This document shows positions 1-64,000 of a DNA stretch of 64,000 bases, in pieces. The stretch comes from Siderastrea siderea (taxonomy: Eukaryota > Cnidaria > Anthozoa > Scleractinia > Rhizangiidae), in contig OZ034969.1 in assembly GCA_964030785.1 (NCBI GenBank), positions 33,007,101 to 33,071,100 on the forward strand, written 5' to 3'. The notes beneath the pieces were generated by a model. The model was not told the origin of the DNA. It worked only from the letters and a program-made list of their open reading frames with translations, and made no database searches. A program made the position numbers and the translations under genes. Every line of letters begins with the position of its first letter. Positions within the stretch are counted from its first letter, which is position 1.

Positions 1-495
1 ACAGAAATCCCGGTACAATTTGAACGTCAAAATAACAGCCCCAGACGAACTTCAAAGTTTGGACCGCTCCAGCGCTTTCCAAATTTGACTGAAGAGCGTA
101 ATAACTCCAGATAAAGTAAGTTCAATGTATCGTTATAGTTAGTTCCAAACCGCATTTGGCTATCCGCAACGATGAAAAAGCTTGGGCGGCTATTATAAAC
201 TCACTTTCTGCACCAAAATATAACGAAGTCGCCAAATTCACGTTTTTCTGAGTTATATGAAAACTAACCGGACGAATTGAATAAACTACCGGACCATGAA
301 ACTGAACCTTTTACACATGCTTTGCGCTATTTTACTTTTGCTGGGGCGGTCTTGGTTTGGACAATATATTTTTGAAAGTGATGCACTATCGAAACTCTGT
401 TCTGTATACGGCTTTGTTGTCATCTGAATTCCACAGTAGCGCTATGCAAATTTCCTTTCATTTGATGAGAATTTGAGGAACTTACACATTGGCTA
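1..495. other. No recognisable feature
   Basis: I see no convincing exon, repeat boundary or RNA gene in this stretch on either strand. Confidence 0.5.
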
Positions 496-753
496 GGGGG
501 GTGTATCGACGATGTTTGGTCGCTACACGCTTGAGTGGTTTTGCGTGTCTATAATGTCATGCCAGTGAAGGTTAAAATCGTCCTTTTGAGATAAACAAAA
601 AAGTGTGTCGCCTGATATCAACATAGGATTTCATAGGATAATAATTGTTCATTTCCTTGTTACCTGTTTCAATTAGCATGATCATGAAATTATAGAACAA
701 ATACGTAAAACCACCAAAGCGTGTAGCGACCACACACCGTCAATGCACCCCCC
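496..753. mobile_element. MITE with imperfect ~50-bp terminal inverted repeats
   Basis: The left end starts GGGGGGTGTATCGACG and continues through TGGTCGCTACACGCTT. The right end, read on the other strand, starts GGGGGGTGCATTGACG and continues through the same TGGTCGCTACACGCTT core. Both ends are flanked by TA (494-495 and 754-755), which fits a Tc1/mariner-type target duplication. The 258-bp interior has no coding capacity, so this is a non-autonomous element. The superfamily is inferred only from the TA. Confidence 0.7.
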
Positions 754-876
754 TAGCTCCGCTTTCTCCGTTGACCACAAAAACTTCTTCTCCTTCTTGT
801 TGCTTTTACTTTAACTTGCCGGTAGTTTTCGTTTGTTGACATTTGTAAATGATTTCGCGCTCGCTCTCTTAGTGTA

Positions 877-1028
877 TTAGTCTATTTCTTCGACCTCGAA
901 AGCGCTTTCCTCGATCAGATCTTCCTCCATGGCGTCCCCCGTCGTTTCTAAACCTTCAGGTTGACTTTCAGTCATGAGGTCGAAACCATGCTCGAATTTG
1001 GCGCCTTTTACGCGTGGCCAGCGGTAAT
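877..1028 (-). CDS. Candidate terminal coding exon of an unidentified gene
   Basis: On the minus strand a TTCTCAG acceptor at 1029-1035 is followed by an open frame of 49 codons ending in TAA at 877-879. The translation starts YRWPRVKGAKFEHGFDLMTE and becomes strongly acidic, ending SAFEVEEID. A basic-aromatic start followed by an acidic C-terminus and exact stop is typical of a last exon. I do not recognise the protein and found no upstream exon before gene 1. It could be the 3' end of a gene whose other exons lie among repeats, an orphaned exon, or chance. The exon is too short for simple ORF finding. Confidence 0.4.
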
Positions 1029-1046
1029 CTGAGAACAACGAAACAT

Positions 1047-1245
1047 AGCCTTACCCCCTAGGGCTAGCCCTACTCTTTGGTTTTACATGGGCTTATGTGA
1101 ACAAAACTTGTCCCTACCATGTAAGGTTTCCCTACCTTCAAGGTAGGAAAACCCTACTCCTAGGGACACCCGAACTGCGCGATACAAAGGAGAAGGAAAC
1201 TCTACTACCTTGGGTAACCCTACTACCTAGGGGCACCCTCTCTCA
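1047..1245. repeat. Degenerate CCCTAC / CCTAGGG palindromic tract
   Basis: Short units such as CCCTAC, CCTAGGG and CTTCAAGGTAGG recur in both orientations across about 200 bp, giving many small overlapping palindromes. No unit length is constant and there is no coding frame. I cannot assign it to a known family. Confidence 0.5.
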
Positions 1246-2163
1246 TGTAAACGGCCTCTAATGCTCGCGAAATCGTCTGTCAAAGGCCTGGAACTGGTAT
1301 CAGAGAAGAATCGTGAATAAATCGAACACTAATTTCTGTGTGGAACATCCCAAGCGGGAAAACGGGACTACCTTTTTTGGAAGTTCCGTTTCTCCCGGAA
1401 ATTTTGCACTAGAACGACCTAAAAATTCATGTTCCACTTACTTTCCGACCGGAATTTCTGAAAATTTGGGCAAATGGAAAACACCCACAATCACAGTTTA
1501 TTGGCGAGTAGTAGCAGAATACTGACCGAGCTGCTGTTAAGCCCGATAACGCTAAAGATATCCCGTACTGGGTCATCGATTTATACAACATTAACTTTTC
1601 CTCAAATGTGTAACTGTTCAGTAGGCAAGAGTGAAGAGAGTATTCCATACAAGCCGATCGATAATTTTAGTTATAAGGTTTTTATGTAATTAAAAAACCC
1701 AAGTAAAATAGACAAAGGTTTGATCTCAGTGGTTTCCATCACTTTTTACAACAATGTCATAACAAAAAAACACAAAACCATTATTTAGGTTTGTCAGTTA
1801 AAAGAATCCTTGAGAGCTACATGTTGCCTTCTATGAGCTTCTTGCAAATGAGTACTTAGTTCATTACTCCAGAGTCTGCGTTTTCGTTACATCAACTTGG
1901 AACGAAAGTAACCTAAGGGTTTTGAGCGTTCAACATTGCTAGTTTTCAAGCACATATTCAGTTATTCCCAAACTAGACAGCCCTTGGTCCAGTGCACAAT
2001 GTAATTAACACGTGATATAACTAATACGCACTGTTTAGCTGTGGAGACAATTTGTTTAAAGTATACTCGATCTACGGCATTGCCCTCAGATTTTTTAATA
2101 CTGTTCTCTTACATACAGAAACTGTCGCTCAAGCTAATCTTGGTAATAACGTAACTACTTCCC

Positions 2164-2214
<51 letters not shown>

Positions 2215-2757
2215 CTAATATTTATCCAGGGTAACCTCAGCAAAACCGGTGTCAATGGTTTCTCTGGATATAAGAAATTAACAACGAATTGAAAGTGGAA
2301 CTAATGACTAGAGAAAAAGCTTTGGCGCTTTTGCGCCGACAGTACGTTCTTAATTTAGTCCCTTAGGCAAACTTAATTCTCCCGCACCTCCAATTTAAAG
2401 GACAAGATTTCGGGGCATCATAAAATTGCATCATTTGGGTAGGGTGCAGTGAGTTTGAGTGAGATGCAACAATAAGTGTTCAAGTCCCTCGACTCCTTCT
2501 TCCAGCCCGAACAAGGTGTCTTCTTCGCGAGCTTTACTCAGTGGTACTCCGTAATCCAAAAATATTTTTTAAAAATGTAGTTGGGATAACGGGGTTTAAG
2601 ATGGCACCCTTCTGTCTTGAAAGACAATGGAAAAGCCATGAATATTCGGTCATTCCCGATCTGGACATCGTTTGTGCAGACCAACTTAGGCCTAGCATGA
2701 GTCTCTATTGCACTCAATGCACAAGAAGACAGAAGACTAGAAAGAAGCTTCAGTCGA
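1246..2757. other. Intergenic; (AAT)n microsatellite only
   Basis: Apart from the AAT microsatellite at 2164-2213 I see nothing supportable. Short open frames overlap on both strands without splice-site support or recognisable motifs. Confidence 0.45.
2164..2213. repeat. (AAT)n microsatellite
   Basis: About sixteen uninterrupted AAT units. Confidence 0.97.
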
Positions 2758-2866
2758 CTACTTCTGTTTCTCCGAAACCTTTTCTCGCTCAGCTGGCGGG
2801 TCATCTTTTCCATGCCCTTCCTGACCCCCTCTGAGATGATTTGGAAAATCAACGGTTCCGTCTTTT
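2758..2866 (-). CDS. Possible terminal exon, weak
   Basis: On the minus strand a long pyrimidine tract ending GGCCTCTAG (a strong acceptor) precedes a 36-codon frame ending in TAG at 2758-2760. The peptide is hydrophilic, starting KDGTVDFPNHLRGGQEGHGK. A second frame is also open across the same bases, which lowers confidence. It lies about 290 bp beyond the stop of gene 1 on the same strand, so it could be an alternative 3' exon or unrelated. No homologue is recognised. Confidence 0.22.
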
Positions 2867-3154
2867 CTAGAGGCCAAAAAAAAGGACTAGGCATAATAAC
2901 GAGGTGGTAAATAAGGAGCTGTCGTGTGAGTGTGGGGGGGGGGGGGGGTCCACTGCCTTTGATTTTTCTTAATCCACTATTAAGTAAGACAGTTTACAGT
3001 TAAAGTAGAGCGTACATTGTCTCTACAGGTCTAAGTTTATGTCTAGTTCACGGCATATTATGATCTGTTATGTATTTTCCAAAAAGCGTTCTCGCTGGTT
3101 CACCAGACGTCTACTTCAAAAAGGCACTTAACTAGGAGTAGATCACAGCGTTTT

Positions 3155-4147
3155 CTACACTGGTTTCACTTCCGTTAAGGAGATCTGAGCCCCTCCCTCT
3201 TGTGCACTTGTCGATGTGAATCTTTTCGAATTCTTTGCTCCTTCTGCTGGTTGCATCACACTGTAGGCGATCGTGTACGCCATGGCAAGCTCCACTAGGC
3301 GAAAACTTGATTGAAATGCCAGCCATGGCCAAGGGGACGGGTGGACGACATCTCTGTACATTCCGTAAAAGCCAATCATGGAGTACAAATGTAAGCCACA
3401 CACTGCGATGCCCAAGAAGCTGGTGGCAAGCGTGATCTTTGCCACTTTGGTTGTGCGCGATTTCTGTTGCTGCTTGTTTTCTGGGCGCTCGTTTTTCTCG
3501 ATGGTGCTGAGTTGCTGTTGAACCTTATCCACGCGGTTGATCACCTTGCAGCCGCTGTAGATGAAACAGCCAGAGAGAAGCAAGCCCCAGAGATTGAAGA
3601 ATGACTGGCAGACGATCAAGAGTGCATCCAACTGTGGCTTGATGGAAGATGTCGTTTCTGCAGTGAAGACGATGACAAAATGAGCAACAACAACTGCAGA
3701 TAGAAACTTTGCATTCTGCAGCCTGCTTGGGCCGACCTTCAACTTGGTGACCTCCAGAAAAGCCAGGTGAATCAGACAAAACGAAGATGTCAAACAGGGG
3801 TAAGCGATTCCGAAGAGTAGCAGTGTTAGCCATTTTGGATCCTCCACGCCATTTTCTCTGGACTCGTACGGATCCAACATTAAATAGATGGCTCGAGTGA
3901 CTCCAAGGGCGAACAACAATGAGTTGATAGCCATATGCAAAGGCTTGCGGCAGAATCCTTTCTTGTGATTGACCAACGCTAAAGCGAGGAAAGAGTGGAT
4001 AGCAAGCAGTCCAAACGGAACGCCGAAACCAATCCAATGCAGCCCCCAAGCCAATCCCCACATCGTCCTCGCAACGAACCAGTCAGGTCCCGGTTCAGCT
4101 AGAGCATCTGTGGGAAGATTCACTGGCTTACTTGTGGCGTTTGACAT
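3155..4147 (-). CDS. PRRT3/PRRT4-like seven-transmembrane protein, gene 1
   Basis: A single-exon frame of 330 residues with an ATG start. Seven hydrophobic segments lie near residues 37-59, 70-91, 106-130, 147-168, 174-198, 236-262 and 274-297. Family motifs visible here are GPDW plus WGLAWGLHW before and in TM1, TRAIYLMLDPYESR at the end of TM2, YPCLTSSFCLIHLAF in TM3, QSFFNLWGLLLSG in TM5 and PSPWPWLAFQSSFRLVE in TM7. The DPY and PCLTS motifs match my recollection of the C-terminal membrane domain of vertebrate PRRT3/PRRT4; ligand and function are unknown. There is no signal peptide. An NAT sequon at residue 3 would suit an extracellular N-terminus. The TM5-TM6 loop is basic and glutamine-rich. 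This is the most divergent cluster member and has a longer C-tail. Confidence 0.85.
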   Translation of the reverse strand: MSNATSKPVNLPTDALAEPGPDWFVARTMWGLAWGLHWIGFGVPFGLLAIHSFLALALVNHKKGFCRKPLHMAINSLLFALGVTRAIYLMLDPYESRENGVEDPKWLTLLLFGIAYPCLTSSFCLIHLAFLEVTKLKVGPSRLQNAKFLSAVVVAHFVIVFTAETTSSIKPQLDALLIVCQSFFNLWGLLLSGCFIYSGCKVINRVDKVQQQLSTIEKNERPENKQQQKSRTTKVAKITLATSFLGIAVCGLHLYSMIGFYGMYRDVVHPSPWPWLAFQSSFRLVELAMAYTIAYSVMQPAEGAKNSKRFTSTSAQEGGAQISLTEVKPV

Positions 4148-4580
4148 CGTGAATGGACTTCAAGTTAAAGTCTGCAAATTAAACACTGCTATTAATGGAA
4201 AATCTCAATCCGACTTCACCTGTAAGGCGAATAATATTTTATCGACGGTCACATAAGTTCCTAGGAATTATTTGAGTCACAATGCAAAATGGCTTTGATA
4301 GATCCTAAAATGCTTTTAAAAACACGAAGTGAACCTACAGAGGTGTTCAGCCAGTCAATCACAAATCCCAAGGGGTGCCGATGGAGGCATTTGGTTGGCT
4401 CACTTGCCAGACCAAACTGGACGTGCTTTCGAGTCCAACGTTCTCGTATTACTCGCAAAATTGGTAGCCAATGAACAAGAAAAAAGATTAGTTTATCCTC
4501 GGCGAAATGGGTGGATAATTCTTCGATAATCACACGAATGGAAATATCGTGTATGTTCACCCCTAAGTTTTGCAATTTAA
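4148..4580. other. Upstream region of gene 1
   Basis: This is the presumed 5' flank of gene 1. I see no convincing TATA box, conserved element or upstream exon. Confidence 0.4.
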
Positions 4581-4763
4581 CAAATTGACGTCAGTTTTTT
4601 ATGCGTCTGTCCTCTTATTGATGATGAATTTCGTCATAACATTGTCAAAGTGTTGTAGATTCACGAGCCGCAGGCGAGTGGATCTACAACAAACTTTGAC
4701 AATGTTATGACGAAATTTATCATCAATAAGAGGACAGACGCATAAGAAACTGACGTCAATTTG
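4581..4763. repeat. Long near-perfect hairpin (~83-bp arms)
   Basis: The left arm starts CAAATTGACGTCAG and contains GTCTGTCCTCTTATTGATG. The right arm is its near-exact reverse complement, ending CTGACGTCAATTTG. The short spacer reads GAGCCGCAGGCGA. A diverged third copy of the GTCTGTCCTCTTATTGA block occurs at about 5250-5271. It is probably a fold-back element; no transposase is seen. Confidence 0.85.
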
Positions 4764-5325
4764 TTTTTTACAATAACAAAAAGCAAAACTGATTTTCAAA
4801 CGAAGGAAAGAAATGCTTTCTAGAGTCAATGGAAGAAATTGCCGCAGAATCTAAATTTCATCGCTGTAATTCGGAGAATCACAGGCTCGTAAACAAAACT
4901 TTAGTAAGAATAGGTCAGAAATACAAGGACAAATTCGAATTGTTCAACTAACCTTTAATCCAGTGAAAACTGTTCACAAAATAATCCGTTAAAACACGGT
5001 TCAGCTTAATTTCATCGACAGCACAAATTCCCGCTCACCGCCGATTTTCAGGTCTGAATCCACAATAAACATCCTCATCGTTTTCGCTCTAAGGTTGCAA
5101 TGGTTTCTTCAGTTTTAACCCATAAATTTTAGATGATTTCTCATTGACGACTACTAAATTTGTGGTACAATTCTCGCCTCATCAAGAACTGAGCACTAAA
5201 AAGTTTGACAAAACTTTTGCTGATTGCGTCAGCTTTACGTGGTTCATCCGTCTGTCCTCTTATTGACGATAAAAATTAGCCAATCAGCGCGCGAGAATTC
5301 GCTCAGTTATTGTAAAAAACAATTT
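4764..5325. mobile_element. Probable non-autonomous inverted-repeat element
   Basis: TTGTTTTTTACAATAAC just inside the hairpin (about 4761-4777) is mirrored by GTTATTGTAAAAAACAA at about 5309-5325. The interior has no coding frame. Boundaries are tentative because the element abuts the hairpin and shares one block with it. Confidence 0.4.
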
Positions 5326-6801
5326 TCTGAAGATGAAAAGATCAGTCAAGAGGCGAAATACCAGGCGCTATAAAAGCAAACCGAAACCGATAAGTAATAA
5401 ACAACTCGATCCGTATGAATACGGCATTTGCAAAACAAAACGAGGTATAAAATAAACCAAATAGCAGCCTAAATTTTTCAAAGATTTTTCGGGGAATCAG
5501 TTACTTCTGTATATTGATTATAATAAGATCGAGTCGATAAAAGAAACCCAAAGGGTGAGAGTATTATCAACAAACTAAATCATAGAATCTGGCGGCGGAT
5601 TATAAACCAGCTGTAATTGCCGCCGCGTTTGGAAAATGTCCTAGCAAATTACGTCTTTCACAGACTGATATTCAACCTCGAGTCTTAAAACAAATTGTAG
5701 AAGTCTTTGACTCTGGTTTAGTAATTGTTTAGCGGTGAAGAAGCTGTTTTGGTAACTTCACAGGACACCCAAGCATAATATTTGAATCAGTCATTGAAAA
5801 TGGCGTTTCAAAATATAAGACTTTGTGTGGGATTTCGAAGCGAACATTTTGAGCAATACATAACAGCGAACTAACTGAATTAAGTTCATGAAACAGCGCA
5901 TTTTGAGCAATTTTAGGTCCATTTACTTTACTGTGTATTAGTACATGTATAATACAATGACAAGGGAGGAGTCATTTGGCCCGATTTAGCCACTTTCACC
6001 GCTCGACACGTTTTGCTCGAATTTACGCACAAATTTAGTTTTATGAAAGTTCTGAAAGCCTGCTGTCTAAGGAATGGAGAAAAGAACAACAACAAACAAA
6101 TCGTAGCCATCGCAATCGATGAAGACGACGAAGTTCATTCCGTCACAGAGTGAAAAGCTTTCTATTCATCAATTTGATAAACCCATGTATACATAAAGTC
6201 GTCTGTGATTCTCGTTACCTTTATTGGTCCAGTAGTGGAGATGACATTTGCGTTTCCGTATCGCAGAAAATTTTGCATTGTTCATTCGGCATGTCAGATT
6301 TCTTAAAGCATCATCTACTTTTCCCAACGCTTCAAACTCGGGTGAAACCTATTTCGGTGAGCATAATTTCATAAATTTCTTGTTTACTTTGACCTGACCC
6401 TGGATTCATGTTTCTCTGCCGCTGTCGGCGGTCTAAAGTAGGCGGCATGGGCTTTTTAAAATTAATTTCACATGCGTTCCCTCGTCCTCTTACCCAGTCT
6501 CCTCTCGTTTCTTTTCTGCTCTTTCGCTCGCTTTATTTTTCGCTCGCGCTCCACTACCTGAACGCCTGAAACAGGCTATCAAAACAAATGAAAAATGCCC
6601 ACAAACGATTGAATGAATTTGCCCAGCGAACTTAAAGTGAAAGCACAGATAGATAAACTAGATTTGCTTGAATCACGAAACAGAATTATATCTCTAAGTT
6701 TATACTAAAATGATACGTTTAAGAGAGTACCTAGGTTAATAACAGTAAACAAGAAATTCTGAAGAATTTATAGCCGGCCGATGGTAACCAGGTAGATATG
6801 G
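5326..6801. other. Intergenic, no supported gene
   Basis: A 39-codon very basic frame starts at the ATG at 5334 and ends TAA; it has no recognisable homology and may be chance. The rest shows only short unsupported frames. Confidence 0.4.
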
Positions 6802-7380
6802 GGTTCCGCTTTTAGGCTTGGCTAAATCTATATATTAATTACTTTATTCAACTATAAATGCACCTGCACTACTTTGAACTTACTGTAAATAAGATCAGCG
6901 TCAGGTTTTGACGGCTGAAACTTACGCAGATCATCATTTAAATAAATTTGAAAAGATAAATCCCCAACCACCGGATAAAATTTAAATTATATAATGAAAC
7001 GTGAATAAACGGGTATGGAATTAACAAAAAGGATAGACAGATAGGGATCTACCAAGCGGATGATACATTTATTAAAAAACAAAATTGTCTTCAAATTTCA
7101 TGAACTGGTAAATTAAATATACCTTGAGCTGTTTCATTGAAGAAGGAAAAACTCAAATTTGGCATTAGAATTATAACTCCTTTCAATTTTGAGTTACCCG
7201 ACCTGGCAAATTCTACGTGCAATGTAAAATTGTTCCCGCGCCGCGCTCGATAGATCCTACAATCCCGCTCAGTTTTCATCATGGAACCCATTAAACTTTA
7301 CAATTTCGCCAGTTTCAATACTAAACAGGAGAAAAAGACAGAAGAGAAACACCACTCAGTTTAAAGTTAAATTAAAGCTA
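6802..7380. repeat. Dispersed 36-bp repeat plus duplicated gene flank
   Basis: The stretch from GGTTCCGCTTTTAGGCTTGG through CTAAATCTATATATTAA (6802-6838) recurs with few changes at 12532-12568. The following sequence from about 6890, containing AGCGTCAGGTTTTGAC, ATCATTTAAATAAAT and AAATATACCTTGA, is a diverged copy of about 15648-16160 in the same order. The two copies sit upstream of gene 1 and of the pseudogene respectively, so they look like remains of a tandem duplication unit. Confidence 0.65.
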
Positions 7381-8789
7381 GTTGATGACCCACGTTTTTT
7401 CGGACTCCGGGGCCAGATATATGTTACTGACAGTGACTTTCAGTGTAAAATATTCTGACCGAAAAGAGAACTCGTTCTGGAGAAGGACGGGGATCTCGTT
7501 TTAGTGGCATAAAAAAGGTTTCCCTTTTGGCATTATTAAATGGTGACAGACATGTCTACAGAACTTACCACTTAATTCTGATTTGTGAACAATTTTCCGT
7601 GCTTGGCTTACTGTCTTGCATGCATGCATGTTCCAGCGGAGATATCGATGACGTCACTTTATATTGATATTCGACAATGCCACCCAAAGACCTATTGCCA
7701 AACCCATTGGATGTTGAAGTACTTGAAACAAGGCGGAGTTATTTTGCTCTAATGGAGGCACACTTGAATTACAAAACGAATCTTCCTTTGATAGACATCT
7801 CAGTCCTTCTCGGACGAAGTTAAATCATTTAGTGTAGGCTGACGACCATTCATCACATATAAGTCACTGTTATTCAAAATCAATATCAATTTTACACCTG
7901 ACATTTTTGACATCTACCACTCTGTTTACGCCACGACCGTGATTAAATTAAATTGCTCCATCCCTCATCCAGAAAAAGAAACTGTTCTCTGAAAACAGCT
8001 GATAGCAAATTGACATGTGGCATATCGGCTGAAGTTCATAAAGCCAAAATGTGAAACTAAACAAAACAAAAACACAAATGGCTCCTCAATTGAGCGTATA
8101 AACTAGTGCGTGAAAAAGCAGGGACGCTGGTGATTGAAACAAACCTAAACTAAGTTTATTTGTACGTGTAAAGAAGGCGGGGCGGAAAGTTGTTGGCAAC
8201 CCTCATAAAGGTTTTTCTTCAATTTTTTTTAAAGAGGATTTTTAGTTAGCATCTAGCTACCCTTTACAGTAGTTGTATGCTTGGGGAGAATCACTCGTTA
8301 TAATTACGAGATATGACGTTATAAGTATCATAAGTATCATGATTATTATTAACATTTTTATGAGGTCAAGCCATTTTCGAATAAAAATGGGTGTTTTTCA
8401 CCCTTCTTTACATCCAACGTTTATAATGGCTTTATGCTAGAACCATGAAATGGTGAGTTAAATCGACTAAAAGACCTTTAATCTTATTTATTTTCTCATT
8501 TTTAGAGCGCATTGTGCATACAGCACCTCAAAACGGCAAAAAGGAAGATTACACACTGATAACCTTATCCGTAACCTAAGTGTGGTGATCAAATCAGGAA
8601 GCTAAAACTTTAATAACCCGATTGAGAACTTCTAAGTACTGTCATTTAGTTGCTATTAATTTCTTTCGACATCTCGATCGTTCGAGGACAGGCCAAGGCA
8701 GTATAGATTCCTTAAATAGCGGAGGACCATCTCTAAGCAAATTTGGTAGCCTATCGTCCGAGAAATTTTGGTTGTGATGTCAGCGTACG
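7381..8789. other. Intergenic, nothing recognised
   Basis: No coding frame, RNA gene or clear repeat was identified. Confidence 0.45.
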
Positions 8790-8930
8790 TGCCCCGCCCT
8801 CCCGTACAGACTCTGGGGGAGGGGGAGGGGAGTCCCAAGACAACCCGACGGGGGGTTGAGAATGCCATCTTTTCTTGGCGGGAAATCGCGCTGTGCTTTT
8901 GGGCAACCGGCGATTTTCTTGGCGGGAAAT
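8790..8930. promoter_or_regulatory. GC-rich promoter-like patch with two E2F-type sites
   Basis: TTGGCGGGAAA, a close match to the E2F/DP consensus, occurs at 8875-8885 and 8919-8929, each inside the longer repeat TTTTCTTGGCGGGAAATCGC. A GC box (CCCCGCCC, about 8790) and a G-rich run precede them in otherwise AT-rich DNA. Paired E2F sites beside GC boxes are typical of cell-cycle gene promoters, but I could not identify the transcription unit. Direction is unknown. Confidence 0.4.
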
Positions 8931-10194
8931 CGCATGACCACCGTCGCTTTTGAAAAGGAGATGTTTTTAAAAGCCTTAATAGCTTGTTTACCAAAACGAT
9001 TGTTCGACAGTACTGAAGTTTCAAACTTAAGAAAAAACATGTAATATCGATAAAAGTAAAGAAAAAGTTCAAAAGAATACTCAGTTGTCTTCTTGGTGGA
9101 AGGCGAAAAGATCAAGTTACGAAATCTGCCTTCGAGGATTCTCATGTTGGTGTTTTTCGCAGCGGAGAGCTTGTCTTGTTCTGCAACAACCGAGTAAGCG
9201 AAGTTTGTAAAAGGTTTAAGGTACATGATTTTGAGTATTACGGTCAAAGAAAATACGTTTTGAAATGGAAATTTAATTTATGTCATTACAAATATGTCAT
9301 TTACTTTTGATTTTAAAAAATTATATTAGAAAACGCGCTCAGATTTGTGACAGATGTAGTCTTGAATATTTTGCCATGCTCAGCCGATTTCACTCGCGTG
9401 GACGGACCCACGATGCTGAAAGTGTTACGCGAATTGCATTTAAGTTTAAACTTATGGGTTTTTGTGTTTGTTTATTAATAACAGTAGGTCAAAGCACAGG
9501 ACAAGCAACACTTAAGTAAGATTACGGCAAATAATTGCTTTCAATTTTGACTGCCGGGTCCATCTCTTTGTGCAATTGTCGATTTTCTTGTCCTTAGATA
9601 ATGAGCAACTCATGTCAGAAAAGCAAAAAAATTGAGGGGGTCACCGTGCTCGTTTCGGAAATAAAGCGTGCTGGAAATGCTGTGTTTTTAGAAGTTTTGG
9701 TTATGGAAGGCGAAATCGGCTTTCTTGCTTCAAGCTGGGTGCCAATAAGTTACGTGGAGGACTGTAGACAATGCTTATTTATTCATTTCATCGCAAATAG
9801 GCCTATTTAGTACATTTTTGTTTGTAATATCGTTTCTTCAGGCAAACTTAGCCTCACCGAAGGATAACTGAAAGTCACAAATACCTCCATTCATAGAAAA
9901 ATTCGATTGTATTTGAGTAGAAATAGAAATAAAATTAAAACTTCTCACGTTCAGATTTTTTTGCTTTCGGACAAAATGCAGAGAACAAGTAAAGGATGTG
10001 ATTTATCGAAAAAAAAAAATGGGGTCACCGTGCATTTGAGAGAGTCAAGCGCGTTTATAGTTACATAAATACTTACCACCATTGTATCTGTCTATATTTC
10101 TGACTCAGCGCGCGCGCTCGATGCATGACGTGGCATGACATTGCGACGTGAATTACGTGCGCAGTAAAGATGCGCACAAACAATGAGCGCGAAC
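8931..10194. other. Intergenic; small unsupported frames
   Basis: A 69-codon ATG frame at 9601-9810 (plus) starts MSNSCQKSKKIEGV and matches nothing I know. GGGGTCACCGTGC occurs within it at about 9638 and again at 10021. This suggests transposon-derived sequence rather than a host gene. Confidence 0.3.
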
Positions 10195-11938
10195 GTCCTT
10201 TAGCAAAGCAGTTGTCGGTTTAAAGCTATTTTATCCGAAAAGCTTCTGAGAACAGTTTTCTGCGTTCCTCAAAGCGCCTAACTTTATGATATAGGCTAAC
10301 TTCGCATCCGCGAAGAGTCTATTATTAGGGAAGTAAATAGCCTTTTCTATGACTTTCTATGGGACGGGAAAGGCGATAAAATAAAGCGAAAAGTTATGAT
10401 AAACGACTTTAAAGATGGAGGTCTTAGAATGTTGGAAATTGAGTCTTTTAATAAAGCCCTAAAATGCTCTTGGATTAAAAAGTATTTGGACGACGAGAAC
10501 AAAGGCAAATGGAAACTTTTCCTGGATTTGGAATCAGTGGAACGTTTTAGGGGAAAATGCTTTTTAATTACAACCTGAGTAAAAATGACCTTCTAAATCG
10601 CGTTCATTTTAAGGACCCTTTCTTAAAGGAAGTTCTGAATATCTGGACGGAAGTTGAACCCCAGTTAAAATCGGTTGAGCATTTTCGTTCTCAAACTCTT
10701 TGGTTTAACTCGGCGTTTAAAATCGCCAAAAAGACTTTATTCTATTCTGACTGGCTTAGGAGTGGCATTAATCGAGTCAAGGACTTGCTAAAAGACGATA
10801 ACTCCTTTCTCTCGTTTCAAGAATTTGAGGCAAAATTTAAAATAGTGAAAAAGTCTCTGGGAAATAATCCAACGGAATCGATGAAGCACGAACCAATGAC
10901 TTCTAAGCTAGAAAAAGCGAAAAAAGCAAGTCAACTCGTATACAAGGTCCTTGCAGAAATCTTGATGGTCTCTAGTTAGAGAACGAAATATTAAAGTATT
11001 TAAGAAACTATTAGCGAGGCAGTTGTCGGTTTAAACCTATTTTATCCGAAAAGCTTCCAAAAACAGTTCTGTGGATTTCTAAAGGCGCCTGAATTTTAAG
11101 GTGATTCCATTCAATTCCATTGCGCATCCTTTCTGCGCGTCATTTTTTGCGTGATTAGCAAGCACACGAGCGTGCGCAAGTTCGAAACTTGGTAGGTTTT
11201 CTATGAAAACTGAGCTGTTCAGAGAAATGACTTGTCGTTTTGTCCAAAACGAACTCGGTTACCCCACCTTTTTATGCCATTTATTTGCAGAAAATACGAC
11301 TCTGTATGATATATCCAAATTTGAAGAATTTTTCATTATTCAATTTTCAAATATTCCTTTTTATTCACTGTTACAATCTGATTTAAGATGTATCATTGAA
11401 AGGGTGCAAACGCTCGATTTGCCTATCATTTTATTGCTTTCATTTTTACGGAAACTTTAAGGCGTTTTACTGTAACATTGTTTTACTATCACAAGAATAA
11501 GGCTTATTCTTCACTGTTAGTGATAACGTTGTTAAAGTAATGGGTGTCTCTGGTATAAGGATAGGTTTTTAATATTGTTGTCGATAGCTAGCAAGGTATT
11601 TATAATACTACAGCCCAGTAGCGTGAAATCAGACACGGTGACCTCCTCTGTTTATTTTATTCTTTTAATGTACTAGGTGTAATTAATAACTGTGCAAAGT
11701 TTCAACGAATTCTCATTACAACTTCTTTTGCGATGGAATCACCTTAAACAATTCGCAGCCGCAAAACTTATGCCATAGAGTTAAGCAAGTTTGGTGTTTA
11801 TTTGTTGTTAATCTCGATGGTCTCAAGTTAGAGAACGGAAGATAAAAGTTACTTAAGTAACTATAAGCGAAGCAGTTTTGGGTAAAAGCTATTTTATCCG
11901 GTAGGTAATGTGTATTCCTCAAAGTGCTCGAATTTCTT
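10195..11938 (+). repeat. Three direct copies of a ~90-bp block around an L1-type remnant
   Basis: The block containing GCAGTTGTCGGTTTAAA, CTATTTTATCCGAAAAGCTT and GCGCCT lies at about 10197-10290, 11010-11100 and, more diverged, 11866-11938. Copies two and three are also preceded by a shared segment with GTTAGAGAACG (10977 and 11827). Spacing is about 0.8 kb. The first copy directly precedes the ORF2 remnant. Confidence 0.6.
10321..10979 (+). pseudogene. L1/Tx1-type LINE ORF2 C-terminal remnant
   Basis: Reading from 10321 gives a run including SLFYDFLWDGKGDKIKRKV, then DGGLRMLEIESFNKALKCSW, a pattern typical of the region after the reverse transcriptase domain in L1-like ORF2 proteins. Near 10550 the frame shifts to one open at 10557-10979, which continues YNLSKNDLLNRVHFKDPFL and SDWLRSGINRVKDLL. 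The endonuclease and catalytic reverse transcriptase are missing, so this is a 5'-truncated, frameshifted fossil. No poly(A) tail or target duplication is evident. Confidence 0.75.
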
Positions 11939-12892
11939 CGAGGCCGCTAAAACCTACGCGGGATTTCTTCGATAATTTTATTACAGGTACTTGGAAGCTC
12001 CCCAAATCCTTTCTTTCGCGTAATCCCAATAAAATGCCGGTGAAATGCTAGTATGAATTTTTGACTAGACTAATAGTGGCAGTTCATGTTATTTGTTAAC
12101 ATCCGATCCGACCGCGATGAAGATAACCCATTTACTTCAGAATAAGTTTTATTATGTTGTTGTAAATGAGCGCCGTTTCAAGTTCATTCAAGCGAACAGC
12201 CAATAATCCAATGAGATTTGACAGTTAAATGACGGGATAAGGAAACATTGCAAAAACCAAGCAAGGCGGCTCGTGAGTAAAATATTTGTTCAGTTTGATG
12301 CCCGAAAAAAAATATTTAACCGAGCTGTGGTCAGCCTCTAGAATGATCCTTCGAGCTTGGTTTCAGAGAACAGATCCCCAAGATATTGGAGGACAACTCG
12401 GAACAATTTCGGGCTTTTTGAGAAGCATTTTTCGATAGCGAACGAGCCAAAAAAAAAAGCCCCGAAATATATTTCGGACCGAGAAGTTTCAGGACTATTT
12501 TTGGGAGACGAACACCAGTTTATTCCTTGGCGGCTCCGCTTTTAGGCTTGGCTAAATCTATATGTTAAATGCCTTGTTTAAAGGCCTTAGGACACCACTT
12601 TAAATCTACCGGTACCTATACAAACATGATGCCATGAAGGAAGTCGACTTTTCAAAAGTTATTGATTAATTTCTGTCAGTCATATCTTAATTTCTTCTGA
12701 TTCAGCTAGCTACGCTAACTAACAATTCTTTAACCAAACAATCCAAAATCGTTTATCATGACAAGTCTTACTCTTTTGAGACAGATTTTGGTTGATTAAT
12801 CAGGTTTAATGGAAAAAAAGAAACATTTGAAACAAAATATCCTTTTCTATTAAGAGCGAAATCGCTGAAGCCATAAAAAGAGTAGCTACTTA
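11939..12892. other. 3' flank of the pseudogene; dispersed repeat
   Basis: It contains the second copy of the 36-bp repeat (12532-12568). Otherwise no gene or element boundary is recognised. Confidence 0.4.
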
Positions 12893-13853
12893 TCATTTGT
12901 TGTCACTCCTATTATTATTTTGCTGCTCCGAGCGTTGCATCACACTGAAGGTTATTGTACAAGCCATACAGAATTCAACTAAACGAAAACAAGTCTGAAA
13001 CACCCACCAAGGCCAAGGAGAAGGATTTACAGCTCTGCTATACAAGCCATAAACACCGACCATTGAATAAATCTGTAGTCCACAACAAACAAATCCCAAA
13101 ATACTTGTTTAGTAGGTTACCTTTGCGACTTTAGAAGTCCTTTGTTTACGCCGCGCTGCACTCGCCTTCGCAGCAGCGGCATCTCTAAGTTCGATTGTCC
13201 CGATTTGTCTCTGTGCTCTTCTAGCGCGATGAATGACTTTCAAACCACTGTAAATAAACCCTGCTGACAGAAGAAATCCCCAAAGGATAAAAAACGACTG
13301 ACACACGATCATTAATGGCTCAAGGTGTGGTCTCACAGCGATTGCTATTGCTGCCGTTAATTTCAAGGGCAAAGTGAGTTATAATTACACTAATAACAAA
13401 GCGTACGCTATGGATCTTTTTCGGTCCAATTTGAACCTTAGCGACTTCATAAAAAGCCAAATGGATCATACAAAACGAAGACGTCAAACAAGGGAAGGTT
13501 ATCCCATAAAGCAACCTCGCAAACTAGTTTGGGAGTTTGACACCATTGTCTCCTGACGAGTAAGGGTCAAGAAACATGAGCAATGCTCGCGTTGTTCCTA
13601 GTATCAAGAGCAAAGCATTTGTGGCTATATATAAAGGCTTTCGACTAAATCCTTGTCGGATTCTAACTTGTGCTAAGGCGACGAAAGAACGTACAGCTAG
13701 AATGCCGAAAAGGACGCCAAATCCAGCCCAATGAAACTCCCAAGCGATTCCCCAAAGCTGTTTTGCAACTGGCCAGTTAGGACCTGGCTCAGCATCTGCG
13801 GCCAAAGGTATATGCTGTTCAGGCGAGGTTTCCGGTGATGGAGAGCTTGCCAT
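12893..13853 (-). pseudogene. Broken PRRT3/PRRT4-like seven-transmembrane gene (copy 2)
   Basis: Starting from ATG at 13851-13853 (context ccaccATGG), the family protein can be followed to its end at 12893, but three lesions break it. A TAG at 13524-13526 replaces the tryptophan codon of the segment before TM3. One extra base at about 13357-13358 shifts the frame in TM4. A TAA at 13109-13111 interrupts the start of TM6. All seven hydrophobic segments and the DPYSSGDNG motif remain visible between lesions. Its closest relatives by eye are genes 3 and 4. The few lesions and conserved motifs suggest fairly recent inactivation, or a null allele in the assembled haplotype. Confidence 0.88.
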
Positions 13854-15285
13854 GGTGGAGGCAAGCGATACCCAGGAACATGTAACTTAGCCTAAGCCAT
13901 GAACACTTACCCACCTGCCTGTGTAAAAACAGCTAAATCAACTCTTAGTTCCACTCTGGAAGTATGGGAAATCGTTTTAGAAGAAACGCTTTATATGACA
14001 AAGAAAGTTTTGATGGCCTCACTCCAGAAAAGAAAAGAAGAAAGTTACCCGATTATGTTGTTTCCTTTGAATGTATGTTTTGCCGTCTATTTGTTATATT
14101 CTGAGTTTTAATGGCTAAATCACTACAACTAAAGACTCAAAGGTCGCTATTGATAACAACGATTTAGGTAATCAATAAACTTACACAAATTGTACAATAC
14201 TCTTTGAAATGTGTAAAACAAAAGGTATCCGGTCTTCTCGCTACACCACGCACAACTAATCTATTTTGACGCAAAATTAGACAGACAAATGAAACTCCGA
14301 CATTTGCCTGTTAAATAACACGTGCGGCCCTCAAGGATTCTTTCTCTTATGCTGTGTACACATGTTTGCTTGAAGATGCACTGTTGTTTTTGCCTGTTAA
14401 ATATCCCAGGTAAACAATAGACTTCAACATCACGTACGGCACCCTAAGCCGATCAAATAAAATTAGGATTCATTGTCATATGTGTGCACACATGTATTGT
14501 ATGACTAAGCCTTGCACCTGCTGTTATTATGTCACGTTCGTCGCCAATAGTGAAGAAACGGGACCAGTTTCGTACTGACTAGGAGGGAAGTGCTTTGCCG
14601 ACTATGTCAGTTAGCTGTAGCTGCTTTTTAAAATTTCAGTTTTGGTGGTCAGGCCAACTTGAGGAAGCAGAGAAAAAGTGCTTAACCTGCATGGGAGCAC
14701 GTGTCTAGGTGGAGCAGAGACGTTTGGGGAGAAGGAGTCGACGACCCTGAAGCCATTCAGAAGAAGGATTAACGGTTCGGGCGACACTTAAATATTAAAG
14801 AACCTCAGAGAACTCCTTCCAGTAGATTCTCTCTGGTTACCTGACCAGAAAGTTTGGATAACCAAGCCAAACAAGGGTGGCTTAGCAACGTTAAAACCAA
14901 ATACCTTGTGCAAACCCCTTCTGTTGGCCTAAGAAAATGCACATGAATTGATTGAGAGACAAAACCCCGAGAAAGCTTTAGCGACTAGTGGTCTGTGAAC
15001 TTTCGATTTCGTCAGTGTACAGTCAGTGCCTGAGTGTTTTACAGATTTCAGACTTGACTTATTTGTTGTAGAACCTAGTTAATTAATCAGATTGAATCTC
15101 CCTAAAGGATTGTGCATAGTTAACACAAGACATTTACCTTTGACTTAAAAGGAAGATGTCAAGTAAGCTATTTCGTAGGCGAAGTTATATTCCCACGGCT
15201 TAGGTACGAAACCATTGATACTTGAGTAAATTTCTGTTGTATTGCTCCAATGTCTGCTGTACAGCGTTTCAGTAAATCAATGAAT
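13854..15285. other. Upstream flank duplicated with gene 3
   Basis: ATCACGTACGGCACC (about 14431) and GTCACGTTCGTCGCCAA (about 14530) recur, diverged, upstream of gene 3 (about 19730 and 19855). The two loci therefore share upstream sequence as well as coding sequence. A shorter local repeat of GCCTGTTAAATA lies at about 14308 and 14391. The stretch 14600-15285 shows no supported gene. Confidence 0.5.
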
Positions 15286-15308
15286 TAATCAATCAATCAA
15301 TCAAATCA

Positions 15309-15390
<82 letters not shown>
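15286..15390. repeat. (AATC)n microsatellite
   Basis: About 25 AATC units with a few AAATC variants near the start. Confidence 0.97.
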
Positions 15391-17062
15391 CCAATGTTTT
15401 TTGCCACATTCAAACAGTGTGTGCGTTAAATCTATTACATTATCCCGTAGCAGGAGATCTCAGCAAGCTCGATTAATTTTATTGGGTTTTGTTTTTCCGA
15501 TCAGCATTCGATGGAAGTATTTCCATTAGTAAACGCAGCTCAGTGACATTATCGTGATTAGAATTTAAATTAGGATTGGACATATTTGTTAAACTCTTAT
15601 CTAATGGTATTATTGATGTGTTGCTTCTTTATAGTTGTCTACCAACTATAAAGATTAGCGTCAGGTTTTGACCAATAAAGCCTTTGCAGATTATCATTTA
15701 AATAAATATGAAATTTCTAACCAGTGAATAACATTTTACCATTGCACAATCAAACGTGTGTTAATTGACAAATGTTATCAGTAACCGGATAACGATTCAC
15801 CGGTTACGCGTGGGCTATGAGATTACTTGAAAACACGACACGTCTTCAAAGTCCTATAAACTTGTAAATCAAATATACCTTGAACAGTCTTAAAATTACA
15901 AAGGAGGAAAGATTTTGGCGTTAAAATTATCGTCACTTTTCAACGTTTTAGAACAATTCTCTCACCCGCTGGCTGGGTGATAATCCAACCAAGAAATTCT
16001 GTGAGAAAACCAAATGTAAAATTGCCAACTGCACCCCACGACTCGAAAGTCCTGCATGTTTTTAAGTCCCATATTTGATCATGCAAACTTTAATTAAGTC
16101 TTGAAGTTTCGTCTTATTACTGAAACAAAAGAAGAATAAAAGAGAAACGCCCTTTGTTCCAACGATTTTACAGTTAGCTATACCAAATTAAATTCATCTT
16201 TTGCGGTCTATTTGCGAAACACCAAGTTAGGGGCAAAAATATTAATGGCTTCATCTAATCTATTCTGGCCCAGAAGAAACTGCGTTAGAGATAGAGCTAC
16301 AAGGATCGGTGTTTATAGCCAATAAAAAGAGCCTTTTTAGCAGTAATGTTTTACAACTACAGACTAAACTTACCAGTAAATCCCGAATGACTGAGAATAA
16401 TTTTCTTTATCCCATTGTCTTGTGTGCATGCGCTAGGACGAAGTTAGATGTGTTTACCGAGGGCGACTGCAAAACAGCTTAGGTAAACTAATGTTATCTC
16501 CAGTGCTCTTTCAGTCTTGACAATATGGTCATTTACCACGCTGTTTAAGACCATGACCAAATTGTAATTAAAATGCAGAATTGCTTTATTACTTTACCCT
16601 TTACATTAAATTAAGATAAAACACTGCACAGGTTTTTTAGCCCATATTCCCACCTGAAAAGAGTTGATGTGACCTATAAAACATCAAAACATAAAAAATG
16701 GTCTATAAACGGCCAAATTTCAAATATGGCAGTGAATTTGCGGGGGAGGATATCCCCGGCAGTTGATAAGCCAACTTAACGAGCATCGTTTCGTTTCGCT
16801 AGTAACTCTTTCGACAGCAATTGAATGAATTGTCTACGAGTTTTAATTTGTTAAAAATCAGGTGAAGCCAACTTTCGTATGGGGATTACTTTTTTTTTTA
16901 ATGTTTTATTTATTTACCCTTATCCTACAGAACTTACTTACAAGACATTTCTTACAATACATCACTTAAGTACAATATACTATTTGCATCATGTCATAAT
17001 ACATCGCTTATACCCAAGCACACAGTTTACCTGCTGGAAAACATCACTTACTTATGTACTGA
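15391..17062. other. Intergenic with duplicated flank (15648-16160)
   Basis: 15648-16160 is the diverged counterpart of 6890-7380. From about 16880 the DNA is rich in TTACTTACAATACATC-like words that resume after the MITE at 17522, so the MITE sits inside an older repeat. No gene is seen. Confidence 0.5.
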
Positions 17063-17522
17063 TCAAATTGAAGCTTCAACATTCCACCCGGGCATACCCC
17101 GGGCATTTGACTGTACACCGTGCCCGGGAGGGGGGAATTTGAACGTTGCCTTGGAAGAGAGGGGAATTTGAACCAGATTTACCTCTTGTTCTAGGGTTAT
17201 ACGCCCGTGAGTTTGTTCGGTTTTTGCACGGTTTGACGGATTTCCAAGATAGAATTTCGCCCTTGTTAGTGAATAACTCTCAAAAGGGTCTTAAAAAGAA
17301 GTTTGAAATTAGATGTCATTATGGCATATCTCTCTCTGAGAAGCGTGAACAGTGTTTGATTGAAGACGTAACATGTCTTTGAGGAGAGCTATTTCAGTAC
17401 GAATTAGTGGCGCATTTGAACGGCTTTTTTGCCCCGAGGGGAGGGAATCTGAACAAGCCAATCTTCAAAAGCTCAAATACCCGGGGGGTTGCCCGGTAGG
17501 GGATGTTGAAACTTCAATTTGA
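17063..17522. mobile_element. MITE, ~48-bp terminal inverted repeats
   Basis: The left end reads TCAAATTGAAGCTTCAACAT and the right end, on the other strand, TCAAATTGAAGTTTCAACAT. Both continue into CCCGGG-containing sequence. The 460-bp element holds a 78-codon frame (17146-17382, non-ATG start) with no recognised domain. It interrupts the surrounding TTACTTACAATAC repeat. Confidence 0.7.
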
Positions 17523-18316
17523 CTGTTATTTAATTACAATACATCGCTACTTACTTACAATACAACACTAATTACTTACAATACTTCACTAATTGGCTTA
17601 ATACACTGCATGTTACTTTACCTATCTACAAACACGTTAAAACGTTAAAAAAGTGTTAAAACGTTAAAAAAGATATAACTCGAGCGATGGAAAAGAAACC
17701 CAGAAAAAAGATTGATGCTTTGACAGGATTTGAACCGCGACTTTTTGAGGTCACAAAAGTCGTGCAAGATTTCCTTAAAAATTTTTTCTTTGAGAAACTG
17801 GAGCCAATCGCGATTGGTTTGCGTGTTTCCCGCAGTTGACACCTGTTGTATATGTTCACCATTCTTCATACCAGTTCCTTGTTTTCCAGCGCTTAATTGG
17901 AAGCATGTTTTGCTTCGAACAGCTTACAGCCTAATTTAGTTTGCCATGATTTTCAGATCTTTAATTTTCAGATCTTTAATTATTTTCAGATCTTTAATTA
18001 TTCTGCGCCACAAAAAGTTCACAATAATGCTGATTTTACGAAACGGAACACGGATTGAAATATTCACCAAGTTTATTGTGTTATGCAGCATTTGTGTGGT
18101 ATCTCAGTTGTCCGGCAAACAGACCAATGAATGCCATAGTAAACGATGCACTGTAAGTTGATCCACAAACTGCCGTGAGCCGAGCAATTTCAGTTTCTTG
18201 GTTTTACTCACGTCCTTGTTTATTTACATCGATTTACAGCTTAGGCTAACTGTTTGAGGCTCAAACCAAACTTTGTTAACAGGGCAACTGTTTAACCGAA
18301 CAAAAGTCGCTTATTG
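17523..18316. other. 3' flank of gene 3; short tandem repeat
   Basis: TTTTCAGATCTTTAATT is repeated three times at about 17950-18003. GGATTTGAACC at about 17727 resembles a tRNA T-arm, but no cloverleaf can be folded around it. Confidence 0.5.
18219..18224 (-). terminator. Candidate poly(A) signal of gene 3
   Basis: AATAAA on the minus strand, about 95 bases beyond the stop codon of gene 3. Confidence 0.4.
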
Positions 18317-19276
18317 TTATTTGTTGTCACGATTGTTGACGTTGTTTTGCGGCTCGGAACGTTGTGTAACGCTGTAGGCTATTGTACAAGCCATAGAGAG
18401 CTCAACCAATCGAAAGCATGACTGAAACACCCACCACGGCCAAGGAGAAGGATTTACAGTTTTGCTATACAAGCCATAAACACCAACCATTGAATACATC
18501 TGTAGTCCACAACAAGCAAATCCTAAAATACTTGTCGCGAAAGTGATTCTTGTGACTTTAATAGTTCTTTTTTTACTTCGCTTTCCGCTCTCCCTTGCAG
18601 CACTTTCTCCAAGTTCAGTCGTCTCGAGTTGTTTTCGTAATCTGCCAGCGCGAATAATCACTTTTGAACCGCTGTAAATAAAACTAGCCGACAGAAGGAT
18701 GCCCCAAAGGATGAAAAATGACTGACAAATGATCAGATATATTGCAAGGTCAGGATTAACAGCGGTTGTTATTGCTGCCGTAATCTCAAGAGCAAAGTGA
18801 ACTGTAATGATACCACCAACAAAGCGTGCACTTTGGAGCTTTTTGGGTCCAACTCGTATCTTAGCGACTTCAAGAAACGCCAGATGGATCAAACAAAAAG
18901 AAGATGCTAAACAGGGGAAGGTAATACCGAAGAGCAACCCCGCCAACCAAGACGGACATTTAACACCGTTGTCACCGGACGAGTAAGGGTCCAAAAACAA
19001 GCATAACGCTCGCGTTGTTCCTAAAGTGAATAGCAAAGCGTTTATGGCTATAAACAAGGGCTTCCGACCAAACCCTTGCCTTCTGTTGACCCGTGCTATA
19101 GCGACCAAAGAGCGCAATGCTAAAGCGCTGAAGAAGACACCAAATCCAGCCCAGTGGAACTCCCATGCGATTCCCCAAAGCTGTTTTGCTACTGGCCAGT
19201 ATGGTCCTGGCTCGGCATCTGCGGCTAGAGTAATATGCTGTTCAGGCGAGGTTTCTGTCGGTGAAGACCTTCGCAT
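18317..19276 (-). CDS. PRRT3/PRRT4-like seven-transmembrane protein, gene 3
   Basis: An intact single-exon frame of 319 residues; its ATG lies at the position shared with copies 2 and 4. Hydrophobic segments lie near residues 41-62, 73-95, 111-135, 151-173, 178-202, 234-260 and 272-294. GPYWPVAKQLWGIAWEFHW precedes and enters TM1, TRALCLFLDPYSSGDNG follows TM2, and NPSPWPWWVFQSCFRLVEL forms TM7. The TM5-TM6 loop (205-232) is basic and predicted cytoplasmic. The tail after TM7 is short and asparagine-rich. By analogy with PRRT3/PRRT4 this is a plasma-membrane protein of unknown role. It is the last tandem copy before the inverted duplication starts at about 20288. Confidence 0.87.
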   Translation of the reverse strand: MRRSSPTETSPEQHITLAADAEPGPYWPVAKQLWGIAWEFHWAGFGVFFSALALRSLVAIARVNRRQGFGRKPLFIAINALLFTLGTTRALCLFLDPYSSGDNGVKCPSWLAGLLFGITFPCLASSFCLIHLAFLEVAKIRVGPKKLQSARFVGGIITVHFALEITAAITTAVNPDLAIYLIICQSFFILWGILLSASFIYSGSKVIIRAGRLRKQLETTELGESAARESGKRSKKRTIKVTRITFATSILGFACCGLQMYSMVGVYGLYSKTVNPSPWPWWVFQSCFRLVELSMACTIAYSVTQRSEPQNNVNNRDNK

Positions 19277-20287
19277 GGTGAAAGAAAACTACGCACTGAA
19301 AAGTTGCTTGTTTAAACAGCTATATCAACTCGAATTTATGCGAAGTGCATGCAATACTCTGGAACTGTGGGAATATATTTTAGAAAAAAGTTCGTGTAAC
19401 AACAGTACTTTGACAGCCTTCCTCCGCAGACAAAAATCGGTTCTCTTGCTTTGCCGATTGTTTAATTTGTCGCGTTTCCGACGAGTATAAATTGGGTGAA
19501 AAAGTTATACAACCTAAAATAAATCCAAGGCCACTGAACAGTGCTAATCGATCCGTAGCACAATACATTCGAAACGCTTTATGACTAGGCCAAGCCTCGT
19601 GTGCGAAGCAATTTTTTTTTTACTAGAGAGCATCAATCAATTTTGTCAATTATGATTCTTCCAGTTGATAAATTAATTGGCATGTTTAGAACGTCCGTCG
19701 AAAATATCCGTTTTTCCGCCTGTCTAATATCACGTACGACACCTCAAACCAAAGGAAAATCGGATTGTTTTTAACATGCTGCCAAGTGTAATTTTTTTGC
19801 ACGCACATTTATTGCCAAAATAAGCACCCTTGCTTTCACCTGTCGTTGCTGAGTCACGTTCGTCGCCAAAAGTTTACACAGCGAGCTCTTTTTGCAAGCA
19901 ACGCCTGCTCTACGGACTTAGCTGTTTCTTTATAAATTAGTATTTTAAACTATTATTTTAATTAGTATTTTACTCTGTTATTTTAATAACAGAGTAAAAC
20001 ACATTTTGTAAGTTGAACACGTTTCAGTGTTTGTTAAGAGTAAAAACTAGACTCTACTTTCATATTACTGGTTACTTAAAATAATGAGGCCTGAAAAGAT
20101 TGGAAATATTCCATAATAAAGAAAAACGTGACACGGCTGCAATGAATCGTTTACTTCTACAAAAAAAGAGTACACACTTCCCAAACAACGCTGTTAGCGT
20201 CCGTTATTTTTAATGTTCCAAAAACGAAATATAAAAAATATGAGGGTATTGCAGCTCAGGTTATCGAAGTACAAAAATTATCCGGGA
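19277..20287. other. Upstream region of gene 3
   Basis: It shares diverged sequence with the region upstream of the pseudogene and contains a perfect 15-bp hairpin at 19968-19999. No upstream exon is supported. Confidence 0.4.
19968..19999. repeat. Perfect 15-bp inverted repeat, 2-base loop
   Basis: TTTTACTCTGTTATT is followed after TT by its exact reverse complement, a fold-back of the kind left by template switching. Confidence 0.9.
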
Positions 20288-20476
20288 GGTTGAGGAAGGG
20301 ATTATTTAATTCCTGTATGAGTGGCCGCTAAATTTGTCTTGTTTAACTTGTTTTCGGATTTGTTTTTTTCTGTTCCTGTCTTCTGTGATACCTCATTTCT
20401 CAAATAGAAATATACCGTTCAGGGACATTCCTTTCGGCAAGGAAGCGAGAGCGGTGACCCTTTTACGGAGCAGATA

Positions 20477-21027
20477 CCGTATTTACTCGAATAAGCGCCG
20501 CGGCGCTTATTAAATTTTTCGCGCGTCAAATGCGGTGCTCATTGAAAAATTGGACGCGGCAAAGAAAAAAACGCTGAAAATTGACTACTTGCACAAGTAA
20601 CTGAAAAATGGAAGGCAGAAGCTGGGCTTGTTGTGCCGGCAAAGTTCACGGCCTTCACAACAGAACTACGTATTGCAAGAATTGTGGAAAGAGAACTTAA
20701 TGGGCAAGCGGTGAAATATAATCACTTTGAACTGAAGAACATCCCTTTTGATGAAAAGAAATTTCCAATGCTTCTTTAGAATTGTTTTGTTGTGGTTTTT
20801 ATAGTTATACGAAATTCTTCGAATAGGCGCTGCATCGGGACCGCGGCGCTTATTCGGGGGCGGCGCTTATTAACCTTTCTGTCCCAAATACGGCGCTTAA
20901 TCGAGGGCGGCGCTTAGGGACGGACCATTACTTTTTTGGAGGGGGGGGGGGGGGGATGAAAATTTTTTCAAGACAAACAATTTTTTTCTGTGTTGTTGTC
21001 TGTGCAAACAATTTTTTTATTATTTTA

Positions 21028-21060
<33 letters not shown>

Positions 21061-22487
21061 ATTTATTTATATACGGTTAAAATTCATCAGGTAATCTTAT
21101 GTAGTAAAAATACTTATCTAAACATTACTGCCTAAAAGTGCTTTCCATGAATGCCGTGTCTCTATGTCTCTAACTTATAAAAGTACAACTGCACCATGGC
21201 TTGTTTTGTTTCCTAAAAAAATTGAAAATCTCACATCAAAGTATACTGGAACATTAAAATGTGAACGTAGTTGCAAGTAATAATATATAACTGCACCAGC
21301 AGCCTTTTCTCCTCTGATCCTAGAGAGGATTGAGGAGCCAAATGAAACAGCGCTTGCTTACACTTGCGCTTTATTTTGTAGTTTATACAAGACTGGATCC
21401 AATTTGCCTTCTTCATGCAAGTGGAAAACAGGAGACTGCTTGCTGTTTAAGTGATGATTTATTAGATGTCATCATCAAACCAGCCTGGGACCCTGTTGAA
21501 AAGCCAGTGTGACTATTAGTGAATACATGCAACCCAGGAATTTATAAGTTAATCTTTTTTCTTAGTTAGAGTTTCATTGCACTTCGAAGAGTTCTTGATT
21601 AGTAATGGTAATTGGACTCAGTGGAGCACAATTCAGGGAGTAATTGGGCCAGTTACTTTAAATCAGCCGAGCGCATAGCGCGAGGACGATTTGAAATTAC
21701 GAGCACGATTACCTCTGAATTGTACAATACGAAGTCCAGTTAATCCTATCTATAACAAATGCGAGATAAGAAAATCTATGTGCCCTTCAGGGATATAATT
21801 TTAATTACCAGTTTTGCAAGCAGTGGAGAAACAGCTGTAAAAAGAACCCATTTCAGTGCACCTGATTGACGCGTGCGCAACGTAGTTGTCGGATTACAGC
21901 TATCCAATTACAAAAAGTTCTTGTTATAGAAACGATTAATACAATAACCTAACTTTAACATTTAATACTTTCAAGGTCCTCAGAAGAGATTATTTTTAAT
22001 AAAGGGGTTAGTTACTGATTTTAAGAAACTGTGGTAATTTGTTGGTGGAAAAGTAAAAAAACAGAAATTGGGGTTTATCAACCAAGTCGATTTGGTAAAT
22101 TAGCTACCGAAAAGAAATGACAAAACTGATTTTTGAGTGTTAAATAGCTCATTTGCTCTAGTGAATCGCTAACACTCAAAATGGCAACTTTTAAATTAGT
22201 TTGTGGTGGCTAATTTACCATGTCAAACCAGTTGATGAATCCATGCAAATCATTTTTTTGCATTGTTATGCATTTTAACAAATAGGACTAAATTTACTTA
22301 CATAAATCAAACTATGTATCAACTAGTTTGCAAACTTTTTATTTTCTCCTTTTCATGTCTGCAAACAATTTATTTGGGCTTTTTTGATTTTGCAAACAAT
22401 TTTTTTCGGGATTTTTCATCCCCCCCCCTCCAAAAAAATAATGGTCTGTCCCTTATTCGGGGGCTGCGCTTACTCGAGTAAATACGG
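20477..22487. mobile_element. TIR element starting CCGTATTTACTCG, TA-flanked
   Basis: The ends are CCGTATTTACTCGAATAAGC and its inverted counterpart. The subterminal regions repeat ATAAGCGCCGC words. TA flanks both ends, fitting a Tc1/mariner-type duplication. The same element sits at the mirror position in the right arm (61618-62049), so it predates the inverted duplication. This copy is enlarged by the nested element at 20917-22452. Confidence 0.8.
20917..22452. mobile_element. Nested Harbinger-like TIR element, TTA duplication
   Basis: Left end GGGACGGACCATTACTTTTT, right end (other strand) GGGACAGACCATTATTTTTT, both followed by a G-run and GATGAAAA. TTA flanks both sides (20914-20916, 22453-22455). 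The mirror copy of the host element in the right arm reads GGCGCTTATTCGGG with one TTA and no insertion, a precise empty site. Subterminal CAAACAATTTTTTT words recur at both ends. The 1,536-bp interior has no transposase. Superfamily PIF-Harbinger is inferred from the TTA duplication and G-start TIRs. Confidence 0.82.
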
Positions 22488-23507
22488 TAATGAATACGTC
22501 AGTTGAAAGATGCGCGCGTACAAATACAACTGTATAACTACAAGCCGAACAGATTTGTTCGACTCAAGGAGGCATTCTCGTCCCCAGAGCTACCCAGTTA
22601 CCGCTGTCCAAGTAGATCAGGGGGCTCTGGGTACGAGGATACTCAAAGGGCCAATTACATCCGGAGTGTGGGATGTCAAGGACGGCAAGGAAACGTGGGA
22701 AAGTGTATAACACACGTTTTGCAACTCATTCCTTCAGTTAGCGACGTTCTCGTCGCCGTATTCAGAATCTGCTGGTTCTGGATAAGCGCATGATGGTCAA
22801 GAGCAGGCGTTGCGTGCGCAGTTCTCGCTGCAGTACACCAGCAAAGTACAGATAATGTATGCAATGTGACATTTGCGTTAAGTACTCACATATATAAGTA
22901 ACTGTCAGCCACTAGTTTTGCTGGCCTGAAATTATTCTGTTTGCTGTTGTATTTTTATGTCTTCTTACGAACTTGACTTCCGTAATAAGAGCTTCGCCCA
23001 CTTCAAGATGGCAGACATCTGCGATTTTCATCATCTTAAACATTACCAAAGCGTCAAACATTTGAAGTTGAGCACTGTTTAACTGTTTGGCTTCAGAAAT
23101 AGGTGGCAATTTATGTTTAGACAATTATTTGGTTGATTACAAGTGGGCATATTACCAAGATGTCACGATACATGCGTTAAAAAAATACTAGTTCGAAAAA
23201 CTAACATTTCGGTAGTGTAAATTTAGAGAAGCAGCAGAGAATTTGTTTGAATCCAACCAATTTTTGAATTGTCTATAACAGTTGTTTTCTTTTTTCGTCT
23301 AAGAACGTTAGTCGGCCGCCATCTTGAGTAGGCGTAAAAAGAAAACTAGCTGCCGGTGGATTCTATCAGTTCAGCTCGCAGTCAACTGTAGTTTGCTTGT
23401 TTAAAGGTGTTAAACTCCGACAGACTTGAACAAATTAAATCAACATATAAAACAGAAAATCGTAGGCTGCGAGCAATTAAGCTCACTTTTTGGTGGCAAG
23501 AAAGGAT
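22488..23507. other. 3' flank of gene 4 (left arm)
   Basis: It is conserved in mirror image at about 60558-61617. Only overlapping short frames are seen, with no recognised motif. Confidence 0.5.
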
Positions 23508-23512
23508 TTATT
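23507..23512 (-). terminator. AATAAA overlapping the stop codon of gene 4
   Basis: The TAA stop lies inside GAATAAATC, so a canonical poly(A) hexamer overlaps the stop. The same arrangement is kept in gene 7. Whether it is used is unknown. Confidence 0.3.
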
Positions 23513-24464
23513 CTCTGTTGTCATCGTTATTGTTTTGTGTCTCCGAAGGTTGCGTCACACTGTAGGCTATTGTACAAGCCATGGAGAGCTCAACCAATCG
23601 AAAACATGTCTGAAACATCCACCATGGCCATGGAGAAGGATTTACAGCTTTGCTGTATAAGCCATAAACACCGAACATTGAATAGATCTGGAGACCACAA
23701 CAAACAAATCCCAGAATACTTGTAGCAAAAGTGACTTTTGCAACTTTTGAAGTCCTTGTTACTCTTCGCCTTCCACCCGCTGCTTTTGCAGCAGGTTCTC
23801 TGAGTTCGATTTCCTTGAGTTGTCTCTGAACCCTGCTAGCGTGACGAATGACTTTCGAACCGCTGTAAATGAAGCTTGCCGACAGAAGAAATCCCCAAAG
23901 GATGAAAAACGACTGGCACACGATCAGTAATGGAGCGAACCTTGGCTTGATAGCGGTTGTTGTTTCTGCAGTTATGACGACAACAAAGTGAATAGCAATG
24001 ATACCTCCTAAAAAGCGTACGCTTTGGAGCTTTTTGGAGCCAATTTGGATTTTGGCGACTTCAAGAAAAGCCAAATGGATCAAACAAAAAGAAGACGTTA
24101 AACAAGGAAAGGTAATGCCGAAGAGAAGCGTTGCCAACCAAGCTGGGCTTTTAACACCATTGTCTCCAGACGAGTAAGGGTCAAGAAAGAAGAACAATGT
24201 TCGTGTTGCTCCTAAAAGTAATAGCAAAGAGTTTATAGCTATAAACAAGGGCTTCCGACCAAACCCTTGTCTTGTTTTGACCTGTACTAGAGCGAAGAAG
24301 GAGCGTACTGCTAAAGCACCGAAGAGGACACCAAATCCACCCCAATGAAACTCCCAAGCGATTCCCCAAAGCTGTTTTGCTTCTGGCCAGTTAGGACCTG
24401 GCTCAGCGTCTGGTACCGTAATGAGTTGTGAAGGTGAAGATTTTGTTGGCAAGGAGTTTGGCAT
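23508..24464 (-). CDS. PRRT3/PRRT4-like seven-transmembrane protein, gene 4
   Basis: An intact single-exon frame of 318 residues starting MPNSLPTKSSPSQ. It has the family pattern of seven hydrophobic segments, with GPNWPEAKQLWGIAWEFHW at TM1, TRTLFFFLDPYSSGDNG after TM2, FPCLTSSFCLIHLAFLEVAK in TM3, IVCQSFFILWGFLLSASF in TM5 and PSPWPWWMFQTCFRLVEL in TM7. The basic TM5-TM6 loop ends RRVTRTSKVAK. It differs from its mirror partner gene 7 at about 21 of 318 residues, counted by eye. It is probably a surface membrane protein; its function is unknown. The C-tail is short and rich in Asn/Asp. Confidence 0.88.
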   Translation of the reverse strand: MPNSLPTKSSPSQLITVPDAEPGPNWPEAKQLWGIAWEFHWGGFGVLFGALAVRSFFALVQVKTRQGFGRKPLFIAINSLLLLLGATRTLFFFLDPYSSGDNGVKSPAWLATLLFGITFPCLTSSFCLIHLAFLEVAKIQIGSKKLQSVRFLGGIIAIHFVVVITAETTTAIKPRFAPLLIVCQSFFILWGFLLSASFIYSGSKVIRHASRVQRQLKEIELREPAAKAAGGRRRVTRTSKVAKVTFATSILGFVCCGLQIYSMFGVYGLYSKAVNPSPWPWWMFQTCFRLVELSMACTIAYSVTQPSETQNNNDDNRE

Positions 24465-25434
24465 AGTCAGCAGAATAAAATTACACTCAGAAAAATTCTC
24501 TCCAGCTTTCTGTATACGTAACGGTTAGAGCAACTCGATTTCCGAGAAGTGCAAGCTGCCTGCAGTTAGTGAGGCAACAAGGGTTTTTGTTAGAGCCGAT
24601 TAAATAGCTGAACCCTCGATCGCGTTTGCTTTGTTCCGGCAGTGGTGTTTGCTCTGTGTTTAAAGATGAAAGGATATATTGATCCCCGCAAGTTGGCACA
24701 TGTAAAAAACGTACAGTATCTCTATTCAAAGAAAAACGGCTGCTACCGCCATCGCTACTGCCACTGCTACCAAGGACAAACAAAGTTTGCTGTTTTCAAC
24801 ACTACAACGTTGGATCTGCAATGCACCACTGAGTAGTCAAGTAGCAAAACCACAACTGCAAACGGTTTCGAAACGGTTGATGTCAGTCTAACTGCCAGTC
24901 TTATCTTTCGAGTAAATGGCTGACTCGTGAATGCCCTCGCAAGTCAAAAAGTCAAATCCTTGAATCAGTACGTAAATTCAGGTAAAGCTTTCAAAATTTT
25001 GACTCTTTTCCTGTAATGGCAGCTGGCCAAACCTAAATGGGGGTTTCGCTGTATTCGTCCACTTCAATTACAAATTAGTGGTCGTTCTTGCACTGATGGC
25101 GCTCTAACGACCGTTAAGTGTCTGTCTGCAATGACTGGGTGTAAGTAAACGACGGTCAAGATCTTAAAACACTTTACATTTACAAACCAGGGACCTTTAG
25201 AGAACAAAATGAGAATGTTATGAACATGTGGACGATCCTCTGCCAAATCAACAATAAAGTGCTACCTTGCAGTATTTGTTATGTCATAACAATCTTATCG
25301 ACTACCTGGAGTGCACAAAGGTAAACATCGAATTGATGCTAAAATCCATGTTTTCAATTATAATTTCGCACTAATGTCTGATTCCGTGCAATACCGTGAT
25401 TGATTTTTACCATCATTGAATGCAAGATGATATA

Positions 25435-25600
25435 TTTCACAAACTTACGTCCTTTTGTATGCAAATATAAAATAACACTGCTATCAGTTTTAAAAGCTCT
25501 TTTTGCGAAATTGTTTTTCACAGAATTACGCCCTTTTATATGTAAATATAAAGTAACTGTTTTGTCATTTTTAAAACCATTTTCTGCCAACCGTGACATA
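25435..25600. repeat. ~80-bp tandem repeat, two copies plus a distant third
   Basis: TTACGTCCTTTTGTATGCAA and TTACGCCCTTTTATATGTAA start two successive units of about 80 bp. A third diverged unit is near 26810-26870. The pair is also present in the right arm (about 58500-58660), so it predates the inverted duplication. Confidence 0.7.
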
Positions 25601-27557
25601 ATTATAATGACCGAACCATACAATCAGAAAATCATAATTTTCTCGCTCTTTCCTACTGAGCCAACTGAATGTTTGAAGGGAGCTAAATCATTAAGAGGTC
25701 TAAGGTAAATTTCTTGCTTTTAGAAATCACGGTGAGATAATTCGGAATCTACTTCCATCTTTTCAAGAGTTGAATTACGGGGAGAAATGTATATCACTTG
25801 GGGGAAACAACAAACACAAAAGCTTCAAACCAAGCGACATTATTTTACATTTTGCTGTGTTTGTCAAAGAAACACATCGAAAGTACTTGATGAAAATAAA
25901 AGTACTAATATACAATTACTGCAAACAACTATAATTAACTTCTCTCGCTCTTCCTGCAGAAACAAACAAAATGTCCGGAAAGGTAGTTGCTTACCTTGCT
26001 TAGGTAGGTCTCTGCCAGAATTAATTCATCAGGAGAAATGTAAAACAAAGAAGGAAAAAAGAAAAAAAAAACTTGAAAACAAAGAAGATCATTTTGCATT
26101 CTGCTTTGTTCGCCACAAGTACACATAGAAAGTACTTAAATGTAAATAAAAGTACACATGAAATTACCGTAACCAGAAGACAAAGTTTTTCGGGTTTAGG
26201 GTCTTCAAATTTATCTTCAATTCGCAAAGGAATTAACGAAAAGCAGCCGTGCGCGTGAGCTAAAATTCAAGTTGAGAAGTCTTTCAAATGATTCTCAAAG
26301 ATAAGAATATCAAAAGACTTAAAATTTAATCATGGCACGAAACTTATACGAAATCATGTCGTGATGCGTAGAAACAGATTTGCTTAGCAAAAATTTAAAC
26401 CATTTATTCAGCCTGTGAAATTTTAACTCTTCATGAAAAATTGGCCAAAAATAAAAATAGACCACGAGTCTTTGTACAGTTTCCTGGTGTAAAAGTTCTC
26501 TGAACGTCGGTGCAAATGAAGGAAGAGGCATCCTTTATGTACCATTTTTTAATGCAAAAAATGAATAATCATGTGGTCGTTTGATGACGATCATTTAAAG
26601 ACCAGCGATATTTCGACTCTAGATTTGCTGAATCATAAAATCAAAAAGCGTCGTGAGAAAATTTCAAAAGACAGGTACACCATAAGTACCAACTGTTATT
26701 GAAGTTTAGAGGGACATATGGAACACATTGCATCGCTTGATTCCATGCAATACGATTGTTATTAAATATTTTTTAACGTTAACTCCGCAACGTCCAATGT
26801 TTTTCATTAAACTTCATCCTTTTATGTGCAAATATTAAATTCTATCAACTTTAAAAGCTCTTTAAAACCGTGGCATAATAACAAGTGCAGTGACTAAAAC
26901 CTGATAAAAAGTAAATTATAATAACTTACTTCCCTCTTCCCTATATTTATAAGCTGGATGCATGTTCCAAGGAAAATAATATCATTTGGTAGTCGTAAGT
27001 AATTTTCCACTATTTATTTAAGACAAACTCAGTCAAACAATCCATTCATTTCCAGTTTTGGCATTGTTAGAACTGAATTGTCTAAAACGGAGCCGCTTGG
27101 GGAAAATACTGACGAGGAAACAAGAAAATAAAAGCATGGATACGGGCAAAGTACAATCTATTTCTAATAGAAAATGCAAATGAATTTACCTTTTATTGTC
27201 ATCAACAAAAGATGAAAAATCTCTCCTTGAGTATCCTCATATAACTTCCTTTTAACAATTTTAGGTTCAAAGTAAGGGAATTGAAATATCAGAAAAAAGT
27301 CGTAAGGCATAAATGAAAAGATGTCGTGGGCTGCACCTCACCTCGACAAGTTCATTTACAAATTATTCCAAAGGCTAATTTCTGACCCGAGATACATAAA
27401 TAGCGTAAAAGAATGCAGTCTCAAGCTTAACGAATTTTTAACGAATGCCTTTTATTTTGCCACATGATAATGAACTTAAATACTGTGGCTGATTACCGCT
27501 TCTACTATGAAGAAGCATAACTCGCTTGTTTGCCGGGGCAACACACATGTTGATTTT

Positions 27558-27693
27558 ACCTCTGACTCGTCCCCAGTCGTCTTCATGTAGCGCGACGCGC
27601 ACGGCCCTGCTCATCACCGCTTGCCATCACACCTCGCGCTCCCGTGCCGCGCGCGTCGCGTGACATGAAGAGGGTTTTGGACGAGTGTGAGGT
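27558..27693. mobile_element. GC-rich hairpin MITE, left arm only
   Basis: ACCTCTGACTCGTCC at the left is mirrored by ACCTCACACTCGTCC at the right. Further in, CTTCATGT then GCGACGCGC is mirrored at the other side. The 136-bp element is far richer in GC than its surroundings. The right arm lacks this whole segment. Confidence 0.7.
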
Positions 27694-28795
27694 TATCTTA
27701 ATTTGATGACAGTCGAAAACAAATTGCTTTTTGTTTCTGCACGACTTAGTGACCGTGAAACTGTTTTTGGACTGGATGCTTTGTTATAGCTTTCCCAGAC
27801 AAGTTGAATTTCAGTACCTCGCAACTCGTCATCCATCTTTTTCTAATCCCCGTAAAACCCAGAAAAATAGAATCGCATTATGAATGTAATCTTACTGTGA
27901 GACCATGAAGTTTACGTAATGTAGAATAAAACAAAAATGCGAAGACAAAGTAATTTAAAAAACCATCAATGTATATTAGGCACTCGTCATTACAAACACA
28001 TCTGCTCTGTATATTTTTTTCAGTTTGGGCCCAAAAGTGCCCGCGTCGCACCATAGTTTCAGTTTCTTAGGTATTCTTCTTCAGTGGTCCATTCGAGTTT
28101 CAAGTTCTTCAACTGCAACAAATATTTGAAAATATTGAAATTGAATGAGAACAGGAGCCGGACGACGCATCCTGTTGGCAACCGGCATCATCATTCTCAA
28201 ACCGGTAGCGTGGGCGTTTTACTTGCAGCGAGAAACTTCGTCATTCCCGGAGGCACCCGTATGGGTTTTCTATTTGGGTAACATTAGCGGTTATGCGGGT
28301 AGACTCGTTTCCTATCAAAGGCTGGTCGTATATCGTAGATATTTCAGCTGCGGCGTGCGACAACTCTCGTAAGAACCCGTAAATCATTCGTAATCAGCAT
28401 TATATAAGTGTTTTAGTGAATACTTAAGGTTGAAAGATAAATGAAAAGATTATACTTAGGTACGTGTTATCTGTGAAGTCTTCAAAAAGGCTGATGACAC
28501 TTAGAAAAACTTCCAAAAGGTAAATGTTATACTTAAAACCAGGTCACGTACATGTTTGCCGGCGGACAACCGAAAACCAACGAGCCGTGCCATTGTCTTA
28601 CTTTGCGGTTTCAGTGGTTTAAATGTAATGATTGATCTTATAATAAAAAAAAAAACAAAAAAAAAAAACTGACCTTTCCTACCTACCCCGTTAGCCTAGG
28701 TAGAAAAGGTCACAAACGTTGGATCAAACAGACAAGGATGGTTTAAGGCTGAGGCAGATTAAAAAATGGCCAACGCAGAATCCGTAACTAGTCTC

Positions 28796-28801
28796 TTTAT
28801 T
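28796..28801 (-). terminator. Candidate distal poly(A) signal of gene 5
   Basis: AATAAA on the minus strand, about 575 bases past the stop of gene 5. Its mirror (55270-55275) is conserved downstream of gene 6. Confidence 0.3.
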
Positions 28802-29375
28802 TACATCTTATGTAATCTGTAGAGCTATAGAGCGGTTTTCTTTATAACTTTTATATTTGAAGTCCCGGCACTTGAACGTGGGAAAGTTGTTTCACGTGAC
28901 AATTATTATATAACATAATGTCAAATTATCTCGGATGTTCAGCACATTTCTGTTTCCTCATACAGTTGTCTTCCGAAGTGAACCTGAAGTCATAAGGTTC
29001 TCGCTTTCAAGTCTGCGGAAATAAGTTAGCTTAACTGAGCAATTTACTTCAATTCCTTGTACTACTGTTGATTATAGTGTACATGGTGGTTCTAGCTTTT
29101 GAGTAAGCCAATTAAAACACGAAGAGTGGCTACTGAAAAGAAAGCTACTGTGAATTACTTTCATGTGGTGCTGTTAATTACACTGTATCAGGTGGTTCTA
29201 AATTTTGAGTCTGAGGACCAAATCCTATAGTGTAACAATTAAGATGAAAGATATCGGTTAGTATTTCTTAGGCTGCTATTCAATTTGCTTTTCAATATTT
29301 CGCAAAATGAGATTTGCACTTAGTTTTTTTCGGCTGTGCTTCTGTTGGGCCACTTAAGACTCAGCTCTGAATAGT

Positions 29376-30362
29376 TCAAATGGTACCGTCACTTGTCTTT
29401 TCACTGAGTATTTTCACTTGAATAGTGGATTGTCTTCTGGAGCTGCCACTGCGGTACCTATCGGCGGGTTGCATAACACAATAGGCAATTGTACAAGCCA
29501 TTGCGAATTCAACCAAACGAAAAGAAGTATGAAAACCCCACCACATCCAGGGCGAAGGGGGCTGCTCATTGTCACAATAAAACCCGTATACACTGATTAG
29601 TGAAAACAGCTGTAAAACACTGCAGGCAAGTCCTAAGCAACTTGTGATGAGAGTGATCTTTGCAACTTTGGACGCGTTGGTCTTCCGCTGTGTTCGTAGA
29701 TGCTTTTTAAGGCTCCTTGATTGATGAATCACTTTGAGTCCACCGTAAATGAAGCTGGCTGAGAGAAGGAAACCCCAGATGATAAAAAAGAACTGGCAAA
29801 CGATAATTGCAGGAATCGCCAGGTCCGGATTGATTACCCCGATGATTTCTGCAATAAGGACAATGGCAAAGTGAAGGGAAATAACACCGACAAGGAAGCC
29901 AGCTTTTTGTAGCCTTTTCGGAACAAGTTGAAGTTTGGCGACTCCAAGAAAAATCAAGAAGATCAAACAAAACGCTGAGGTCAAACAGGGGAAAGCAACG
30001 TTATAAAGCAACTGAGCTAACCATCTTGGTATCTTGAGTCCATTTTGTCTTGACTCGTAGGGATCCACAAATAAGTACAATGCGCGAGTAACGCCCAAAA
30101 CTAGGAGCAGAGAGTTTATGGCGATGACAAAAGGCTTGCGACCGAATCCTCTCCTTTTGTTTGATCTCACCAGCGCAGCAATAGAGGTTATGGCCAAGAC
30201 ACTGAACGCTGCGCCGAGGCCAATCCAGTGAATATCCCATGCTATGCCCCAAAGTTTCTTCGCTTCTTGCCAGTCCGGTACGGGTTCGGCGCCAGGGATG
30301 CTGGTTTGTTGCGGCGAAGATAGCGTTGTTGTAAAGTTCTCCAACTTCCGAACTTTTTCCAT
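29376..30362 (-). CDS. PRRT3/PRRT4-like seven-transmembrane protein, gene 5
   Basis: An intact single-exon frame of 328 residues. The N-terminus MEKVRKLENFTTT contains an NFT sequon. Seven hydrophobic segments follow the family spacing, with PVPDWQEAKKLWGIAWDIHW at TM1, TRALYLFVDPYESRQNG after TM2, FPCLTSAFCLIFLIFLGVAK in TM3, IVCQFFFIIWGFLLSASF in TM5 and PPSPWMWWGFHTSFRLVEF in TM7. Unlike genes 3 and 4 it has ESR rather than SSG after DPY, a shorter TM5-TM6 loop, and a longer serine/lysine-rich tail, features shared only with gene 6 and partly with gene 1. It differs from gene 6 at about 15 of 328 positions by eye. Its role is unknown. Confidence 0.88.
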   Translation of the reverse strand: MEKVRKLENFTTTLSSPQQTSIPGAEPVPDWQEAKKLWGIAWDIHWIGLGAAFSVLAITSIAALVRSNKRRGFGRKPFVIAINSLLLVLGVTRALYLFVDPYESRQNGLKIPRWLAQLLYNVAFPCLTSAFCLIFLIFLGVAKLQLVPKRLQKAGFLVGVISLHFAIVLIAEIIGVINPDLAIPAIIVCQFFFIIWGFLLSASFIYGGLKVIHQSRSLKKHLRTQRKTNASKVAKITLITSCLGLACSVLQLFSLISVYGFYCDNEQPPSPWMWWGFHTSFRLVEFAMACTIAYCVMQPADRYRSGSSRRQSTIQVKILSEKTSDGTI

Positions 30363-31560
30363 GCTAAACCTGTTATTAACTGCTTTTTGCGCCTTAGAAA
30401 ATATTGATATTATGATATTTCGTTCGTTATGTGCACTTGACTAAACGTTTTCGCAAATGTAGATCGAGTTCAGGGTTCTTTGACAAGCGGATGCACCGTT
30501 AAATGCGTTTTGTTATGATACTAGTGTTTTGTGATCATTGCACTCGGTGTATTCGTTCCGTCTACAGAATCTTCAGTTTGCGTGTTGAGTACCAGTTTGC
30601 GTGATCTAAACAAATGTCAATTGTTTCTTTCAAATAAAGTGCTTTCATAAAGGAGAATTTAATAGCAGTTCAATATCACACGAATTTCACTTATTTGTAT
30701 ATTGCCATGACAACGCACTTTTAACTTCGGTGAAAATATTTGCGTTACGAGATAAAGCCATCTTTGCATATATCAACTGCTTCTGTAGCAGATACTTTTT
30801 CTCTTCCATTTAGGTCGTTAATTTTAAAATAAAATCTTGCAAAAATAGATATGTCATTCTTCATCAGCAGCACGCGTATAATTAATTCAATTTAATTACT
30901 GATATGGAACTCCGGAAGTAGATGAAGACAATCGAAGAATATATATAGTAGCATGGCCCACAGGTAGTTGACCGATTAAAGCATTGTATTAATTCTACAC
31001 GCAATAGCACCCAAAACAACAGAAATAGGTTCAGTTTATCTGTATATATTTTTTATACTAGTGTGGTATTCATATATGTAAGTTACAGCTTTCAAGTAGT
31101 TTATTTAACCAATAAAGTAAGAGAAACAAGGTATCATATTGTCATAAATGGCCGCAGGCATTTGGAAACACAAGAAAAAAATGTAGTAATTGAGCACAAG
31201 CAAGGGCAAGTGCGCTCTAGTATAATCACAAGTGTTCTCAAATGTCCGAAGTGTTTTAAGACAATACAAGACAAAGGTCTGCAGAGATTTTTCTTTCTTT
31301 TTCTCAAAGGAAATTATGGTACCAAGCGGCGAAGAAAACATGCATGAAAGTGAGATTCGAGCCCTCTGATACTGGTAGCTCTTCTTCTGTCGTCGCTTAA
31401 CAACTCGTTGTTGCTTCTTTGAGGCTTTATTTCGATTGAGAATAAATGAAAACCAGTCTAGAACTTGAGTTTAAGTGAGTTAATATTGTTAAGGCTGTAA
31501 ACAATGTAAGTTATGTCATTTCTTGGCCAACTAGGGTTTTAAGTTCGGTCTTTCTTCGAG
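30363..31560. other. Upstream region of gene 5 and inner edge of left arm
   Basis: Conserved in mirror image upstream of gene 6 (about 52700-53708) up to about 31400, where similarity fades. No upstream exon is supported. Confidence 0.5.
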
Positions 31561-32466
31561 TTGTTTCAAAAATGTCCGCTAAGGCAGATAACGTCCACAA
31601 CCAGCAAAAGTCCGGTGAACTCAAAAAAGATTCAAGAGAAAGACGCAGAAGAAAGAGAACGAGGCTCTCGGACTGATGACAAAGCTTTTGACGATCATGA
31701 AGAACATGACCATGGCTGCACTTTGTGCAGTAGAAAACTAAATGACATCGAAGAAAAGCTGGACAAAATGTTGTCCTTTCTACCAGATATTCAAGTCTTA
31801 AAAACAAGAGTATCTGAGCTTGAGAAGGAAAAGGATGCCCTCAGAGAAAGCCTTGAATTGACACAAGCCGAGTTACACGAACTAAAGAACAATGCCACGT
31901 CAACTGCGGCCAAGCTAACATCCACAACCAAAAAGCTGGCAAAGCTAGACGAACTCGAACGTCGAGTAATTAAGCAAGAATGCTTTAACAGGAGAAACAA
32001 CTTAAAATTCTTTGGCATAAAAGATGATGGATACAAATCACCCGAAGAAACTGAAAGAACTCTAAGAAAGTTCCTGCAGAACGAAATGAAAATACCGAAG
32101 GAAGTCCTCGAAGAAATCTATTTCGAGAAAGTTCACAGGATGAGGATTCCAACCCGACCAAGCGAAGAACAGAATCAGCACCCAAGGCCAATCATAGCTA
32201 AAATTTCTTTCTCCCAAGACAAGGAATACATTAAATCGTGCATTAAAAACTTGCCAAAAGGCAAAAAGTTTGGCGTAGTTGATGACTTCCCGAAAGAAGT
32301 AGACGAGATCAGAGAGAAACTCTACCCCGTAGTATTAAACAATGCGAAGAAGGAAAAGAAGGTGGCGTTCTTTAATGAAGAGAAATTAATCATCGAAACT
32401 GCTGTCTATCACGGGCCTGAAACTAAACAATTTCCGTTGTATGGTCGAATTATGGATAATAGTTAA
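31561..32466 (+). pseudogene. L1-type LINE ORF1 protein, stand-alone copy
   Basis: An open frame of 301 codons without an ATG at its start. It has a CTLC pair, a long charged coiled coil (about residues 55-145), then an RRM-like block beginning RRNNLKFFGIKD and including EEIYFEKVHRMR, and a C-terminal domain with FNEEKLIIETAVYH. This order is that of L1-type ORF1 RNA-binding proteins. The only good ATG (31572) lies in another frame that closes at about 31675, so the N-terminus is probably frameshifted. No ORF2 follows. AATAAA occurs about 130 bases downstream. It sits just inside the spacer beside the left arm. Confidence 0.75.
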
Positions 32467-33877
32467 ATTATAAATTTATTGCCTTTGTCGAACATTTCGG
32501 AATACCTACTTGCGTGATCTCAGACAAGATAATCCGCCTTGTACGGTACAGGTACAGGTATTCGTGTCTGCATGGTAATGCGTGTTATACTTGAATAAAA
32601 CTGTTTGTGTGTGTCCATACGGTTGCAGTAAATTTTAATACACATTGACACATGAAATTGTGTCAGTCTATTTGCTCATATAGACCTTTTTCTATTAACC
32701 GGTTCCTTAGAGTAATCCCTATGTTTCTACTTATTGCAAAACATTTTCAAAGAATCTTCCAGAAGATGAATTTCACCCAAACGTTGTAACACTACCATTA
32801 AAACAAACAACGTTCTTTCACGGGATAGTATCAATTGGGTATATTAAGTTGTCAGTAAACAGACAAATTAAATGTGATAAATCCAGTTAACAACTGACGT
32901 ATTTTAGAAATTCAGACGGTCGACAGCGTCAAGAAAGCACAAAACATGTACAGAGCTGGCCAAAGACTTTGTCTGAAGACAAGAAGACTTAATTAATTAT
33001 AATTAATATCTTCTTAATAAGCTATATACCTACATAATTTACAGCGACCTTTGTCCACTTTGTTTCTCATAAGCCTAGTCTACAATCTACTTCTTTTGAT
33101 ACTGTTGCTACCGTGTTGTCACTTACAAGCTTCGAATATGAGAGGCGCAAAACTGTCAAAGATAAGTTAGCCTTATTGAAATTCGGCCTCTTTAATTACA
33201 TAATGATTCTGATTTGATTTTAGACTCAAATACCCAATTACTTGAGTTGGTTGAAAATAAATAAATAAATAAATAAATAAATAAAATAACCAAATTGACT
33301 TAAGAGCGCTTGTCTGTAAAAATCAAACATAACGCGGCAAGGGTGGAAAATTCGATTTCTTTCATATTTTAATGTTAGATAGGTTAGGGTATAACTAAAA
33401 TCACTGGATACTTTTTTTTGGCAAACTGCACTGCAGAATGTTTCACGACCTTAGATTCTGCCGTCTCGAAATTCCAAATTAAGATCAAAGAGGCGATGCA
33501 TATTAAGTGGGAAAATCCTACTCCTAATCAGCAGCTAAAGCATCTAGAGTTATCTCTTTCCTTTTAATTACTTTTTTTTGTCTTTTATTTTATCATTCTT
33601 GTTATTGGCAGTATTTTTGTGTGTGTGTGTGTGTTCCTAAGTCACTTAAAGTAACTTAATGCGCGCGCTATTTTTGTTTCCCGCGTATTTCATATTCAAA
33701 TTGTAAACGTAGGTTCTAAAGCGTAATTTTGTACCGTACTTTAACGCGAAAATTCAAATGTACAACCGTTAAGGCTCATGTCGAAACATGTTTTGTAAAT
33801 TGAAAACTGTTGTTTCTTTATTGAGAGTTATCGTCACTCTGCTGTCTTTACGTCCGTTTCTCCTTTTATTCCCTTAC
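32467..33877. other. Non-coding; microsatellites
   Basis: (AAAT)n at about 33254-33287 and (GT)n at about 33620-33634. I looked on the minus strand for the next Spt16 exon and did not find it. Confidence 0.5.
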
Positions 33878-34914
33878 CTGACCGTGTTAAACTTGAGGGT
33901 GAATTTGCCCCCACTCTGTACAATCGGGGTGCAACACATCGCAACCTTAGAAGAAAGATCAAAGTTAGTTTCAATTTCTTATCACATTTACTGGAGACTT
34001 TTACTAAATTAATGGGATGTCTCACAACAGCAGTTTAGGTTCATTTGTTAACAAAATAGTGAGTAAATTGCAGACATTCAATTAATTACTAATGACTTGG
34101 TTCAGCTTATGCAAAACAACACTTTCAAGCAAGTGTACAAAATGTTGGAGACATAACAGTATACAGGTCTCCCTAAAACCACAACTTGAAGTTGTCCTCT
34201 TAACGATGTCACAAGGACTTCTACCCAGCACTGTACGGAAAGAAGAACAATCAATGGTTCTCACTTGGTCAGAATCCATGCCAGGCTGTAAGAATTTCTT
34301 GGACTCCAAGGCTCCTTCTATTCCATCAGCAATTTTTGGATGTTTGACTCTCTATAATATAACCATCACATAAGAAAAGAATCTTTGTGAACACTGTTTT
34401 AAGAAAATCAGACATTAATTTTATGGAATGGTAATGAGATGCCAATTTCTGACTTGAAGTAATGTCTACAAATCTACTGCTCAAAATAGAAGCAAACAGA
34501 ACGCCTGGACTTGAAATGGCCATGCACTATTGAGAGGCATGTACAAATGTACATTGTATGAGTTGTCAAAGTTAAACCACTCCCACTTGTTCATTGTAAT
34601 AACATAGACCACTGCCAAAATTCCACACTTTGTTTGAGAAGTGTTGGAACATCAAAATTACATGTACAAATATCTCCACATCAAAAACCTGTGTCAATAA
34701 AAAAAAACTTGCACCTGATCAAATAATGGAATCCAGGTTTAATAGGTTTTACAGACTAAAACATGACATGTGGAAAATGAGGACATCACAGTCTAACTTG
34801 CAATGGCAGAAAGAAAAACTTTTGCCCTACATGTACCTTTTCATCATCTACAATTTCCATGATTTGTTTCTTGAAGTATTTCACGAAAATGTCTGAAGAG
34901 ACTTGTGCTGCTTT
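33878..34914 (-). pseudogene. SUPT16H: Three consecutive exons of Spt16 (FACT subunit), partial
   Basis: Minus-strand exons at 34837-34914 (26 codons, KAAQVSSDIFVKYFKKQ...), 34265-34351 (29 codons, RVKHPKIADGIEGALESKK...) and 33878-33945 (22 codons plus 2 bases, ...CTPIVQSGGKFTLKF...). All have AG acceptors, GT donors and matching phases. Joined in order they match the Spt16 stretch around VMEIVDADEKVRHSKLAE and IIQSGGNYNLKF, at the junction of the N-terminal lobe and the M24-peptidase-like lobe. Spt16 is the large subunit of the FACT histone chaperone. Full Spt16 has about 1,000 residues; I found no other exons here. It is most likely a truncated duplicate, though a gene with distant exons cannot be excluded. 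Confidence 0.8.
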
Positions 34915-35882
34915 CTACAGAGAAAGATGGAAAATAACTACAAGGTAAGTGACTCTTTAAATGAAGTTCTGTACATGTACCATGTACAACTACTGTATGC
35001 ACTCTTGGTTTACTGCAACCCACACTTAAAGACAGTAAAATGAGGAGGGGAAAGAGGGGAGGGGTGGGTGTGTGGTTCCCTAGGGACCTCCTCTAGGTCC
35101 ACTACTAGCTGGTGAATAAGACTCCTCATCACTGTCCTGATGTGTAAAGTTCTTTGATAACAAAACATACAGCTATTTCAATTAACGTTGTCAGATGAAA
35201 GCTAAACCTACGCGACGAGACCGGAAGGTAATGTGGGACTTATGCCTAAAAGTTCACCAAAATCAGTAGTACTTTGCGGCAGAGTTTTTAAAGCAAAACA
35301 ATTAAACAAAAAACCTGAAAGAACTATTCTCAGATAAAGTTTTTGTTTAAAACGTAATTTTTAATCCCTCTCATCTTTTTGTTTACTGGGTCAAAACGGG
35401 ATGCAAATTTAAACTATGTGGGTACACGTGGAGCACGTGCATGTATGTAAATTAAAAGTTGGAAAACCAGCATCACGAAAAATATGGAACATGAATTTTT
35501 GCACTTCATGACAAGAACTAACAACAGAAATTGGAAAGCATAATCAGGATTGCCGCTGACAATAATCAGATGGTGCCTATTTACTACTTGCACTGATAAA
35601 TTCAAAGTTCCCGACCAACTTCTGACAACCGTTAAATTAAGTCTGATTTGCAACTACCCACACTACCCTTAGGTCTAGTTGCGTTAGCTTGAGTTGATCC
35701 GACAACCTTAATTCAAATAGCTGTTTCCTTTTAGTTTGTTCTCCAAGAGATTTCTTGCAGTTATGTTGCTTTGAATGGTCCTTTTCTTGTGACTAACTAC
35801 ACTGCAGTCTGTACTTCACTGCAGTTTTGTTGGCCCTGAGAGAAATCCTACACAGGCACAGAATCATATAAGATCCTGCCCC

Positions 35883-36034
35883 GGGGCTGGATTCACAAAG
35901 CCCTCCTAAGTTAAGATGCATCCCAAGTATAGTTTCTTGACAATAGCCTATTGCTGGAATGACAATAGACTATTGTTGAAAAAACAACACTTAAGATGCA
36001 TCGTAACTCGGGAGGGTTTTGCGAATCTCACCCC
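35883..36034. mobile_element. Nested MITE, 152 bp, long TIRs
   Basis: Left GGGGCTGGATTCACAAAGCC and right (other strand) GGGGTGAGATTCGCAAAACC, both continuing to GATGCATC-type sequence. The two halves pair almost entirely. No target duplication could be fixed because the flanks are repetitive. Confidence 0.7.
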
Positions 36035-36138
36035 AGGATCCTAAATAGCAGTTATCTGATCGAATCATAATTTGCAGTATAATCTTCTACAGACAGGATC
36101 CTGAATACAGTAGTACATATATATTCATTAGGATCTTA

Positions 36139-36536
36139 AGGCCGGTGCCTCCTAGTACAGATATATTTTTGCAAAGGTTATGACTATGGGGAAAAAGTAG
36201 ATCTTAGCAAGGATTATTGGAATCAAAAAAAAAAATGTGGGTAACCACGCATTTTTCAGAGATAATAATTAAGCAACCATAATTCCAAAAAAGCGATAAA
36301 ATACAAAGAATGTATGGCAATTTCTTTCCAAATTTAAGCTCAATCATCTCTGAAAAATGCGTGGTTACCCCCAATTTTCTTTTTGGATTCTGATAGCCCT
36401 TGCTAAGATCTGCTTTTTCCACATGGTTGTAAACCGCGCAAAAACATTGTTGTATTGGTGGGCAAATTCCAATAGAAACCCGAATATCCTGAGATGCGCA
36501 GAACGTATGCGCAGTAACAAAAGGAGGCACCGTCCT
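36139..36536. mobile_element. Nested MITE, 398 bp, TA-flanked
   Basis: Ends AGGCCGGTGCCTCCT and AGGACGGTGCCTCCT (other strand), flanked by TA on both sides. A second inverted pair inside (AAAAATGCGTGGTTACC and its complement at about 36240 and 36355) makes the whole unit fold back. Confidence 0.7.
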
Positions 36537-37010
36537 TACAGGATTTTAAATAGGATCTTCTTTTGATTCCAGGATGGGATCCTATAAGATCCTTTTAAGA
36601 TCCTGTGTGGGATTTCTACCATGGGACCTCCCCCACCCCCACCCCCTCCAAAAAAAAAGTAGAGTGATTAGAACGGGTTTTACCAAAGCCACCTAAAGCA
36701 TTAAGCTGCCCTTCAATTGCGACAGAATTGCAGCAAATGCCCAAAATAACAATTTTTGTGTAGCACTGTTCACTGTAGATAGATACACAAGTATAAGTGA
36801 TACATGTATGAGTGATTCTTGTTTGACGTCGGAGATACATTACATGACTATCACCCAGCAGTGGCTAACTTAAAAGCAATACTCATGAACAGCTGGCATT
36901 TTATAACACAGCAACCATTGCTTAACAAATTTTTCAAAGAAGCGCCCCTAACATCATACAAAAGAGGGCGTTCTCTTAAAGAAATACTCGTTGAGAGCAA
37001 AACTCTACAA

Positions 37011-37176
37011 AGGCTAAAACACGCGCGCAGGAGTCGCGCAGGCCTGTAACTCTTTTGGACACTAAAAAGAGGATCGCAAATCAAAACTGCGGTTACAACT
37101 ACTGGCTTAAATTTTAAAGCCATTTTAAAGGTAAAACACGCTTGTGGGAGTCGCGCACACCCGTCACCCTTTTTAA
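37011..37176 (+). repeat. Two direct copies of a ~47-bp block
   Basis: Blocks with AAAACACGC, GGAGTCGCGCA and CTGTAACTCTTTT/CCGTCACCCTTTTT occur at about 37011-37058 and 37129-37176. Confidence 0.6.
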
Positions 37177-37978
37177 CAATATCTGACTCAAGATCCACGG
37201 CTGCCATCTTTCCATTGTGCTTTTTTTGGCTTTGAAGCCTGTCCTATTATCAAATTACCTCCTTCAGGGACCTGCAGAGGGAGACAGCAGAAATACTCCT
37301 GCCTTACTTTACCCCTAAAAGGCACTCTTTTGTCTAGGGAGAAGCTTCAAGGAAAATAAAGCGACCGTACATATGGTTTGAAGAACCGCCACCAAACACG
37401 CAAAGACCGAAAATCGCGTGATTAAGTTATAATTTTCCGCAACCGCGCGATTATTTCTTAATCGTAAACCGCCACATTATTACGAGTGTAACCGCAAAGC
37501 GACACTCAAAATTGGCTCAAACCGCCAAACTGCCAGAGTATAATAGACCCTCAAAATACACTACCACACTTTCCATGTCACTCTCTTCCTATCCTGTCGC
37601 GGAGCACTGAGCCGAATGTCGATAGAGAAGGATAAAACAAATTGTTTCCAAGGCAACGGTTGTATAAAACCATAGGAAAGATAAAGACCGTCGCACTTGT
37701 TTAAACAACAACAACAACAAAAACGAGACGTAGGGAGTAACTGAGCTACAGCTACTGATTTTGAACAGATCTAAAAACCGGTTCCTCTTTATTCCATAGT
37801 TACTGAAATTTGCACACGTAATAAATAAGAAATAAAAGTTGTACGATCATTTATCCCTAACAAAACTTTCATCGTTCGCTTTGGTCATAACGTAACTTTT
37901 ATTTTCTTTACAAATGACAATCTTTGACAGGGCTCACTTGTTCGTTTTCTGTTAGTACTACGGTGGGTTCAAAACGTA

Positions 37979-38191
37979 TGTCACGAACAGTCACGTGTAT
38001 TATATCGATCTTTGTTATGCAACATTTAGTCACGCTTTTGCGGTTTTGTTTGTACAGGACACACCTTGATTTCCCAACTTGATTTTCCGGTTTTGTAGAA
38101 TTACTTGTATATAGTTTCTGACGCTTCAAGTCTAGCTGAATAAATGGTTTAATCAACAAACGAGTGTGGTTCTTTTTACGAGTTTATTACA
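37979..38191 (+). repeat. 5' LTR of the BEL/Pao element
   Basis: Starts TGTCACGAACAG and ends GTTTATTACA. It contains AATAAA at 38139-38144. Identical by eye to 46221-46433. Confidence 0.95.
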
Positions 38192-38192
38192 A

Positions 38193-38210
38193 GGCGCCCA
38201 ACGTGGGGCG
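38193..38210 (+). other. Primer-binding site candidate
   Basis: GGCGCCCAACGTGGGGC starts one base after the 5' LTR, the expected place for the tRNA primer site. The tRNA was not determined. Confidence 0.65.
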
Positions 38211-38224
38211 GTGAATCTCGACCG

Positions 38225-41200
38225 ATGGCAGAAAAGGAGCTAGCACGAAATCGAGCTACACGAGCGGCAAATAGAGGCGTAGTAACGAAAATAATCGAAG
38301 AGTCCGAGGAGATTTTGGAAAACGATGCGGCACTTCACGATGTTAAATCGAGGAACCGACTAAAGCGAATACAAACGATGCTCAATGAAAAAATGCAGTT
38401 ACTCAAAGAGCTCGACGAAAAAATATTAGCCGCCAGTGAAATCGACGATATTGTTAAAGAAATCGAAGAAACCGAGTTTTTAAAAATGAGGATCATGGAT
38501 GCCCTCGAGAACATCGCATCAAGCAGCACACCTGCCTTGCCGAAAACCACGCCGACAACCGTTGCACAAGGATCATACGTTCAACAAGATATCTCGATCG
38601 AGAACACTTCGACTCCACCCGCTCCATCGGTACATCCTTCAGTGCACAACAATTTCACTGCAGCGGGATTATCTTCTCATCAGAATGTCACCGACGACAC
38701 GTTGCCTCCCGCTCCACCAACGTCTCCTCCACCTCTCATTCAGCACAATCCAGTAATTCCAACGACACAAGCACCAAAGTCACGGCTGCCAAAAATCACC
38801 TTGGCAAAATTCAGAGGCGAAGTGACACAATTCCGAACCTTCTGGGATACCTTCGAAAGCACAGTGCACGCGAATCATAGTCTTACGAAAATCGACAAGT
38901 TTAACTATTTGGTATCCCTACTCGAAGGATCTGCGTCTCGCGCTATCGCTGGATTGCCAATCACCGAAGAAAACTACGACGCGGCAATTGATATTCTGAA
39001 TAAGCGATTCGGTAAACCGCAGCAACTCATCTCAGCACACATGGATGAACTCTTGAAGATTTCTTCATGTTCAACGGACAAACCATCACAACGTCGCTAC
39101 CTTTACGACAAGCTTAGCGTTAACATACGAGGTCTGGAGGCACTTGGTGTGAAATCCGATCAATACGGCAGTTTATTAATTCCTATCATCATGGCCAAGC
39201 TTCCCCCCGAAATCAGAGTACACGTCGCTCGAAACACAACGCAGGATGTTTGGGATATCGAATCTATACTGAACGTAATTCAGAACGAAATCGAAGCGCG
39301 GGAAATCAGCGAGAAAGTCAAAGCCATGTCAAGTAACTCTGAAACTAAACGACCTCCGTTCCAGAAGAAAACGGATTATCCGACAGTAGGTGCATTTTTG
39401 GTGGATTCGAAACAGCAACTACAAACGCCTAAATGTGTTTACTGCTCAGGGATACATTTCTCGGCATCGTGTGAAAGTGTCACTGACATCAACGCTCGGA
39501 AAACAGTCCTGAAACGTGATAGAAGATGTTTTACATGTTTGAGAAAGGGACACAACTCGGAACAATGCGACAAGACCTGTAGAAGATGCAACAGCGGAAA
39601 ACATCATCAATCAATTTGCTTCGAATTGAACACCAACTCGCCGCGTAACACGAATACGCCGACTTCGTCCACATCAGGGGATCAAAACGAGAAGGATACA
39701 GAAAACAATGGCGTTACAACAGCGACCACCAATTCAGAGAATACAAACCCGAAGCGCAAAGTTTTGTTGCAAACAGCCGTTGCCATCGCCAAAAACGACG
39801 AGGGAACTAAATCGACCACAATCCGTATATTATTTGACAATGGCAGCCAACGGTCGTACATTACAGATAATTTGCGATCGAAGTTGCAACTGAAGTCTCT
39901 ACAAACGGAAAAGCTCAACCTTAACACATTTGGCGAGTCCAAGTTCAGAAAGCAGAGATGCGACGTGGTAAATTTGCGACTTCAAAAGTCGGAACACGAT
40001 GACCCGATCACAATATCCGCCTTAATGTTTCCTGTTATCTGCTCGCCTTTACCCGCGAAAGTTCACACGAATTATGCGCATTTGGATGGTCTGGAATTGG
40101 CCGATGAACCGTGCAGTTCAGGTAACACCATTGATTTATTGATCGGTTCTGATTTCTATTGGGACTTTGTTACCGGTGAAACTAAACGAGGTGAAGAAGG
40201 TCCGATTGCCGTAAACAGCGCATTGGGATGGCTATTATCCGGTCCAATCAGTGGAACCGTCGACCGAAGTTACAACACGCACACCAATTTGATCATCGAC
40301 TGCCAAAACTCCCTGTTTCAACCCACTGACGATGACATTCTAGCGAACTCTCTCAAAGGCTTTTGGGAGACGGAATCCATCGGTATCAGCGATTTGACGG
40401 CTAATGGAGAGGGCAAAAACGAGTCTTTTGAAATCGACGTAAAACGAAACGGTGATAGGTATGAGGTCAAGTTGCCTTGGAAAGAAGATTGCCACCCGTC
40501 TTCCAATGGCTACCAGTTATGCGAGTCGCGACTACGATCCTTACATCACAGGCTCCGTAAAGATTCGTCCCTGTTGTCCGAGTACGACAACATCATTCAG
40601 CAACAACTGAAAGCCGGGATCGTAGAAGAAGTGCCTACCGAAGAATTGACGAACAAAGCCGCGTCACAAAGTTACTATCTCCCACATCTGGCCGTGGTCA
40701 GAAAAGACCGCGAAACAACGAAAGTAAGAGTTGTTTACGATGGATCAGCAAAAGCTTCCAAGAAAGAGAAATCACTGAACGATTGTTTACAAACAGGACC
40801 AAACAACCTTCCACACGTTTTCGACATGTTAGCTAACTTCCGAAAAAACATTGTCGGTCTCACGGCTGACATCGAGAAAGCCTTTCTGATGGTCGGAATT
40901 CAAGATGATCAGCGAGATTTCCTACGATTTCTTTGGCTGGACAACCCAAGCTCAGAGAACCCGAAGATTATTCACCTCAAGTTCACACGGCTCGTATTTG
41001 GTTTACGCCCCTCGCCTGCTATTTTAGGAGAAACAATCCTACATCATCTTGAACTGCACAAGCAAAGCGACCCAGAAATTGCCGAGATCTTAGGAAAATC
41101 GTTTTACGTTGATGATCTGTTAACGGGGGAGTGCAACGACGAAAAGGCCCTCGCGATTTATCAAAGAGCAAAGAAGTTAATGGCGGAGGGCGGGTTTAAC

Positions 41201-42901
41201 CTCAGAAAGTGGAAGACCAACTCACCAAAACTACAGAGAGAAATCGCGGAATCTGAGAGCGTGGCAAAATCAATTAGCGAACAAAATGTAAACAAAGACG
41301 ACGACGAATCGTACGCCAAAGCGAACACTCAGGGTCTGAGCTCAAACACGCCAATCGATGAAGATATCTTCTTAAAAGTTTTAGGAATGAACTGGAACAC
41401 TCACACCGACGAGATTATATTCAGCTTTTCCAGTCTCAGCAAGTACGCAAGTTCACTTCCGCTCACAAAGCGATCGGTTCTCAAAGTAACCGCAAAGATT
41501 TACGATCCCATGGGATTTCTGTCACCTTTGACAGTGGAAATGAAAATCCTTTTTCAAGAACTGTGCCTTGAAAAAACGAACTGGGACACTGAACTGAAAG
41601 GAGAATCACTACGACGATGGAAATCGTTTCTTAAAGAATTGAGTCTCGTCGATTGCTATCGCATCCCTCGTTGTTATTTTGTGCGTCAACCCGTGGATAT
41701 ACAGTTACATGGTTTCAGCGATGCATCCGAACGTGCTTACGCCGCGGTTGTATATGTTAGGAGCACCTACAGTGATGGTCAAGTCGAAGTGCGTCTGGTC
41801 GCTTCTAAATCGAGAGTTGCGCCGATCAAGAGACAAACAATTCCTCGTTTGGAACTGCTTGGAGCGCTCATTTTAGCCCGTCTCGTAAACAAATTGAAGT
41901 CCCTTGGCGACGAAATTCCTGTTACGTTATGGACCGATTCTATGTCAACACTTTGCTGGATCAAAAACGAGCGGATATGGAAACAATACGTCGGGCAACG
42001 TGTTGATGAGATTCGCCGCTTGACTCCTACAAATGCGTGGAGGCATTGTCCTGGAGAAATTAATCCCGCCGATCTTCCTTCTCGTGGTCTGAGATCCAAA
42101 GAACTATCGTCTTGCAAAACTTGGTGGAATGGTCCAAATTTCCTGCGCAACCCTGTCGACCAGTGGCCAGAAATGTCACAACCAGCGCAAACTGAAGAAG
42201 ACGAAATTCAACGAGAGGCAATCAAGAATGAGCCAGTCATTACGCATTCAATGGTTAACACATCATCCCGCGACGCACCCGACCATGGAATTGACAAGAT
42301 AATTGACATTGAGCGTTTCAGTAGCATCACGAATTTACTACGAGTGACGGCATATGTCAACAGATTTATCAATAATCTCAAGATGAAAACGCAAAGAAAG
42401 AGCCAACGAAATTTAAACGAATTGAGAGCGGACGAATTGAAGAACGCTGAAATCTTATGGATCAACGCAGTACAAAAGTCAGCATTCACCGAGGAACTTT
42501 TCTTTTTAAAACGGAATGACTCAAAGTCTACACCGCCTATTCGAGTAGCTCAGTTTGGATTATTTCTCAACGAAGATCAAACGATCAGATGCAAAGGCCG
42601 AATCGATAATGCTTCACTGCCCGCTTCGAGCAAGTTTCCGATCCTCTTACCGCCGAAACATCCCTTCGTCAATCTTCTAGTTAAACAAGCTCACGATCTG
42701 GTCAAGCATTCAGGCATAAACGCAACCTTGACGACCTTGAGAGAGCGATTATGGATTTTGCGTGGACGAGAAACAGTAAAGAAGATCATACGTCGATGCG
42801 TTGTTTGCCGCCGGTACGAAACAACACCATGCAAGCCTACACACTTCGCCGATTTGCCTGACAACCGAGTTTCTGAGGACCCTCCGTTTACACACGTCTG
42901 A
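38225..42901 (+). CDS. BEL/Pao gag-pol, up to an in-frame stop
   Basis: A 1,558-codon frame from ATG. A gag domain of the DUF1759 type begins around LPKITLAKFRGEV (about residue 190). Zinc-knuckle motifs follow, including CFTCLRKGHNSEQC from residue 435. The aspartic protease motif reads DNGS at 538-541, the reverse transcriptase active site FYVDD at 960-964, and RNase H is marked by GFSDASERAYAA and WTDSMSTL. The integrase zinc-binding HHCC region lies just before the TGA at 42899-42901. The same frame reopens immediately after the stop. Asn in the protease motif differs from the commoner DSG/DTG. Confidence 0.9.
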   Translation: MAEKELARNRATRAANRGVVTKIIEESEEILENDAALHDVKSRNRLKRIQTMLNEKMQLLKELDEKILAASEIDDIVKEIEETEFLKMRIMDALENIASSSTPALPKTTPTTVAQGSYVQQDISIENTSTPPAPSVHPSVHNNFTAAGLSSHQNVTDDTLPPAPPTSPPPLIQHNPVIPTTQAPKSRLPKITLAKFRGEVTQFRTFWDTFESTVHANHSLTKIDKFNYLVSLLEGSASRAIAGLPITEENYDAAIDILNKRFGKPQQLISAHMDELLKISSCSTDKPSQRRYLYDKLSVNIRGLEALGVKSDQYGSLLIPIIMAKLPPEIRVHVARNTTQDVWDIESILNVIQNEIEAREISEKVKAMSSNSETKRPPFQKKTDYPTVGAFLVDSKQQLQTPKCVYCSGIHFSASCESVTDINARKTVLKRDRRCFTCLRKGHNSEQCDKTCRRCNSGKHHQSICFELNTNSPRNTNTPTSSTSGDQNEKDTENNGVTTATTNSENTNPKRKVLLQTAVAIAKNDEGTKSTTIRILFDNGSQRSYITDNLRSKLQLKSLQTEKLNLNTFGESKFRKQRCDVVNLRLQKSEHDDPITISALMFPVICSPLPAKVHTNYAHLDGLELADEPCSSGNTIDLLIGSDFYWDFVTGETKRGEEGPIAVNSALGWLLSGPISGTVDRSYNTHTNLIIDCQNSLFQPTDDDILANSLKGFWETESIGISDLTANGEGKNESFEIDVKRNGDRYEVKLPWKEDCHPSSNGYQLCESRLRSLHHRLRKDSSLLSEYDNIIQQQLKAGIVEEVPTEELTNKAASQSYYLPHLAVVRKDRETTKVRVVYDGSAKASKKEKSLNDCLQTGPNNLPHVFDMLANFRKNIVGLTADIEKAFLMVGIQDDQRDFLRFLWLDNPSSENPKIIHLKFTRLVFGLRPSPAILGETILHHLELHKQSDPEIAEILGKSFYVDDLLTGECNDEKALAIYQRAKKLMAEGGFNLRKWKTNSPKLQREIAESESVAKSISEQNVNKDDDESYAKANTQGLSSNTPIDEDIFLKVLGMNWNTHTDEIIFSFSSLSKYASSLPLTKRSVLKVTAKIYDPMGFLSPLTVEMKILFQELCLEKTNWDTELKGESLRRWKSFLKELSLVDCYRIPRCYFVRQPVDIQLHGFSDASERAYAAVVYVRSTYSDGQVEVRLVASKSRVAPIKRQTIPRLELLGALILARLVNKLKSLGDEIPVTLWTDSMSTLCWIKNERIWKQYVGQRVDEIRRLTPTNAWRHCPGEINPADLPSRGLRSKELSSCKTWWNGPNFLRNPVDQWPEMSQPAQTEEDEIQREAIKNEPVITHSMVNTSSRDAPDHGIDKIIDIERFSSITNLLRVTAYVNRFINNLKMKTQRKSQRNLNELRADELKNAEILWINAVQKSAFTEELFFLKRNDSKSTPPIRVAQFGLFLNEDQTIRCKGRIDNASLPASSKFPILLPPKHPFVNLLVKQAHDLVKHSGINATLTTLRERLWILRGRETVKKIIRRCVVCRRYETTPCKPTHFADLPDNRVSEDPPFTHV

Positions 42902-43837
42902 CTTGATTTCGCAGGACCGCTGTACGTCAATGAACCCCGCACTAGTTCTGGAAACACTAGCGCTGATTCCAACAAAGTTTACGTGTGTTTGTTTACATGC
43001 GCGTCAACTCGTGCCGTTCATCTGGAATTGACTCGAGGACTGAATGTACAAGATTTCCTTTTAGCCTTCCGCAAATTTGCCAGCAGACGAGGACTGCCGG
43101 CTACAATACAATCGGACAACGCAAAAACATTCCAATCTTCTAGCAAGGAAATTCGAAAAATCGCCCGATCACAGGAAGTCTGGAGATACCTAGCCAACAA
43201 CCAAATTACTTGGAACTTTATCGTGGAGAAAGCACCGTGGTGGGGTGGTTATTGGGAAAGACTCGTACGAAGCATTAAATCACCGATCAAGAAAGTCATT
43301 GGGCGATCGACGCTGAGTTATGACGAGATGAGCACCTTGCTGACGGAAGTTGAAGCAGTTATCAACGCTAGACCGCTTACGTATGTTTACGACGACCAAG
43401 AGTCAGTTTCTCATCCTCTTACCCCATCCGACTTAAGTTATGGGCGACGCATCTCCACGAGCCCTAACAGTCAGTATTACGAGACCGTGAGCACCTTCAA
43501 TTCCTTGACGAGGAGATTAAAGCACCATCGCCATTTGTTAGGGCAAATTACCCGCCGGTGGAGGAGTGAATACTTGACAAGTTTGCGCGAACAAGCCGCG
43601 AAAGGATCAAATGCTCGAGGTGTTAATGCGAAGCTTAAGGTCGGTGATATCGTGATTCTCAAGAACGATTCTGTCACACGAGCATTTTGGAAATTGGGAA
43701 AAGTTGAAGAATTGCTACCGGGACGAGATGGAGTTGTACGAGCAGCAGTAATCACCGTATCGCGTGGAACGAGTTCCAGCAACCAACGTTTGAGAAGACC
43801 TATTCAACATCTCATCCCAATTGAAGTAAAGTCATAG
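42902..43837 (+). CDS. BEL/Pao integrase core and C-terminal domain after the stop
   Basis: In the same frame as the preceding ORF, with no shift. It contains the integrase catalytic region: an Asp in LDFAGP right after the stop, an Asp in IQSDNAKTF, and a Glu in GGYWERLVRSIK. The end has a basic domain with LKVGDIVILKND, as in BEL/Pao integrase C-termini. The first internal ATG is at 42983, so after the premature stop it would not be made in phase with pol except by readthrough. The sequence otherwise looks intact to its own stop. Confidence 0.88.
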   Translation, partial: LDFAGPLYVNEPRTSSGNTSADSNKVYVCLFTCASTRAVHLELTRGLNVQDFLLAFRKFASRRGLPATIQSDNAKTFQSSSKEIRKIARSQEVWRYLANNQITWNFIVEKAPWWGGYWERLVRSIKSPIKKVIGRSTLSYDEMSTLLTEVEAVINARPLTYVYDDQESVSHPLTPSDLSYGRRISTSPNSQYYETVSTFNSLTRRLKHHRHLLGQITRRWRSEYLTSLREQAAKGSNARGVNAKLKVGDIVILKNDSVTRAFWKLGKVEELLPGRDGVVRAAVITVSRGTSSSNQRLRRPIQHLIPIEVKS

Positions 43838-44761
43838 ACTTAATCAAGTTGAACATTTCCGAGGATCATTGATTCGTGTAAGGGGCCAACCATTTAACTT
43901 CTGAGGGGGGGGTTGGGTGATTTGGTATAGGCATGAATTTTTTTTTCAATCCCTTAATTCCCCGTGAATTTTTTTTCTCGGGGTATGTGATTGCAAGATA
44001 TTGTTTTCTCCCTCCAACGTTCTGCATGAATTTTTTTTGGTGCGTGGATGGGGTTTAAAGTAGGCCTTCATTATAAATCAAATTATAAAAAGTTAAGGAT
44101 CTGTGAAAGAAACTGAACAAATATATTAATTTTTATCTAAGAGTTTTTGAGTGACTTTTACAATACGGTACAATACCTTTAACACCAAATGTAAAGCATT
44201 GAGGTGACCCCTTCCCACTGATAAAAGGAGTCAGACCTGTTCCTGGACTTTGATCATTTTGCAAGGTGAATGCGCCTACAGTACAGTACATAGTGCGTGC
44301 ATAGAGCTACAGAACAGTACAGTGCATAGCGCGAATGCGTCTTCAGTACATATTTTACGGAAAGATAATGAGCCACATCCTTTCCTTGTTAAATCAAACT
44401 GGAAGCAATAAGTTGCTTTAGAGAGCTATCTAGAAAGGGTTAAATCCAACTCGCAGCTGAAGTACACATTACAAGACCACAAATTAAAAATAATCTGCAC
44501 AGAGCTCTTAAGTTGCTTTCTTGCCAAAGAGTGAGATTTTTGACGGCGTCATCTTTGTAGGGGGGTCTGGGGGCATGCTCCCCCAGAAAATTTTGAAAAA
44601 TTAAAGTAGCCAAGACGTGTTTTCCTTTATTCTGAGAAGAAATGTGACCCTTCGAAAGTAACTATTTAGATCCCAGATTTTTCTTTAAATTGGACTAATA
44701 TCAACTCGATCTTTCTTGACATTCTGACTTATCCAGAAGTCAAATTAACATGCCATAACGC

Positions 44762-45079
44762 TTAAAAACAGCGTTGATGATGCTCTTTGTTGTTGTTCCA
44801 AGTAGCTTTCTTTACAGTAGCCAAAAAATCTGCAGGTGGTTCAAAAGATGACTCTTTGTAGGCCATTTTGATAGTAAGCAAAAAGGCCAACGTACCGTCC
44901 ACCTGGAGAGATGCTGCCGATAGCTGTTTTTTTTTCCTTACAAGAGACACAACTCTCTTTTCACCGGCATTTGAATCTGGTAGAATAAGAACTGTTTTGG
45001 ACACGTCATTTATCTTACCAAATTTATGGGTACCATTCCCTAGCTTCAATGATGACTGATATCCCCAGATTACATCCAT
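44762..45079 (-). pseudogene. hAT-type C-terminal dimerisation remnant
   Basis: A 105-codon frame containing VLILPDSNAGEKRVVSLVRK then DGTLAFLLTIKMA. The pattern of LP-S-A-E-R-S resembles the C-terminal dimerisation region of hAT-like transposases. No catalytic region is present. The frame lies inside the nested TIR element, opposite to BEL/Pao. Confidence 0.45.
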
Positions 45080-45174
45080 GCCAAAACTGGATGATTTCTC
45101 ATCATTTTCCTCACTTGCAAACTTTATTTGGGCTTCATCCCAGACCTTCTTAGGACAAAAACGAGGGGCAAATT

Positions 45175-45720
45175 CAATTAGACAACATGCACGAACATGG
45201 AAAACTACTGAGGCCTCTTGCAGTACCTATGGCTGAAGATACATCCCGTAAAGTACAACAATTTATTACAGTACTTCACAATGAACACCACATTAACGAA
45301 ATTAAATGACTGAAAAATGGCTTTGTCAAACACCAAACCCGCCTCGAATTCTAGTATTTTATACCCTTACGAAAATCCACAAACCGACTTGGGAGACCTT
45401 GGGAGTTTCAGGTCTAACAGAGAAGTTATCAGCATTTGTTGCCATACTACTCCAGCCGTTAGCACAACAACAGAAGTCGTATCTCAAACACTGATACAGT
45501 CAACTGACTCCATTAATTTCATTGACAGGACGAAAGTTCCAGAGAACACAATCCTTGTATCTATGGACGTAACGAGCATTGTATACTAATATTCTACAAG
45601 AGAGGGAATACATACAGTATGCAAGGCATACGACACTTTCTATATTAAAAGACACGCCTCCTATCCCTACACGTTTACTTGACAAGCGTTCAGGCAAATG
45701 TTATAGGAGAGCTCATTCCA
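45175..45720 (+). pseudogene. Penelope-like reverse transcriptase fragment, decayed
   Basis: Across several frames one can read KWLCQTPNPPRILVFYTLTK then IHKPT, EKLSAFVAILLQPLAQQQKS and PENTILVSMDVTS, which match the N-terminal reverse transcriptase region of Penelope-like elements. Frameshifts and stops are numerous. It belongs to a family related to the copy at 62212-63556. Confidence 0.7.
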
Positions 45721-46212
45721 GTTTTGTGTCAAATAGATAGTTAATAAAGTTTACTTCATGTTCCAACAGCTATTCTGGCATTCTTGATTTAGAGTGCACT
45801 GAATACATTGTTCTTCAAATCACAACAGGTGCTATAAATGTAAAGAAAAGGCCATCTGAGGGGAAAACATCATTGTGCAAAGAATCCCTCTTACCCAAGT
45901 CCAGATGCTAAAATCTTTTAACAGTCTGCTGATAAAGTTCGATTTGTCAACCCAGGAAACATCTTGGCAGAATTTTTTTTCCAGCCCACTGTACGTGCGT
46001 GAATTTTTTTTGGACAATAGTCTTGTGCAGGAAATTTTTTTCTTACGCACATGCACTTGCAGGATATTTTTTTTCAAAATCACCCAACCCCCCCCTCAGA
46101 AGTTAAATGGTTGGCCCCTAAATAGACATTGAACATTGAACTTTGCGAAAACGAATACGCGTTTTCTATTAAAAAAAAATTGCGAGTAGTTGATTCACAG
46201 ACGTGAACAACT

Positions 46213-46220
46213 AGGGGGAG
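46213..46220 (+). other. Polypurine tract
   Basis: AGGGGGAG directly abuts the 3' LTR, the expected plus-strand primer position. Confidence 0.75.
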
Positions 46221-46433
46221 TGTCACGAACAGTCACGTGTATTATATCGATCTTTGTTATGCAACATTTAGTCACGCTTTTGCGGTTTTGTTTGTACAGG
46301 ACACACCTTGATTTCCCAACTTGATTTTCCGGTTTTGTAGAATTACTTGTATATAGTTTCTGACGCTTCAAGTCTAGCTGAATAAATGGTTTAATCAACA
46401 AACGAGTGTGGTTCTTTTTACGAGTTTATTACA
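46221..46433 (+). repeat. 3' LTR of the BEL/Pao element
   Basis: Identical by eye to the 5' LTR over 213 bp, followed by the ACGTA target duplication. Confidence 0.95.
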
Positions 46434-46438
46434 ACGTA

Positions 46439-46790
46439 CACGTGCGCCCACTTTCCTGGAAGAAATCTCTTTCCATGCAGTTTTGTAGTGGCTGATTAGT
46501 ACTGGGTACATCAAACTTTTTATCGAACAAATTATTTGTATCTCTCGAGTATTTGAGAATGTGGGAATCTAATACAGATTACATCATCCTCCCTCGACGA
46601 GGATTTTCACGTTTTTGGGGTAAAAAGGGGCTGAAATTTAAATTGAATGCCTTTTCTCGCACTCGAAATGCTCTGAAAACATCAAGAGAAAGATATCGAA
46701 TAATTTCCTCAGAGGGAGAACAAGCCATAGCCAGTTTCCTGCAATTACAAAAAAAAAAAAAGAAACAAGAGAGAAACTAGAAAACATTAG
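46439..46790 (+). repeat. Direct repeat, copy 1 (with 50826-51140)
   Basis: Shared blocks include CACTTTCCTGGAAGAAATCT / CAACTTTCCTTGAAAAGTCT, TTTGTATCTCT, TTTAAATTGAATG/AC and CATCAAGAGAAAGA in the same order. The BEL/Pao element inserted at its left edge. Confidence 0.65.
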
Positions 46791-48258
46791 CCTACTTTTT
46801 TTCTACTTCTAGTTGCAATCCCAATCGCTTAACAGCTGATGTCAATTACGTGTCACCTTTCAATAAGAAGTCAACCAAACATCCAGGTGATGCAATTTTT
46901 TTAACGCGTACAAAATACTGAAAATGCAAGAGTTGTAGGAGAATTCCAAGGTTTAATTTAATGCTAGCAGCTACAGTTTGGTATGAACTTTTTGCGGGTT
47001 TTCATTTTTACAATATATATTTTTTGCAATTTCCAAAACAGAACCCGCTAAATTTGTTTTTAATACCTGATAGAAAAAAGTGTAAAAATGTTAATACTTC
47101 ATGTAATTCATGTTTCGATTTTAATTCCAGCTTTCAAGGGCCTGTCTTTGACAAAACACAGGTTTTCTTGTTTTAATATACCCATGGAACAGAACAAGAG
47201 CCCAAATAATAAACCTCTTCAAGAAGCGCAAAATGGTGAATGATAGGTTACCAAAAACATAAAGAGAAGACCCCTCAAACACCTTGGTAGAAAATTTGAG
47301 ATCAAGAATTACCCACACCTCCCGGTCAATTTAAAACTCAAGTCCTCCCGGGGGGGGGTGGGGTAGTGGAGTTAGTCTTGTTGCACTCCCAGGTATATAC
47401 AGCAGCTCTCATTCTGTCTTTTGGATTTCTTATTTTTTCGGACAAATTAGTTCTCTTCAGTTATTCTAAATTTCCTTTCCAAAAAATCCTCATACTTAAT
47501 AATTTTGCATTGAAACCTTTTCGCCAAACCGTTTAATATGATGCAATTTAACCCATTGTCTATTGTCTCGCTGGGGGGGGGGGAGGGGGCGGGGGAATCA
47601 CTACTTTCTGCACACATCGCGTGCCCGTTTTTTGTTTTTTTTTTAACTAAAGGGCACTTTCGGTTAATTTTTGCTGTCACGAAGTAACGCTCGCTGATTT
47701 GAATACGATAATATTGAAAGCACAGAACACTATCGTGTTTCGCATCAAATAAATGTTAACATCAAAGACAAGTTAAAAATACAGTCAAGACACATTACAG
47801 TCGTTTCCGTTTTTTCAGACGTTTTCTTTTATCCACTATCCACTTCGCTTTGCAGCAAATAGAAGGGGAAACTGAACAAAGGCGGTTTATCGAAATCACT
47901 AACACACCAATATTTGAATTTTGAAAAAAACAAAAAAAAAACGGGGGACTTCCAACAAAATTTGCAGGCTGACGGGACTGAGTTGCAATTTTAAAAATGC
48001 ATCTCTCACGGGCGGAATGATATAATAAAAACCAATAAGAAGGCTATTGAATGACAGAAAAAGCATTACTGGGTTTTACTGAATAAGTGATGGTTTCAGT
48101 CGACCGATTGAGTAGGAAATAATAGTTCTCTTTTGCAGGAGGATGGGTTTGAACGGGTTTGATTTATTTCGAACGTGTGTTGACACTTCTCGTTCTTATA
48201 AATGATTGAACAGAACTGTCATTGGCAATAGAGCCATTATATCCTTCAGTTTAGCACT
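46791..48258. other. Non-coding
   Basis: Includes G-runs at about 47349 and 47572. No supported gene. Confidence 0.45.
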
Positions 48259-48299
48259 GGCCCTGAAGAAGACTAGTTGCACTAGTTGAAATATTGGCC
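48259..48299 (+). ncRNA. Hammerhead ribozyme motif, orphan
   Basis: Stem I GGCC (48259-48262) pairs with GGCC at 48296-48299. The core CTGAAGA lies at 48263-48269. Stem II is ACTAGT/ACTAGT with a TGC loop, and GAAA is at 48288-48291. Cleavage would follow ATT (48293-48295). Stem III is minimal, as in the type I hammerheads of Penelope-like elements and retrozymes. No nuclease frame or second copy is seen nearby. Confidence 0.65.
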
Positions 48300-49811
48300 T
48301 GATAAAAAGTATTCCTTTGCCTTAGTGCCAGCCTTGCATTCAAAACAGTTTATTTACACGTTACAGCGACGTCTGGTACGAGCATCTCAATAAACCGAGA
48401 TCCGGCAAGAGGAAGTACCGGCTGAGTTTTATTTTGCGTTGTGTGGTTCCCTGCATTCAAAGTTTTTATATTGTCATTGGCAGTTTGGAAGGAAGTGAAT
48501 TGCAAGCTTCATGTGACTAAAGGGGTAAAGCTTGGTGTAAAGTGATCGATTCGGCTTTATAACAAATTAAAAAAGAAATGGGATCAACAACTTTCTTCTA
48601 CTCGTTTAAAAGTGCTACAAATTACCTGATTACACTTTTCTTGTAACACATTTTTGTGCCAGCCAGCTTCCTTCTCTATTGATACCCTTTTGGTTTAGGC
48701 GTGATATGTGGCGTGACTGATAACGTATCTCCGCTCTTGGTTATATGTCCTTGAATAAACTGAATAACGACATATATGAGGTCGAATCGGGTGAAGTGTC
48801 ACTGAGTCTCTCTCGGTGTTGTACAGAACTGCAGCTCCTCAGGACAATATAGGTTAGTTAGAATGCTCAAGCCTACCTAATCATTTTAGTGAATGATCTG
48901 TTACGCTCAATATATACCTTTCCAAATTCGTCATTTATAATGTAGAGGGAATATGCCGCTCCCTGGAGGATATTCTTGAGGCTAGGAGAAAGTGCAGAAG
49001 TTGAACTAAGAGTGTCCGCAAAAGACACTGGGCTAGCTTAGTGCGCCCAAAGTACTAAACAGTCAACAAGACATACTTTTTAAATTTGATGGCTTGGTTC
49101 TCGTGAAATGGAAGACGCTTGCCTATGGTATCTTTTTCTTTTCGTCATCACAGCGATCGGAATTCCAACGGCTTAGTGTAGCGTTCTTGCATTTAACTCC
49201 AAGGTGCAAGCTGAACACAAAAATGGCACTTGCAAACATATCCACCACGACGACTCCGCTGCGGCTCTAATATGGATCGGCTTCATAATGTCAATGTCTT
49301 TGCAGATTGCTATCTTTGCCTTTGTGTGCTGGTGTTTCTTCCTCTGTTTGGAAGTTAACTCTCGACCTCGTTTGGTCTTAAACTCTCATGCGTTCTCGTG
49401 CGACTCTCGCCCACTCTCATCGAATTTGAACCTGCTCAAATTTTTGTCGAGAGTCGCCGAGAGTTTTCTCTCGTTTGCCCTCGTTTGAGAGTTGCATTAG
49501 AGTTTTGCGGTCGGCAGTTACTGTATTTAGTATAGCGGGCTCAATCGCGAAGCGGCGAACTCAAACAACACAGAGTCCATGTCGGAGTCTCTGCCGCGGC
49601 AATCAAGGAAGCTGGCAAAACGCCATGCAAAAGGTGGTCGCACGATGAGGTGTCTCGCATGAACATAAGCAATAAGCACGCAGTAGCTTTTCGCTTGCGT
49701 GAAAAATTCATTGCACTGGACAGCCGGCTAGCCGTACGCCATGTTTGTTTACTTGCGCGATTACAAGGTCAGATCACGCCATGTCTTGTCACGCGATGAA
49801 CTGTGGTCATT
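48300..49811. other. Non-coding
   Basis: An ACTCTC/GAGAGT-rich patch at about 49350-49500 looks repeat-derived. No gene supported. Confidence 0.4.
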
Positions 49812-49895
49812 GGCCGGGCCGGGACTATAGTCACCGAGGGTTGAAGAAAACTCTCAGACAACTTTCATTCTTCAACTCTCGGGTTTGGCCCGGCC
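49812..49895. mobile_element. Short fold-back element
   Basis: GGCCGGGCCGGGAC then GAGGGTTGAAGAA is mirrored by GGCCGGGCCAAACCCGAGAG then TTGAAGAA on the other strand. Confidence 0.5.
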
Positions 49896-49984
49896 TTTAG
49901 ATGACACGATTCGTGTTGTAGACGCGACATGAGCAAGTCGCATACTACAGTCGTAAGGAAAAATCGTACCGTCTAAATCGGCCC
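49892..49984. mobile_element. Short fold-back element adjoining the previous one
   Basis: GGCCTTTAGATGACACGATT and GGCCGATTTAGACGGTACGA (other strand) form imperfect terminal inverted repeats around GTCGCAT-type sequence. Confidence 0.45.
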
Positions 49985-50333
49985 TTACGTTTTTACCTTC
50001 TACTCACGTATTGACCGCGATGAGATGGCTACAGACAACGTATGGACGTATGGACAAGGTAATGTGCCTACAATATAGTGGACTGGACTTCTATAGAGTG
50101 GAGGAGCAAAACGCAAAAAAGGAAAATCAGAAATAATAAATTCAATGCACACACTAACGATACGTGAAAAAGTTTTCACACAAACAGGGTTATGAGCCCT
50201 TGATAAAAACCTGACAACAACTTCTCTAGCCCCCCCTTCCCAAAAGAAAAAAAATCGTGAAATAATCGATGCAGCAGTTCCCATTTTTATTAATAATTTA
50301 ATAATGAAAATACGCAATACAACTTAATAACGT
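49985..50333. other. Non-coding
   Basis: Nothing recognised. Confidence 0.4.
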
Positions 50334-50798
50334 CAAGAGAGGATAAAGGAGAGAGAGTTAATCTCCCAGATAGGCCCTACACCCATCCTAATCCCTCTAA
50401 AGTTATTTCTAGTAACAAAATTCAAATTTCAAAACGTTATATCTTTTGAGTAGATAAACATATTTTATTATTTTTTTCAGTTTTGAGATCTGTGTAACAA
50501 CGTCATTGAGAAACAGAAATGAGATATCCCACAATACTAAAAGCAAAATTTGGCGCCAACTTTGTGACGTCATTTTACCGGCAAAAATGTCAATATTGGA
50601 AAAATTAATATCACGAAATTTTACAGAATGACGGGTTCCATATTGCTGCGAAAATTCAGGCTAATTTCGTTAAAACTCAATAAGTTATTTTAAATTTGAA
50701 TTTCCCACCATTTGTTACTAAAAATAACTCAAGAGGGATTAGGATGGGGATAGGGCCTATATGAGGGAGTAGCTCTCTTACCCCTTTATCCTCTCTTG
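50334..50798. mobile_element. MITE with ~95-bp terminal inverted repeats
   Basis: Both ends start CAAGAGAGGATAAAGG and continue with ATAGGCCCTA, CCATCCTAATCCCTCT and GTTATTTTTAGTAACAAA-type sequence in mirror image. No coding frame. A target duplication is not clear. Confidence 0.8.
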
Positions 50799-50825
50799 TG
50801 TTTTCTGATACTACTAATCTCTTGA

Positions 50826-51140
50826 GTGAAAACACACCCGCCAACTTTCCTTGAAAAGTCTCTCTCTGTACAGTTTAGTCATGGCTGATGTATTTGTATC
50901 TCTGTCTAGCATTCGAGAATGAGGGAGTCTACTACAGATTGCATTATCCCCCCTGTGCAACGTCATATAAAGAGGACTACGTCACCGGGATTTTCACATT
51001 TTGGGGTGAAAATGTGCTAAAATTTAAATTGAATACGTTTGCTCGTGAAATGTTCTGATAGCATCAAGAGAAAGAAATCGAATGATTTTCTCAAAGGGAG
51101 AACAAACCATTAAAAACTCAAGGGAGAAACTTGAAAAACT
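50826..51140 (+). repeat. Direct repeat, copy 2 (with 46439-46790)
   Basis: Diverged copy of the block right of the BEL/Pao element, in the same orientation. Confidence 0.65.
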
Positions 51141-52699
51141 AGTTTTTGTTGTGGTTTTTTGTTTTTGTTTGTTTGTTTGTTTGTTTTTTTGAAGTTGATG
51201 TCCACTTCCATCCGCATCCAAGCATAATAATAGTTTTGGAAAACTGGTAGAGTAGTTTTAAACAAAACTGGACCACTGATTTAATATCGGTTCCGTCCTT
51301 TGACTGCAATATGTTTTTTAGCTTTTTAATAGCGGACAGAAAATTAAAGTTGATTAATTTGACTATCCGTGAGAATACGCTCTAAGGTACATTTGCCGGA
51401 CGTGCAACATGACCATTTATGGACAACTTGGATCTGACATCTGTGCGAGGTTGAGACTAATCTTTGACGGGCGGGAAAATTGAGATGGGTGGCCATTTGG
51501 CCTTGCATGATCTTTTGACAGGAAAATCATTAAGTATATTTTATTCAATATCAATGCCAGAACTTCTTCGTTTTCGATTTCACTGAAACTTTTGGAACCA
51601 AAATAAATTCTCCAAATAAATGGTCCTGCAAAGATCAGCATATTTAAAGGATTTAAGCGCAAGCATAGGCAGGGTTTGTCTCATTGTTCGTTGCGTGGGC
51701 TTATGGTTCTGCTTGTGCTAAACCCCTTTTCACGGCGAAGGGAGAGCTGTTATGTTTGCATTTCTGCTTTGTGTCGTATGTATACTTATGTGGTATTCAT
51801 GATCGATCTTGTGCTCAATGAACCGCTTCAATTTATGTGCTCAAAATGCATTGGATGTTAAGAAATCAAGATTTATTCCACGATTTTTTCTTTTCTTCCA
51901 TGTACACATTTAAATTCTAAATGTTATGATTTGAATCTTTTGATGTATAAGAGAGTAGCCAATTTCCATAGTTTCACAATTGTCAATCGTCATCGCTTGA
52001 AAATAGACAATCAGTTCAGTTCGATTAATAAATAAGAAGGTGGGGCTGTAAAACTGAAGTGAATTACATGTAAAATAAAAGTGAATTAATAAGATATTAA
52101 AGCATATATGAATTATTTTTATCACTGACTGTTAGCATTTTGAACACATTAAACTTTACTAGAAAGGCGACGAAAACTTCATGGGTGATTTTGGAACGAG
52201 CAAGGTTATTTTTCGCGCTCAAAGGTCTAGAATGTTCAGGCGCCCTTCGGAACTGATGTCCTTTCATCAGTGTACTTCTTAGAGAGCTACGATGAATGAA
52301 CAGCATACCAAAACCGTCTCAGTGAAAATTCTAGAGGCTTGACAACGTTATTGCACTGATTAAAAGCACATGATTTGTTTTTATTAAATGCAATAAATAC
52401 CTTGTTATTGACCTTGATATTAATTTTTTCGGAGAACAAAATGATAGAAAAGTTTTTTTATTATTTTTAAGGTGCGTTGCTCGAGACAAAACTAAAACCA
52501 TTAATTAAACGAGTTTTAAATGAATCATTTTCTGCAGATTTTTTGTAGAATATCTGGGAACGTGAAAGAAAGGAAGAAAGCCTTGAGAATTCTTATTTTA
52601 TTTCAGTGTTTGTTTTACCTCATTTTATCACAAAGCATAACAGAAGGCAAAATTAATGAATTTTATTTCCTGGTCCAACCAGTTTTTACTTCTTTTTGT
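51141..52699. other. Non-coding spacer up to the right arm
   Basis: No supported gene or element. Confidence 0.4.
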
Positions 52700-53708
52700 C
52701 AAACAAAATTACGCCGCGAAGCAGGGACGAGAGTAGAAACACACCGCTATCGGGGGCTTGAATCTCCGCTTTTTTTTTTCTATCTTGTCGCCACTGTCGC
52801 ATTCAGTTTGCGGCTTAACTAGGGTACGTACTGTATTGTAAAACACTTCGGGCATTAGAGAACACTCAAGACTATACTAGAGAGCACTTGCCCCGGCTCG
52901 TGCTAACTGCTACATTTTTCTCGTGTTCCCAAATTCCTGTCGCAATTTATGACAATATGTTACCTTGTTTCGCCTTCTTTATATGTTAAATAAACTACTT
53001 AAAAGTTGTAACGTACATATATGAATACCAGTGTAAAAAACTGAACCTATTTCTATTGTTTCGGGTGTGTTCGTGTGTAGAATTACTACAATACTTTAAT
53101 TGGTTTACTACCTGTGGGCCATGTTACTATATATATTGTTCAATTGTTTTCATCTACTTCCTGAGTTCCACATCAGTAATTAAATTAAATTAATTATTCG
53201 CGTTCTACTGAAAAAGAGTGAAATATCTATACTAAAAGCTTTTATTTCAATATTAACGAGCTGAATTGAAAAGAAAATTTATCAAGTTATCAGAAGCAGT
53301 AGATATCGAAGATTCATTTATCGGTAACGTAAATATTTTCACCGAAATTAAAAGTGCGTTGTCATGACAATATACAAATAAATGAAATTCGAGTGATATT
53401 GAAATGCCGTTAAATTTTACTTTGTAAAGGCACTTTATTTGAAAGAAAACAATTGAAGTTTGTTTAGATCACGCAAACTGGCACTCATCACGCAAACCGA
53501 AAATTCTGTAGACGGGACGAATACACCGAGTGCAATGATCATAAAACACTAGTATCATAACAAAACGCATAAAGGGTGCATCAGCTTGTCAAAGAACCCT
53601 GAACTCGATCTACATTTGCGAAAACGTTTATACAAGTGCACATAACGAACGAAATATCATCATATCAATATTTTCTAAGGCGAAAAAGCAGTTAATAACA
53701 GGTTCAGC

Positions 53709-54695
53709 ATGGAAAGAGTTCGGAAGTTGGAGAACTTTACAACAACGCAAGGTCCGTCGCAACAAGCCAGCATCCCTGGCGCCGAACCAGTACCAGACTG
53801 GCAAGAAGCGAAGAAACTTTGGGGTATAGCATGGGGTATTCACTGGATTGGTCTCGGTGCAGCGTTCAGTGCCTTGGCTATAATCTCTGTTGCTGCACTG
53901 GTGCGGTCAAACAAAAGGAGAGGATTCGGTCGCAAGCCTTTTGTCATCGCCATAAACTCTCTGCTCCTAGTTTTGGGCGTTACTCGTGCGTTGTACCTAT
54001 TTGTGGATCCGTACGAGTCAAGACAAAATGGACTCAAGATACCAAGATGGTTAGCTCAGTTGCTTTATAACATTGCTTTTCCCTGTTTGACCTCAGCGTT
54101 TTGTTTGATCTTCTTGATTTTTCTTGGAGTCGCCAAACTTCAACTTGTTCCGAAAAGGCTACAAAAAGCTGGCTTCCTTGTCGGTGTTATTTCCCTTCAC
54201 TTTGCCATTATCCTTATTGCAGAAATCATCGGGGTAATCAATCCGGACCTGGCGATTCCTGCAATTATCGTTTGCCAGTTCTTTTTTATCATCTGGGGTT
54301 TCCTTCTCTCAGCCAGCTTCATTTACGGTGGACTCAAAGTGATTCATCAATCAAGGAGCCTTAAAAAGCATCTACGCACTCAGCAGAAGACCAACATGTC
54401 GAAAGTTGCAAAGATCACTCTCATCACAAGTTGCTTAGGACTTGCCTGCAGTGTTTTACAGCTGTTTTCACTAATCAGTGTATACGGGTTTTATTGTGAC
54501 AATGAACAGCCCCCTTCCCCCTGGATGTGGTGGGGTTTTCACACTTCTTTTCGTTTGGTTGAATTCGCAATGGCTTGTACAATTGCTTATTGTGTTATGC
54601 AACCCGCCGATAGATACCGCAGTGGCAGCTCCAGAAGACAATCAACTATTCAAGTAAAAATACTCAGTGAAAAGACAAGTGACGGTAACATTTGA
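53709..54695 (+). CDS. PRRT3/PRRT4-like seven-transmembrane protein, gene 6
   Basis: An intact single-exon frame of 328 residues, the mirror partner of gene 5. The start MERVRKLENFTTT keeps the NFT sequon. Of about 15 differences from gene 5, six lie in residues 3-20, before the membrane domain. The others are mostly conservative changes in or near membrane segments. All family motifs are kept: PVPDW, DPYESRQNG, FPCLTSAFCL and PPSPWMWWGFHTSFRL. An intact reading frame after roughly 5% divergence suggests both copies have been under constraint, or that the duplication is young. Confidence 0.88.
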   Translation: MERVRKLENFTTTQGPSQQASIPGAEPVPDWQEAKKLWGIAWGIHWIGLGAAFSALAIISVAALVRSNKRRGFGRKPFVIAINSLLLVLGVTRALYLFVDPYESRQNGLKIPRWLAQLLYNIAFPCLTSAFCLIFLIFLGVAKLQLVPKRLQKAGFLVGVISLHFAIILIAEIIGVINPDLAIPAIIVCQFFFIIWGFLLSASFIYGGLKVIHQSRSLKKHLRTQQKTNMSKVAKITLITSCLGLACSVLQLFSLISVYGFYCDNEQPPSPWMWWGFHTSFRLVEFAMACTIAYCVMQPADRYRSGSSRRQSTIQVKILSEKTSDGNI

Positions 54696-55222
54696 ACTAT
54701 TCAGATCTGAGTCTTAAGTGGCCCAACAGAAGCACAGCCGAAAAAAACTAAGTGCAAATCTCATTTTGCGAAATATTGAAAAGCAAATTGAATAGCAGCC
54801 TAAGAAATACTAACCGATATCTTTCATCTTAATTGTTACACTATAGGATTTGGTCCTCAGTCTCAAAGTTTAGAACCACCTGATACAGTGTAATAAACAG
54901 CACCACATGAAAGTAATTCACAGTAGCTTTCTTTTCAGTAGCCACTCTTCGTGTTTTAATTGGCTTACTCAAAAGCTAGAACCACCATGTACACTATAAT
55001 CAACAGTAGCACAAGGAATTGAAGTAAATTGCTCAGTTAAGCTAACTTATTTCCGCAGACTTGAAAGCGAGAACCTTATGACTTCAGGTTCACTTCGGAA
55101 GACAACTGTATGAGGAAACAGAAATGCGCTGAACATCCGAGATAATTTGACATTATGTTATATAATAATTGTCACGTGAAACAACTTTCCCACGTTCAAG
55201 TGCCGGATGTTCAAATATAAAA

Positions 55223-56349
55223 GGAGTAAAGAACACCACTTTATAGCTTTACATGTTGCATAAGATGTAAATAAAGAGACTTGTTACGGATTCTGCGTTG
55301 CCATTTCTCAATCTCTCTTAGCCTTACACCATTTTTGTCTGTTTCATTCCAAGGTTTATGACCTTTTCTACCTAGGCTAACTGGTTTTTCTGCTGTTTTT
55401 TCTTAGGATGATTTTTAATTATAAAATGAATCATTACAATGAGACCACTGAAACTGCAAAATAAGGTAATGGAACGGCTCGTTGCTTTTCCTTTGTCCCC
55501 CGGCAATCATGTACGTGACCTGGTTTTAAGTATAACATTAAGCTTTTGGAAATTTTTCTAAGTGTCATCTGCCTTTTGAGGACTTTACCGATAACATTTT
55601 TCTATGTATAATCTTTTCATTTATCTTTCAGCCTTAAGTATTCAATAAAACACTTATATAATGTTGATTACTAATGATTTACGGGTTCTTACGGCAGTTG
55701 TCGCACGCCGCACAGCTGAAATATCTACGATATACGACCAGCCTCTAAAAGGAAACGAGTCTACCCGCATAACCGCTAATGTTACCCAAATAGACAACCC
55801 ATACGGGTGCCTCCGGGAATGACGAAGTTTCTCGCTGCAAGTAAAACGCCCACGCTACCGGTTTGAGAATGACGATGCCGGTTGCCAACAGTATGCGTTA
55901 TCTGGCTCCTTTTCTCATGGAGTAAAGAACACCACTTTATAGCTTTACATATTGCATAAGATGTAAATAAAAAGACTTGTTACGGATTCTGCGTTGCCAT
56001 TTCTCAATCTCTCTCAGCCTTACACCATTTTTGTCTGTTTCATTCCAAGGTTTATTTTATCTTTCAACCTTAAGTATTCACTAAAACACTTATATAATGT
56101 TGATTACTAATGATTTACGGGTTCTTACGGCAGTTGTCGCACGCCGCACAGCTGAAATATCTACGATATACGACCAGCCTCTAAAAGGAAACGAGTGTAC
56201 CCGCATAACCGCTAATGTTACCCAAATAGGCAACCCATAAGGGTGCCTCCGGGAATGTCGAAGTTTCTCGCTGCAAGTAAAACGGCTACCAGTTTGAGAA
56301 TGACGATGCCGGTTGCCAACAGTATGCGTTATCCGGCTCCTTTTCTCAT
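55223..56349 (+). repeat. Partial tandem duplication, right arm only
   Basis: 55223-55918 is followed by a second copy at 55919-56349 that lacks the part equal to about 55359-55617. Both copies contain AGTAAAGAACACCAC, AATCTCTCT..GCCTTACACC and TCGCACGCCGCACAGCTGAA. The left arm has a single copy (about 28133-28860). Confidence 0.85.
55270..55275 (+). terminator. Candidate distal poly(A) signal of gene 6
   Basis: AATAAA about 575 bases past the stop of gene 6, conserved in mirror position for gene 5. Confidence 0.3.
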
Positions 56350-59300
56350 TCAATATTTTCAAATATTTATTTTATTTACTTGTTTTTGAATGTTAAGTTT
56401 GTTACAATTGAAGAAGAAGCGAAGCGAGTGATGCTTCTACATTTCCTTTACACAACGCTCGTAAGTAACCAAGCAGTAACCAGCGTCAGTTTTTAAGTTC
56501 ATTATCGTGTGGCAAAATAAAAGGCTTTCGTTCAAAAATGCGTTAAACTTGAGGCTGCATTTTCCCTCAATAGTACTGTTTCTGTCCATTGAAGTACGTA
56601 TTCTGTTGCGCTTTTTATGTATCTCTGGTTGGAAATTAACCTTTTGGAATAACTTGTAAGTGAACTTGTCCATTTGAGGTGCGGCCCATGACATCTTTTC
56701 ATTTATGCCTCAAGACTTTTTCTCATATTTCAATTCTCTTACTTTGAACCTAAAATTGTTAAAAGGAAGTTATTTGAGGATTGTCAACGCAGAGATTTTT
56801 CATCTTTTGTTGATGACAATATTAATACATAAAGGGTACATTCATTTGCATCATTTATTATAAATAGATTGTATTTTGCCCGTATCCATGCTTTTCTTTT
56901 CTTGTTTCCTCGTCAGTATTTTCCCTACCAACCTGGCTCTGTTCTGGGCAGTTCAGTTTTAACAATGCCAAAACTGGAAATGAATGGATTGTTTGACTGA
57001 GGTTGTCTTAAATAAAGAGTGGGAAATTACTTACGACTACCACAAGTGATTTATTTTCCTTGGAACGTGAATCCAACTTATAACTATAGGGAAAAGCGAA
57101 GGAAGCTATTAAAATTTACTTTTTGTCAGGGCTTAGTCACTGTACTTGTTATTATGCCACGGTTTTTAAAGAGCTTTAAAACATTGATAGAAATTTAATA
57201 TTTCCACATAAAAGGATGAAGTTTAATGAAAAGCATTGGACGTTGCGGAGTTAACGTTTAAAAATAATAATCGTATTGCATGAAATCAAGCGATGCAATG
57301 TGTTCCATATGTTCCACTAAACTTTAATAACAGTACTTGTCTTTTGAAATTTTCTCATGATGCTTTTTGTTTTTATGATTCCGCAAATCTAGAGTGAAAT
57401 ATCGCTGGTCTTTAAATGCTCATCATCAAACGACCACACGGTTATTCATTTTTTTTTTATTTTGCTTTAAAAATGGTACATAAAGGATGCCTCTTCCTTC
57501 ATTTGCACCGACGTTCTGAGATCTTTTACACTAGGAAATTGTACAAAGACTCGTGGTTTTTTTTTCTGTTGTTGGCCAATCATTAAAGAGTTATTTTCAT
57601 GATACACAACGTTTTCTAAGGGAAATTGGACGAAGAAATATAATAAAGAGGAAATAGAATTTTACAGGCTAAAAAAAAAATGGTTTAAATGTTACGTTTG
57701 TTAAGCAAATCTGTTTCTATGCATCACGACATGACTTCGTATAAGTTTCGTGCCATGATTGAATTTTGAGTCTTTTGATATTCTTATCTTTGAAAATCAT
57801 TTGAAAGTGAACTTCTTAGCTTGAATTTTAGCTCACGGCTGCTTTTCGTTGATTCCTTTGCGGGTGGAAGATACATTTGAAGACCCTAAACCCAAAAAAC
57901 TTCGTCTTCTGGTTACGGTAATTTCATGTGTACTTTTATTTACATTTAAGTACTTTCTATGTGTACTTGTGGCGAACAAAGCAGAATGCAAAATGATCTT
58001 TTTTGTTTGCAAACATTTTTTTTTCTTTTTTCCTTCTTTGTTTTACATTTCCCCTCATGAATTAATTCTGGCAGAGACCTACCTAAGCAAGGTAAGCAAC
58101 TACCTTTCCGGACAATTTTTTGTTTCTGCAAGAAGAGCGAGAGAAGTTGATTATAGTTGTTTGCAGTAATTGTATATTAGTACTTTTATTTTCATCAAGT
58201 ACTTTCGATGTGTTTCTTTGAAAAATACAGCAAAATGTAAAATAATGCCGCTTGGTTTGAAGCTTTTGTGTTTGTCGTTTCCCCCAAGTGATATACATTT
58301 CTCCCCGTAATTCAACTCTTGAAAAGGTGGAAGTAGATTCCGAATTATCTCACCGTGATTTCTAAAAGCAAGAAATTTACCTTAGACCTCTCAATGATTT
58401 AGTTCCTTTCAAACATTCATTTGGCTCAATAGGAAAGAGGAGAAAATTATGATTTTCTGATTGTATGGTTCGGTCATTATATTATGTCACGGTTGGCAGA
58501 AAATGGTTTTAAAAATGACAAAACAGTTATGTCATATTTACATATAAAAGGGCGTACTTCTGTGAAAAACAATTTCGCAAAAAAAGCTTTTAAAACTGAT
58601 AGAAGTGTTATTTTATATTTGCATACAAAAGGACGTAAGTTTGTGAAATATATCATCTTGCATTGAAGGTAAAAATCAATCACGGTATTGCACGGAATCA
58701 GGCAAATGCGAAATTATAATTGAAAACATGGATTTTAGCATCAATTCGATGTTTACCTTTGTGCACTCCACGCAGTCGATAAGATTATTATCACATAACA
58801 AATACTGTAAGGTAGCACTTTATTGTTGATTCTGGCAGAGGATCGTGCACATATTCATAATATTCTCATTTTGTTCTCTATAGGTCCCTGGTTTGTAAAT
58901 GCTAAGTGTTTTAAGATCTTGACCGTCGTTTATTTACACCCAGTCATTGCAGACAGACACTTAACGGTCGTTAACGCGCCATCAGTGCAAGAACGACCAC
59001 TAATTTGTAATTGAAGTGGACAAATACAGCAAAACTGCAATTCAGGTTTGGCCAGCTGCCGTTGCAGGAAAAGCGTTAAAAGGTTGAAAGCTTGACCTTA
59101 ATTTACGTACTGATCCAAGGATTTGAGTTTTTGACTTGCAAGGGCATTCACGAGTCAGCCATTTACTCGAAAGGTATAGTGGCAGTTAGACTGACACCAC
59201 CTGTTTCGAAACCGTTTGCAGTTGTGGTTTTGCTACTTGAAATACTGGTGCATTGCAGATCCACCGTTTTAGTGTTGAAAACAGCAAACTTTGTTTGTCC

Positions 59301-59600
59301 TTGGCAGCAGTGGAGGTAGCAGTAGCAGTAGCAGTGGAGGTAGCAGCCGTCTTTCTCTGAACAGAGATACTGTACGTTTTTACATGCGCCAACTTGCGGG
59401 GATCAATATATCCTTTCACCTTTGAACAAAGAGCAAATGCCACTGCCGGAACAAAGCAAGCGCGATTGAGGGTTCAGCTATTTAAATCGGATCTCACAAA
59501 AACCTTTGTTGCCTCACCAATTGCAGGCAGCTTGCACTTCTCGGAAACTGGGTTTGCTCTAATCGTTACAAAAAGCTGGAAAGGTTTTATTCTGCTGACT

Positions 59601-60557
59601 ATGCCAAACTCCTTGCCAACTAAATCTTCGCCTTCACAACTCATTACGGTACCAGAGGCTGAGCCAGGCCCTGACTGGCCAGTTGCAAAACAGCTTTGGG
59701 GAATCGCTTGGGAGTTTCATTGGGCTGGGTTTGGTGTCCTCTTCGGCTCTTTGGCACTACGCTCATTCTTCGCTCTAATACAGGTCAAAACAAGACAAGG
59801 GTTTGGTCGGAAGCCCTTGTTTATAGCTATAAACTCTTTGCTTTTACTTTTGGGAGCAACACGAACATTGTTCTTCTTTCTTGACCCTTACTCGTCCGGA
59901 GATAATGGTGTTAAAAGCCCAGCTTGGTTGGCAACGCTCCTCTTCGGCATGACCTTTCCTTGTTTAACGTCTTCTTTTTGTTTGATCCATTTGGCTTTTC
60001 TTGAAGTCGCCAAAATCCAAATTGGCTCCAAAAAGCTCCAAAGCGTACGCTTTTTAGGAGGTATCATTGCTATTCACTTTGTTGTCGTCATAACTGCAGA
60101 AACAACAACCGCTATCAAGCCAAAGTTCGCTCCATTACTGATCGTGTGCCAGTCGTTTTTCATCCTTTGGGGATTTCTTCTGTCGGCAAGCTTCATTTAC
60201 AGCGGTTCGAAAGTCATTCGTCGCGCTAGCAGGGCTCAGAGACAACTCGAGGCAATCGAATTCAGAGAACCTGCTGCAAAAGCAACGGGTAAAAGACGAA
60301 GAGTAACAAGGACTTCAAAAGTTGCAAAAGTTACTTTTGCTACAAGTATTCTGGGATTTGTTTGTTGTGGTCTCCAGATTTATTCAATGTTCTTTGTTTA
60401 TGGCTTGTACAGCAAAGCTGTAAATCCTTCTCCTTGGCCGTGGTGGGTGTTTCAGACATGTTTTCGATTGGTTGAATTCTGTATGGCTTGTACAATAGCC
60501 TACAGTGTGACGCAACCTTCGGAGACGAAAAACAATAATGATGACAACAGAGAATAA
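59601..60557 (+). CDS. PRRT3/PRRT4-like seven-transmembrane protein, gene 7
   Basis: A 318-residue single-exon protein, mirror partner of gene 4. The frame is open for another 69 codons upstream (from 59394, no ATG at that point), but the start at 59601 is chosen because MPNSLPTKSSPSQ aligns exactly with gene 4, where the upstream frame is not kept. Family motifs are GPDWPVAKQLWGIAWEFHW, TRTLFFFLDPYSSGDNG, FPCLTSSFCLIHLAFLEVAK and PSPWPWWVFQTCFRLVEF. Of about 21 changes from gene 4, a cluster lies in the basic TM5-TM6 loop. Some changes, such as VEFCMACTIA in TM7, match the pseudogene, hinting at past sequence exchange. Confidence 0.87.
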   Translation: MPNSLPTKSSPSQLITVPEAEPGPDWPVAKQLWGIAWEFHWAGFGVLFGSLALRSFFALIQVKTRQGFGRKPLFIAINSLLLLLGATRTLFFFLDPYSSGDNGVKSPAWLATLLFGMTFPCLTSSFCLIHLAFLEVAKIQIGSKKLQSVRFLGGIIAIHFVVVITAETTTAIKPKFAPLLIVCQSFFILWGFLLSASFIYSGSKVIRRASRAQRQLEAIEFREPAAKATGKRRRVTRTSKVAKVTFATSILGFVCCGLQIYSMFFVYGLYSKAVNPSPWPWWVFQTCFRLVEFCMACTIAYSVTQPSETKNNNDDNRE

Positions 60558-60558
60558 A
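60553..60558 (+). terminator. AATAAA overlapping the stop codon of gene 7
   Basis: The TAA stop lies in GAATAAATC, as in gene 4. Confidence 0.3.
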
Positions 60559-61617
60559 TCCTTTCTTGCCACCAAAGTGAGCTTAATTACTCGCAGCCTA
60601 GGATTTTCTGTTTTACATGTTGATTTAACCTGTTTAAGTCTGTCAGAGTTTTTTAAAAACTCTGACAGACTTAAACAACACCTTTAAACAAGCAAACTAC
60701 AATTGACTGCGAACTGAACTGATGGAATCCACCGGCAGCTAATTTTCTTTTTACACCTACTCAAGATGTCGGCCGACTAACGTTTTTAGAAGAAAAAAGA
60801 AAACAATTGTTTAGACAATTTAAAAATTGGTTGGATTCAAACAAATTCTCTGCTGCTTCTCTAAATTTACACTACCGAAATGTAAGTTTTTCGAACTAGT
60901 TTTTTTTTTAACGCATGTATCGTGACATCTTGGCATTATGCAACCGCTTGTAATAATCAACCAAATAATTGTCTAAACATAAATTGCGACCTATTTCTGA
61001 AGCCAAACAGTAAAACAGTGCTTAATTTCAAATTTTTGACGCCTTATGAACCCGAAGACGTAATAGGTAATGTTTAAGATAATGAAAATCGCAGATGTCT
61101 GCCACCTTGAAGTGGGCGAAGCTCGGAAGTAAAGTTCGTAAGAAAACATAAAAATACAGCAGCGAACAGAATAATTTCAGGCCAGCAAAACTAGTGGCTG
61201 ACAGTTACTTATATATGTGAACACGTAGGCAAAATGTCACATTGCATACATTATCTGTACTTTACATGTGTACTGCAGCGAGAACTGCGCACACGACGCA
61301 TGGTCTTGGCCATCATCCGCTGACCAGGAACCCGCAGATTCTGAATATGGCGACGAGAGCGTCGCTAACCGAAGGATTGAGTTGCAAAACGTGTGTTATA
61401 CACTTTCCCACGTTTCCTTGCCGTCCTTGACATCCCACACTCCGGATGTAATTGGCCCTTTGAGTATCCTCGTACCCAGAGCCCACGATCTACTTGGACG
61501 GCGGTAGCCGGGTAGCTCTGGGGACGAGAATGCCTCCTTGAGTCGAACAAATCTGTTCGGCTTGTAGTTATACAGTTGTATTTGTACGCGCGCATTTTTC
61601 AACTGACGTAGTCATTA
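60558..61617. other. 3' flank of gene 7 (right arm)
   Basis: Mirror of 22488-23507. Contains the fold-back at 60633-60677. Confidence 0.5.
60633..60677. repeat. 22-bp perfect inverted repeat, right arm only
   Basis: GTTTAAGTCTGTCAGAG plus T-run is followed at once by its reverse complement. The left arm (about 23404-23436) has one copy of the sequence and no palindrome. Confidence 0.9.
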
Positions 61618-62049
61618 CCGTATTTACTCGAGTAAGCGCCGCCCCCGAATAAGCGCCGCCCCCGAATAAGCGCCGCCCTCAAATAAGCGCTGCATTTGGG
61701 ACAGAAAAGTTAATAAGCGTCGCGGTCCCGATGCAGCGCTTATTCGACGAATTTCGTATAACTAAAAAAACGCACTAAAAAGCATCTCTAAAACAGCATT
61801 GGAAATTTCTTTTCACCGAAAGCGATGTTCTTCACGGCTTGCCCATTAAGTTCTCTTTCCAGAATTCTTGCAATACGTAGTTCTGTTGTGCACAACAAGC
61901 CCAACTTCTCTCTTCCTTTTTCCTGTTACTTGTGCAATCAATCAGTTTTTAGTGTTTTTTACTTTGCCGCGTCCAATTTTTAAATAAGCGCCGCATTTTA
62001 GGCGCGAAAAATTTAATAAGCGCCGCGGCGCTTATTCGAGTAAATACGG
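61618..62049. mobile_element. TIR element, uninterrupted mirror copy of 20477-22487
   Basis: Same CCGTATTTACTCG ends and TA flanks. It has three successive GCGCCGCCC-type units near its left end and no nested insertion. Confidence 0.8.
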
Positions 62050-62211
62050 TATCTGCTCCAAAAGGAATGTCCCTGAACGGTTTATTTCTATTTGAGAAAT
62101 CAGGTATCACAGAAGAAAGGAACTGAAAAAAAAAAAACGAAAACAAGTTAAACAAGACAAATTTAGTGACCACACATACAGCAATTAAATACTGTAATTC
62201 CTTCCTCAACC

Positions 62212-63556
62212 ATCAGCCAGGAGCGAATACAAGAAAACGAAGTCATGGTATCTTTTGACCTAGAATCGTTATTTACAAACGTGCCGATGGAAGGTGCCGT
62301 AAAGGCCGCATTATGCAAACTAGAGAACGATCCCGGTCTTTCCGACCGCACAAACCTTACACCTACACAAATTGCCGACCTTTTAAACTTTGTCTCAAGA
62401 TCCACCTATTTCCAATACAACGGGTCGATTTACGAACGAAAGACAGAGCAGCCATAGGGAGCCCTGTCTCCGCGGTTATTGCTAACCTTTACATGGAAGA
62501 GTTTGAGGAACGGGCGATAGCAACAGCGACCTATAAACCTATAAAGATCTGGAAGCGATATGCAGATGAAACTTTTACGGTCTTAGGTAAAGACTATGTA
62601 GACGGCTTCTACAGCCTACTATTCGTTTTACCATGGAAATCGAGAAAGATAACACTTTCTCCTTTCCCGACACGTCAGTTTCAAGGGATTCAAACGGTCT
62701 TCTCACCACCATTGTTTACAGAACGCCCACCCACACTGACCAATACCTAGCCTATGATTCACACCATCCTCAGTCAGTGAAACGTGGTGTTGTTAAGTGT
62801 CTATACGACCAAGCCAAACACCTCACATCAAAACCATCAGCTATCTCTGAAGAAAAGAAACATTTATCATCGGTACTTGTTTCGAACGGATATCCGTCTT
62901 CATTTGTACGAAAGCTCACAAAGACAACAAGACCAACAGCCAACAAAGAACCTACGCAGGAATTTAAATCTACTGCGGTTCTACCCTACATAAAAGGTGT
63001 ATCAGAGGTTCTTTGCCGCTGCCTCCAACAACAAGGCGTACTCACCGTCTTCAAATCAGACACAACTGTTAGGTCTCACTTTGTGCGACCGAAAGACGCC
63101 CTTGAACAAACTAAACAAGACAGTGTCGTCTATAAGATTCCATGTGAGTGCAGCAAAGTATACATCGGGGAAACAGGGAGAGCGATGCAAGAAAGGATAA
63201 AAGAACACAACAGAGATATACGGTTTGCTCGTACGCAAACCTCCGCAGTCTCGGAGCACGCTAACGAAACGGGGCATCTTCCTATTTGGAAAGAAGCTAA
63301 GTTTATTGATCGTGACCCTCACTGGTACACACGTAGGGTCAAAGAGGCTATCCATATAAGACTTCATCCTAATAGCATCAATAGAGATAGTGGAATCGAA
63401 ATTCCTGAAGCTTGGATACCTACGATCGGAAAGCACAACAGCCGATCAACCACAAAGCGGACCTGTGAGGGAACAACATCTAATAGTCGGAATAATAATG
63501 AGAATCGAAATGCACCAATAGCAGCGAACCAACATGCTACAAATAACGATACGTAA
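62212..63556 (+). pseudogene. Penelope-like element: reverse transcriptase plus GIY-YIG nuclease, 5'-truncated
   Basis: The copy begins within the reverse transcriptase (VSFDLESLFTNVP). One base is lost at about 62455, and a second shift with a small deletion lies near 62605. The active-site box reads YADE where YVDD is usual. From 62633 a 307-codon frame is open through the thumb region and a GIY-YIG nuclease: VYKIPCECSKVYIGETGR, then EHANETGHLPIW and RRVKEAIHIRLHP. The variant VYIG in place of GIY-YIG is normal in this family. The reverse transcriptase is broken, so it is not autonomous. It adjoins the outer end of the right arm. Confidence 0.87.
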
Positions 63557-63568
63557 ACAATCGACCTC

Positions 63569-63613
63569 ATCGCCTGATGAAGACTAGCAGTATTGCAGTC
63601 GAAACGTCGCGAT
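63569..63613 (+). ncRNA. Hammerhead ribozyme of the Penelope-like element
   Basis: Stem I ATCGC (63569-63573) pairs with GCGAT (63609-63613). CTGATGA is at 63574-63580. Stem II is GACT(A)GCA pairing with TGCAGTC, with a GTAT loop. GAAA is at 63601-63604, then C and the cleavage triplet GTC (63606-63608). Stem III is minimal. It starts 13 bases after the stop of the nuclease frame on the same strand. Minimal type I hammerheads are a known feature of Penelope-like elements. Confidence 0.85.
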
Positions 63614-64000
63614 CAACAACTCAAAGCGATTCCATCTTGAGAAAAACGAATAAACGTTCATCTTGCCTATCTTACACCACGATGAACAATAAACACATCT
63701 TTAATGACAAAGTTTTCGTATTTCTAAATCCCAAATAATTTTTGTACTTCGATAAACTGAGCTGTAACACCCTCATATTTTTTATATTTAATTTTTGGAA
63801 CATTAAAAATAACGACTCTGGTAGCATTGCTTGGGAAGTGTGTGCTCTTCTATTTGTAAGTAAACGATTCATTGCAGCAGTGTTACGTTTTTCTTTATTA
63901 TCGAATATTACCGATCTTTTCAGGCCTCATTTTGTTAAGTAAACAGTAGTATGAAAGTAGAGTATAGTTCAAAGAGAAATTACACTTAACAAACATACTT
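63614..64000. other. Element 3' tail and flank
   Basis: AATAAA occurs at about 63648 and 63688. Nothing else is recognised before the window ends. Confidence 0.4.

Follow-up and report, generated by a model that had tools for sequence, protein, structure and literature searches.

The seven-transmembrane genes examined here are best explained as cnidarian members of the PRRT3/4 domain family (PF25987) whose copies have multiplied through segmental duplication, both tandem and inverted. They lie in a window of 64,000 nt on contig C4 (OZ034969.1, bases 33,007,101–33,071,100) of Siderastrea siderea (genome 830.9 Mb, 402 contigs). In this stony coral a poorly studied family related to PRRT3 and PRRT4 has been multiplied into gene clusters, and structure prediction suggests that its proteins fold in a receptor-like manner. 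Family identity, cluster structure and evolutionary constraint stand on much firmer ground than the reading of these proteins as receptors, which is taken up further below.

Window genes and their family

Open reading frames and tblastn confirmed six intact single-frame genes and one pseudogene at the positions given in the original prediction. The minus strand carries g1 (nt 3155–4147; 330 aa, subfamily A), g2 (nt 18317–19276; 319 aa, subfamily B), g3 (nt 23508–24464; 318 aa, subfamily B) and g4 (nt 29376–30362; 328 aa, subfamily C), while g5 (nt 53709–54695; 328 aa, subfamily C) and g6 (nt 59601–60557; 318 aa, subfamily B) are on the plus strand. The start of g6 was taken as the ATG at nt 59601, in agreement with its relatives; the ORF list began upstream, at a TTG (nt 59394). 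The broken copy, psi (nt 12896–13856, minus strand), is of the subfamily B type; its reading frame is interrupted by a stop codon and also shifts. The six intact proteins are 51–95% identical in pairwise comparison, and tblastn among the window copies gave listed E-values of 3e-76 or lower, so that the set is not a product of chance. The motifs EPxPxW, DPY and PSPW are present in all six. PCLTS, which like DPY and PSPW had been described as common to the intact genes, occurs in five of them and is not universal, as g2 has PCLAS in its place. Between 17 and 25 residues precede EPxPxW.

Assignment to PF25987 was made through precomputed labels on homologous proteins, and the equation of PF25987 with PRRT3/4 comes from UniRef and NCBI names. 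The label PF25987.1 was carried by 120 of 120 among the matches listed (of 236 homologs, alignment A1), including a protein (P0002) that is 99% identical to g3 over 100% of g3, and a second protein search gave the same result (120 of 120 among the matches listed, of 124). Labelled proteins include a 'proline-rich transmembrane protein 3-like' sequence of the hemichordate Ptychodera and a protein of the mollusc Tegillarca, and one UniRef name among them reads 'Proline-rich transmembrane protein 3/4 domain-c...'; Oculina, Desmophyllum, Montipora, Orbicella and Porites are among the close relatives that carry names. Six residues (R, Y, C, W, W, R) are invariant in all 77 aligned rows, among them the hemichordate, the mollusc and four window proteins. 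Four positions found in every one of these rows (R195, W370, W372 and R380 in the numbering of P0219) are unusual charged or aromatic residues inside helices. The evidence that the window genes belong to the PRRT3/4 domain family, as the original prediction held, is thus indirect but strong. No protein named as a vertebrate PRRT3 or PRRT4 appeared among the matches listed in three protein searches, in which only about a quarter of the proteins carry names; one of the three was a search by region that started from an octocoral relative of 1045 aa. Since the N-terminus is short and no vertebrate protein was found by name, the genes are filed in the PRRT3/4 domain family and not as PRRT3/PRRT4 orthologs. 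An annotated protein of Actinostola (P0001, 568 aa) has two tandem PRRT3/4-like domains, and is possibly the product of two neighbouring genes fused by annotation.

Cluster structure, copy number and constraint

Two arms of an inverted duplication, defined by block alignment within the window with gaps between the blocks, extend over nt 22452–31258 (left) and nt 52839–61653 (right). The aligned blocks, which are mostly intergenic DNA, are 91.4, 86.6, 90.7 and 91.1% identical in inverted orientation. At the gene level the mirror goes on past the edge of the window, and the cluster reaches well beyond it: the minus-strand order g1–psi–g2–g3–g4 is mirrored on the plus strand by g5–g6–L010–L013–L015, in which g5 is the partner of g4 (coding identity 95.8%, protein identity 95%), g6 of g3 (95.2%, protein identity 93%), L010 of g2 (89.6%), L013 of psi (95.4%) and L015 of g1 (95.1%). 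The partner of the pseudogene (C4:33077728) retains an intact frame. A single inverted duplication of five genes would account for four of these pairs, which are similar in age (dS 0.108, 0.114 and 0.122 in the three for which it was computed). The pair g2/L010 is more diverged than the others, and g2 is about equally close to L009 (dS 0.119). The tandem and inverted copies originally proposed are supported. The spacer between the arms harbors the ORFs of a BEL/Pao-type LTR retrotransposon (nt 38225–43837, plus strand; Pao peptidase, integrase zinc-binding domain and DUF5641), which is outside the PRRT3/4-like gene family. Two other ORFs of the window were noted as well. One of about 300 codons (nt 31561–32466) looks like ORF1 of a LINE, although its sole Pfam match is weak and does not reach the cut-off; the other (nt 62633–63556) gave a weak match to a GIY-YIG nuclease (E 0.00043, just under the cut-off) and may be part of a Penelope-like element. 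Upstream of the cluster are two frames for class A GPCRs (7tm_1), at C4:32872323 (about 130 kb away) and C4:32947994 (about 54 kb).

Genome searches with g2 and g4 returned 59 and 67 matched pieces, and all copy counts derived from them are lower bounds. By our grouping of these pieces, the cluster at C4:33.00–33.37 Mb has at least some 30 copies, of which 17 have an uninterrupted frame from an ATG and the remaining 13 or so are broken or have no in-frame ATG at the expected place (e.g. C4:33071851, C4:33214149). Two subfamily C copies only 4.4 kb apart, L024 (C4:33129824) and L025 (C4:33134231), are counted among the 17 and encode identical proteins, whose end comes earlier than that of g4. 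Compared without gaps, the 1867-base stretches of the two show 90 differences; the pair may stem from a duplication of recent date or from gene conversion, or may be a repeat made in assembly. Sixteen further relatives with open frames are dispersed over C1, C2, C3, C4, C5, C10, C13 and C14. A second cluster (C1:60417934–60769676; L048, L083, L084) is PRRT3/4-like but divergent, its genes being 20–28% identical to those of the window, and comprises about four repeated blocks with about nine near-full-length frames that have no internal stop. Clusters and dispersed members together give at least about 40 open genes. Some of the dispersed relatives have long, Pro/Glu-rich N-termini and others short ones, so cnidarian members do not as a rule have a short one. 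The short N-terminus and the amplified domain of the original prediction are supported for the cluster genes.

Comparison of copies within subfamilies (Nei-Gojobori, 16 intact genes; L025 was left out as its protein equals that of L024) gave dN/dS values of 0.14–0.45 in all 39 pairs, well below 1, showing that the copies are under purifying selection. In a tree of 129 rows, subfamilies A (g1), B (g2, g3, g6) and C (g4, g5) each received an SH-aLRT support of 100. This tree was made by a quick method from rows of 290–410 aa without X (P0002–P0114), and 31 of its 124 inner branches have support below 80. Every subfamily also holds proteins from other sources, with named other corals in A and B, and the 20 rows of the S. 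siderea genome require 13 changes. The subfamilies therefore predate this species, with local amplification coming later. Members of A and B are on contigs of equal size in Oculina (64,437,903) and likewise in Desmophyllum (4,093,153), which suggests that the two are linked in these corals as well. The description of the family as lineage-specific was only half right, since every subfamily has members from other sources (named other corals in A and B) and the family as a whole is present in a hemichordate and a mollusc too.

Predicted fold and the question of receptor function

Seven helices arranged in a GPCR-like bundle are predicted, and loop charges in 22 rows fit an N-terminus outside the cell and loops 1–3 inside. 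Two structure models were made (the first from the g3 protein), and as 17 alignment rows are common to both they are not independent. Class A chains were first in both fold searches (Foldseek against PDB), class B and class F receptors also matched, and no other seven-helix fold was among the PDB fold matches listed. The E-values were 1e-3 or weaker, far from the cut-off for structural homologs of E <1e-9 that a recent GPCR survey applied to other libraries (PMC12716839). Matches in a viral fold library (GPCRs of viruses, unnamed proteins of giant viruses, and phage proteins of no relation) had a poor rmsd in most cases and contribute little. Within the models the resemblance to GPCRs is real, and it covers the fold, not common ancestry with known GPCR classes.

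Sequence comparison gave a different picture. None of 22 family members has a Pfam 7tm match, and the class A switches are missing where they would be expected (CWxP of TM6 in 0 of 22 rows, NPxxY of TM7 in 0 of 22, a DRY-like motif at the end of TM3 in one of 22). Counted anywhere in the protein, DRY, CWxP and NPxxY occur in 4, 1 and 0 of 22 sequences (10, 1 and 1 of 77), against 13, 21 and 24 of 28 coral 7tm_1 proteins used as a positive control. This control set, all class A receptors encoded in the S. siderea genome, consists of the 28 distinct sequences among the longest frames of 30 loci. A local hhalign comparison of the family profile with them scored 26.1, below the reversed controls (33.7 and 34.0), and the global comparison (P 0.007 for the true pair, about 0.09 for reversed pairs) shows a difference too weak to use. 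Searches of PDB sequences found a weak, in-register TM5–TM6 match to the ghrelin receptor (E 0.002, alignment A1) and another to galanin receptor 1 (E 0.14, alignment A3); with A3 a Gln-rich subunit of Mediator, which is unrelated, came out ahead (E 0.046), so that E-values of this size mean little. A conserved TM3–TM5 disulfide was also considered and dropped, since 5 of 77 rows have Ser, Gly or Phe in place of the cysteine of TM3.

The chances that the cluster proteins work as GPCR-like surface receptors appear about even. Each protein would sit in the plasma membrane, where the outer half of its bundle would bind a ligand and its inner loop 3, which is strongly basic, would pass on the signal, with heterotrimeric G proteins as the most likely recipients. 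The parts that vary, namely TM4, outer loop 2 and the N-terminus on the outer side and loop 3 on the inner, would surround a conserved core that is particular to this family (E-P-x-P-x-W; W and H in TM1; R and DPY in TM2; C in TM5; W-P-W...R..E in TM7). This core may take the role of DRY, CWxP and NPxxY in class A, and the array would supply variants differing in ligand preference or expression. In subfamily B the mean pairwise difference is 0.38–0.44 in the N-terminus, TM4, outer loop 2, inner loop 3 and C-terminus, compared with 0.12 in TM7. Subfamily A differs by 0.25–0.35 in outer loop 2, inner loop 3 and the C-terminus (N-terminus, 0.13), and the three genes of subfamily C by 0.25 in the N-terminus, 0.27 in outer loop 2 and 0 in the C-terminus. 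Such variation fits diversified sensing, but relaxed loops in any membrane protein would show it too, and that the full pattern of B is not repeated in A or C counts against a receptor function. A broader proposal, which we put forward tentatively and consider somewhat doubtful, is that PRRT3/4 constitutes an unrecognised GPCR class with its own switch residues, ancestral to cnidarians and bilaterians, whose repertoire was expanded in stony corals (about 40 open genes here) and to which human PRRT3 and PRRT4 would belong as orphans. The original prediction that the family behaves like receptors can be followed as far as a seven-helix receptor-like fold, which is predicted; receptor behaviour itself is inferred, and a shared fold alone does not establish it.

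The proteins could possibly be a non-receptor seven-helix family, i.e. a transporter, a lipid-handling protein or an accessory or trafficking subunit that has a GPCR-like bundle by chance. This would be in keeping with sequences that have neither a GPCR signature nor a switch motif, with the four unusual residues kept inside helices in all 77 rows, and with an open-access literature in which none of the titles and abstract starts listed reports a function for PRRT3/4. That they are instead highly diverged class A (rhodopsin-like) GPCRs, which have lost the canonical motifs, is improbable. Class A chains did lead both fold searches, and the TM5–TM6 matches to the ghrelin and galanin receptors point the same way, but class B and class F receptors are among the same fold matches, the galanin receptor was outscored by a Mediator subunit, the three motifs are missing at their places bar the one DRY-like row, and there is neither a 7tm_1 match nor a local profile score above the reversed controls.

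Very improbable, and already disfavoured, is an array of functionless repeats, decaying or driven by mobile elements, or falsely duplicated in assembly. The 13 or so defective copies among about 30 on C4, the identical proteins of L024 and L025 and the retrotransposon between the arms could be read in this way. Against it, dN/dS is low in every pair, the subfamilies recur in other sources, and the arms are inverted and only 87–91% identical over mostly intergenic DNA, unlike split haplotypes.

Significance and relation to known systems

PRRT3 and PRRT4 are human genes, and the titles and abstract starts listed from the open-access literature (subscription journals and most preprints lie outside it) include no functional study of the proteins and none on an expansion in corals. 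PRRT4 is in no title among the open-access matches listed; it is named in the abstract of PMC9937759, by title a study of leukaemia prognosis. The PRRT3 matches listed mostly concern, by title, long-noncoding RNA or cancer, two of them naming the antisense RNA PRRT3-AS1. The combination of PRRT3 with GPCR gave nothing about protein function by title or abstract start, and that of the long name of PRRT4 with coral gave no open-access match. The main text of a coral receptor survey (PMC9897584) contains neither PRRT nor proline-rich. A survey that relies on the 7tm models of Pfam would pass over the family, as none of the 22 members matches them. If the receptor interpretation is true, the family would thus be a candidate for a set of sensory or symbiosis-related receptors that escapes such surveys. 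For a GPCR-like receptor, the coral clusters would also provide a natural alignment of constrained and diverged copies in which ligand-facing and coupling residues could be sought.

With class A GPCRs (PF00001) the window proteins share the predicted seven-helix arrangement, the N-out topology and the best fold matches, and they differ in the lack of CWxP and NPxxY at the expected places (22 of 22 rows), in having a DRY-like motif in a single row, and in showing no detectable sequence homology. PRRT2 belongs with the CD225/dispanin family, and PRRT1 and PRRT2 have the name alone in common with the window genes. A Hydra symbiosis gene, 'proline-rich transmembrane protein 1', was rejected as a relative, being a CD225/dispanin protein (PMC6019070). 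The closest known system is PF25987 itself, which includes the PRRT3-like protein of Ptychodera and, from the corals Montipora, Oculina and Orbicella, proteins named 'proline-rich transmembrane protein 4-like'. Nearly all of the 77 sequences aligned here have EPxPxW, the TM2 arginine, DPY, the TM5 cysteine and the WPW..R..E of TM7. Vertebrate PRRT3 and PRRT4 have a long proline-rich N-terminus, and some dispersed relatives in the S. siderea genome a long Pro/Glu-rich one, whereas the six window proteins have 17–25 residues at this end and are encoded by many clustered copies.
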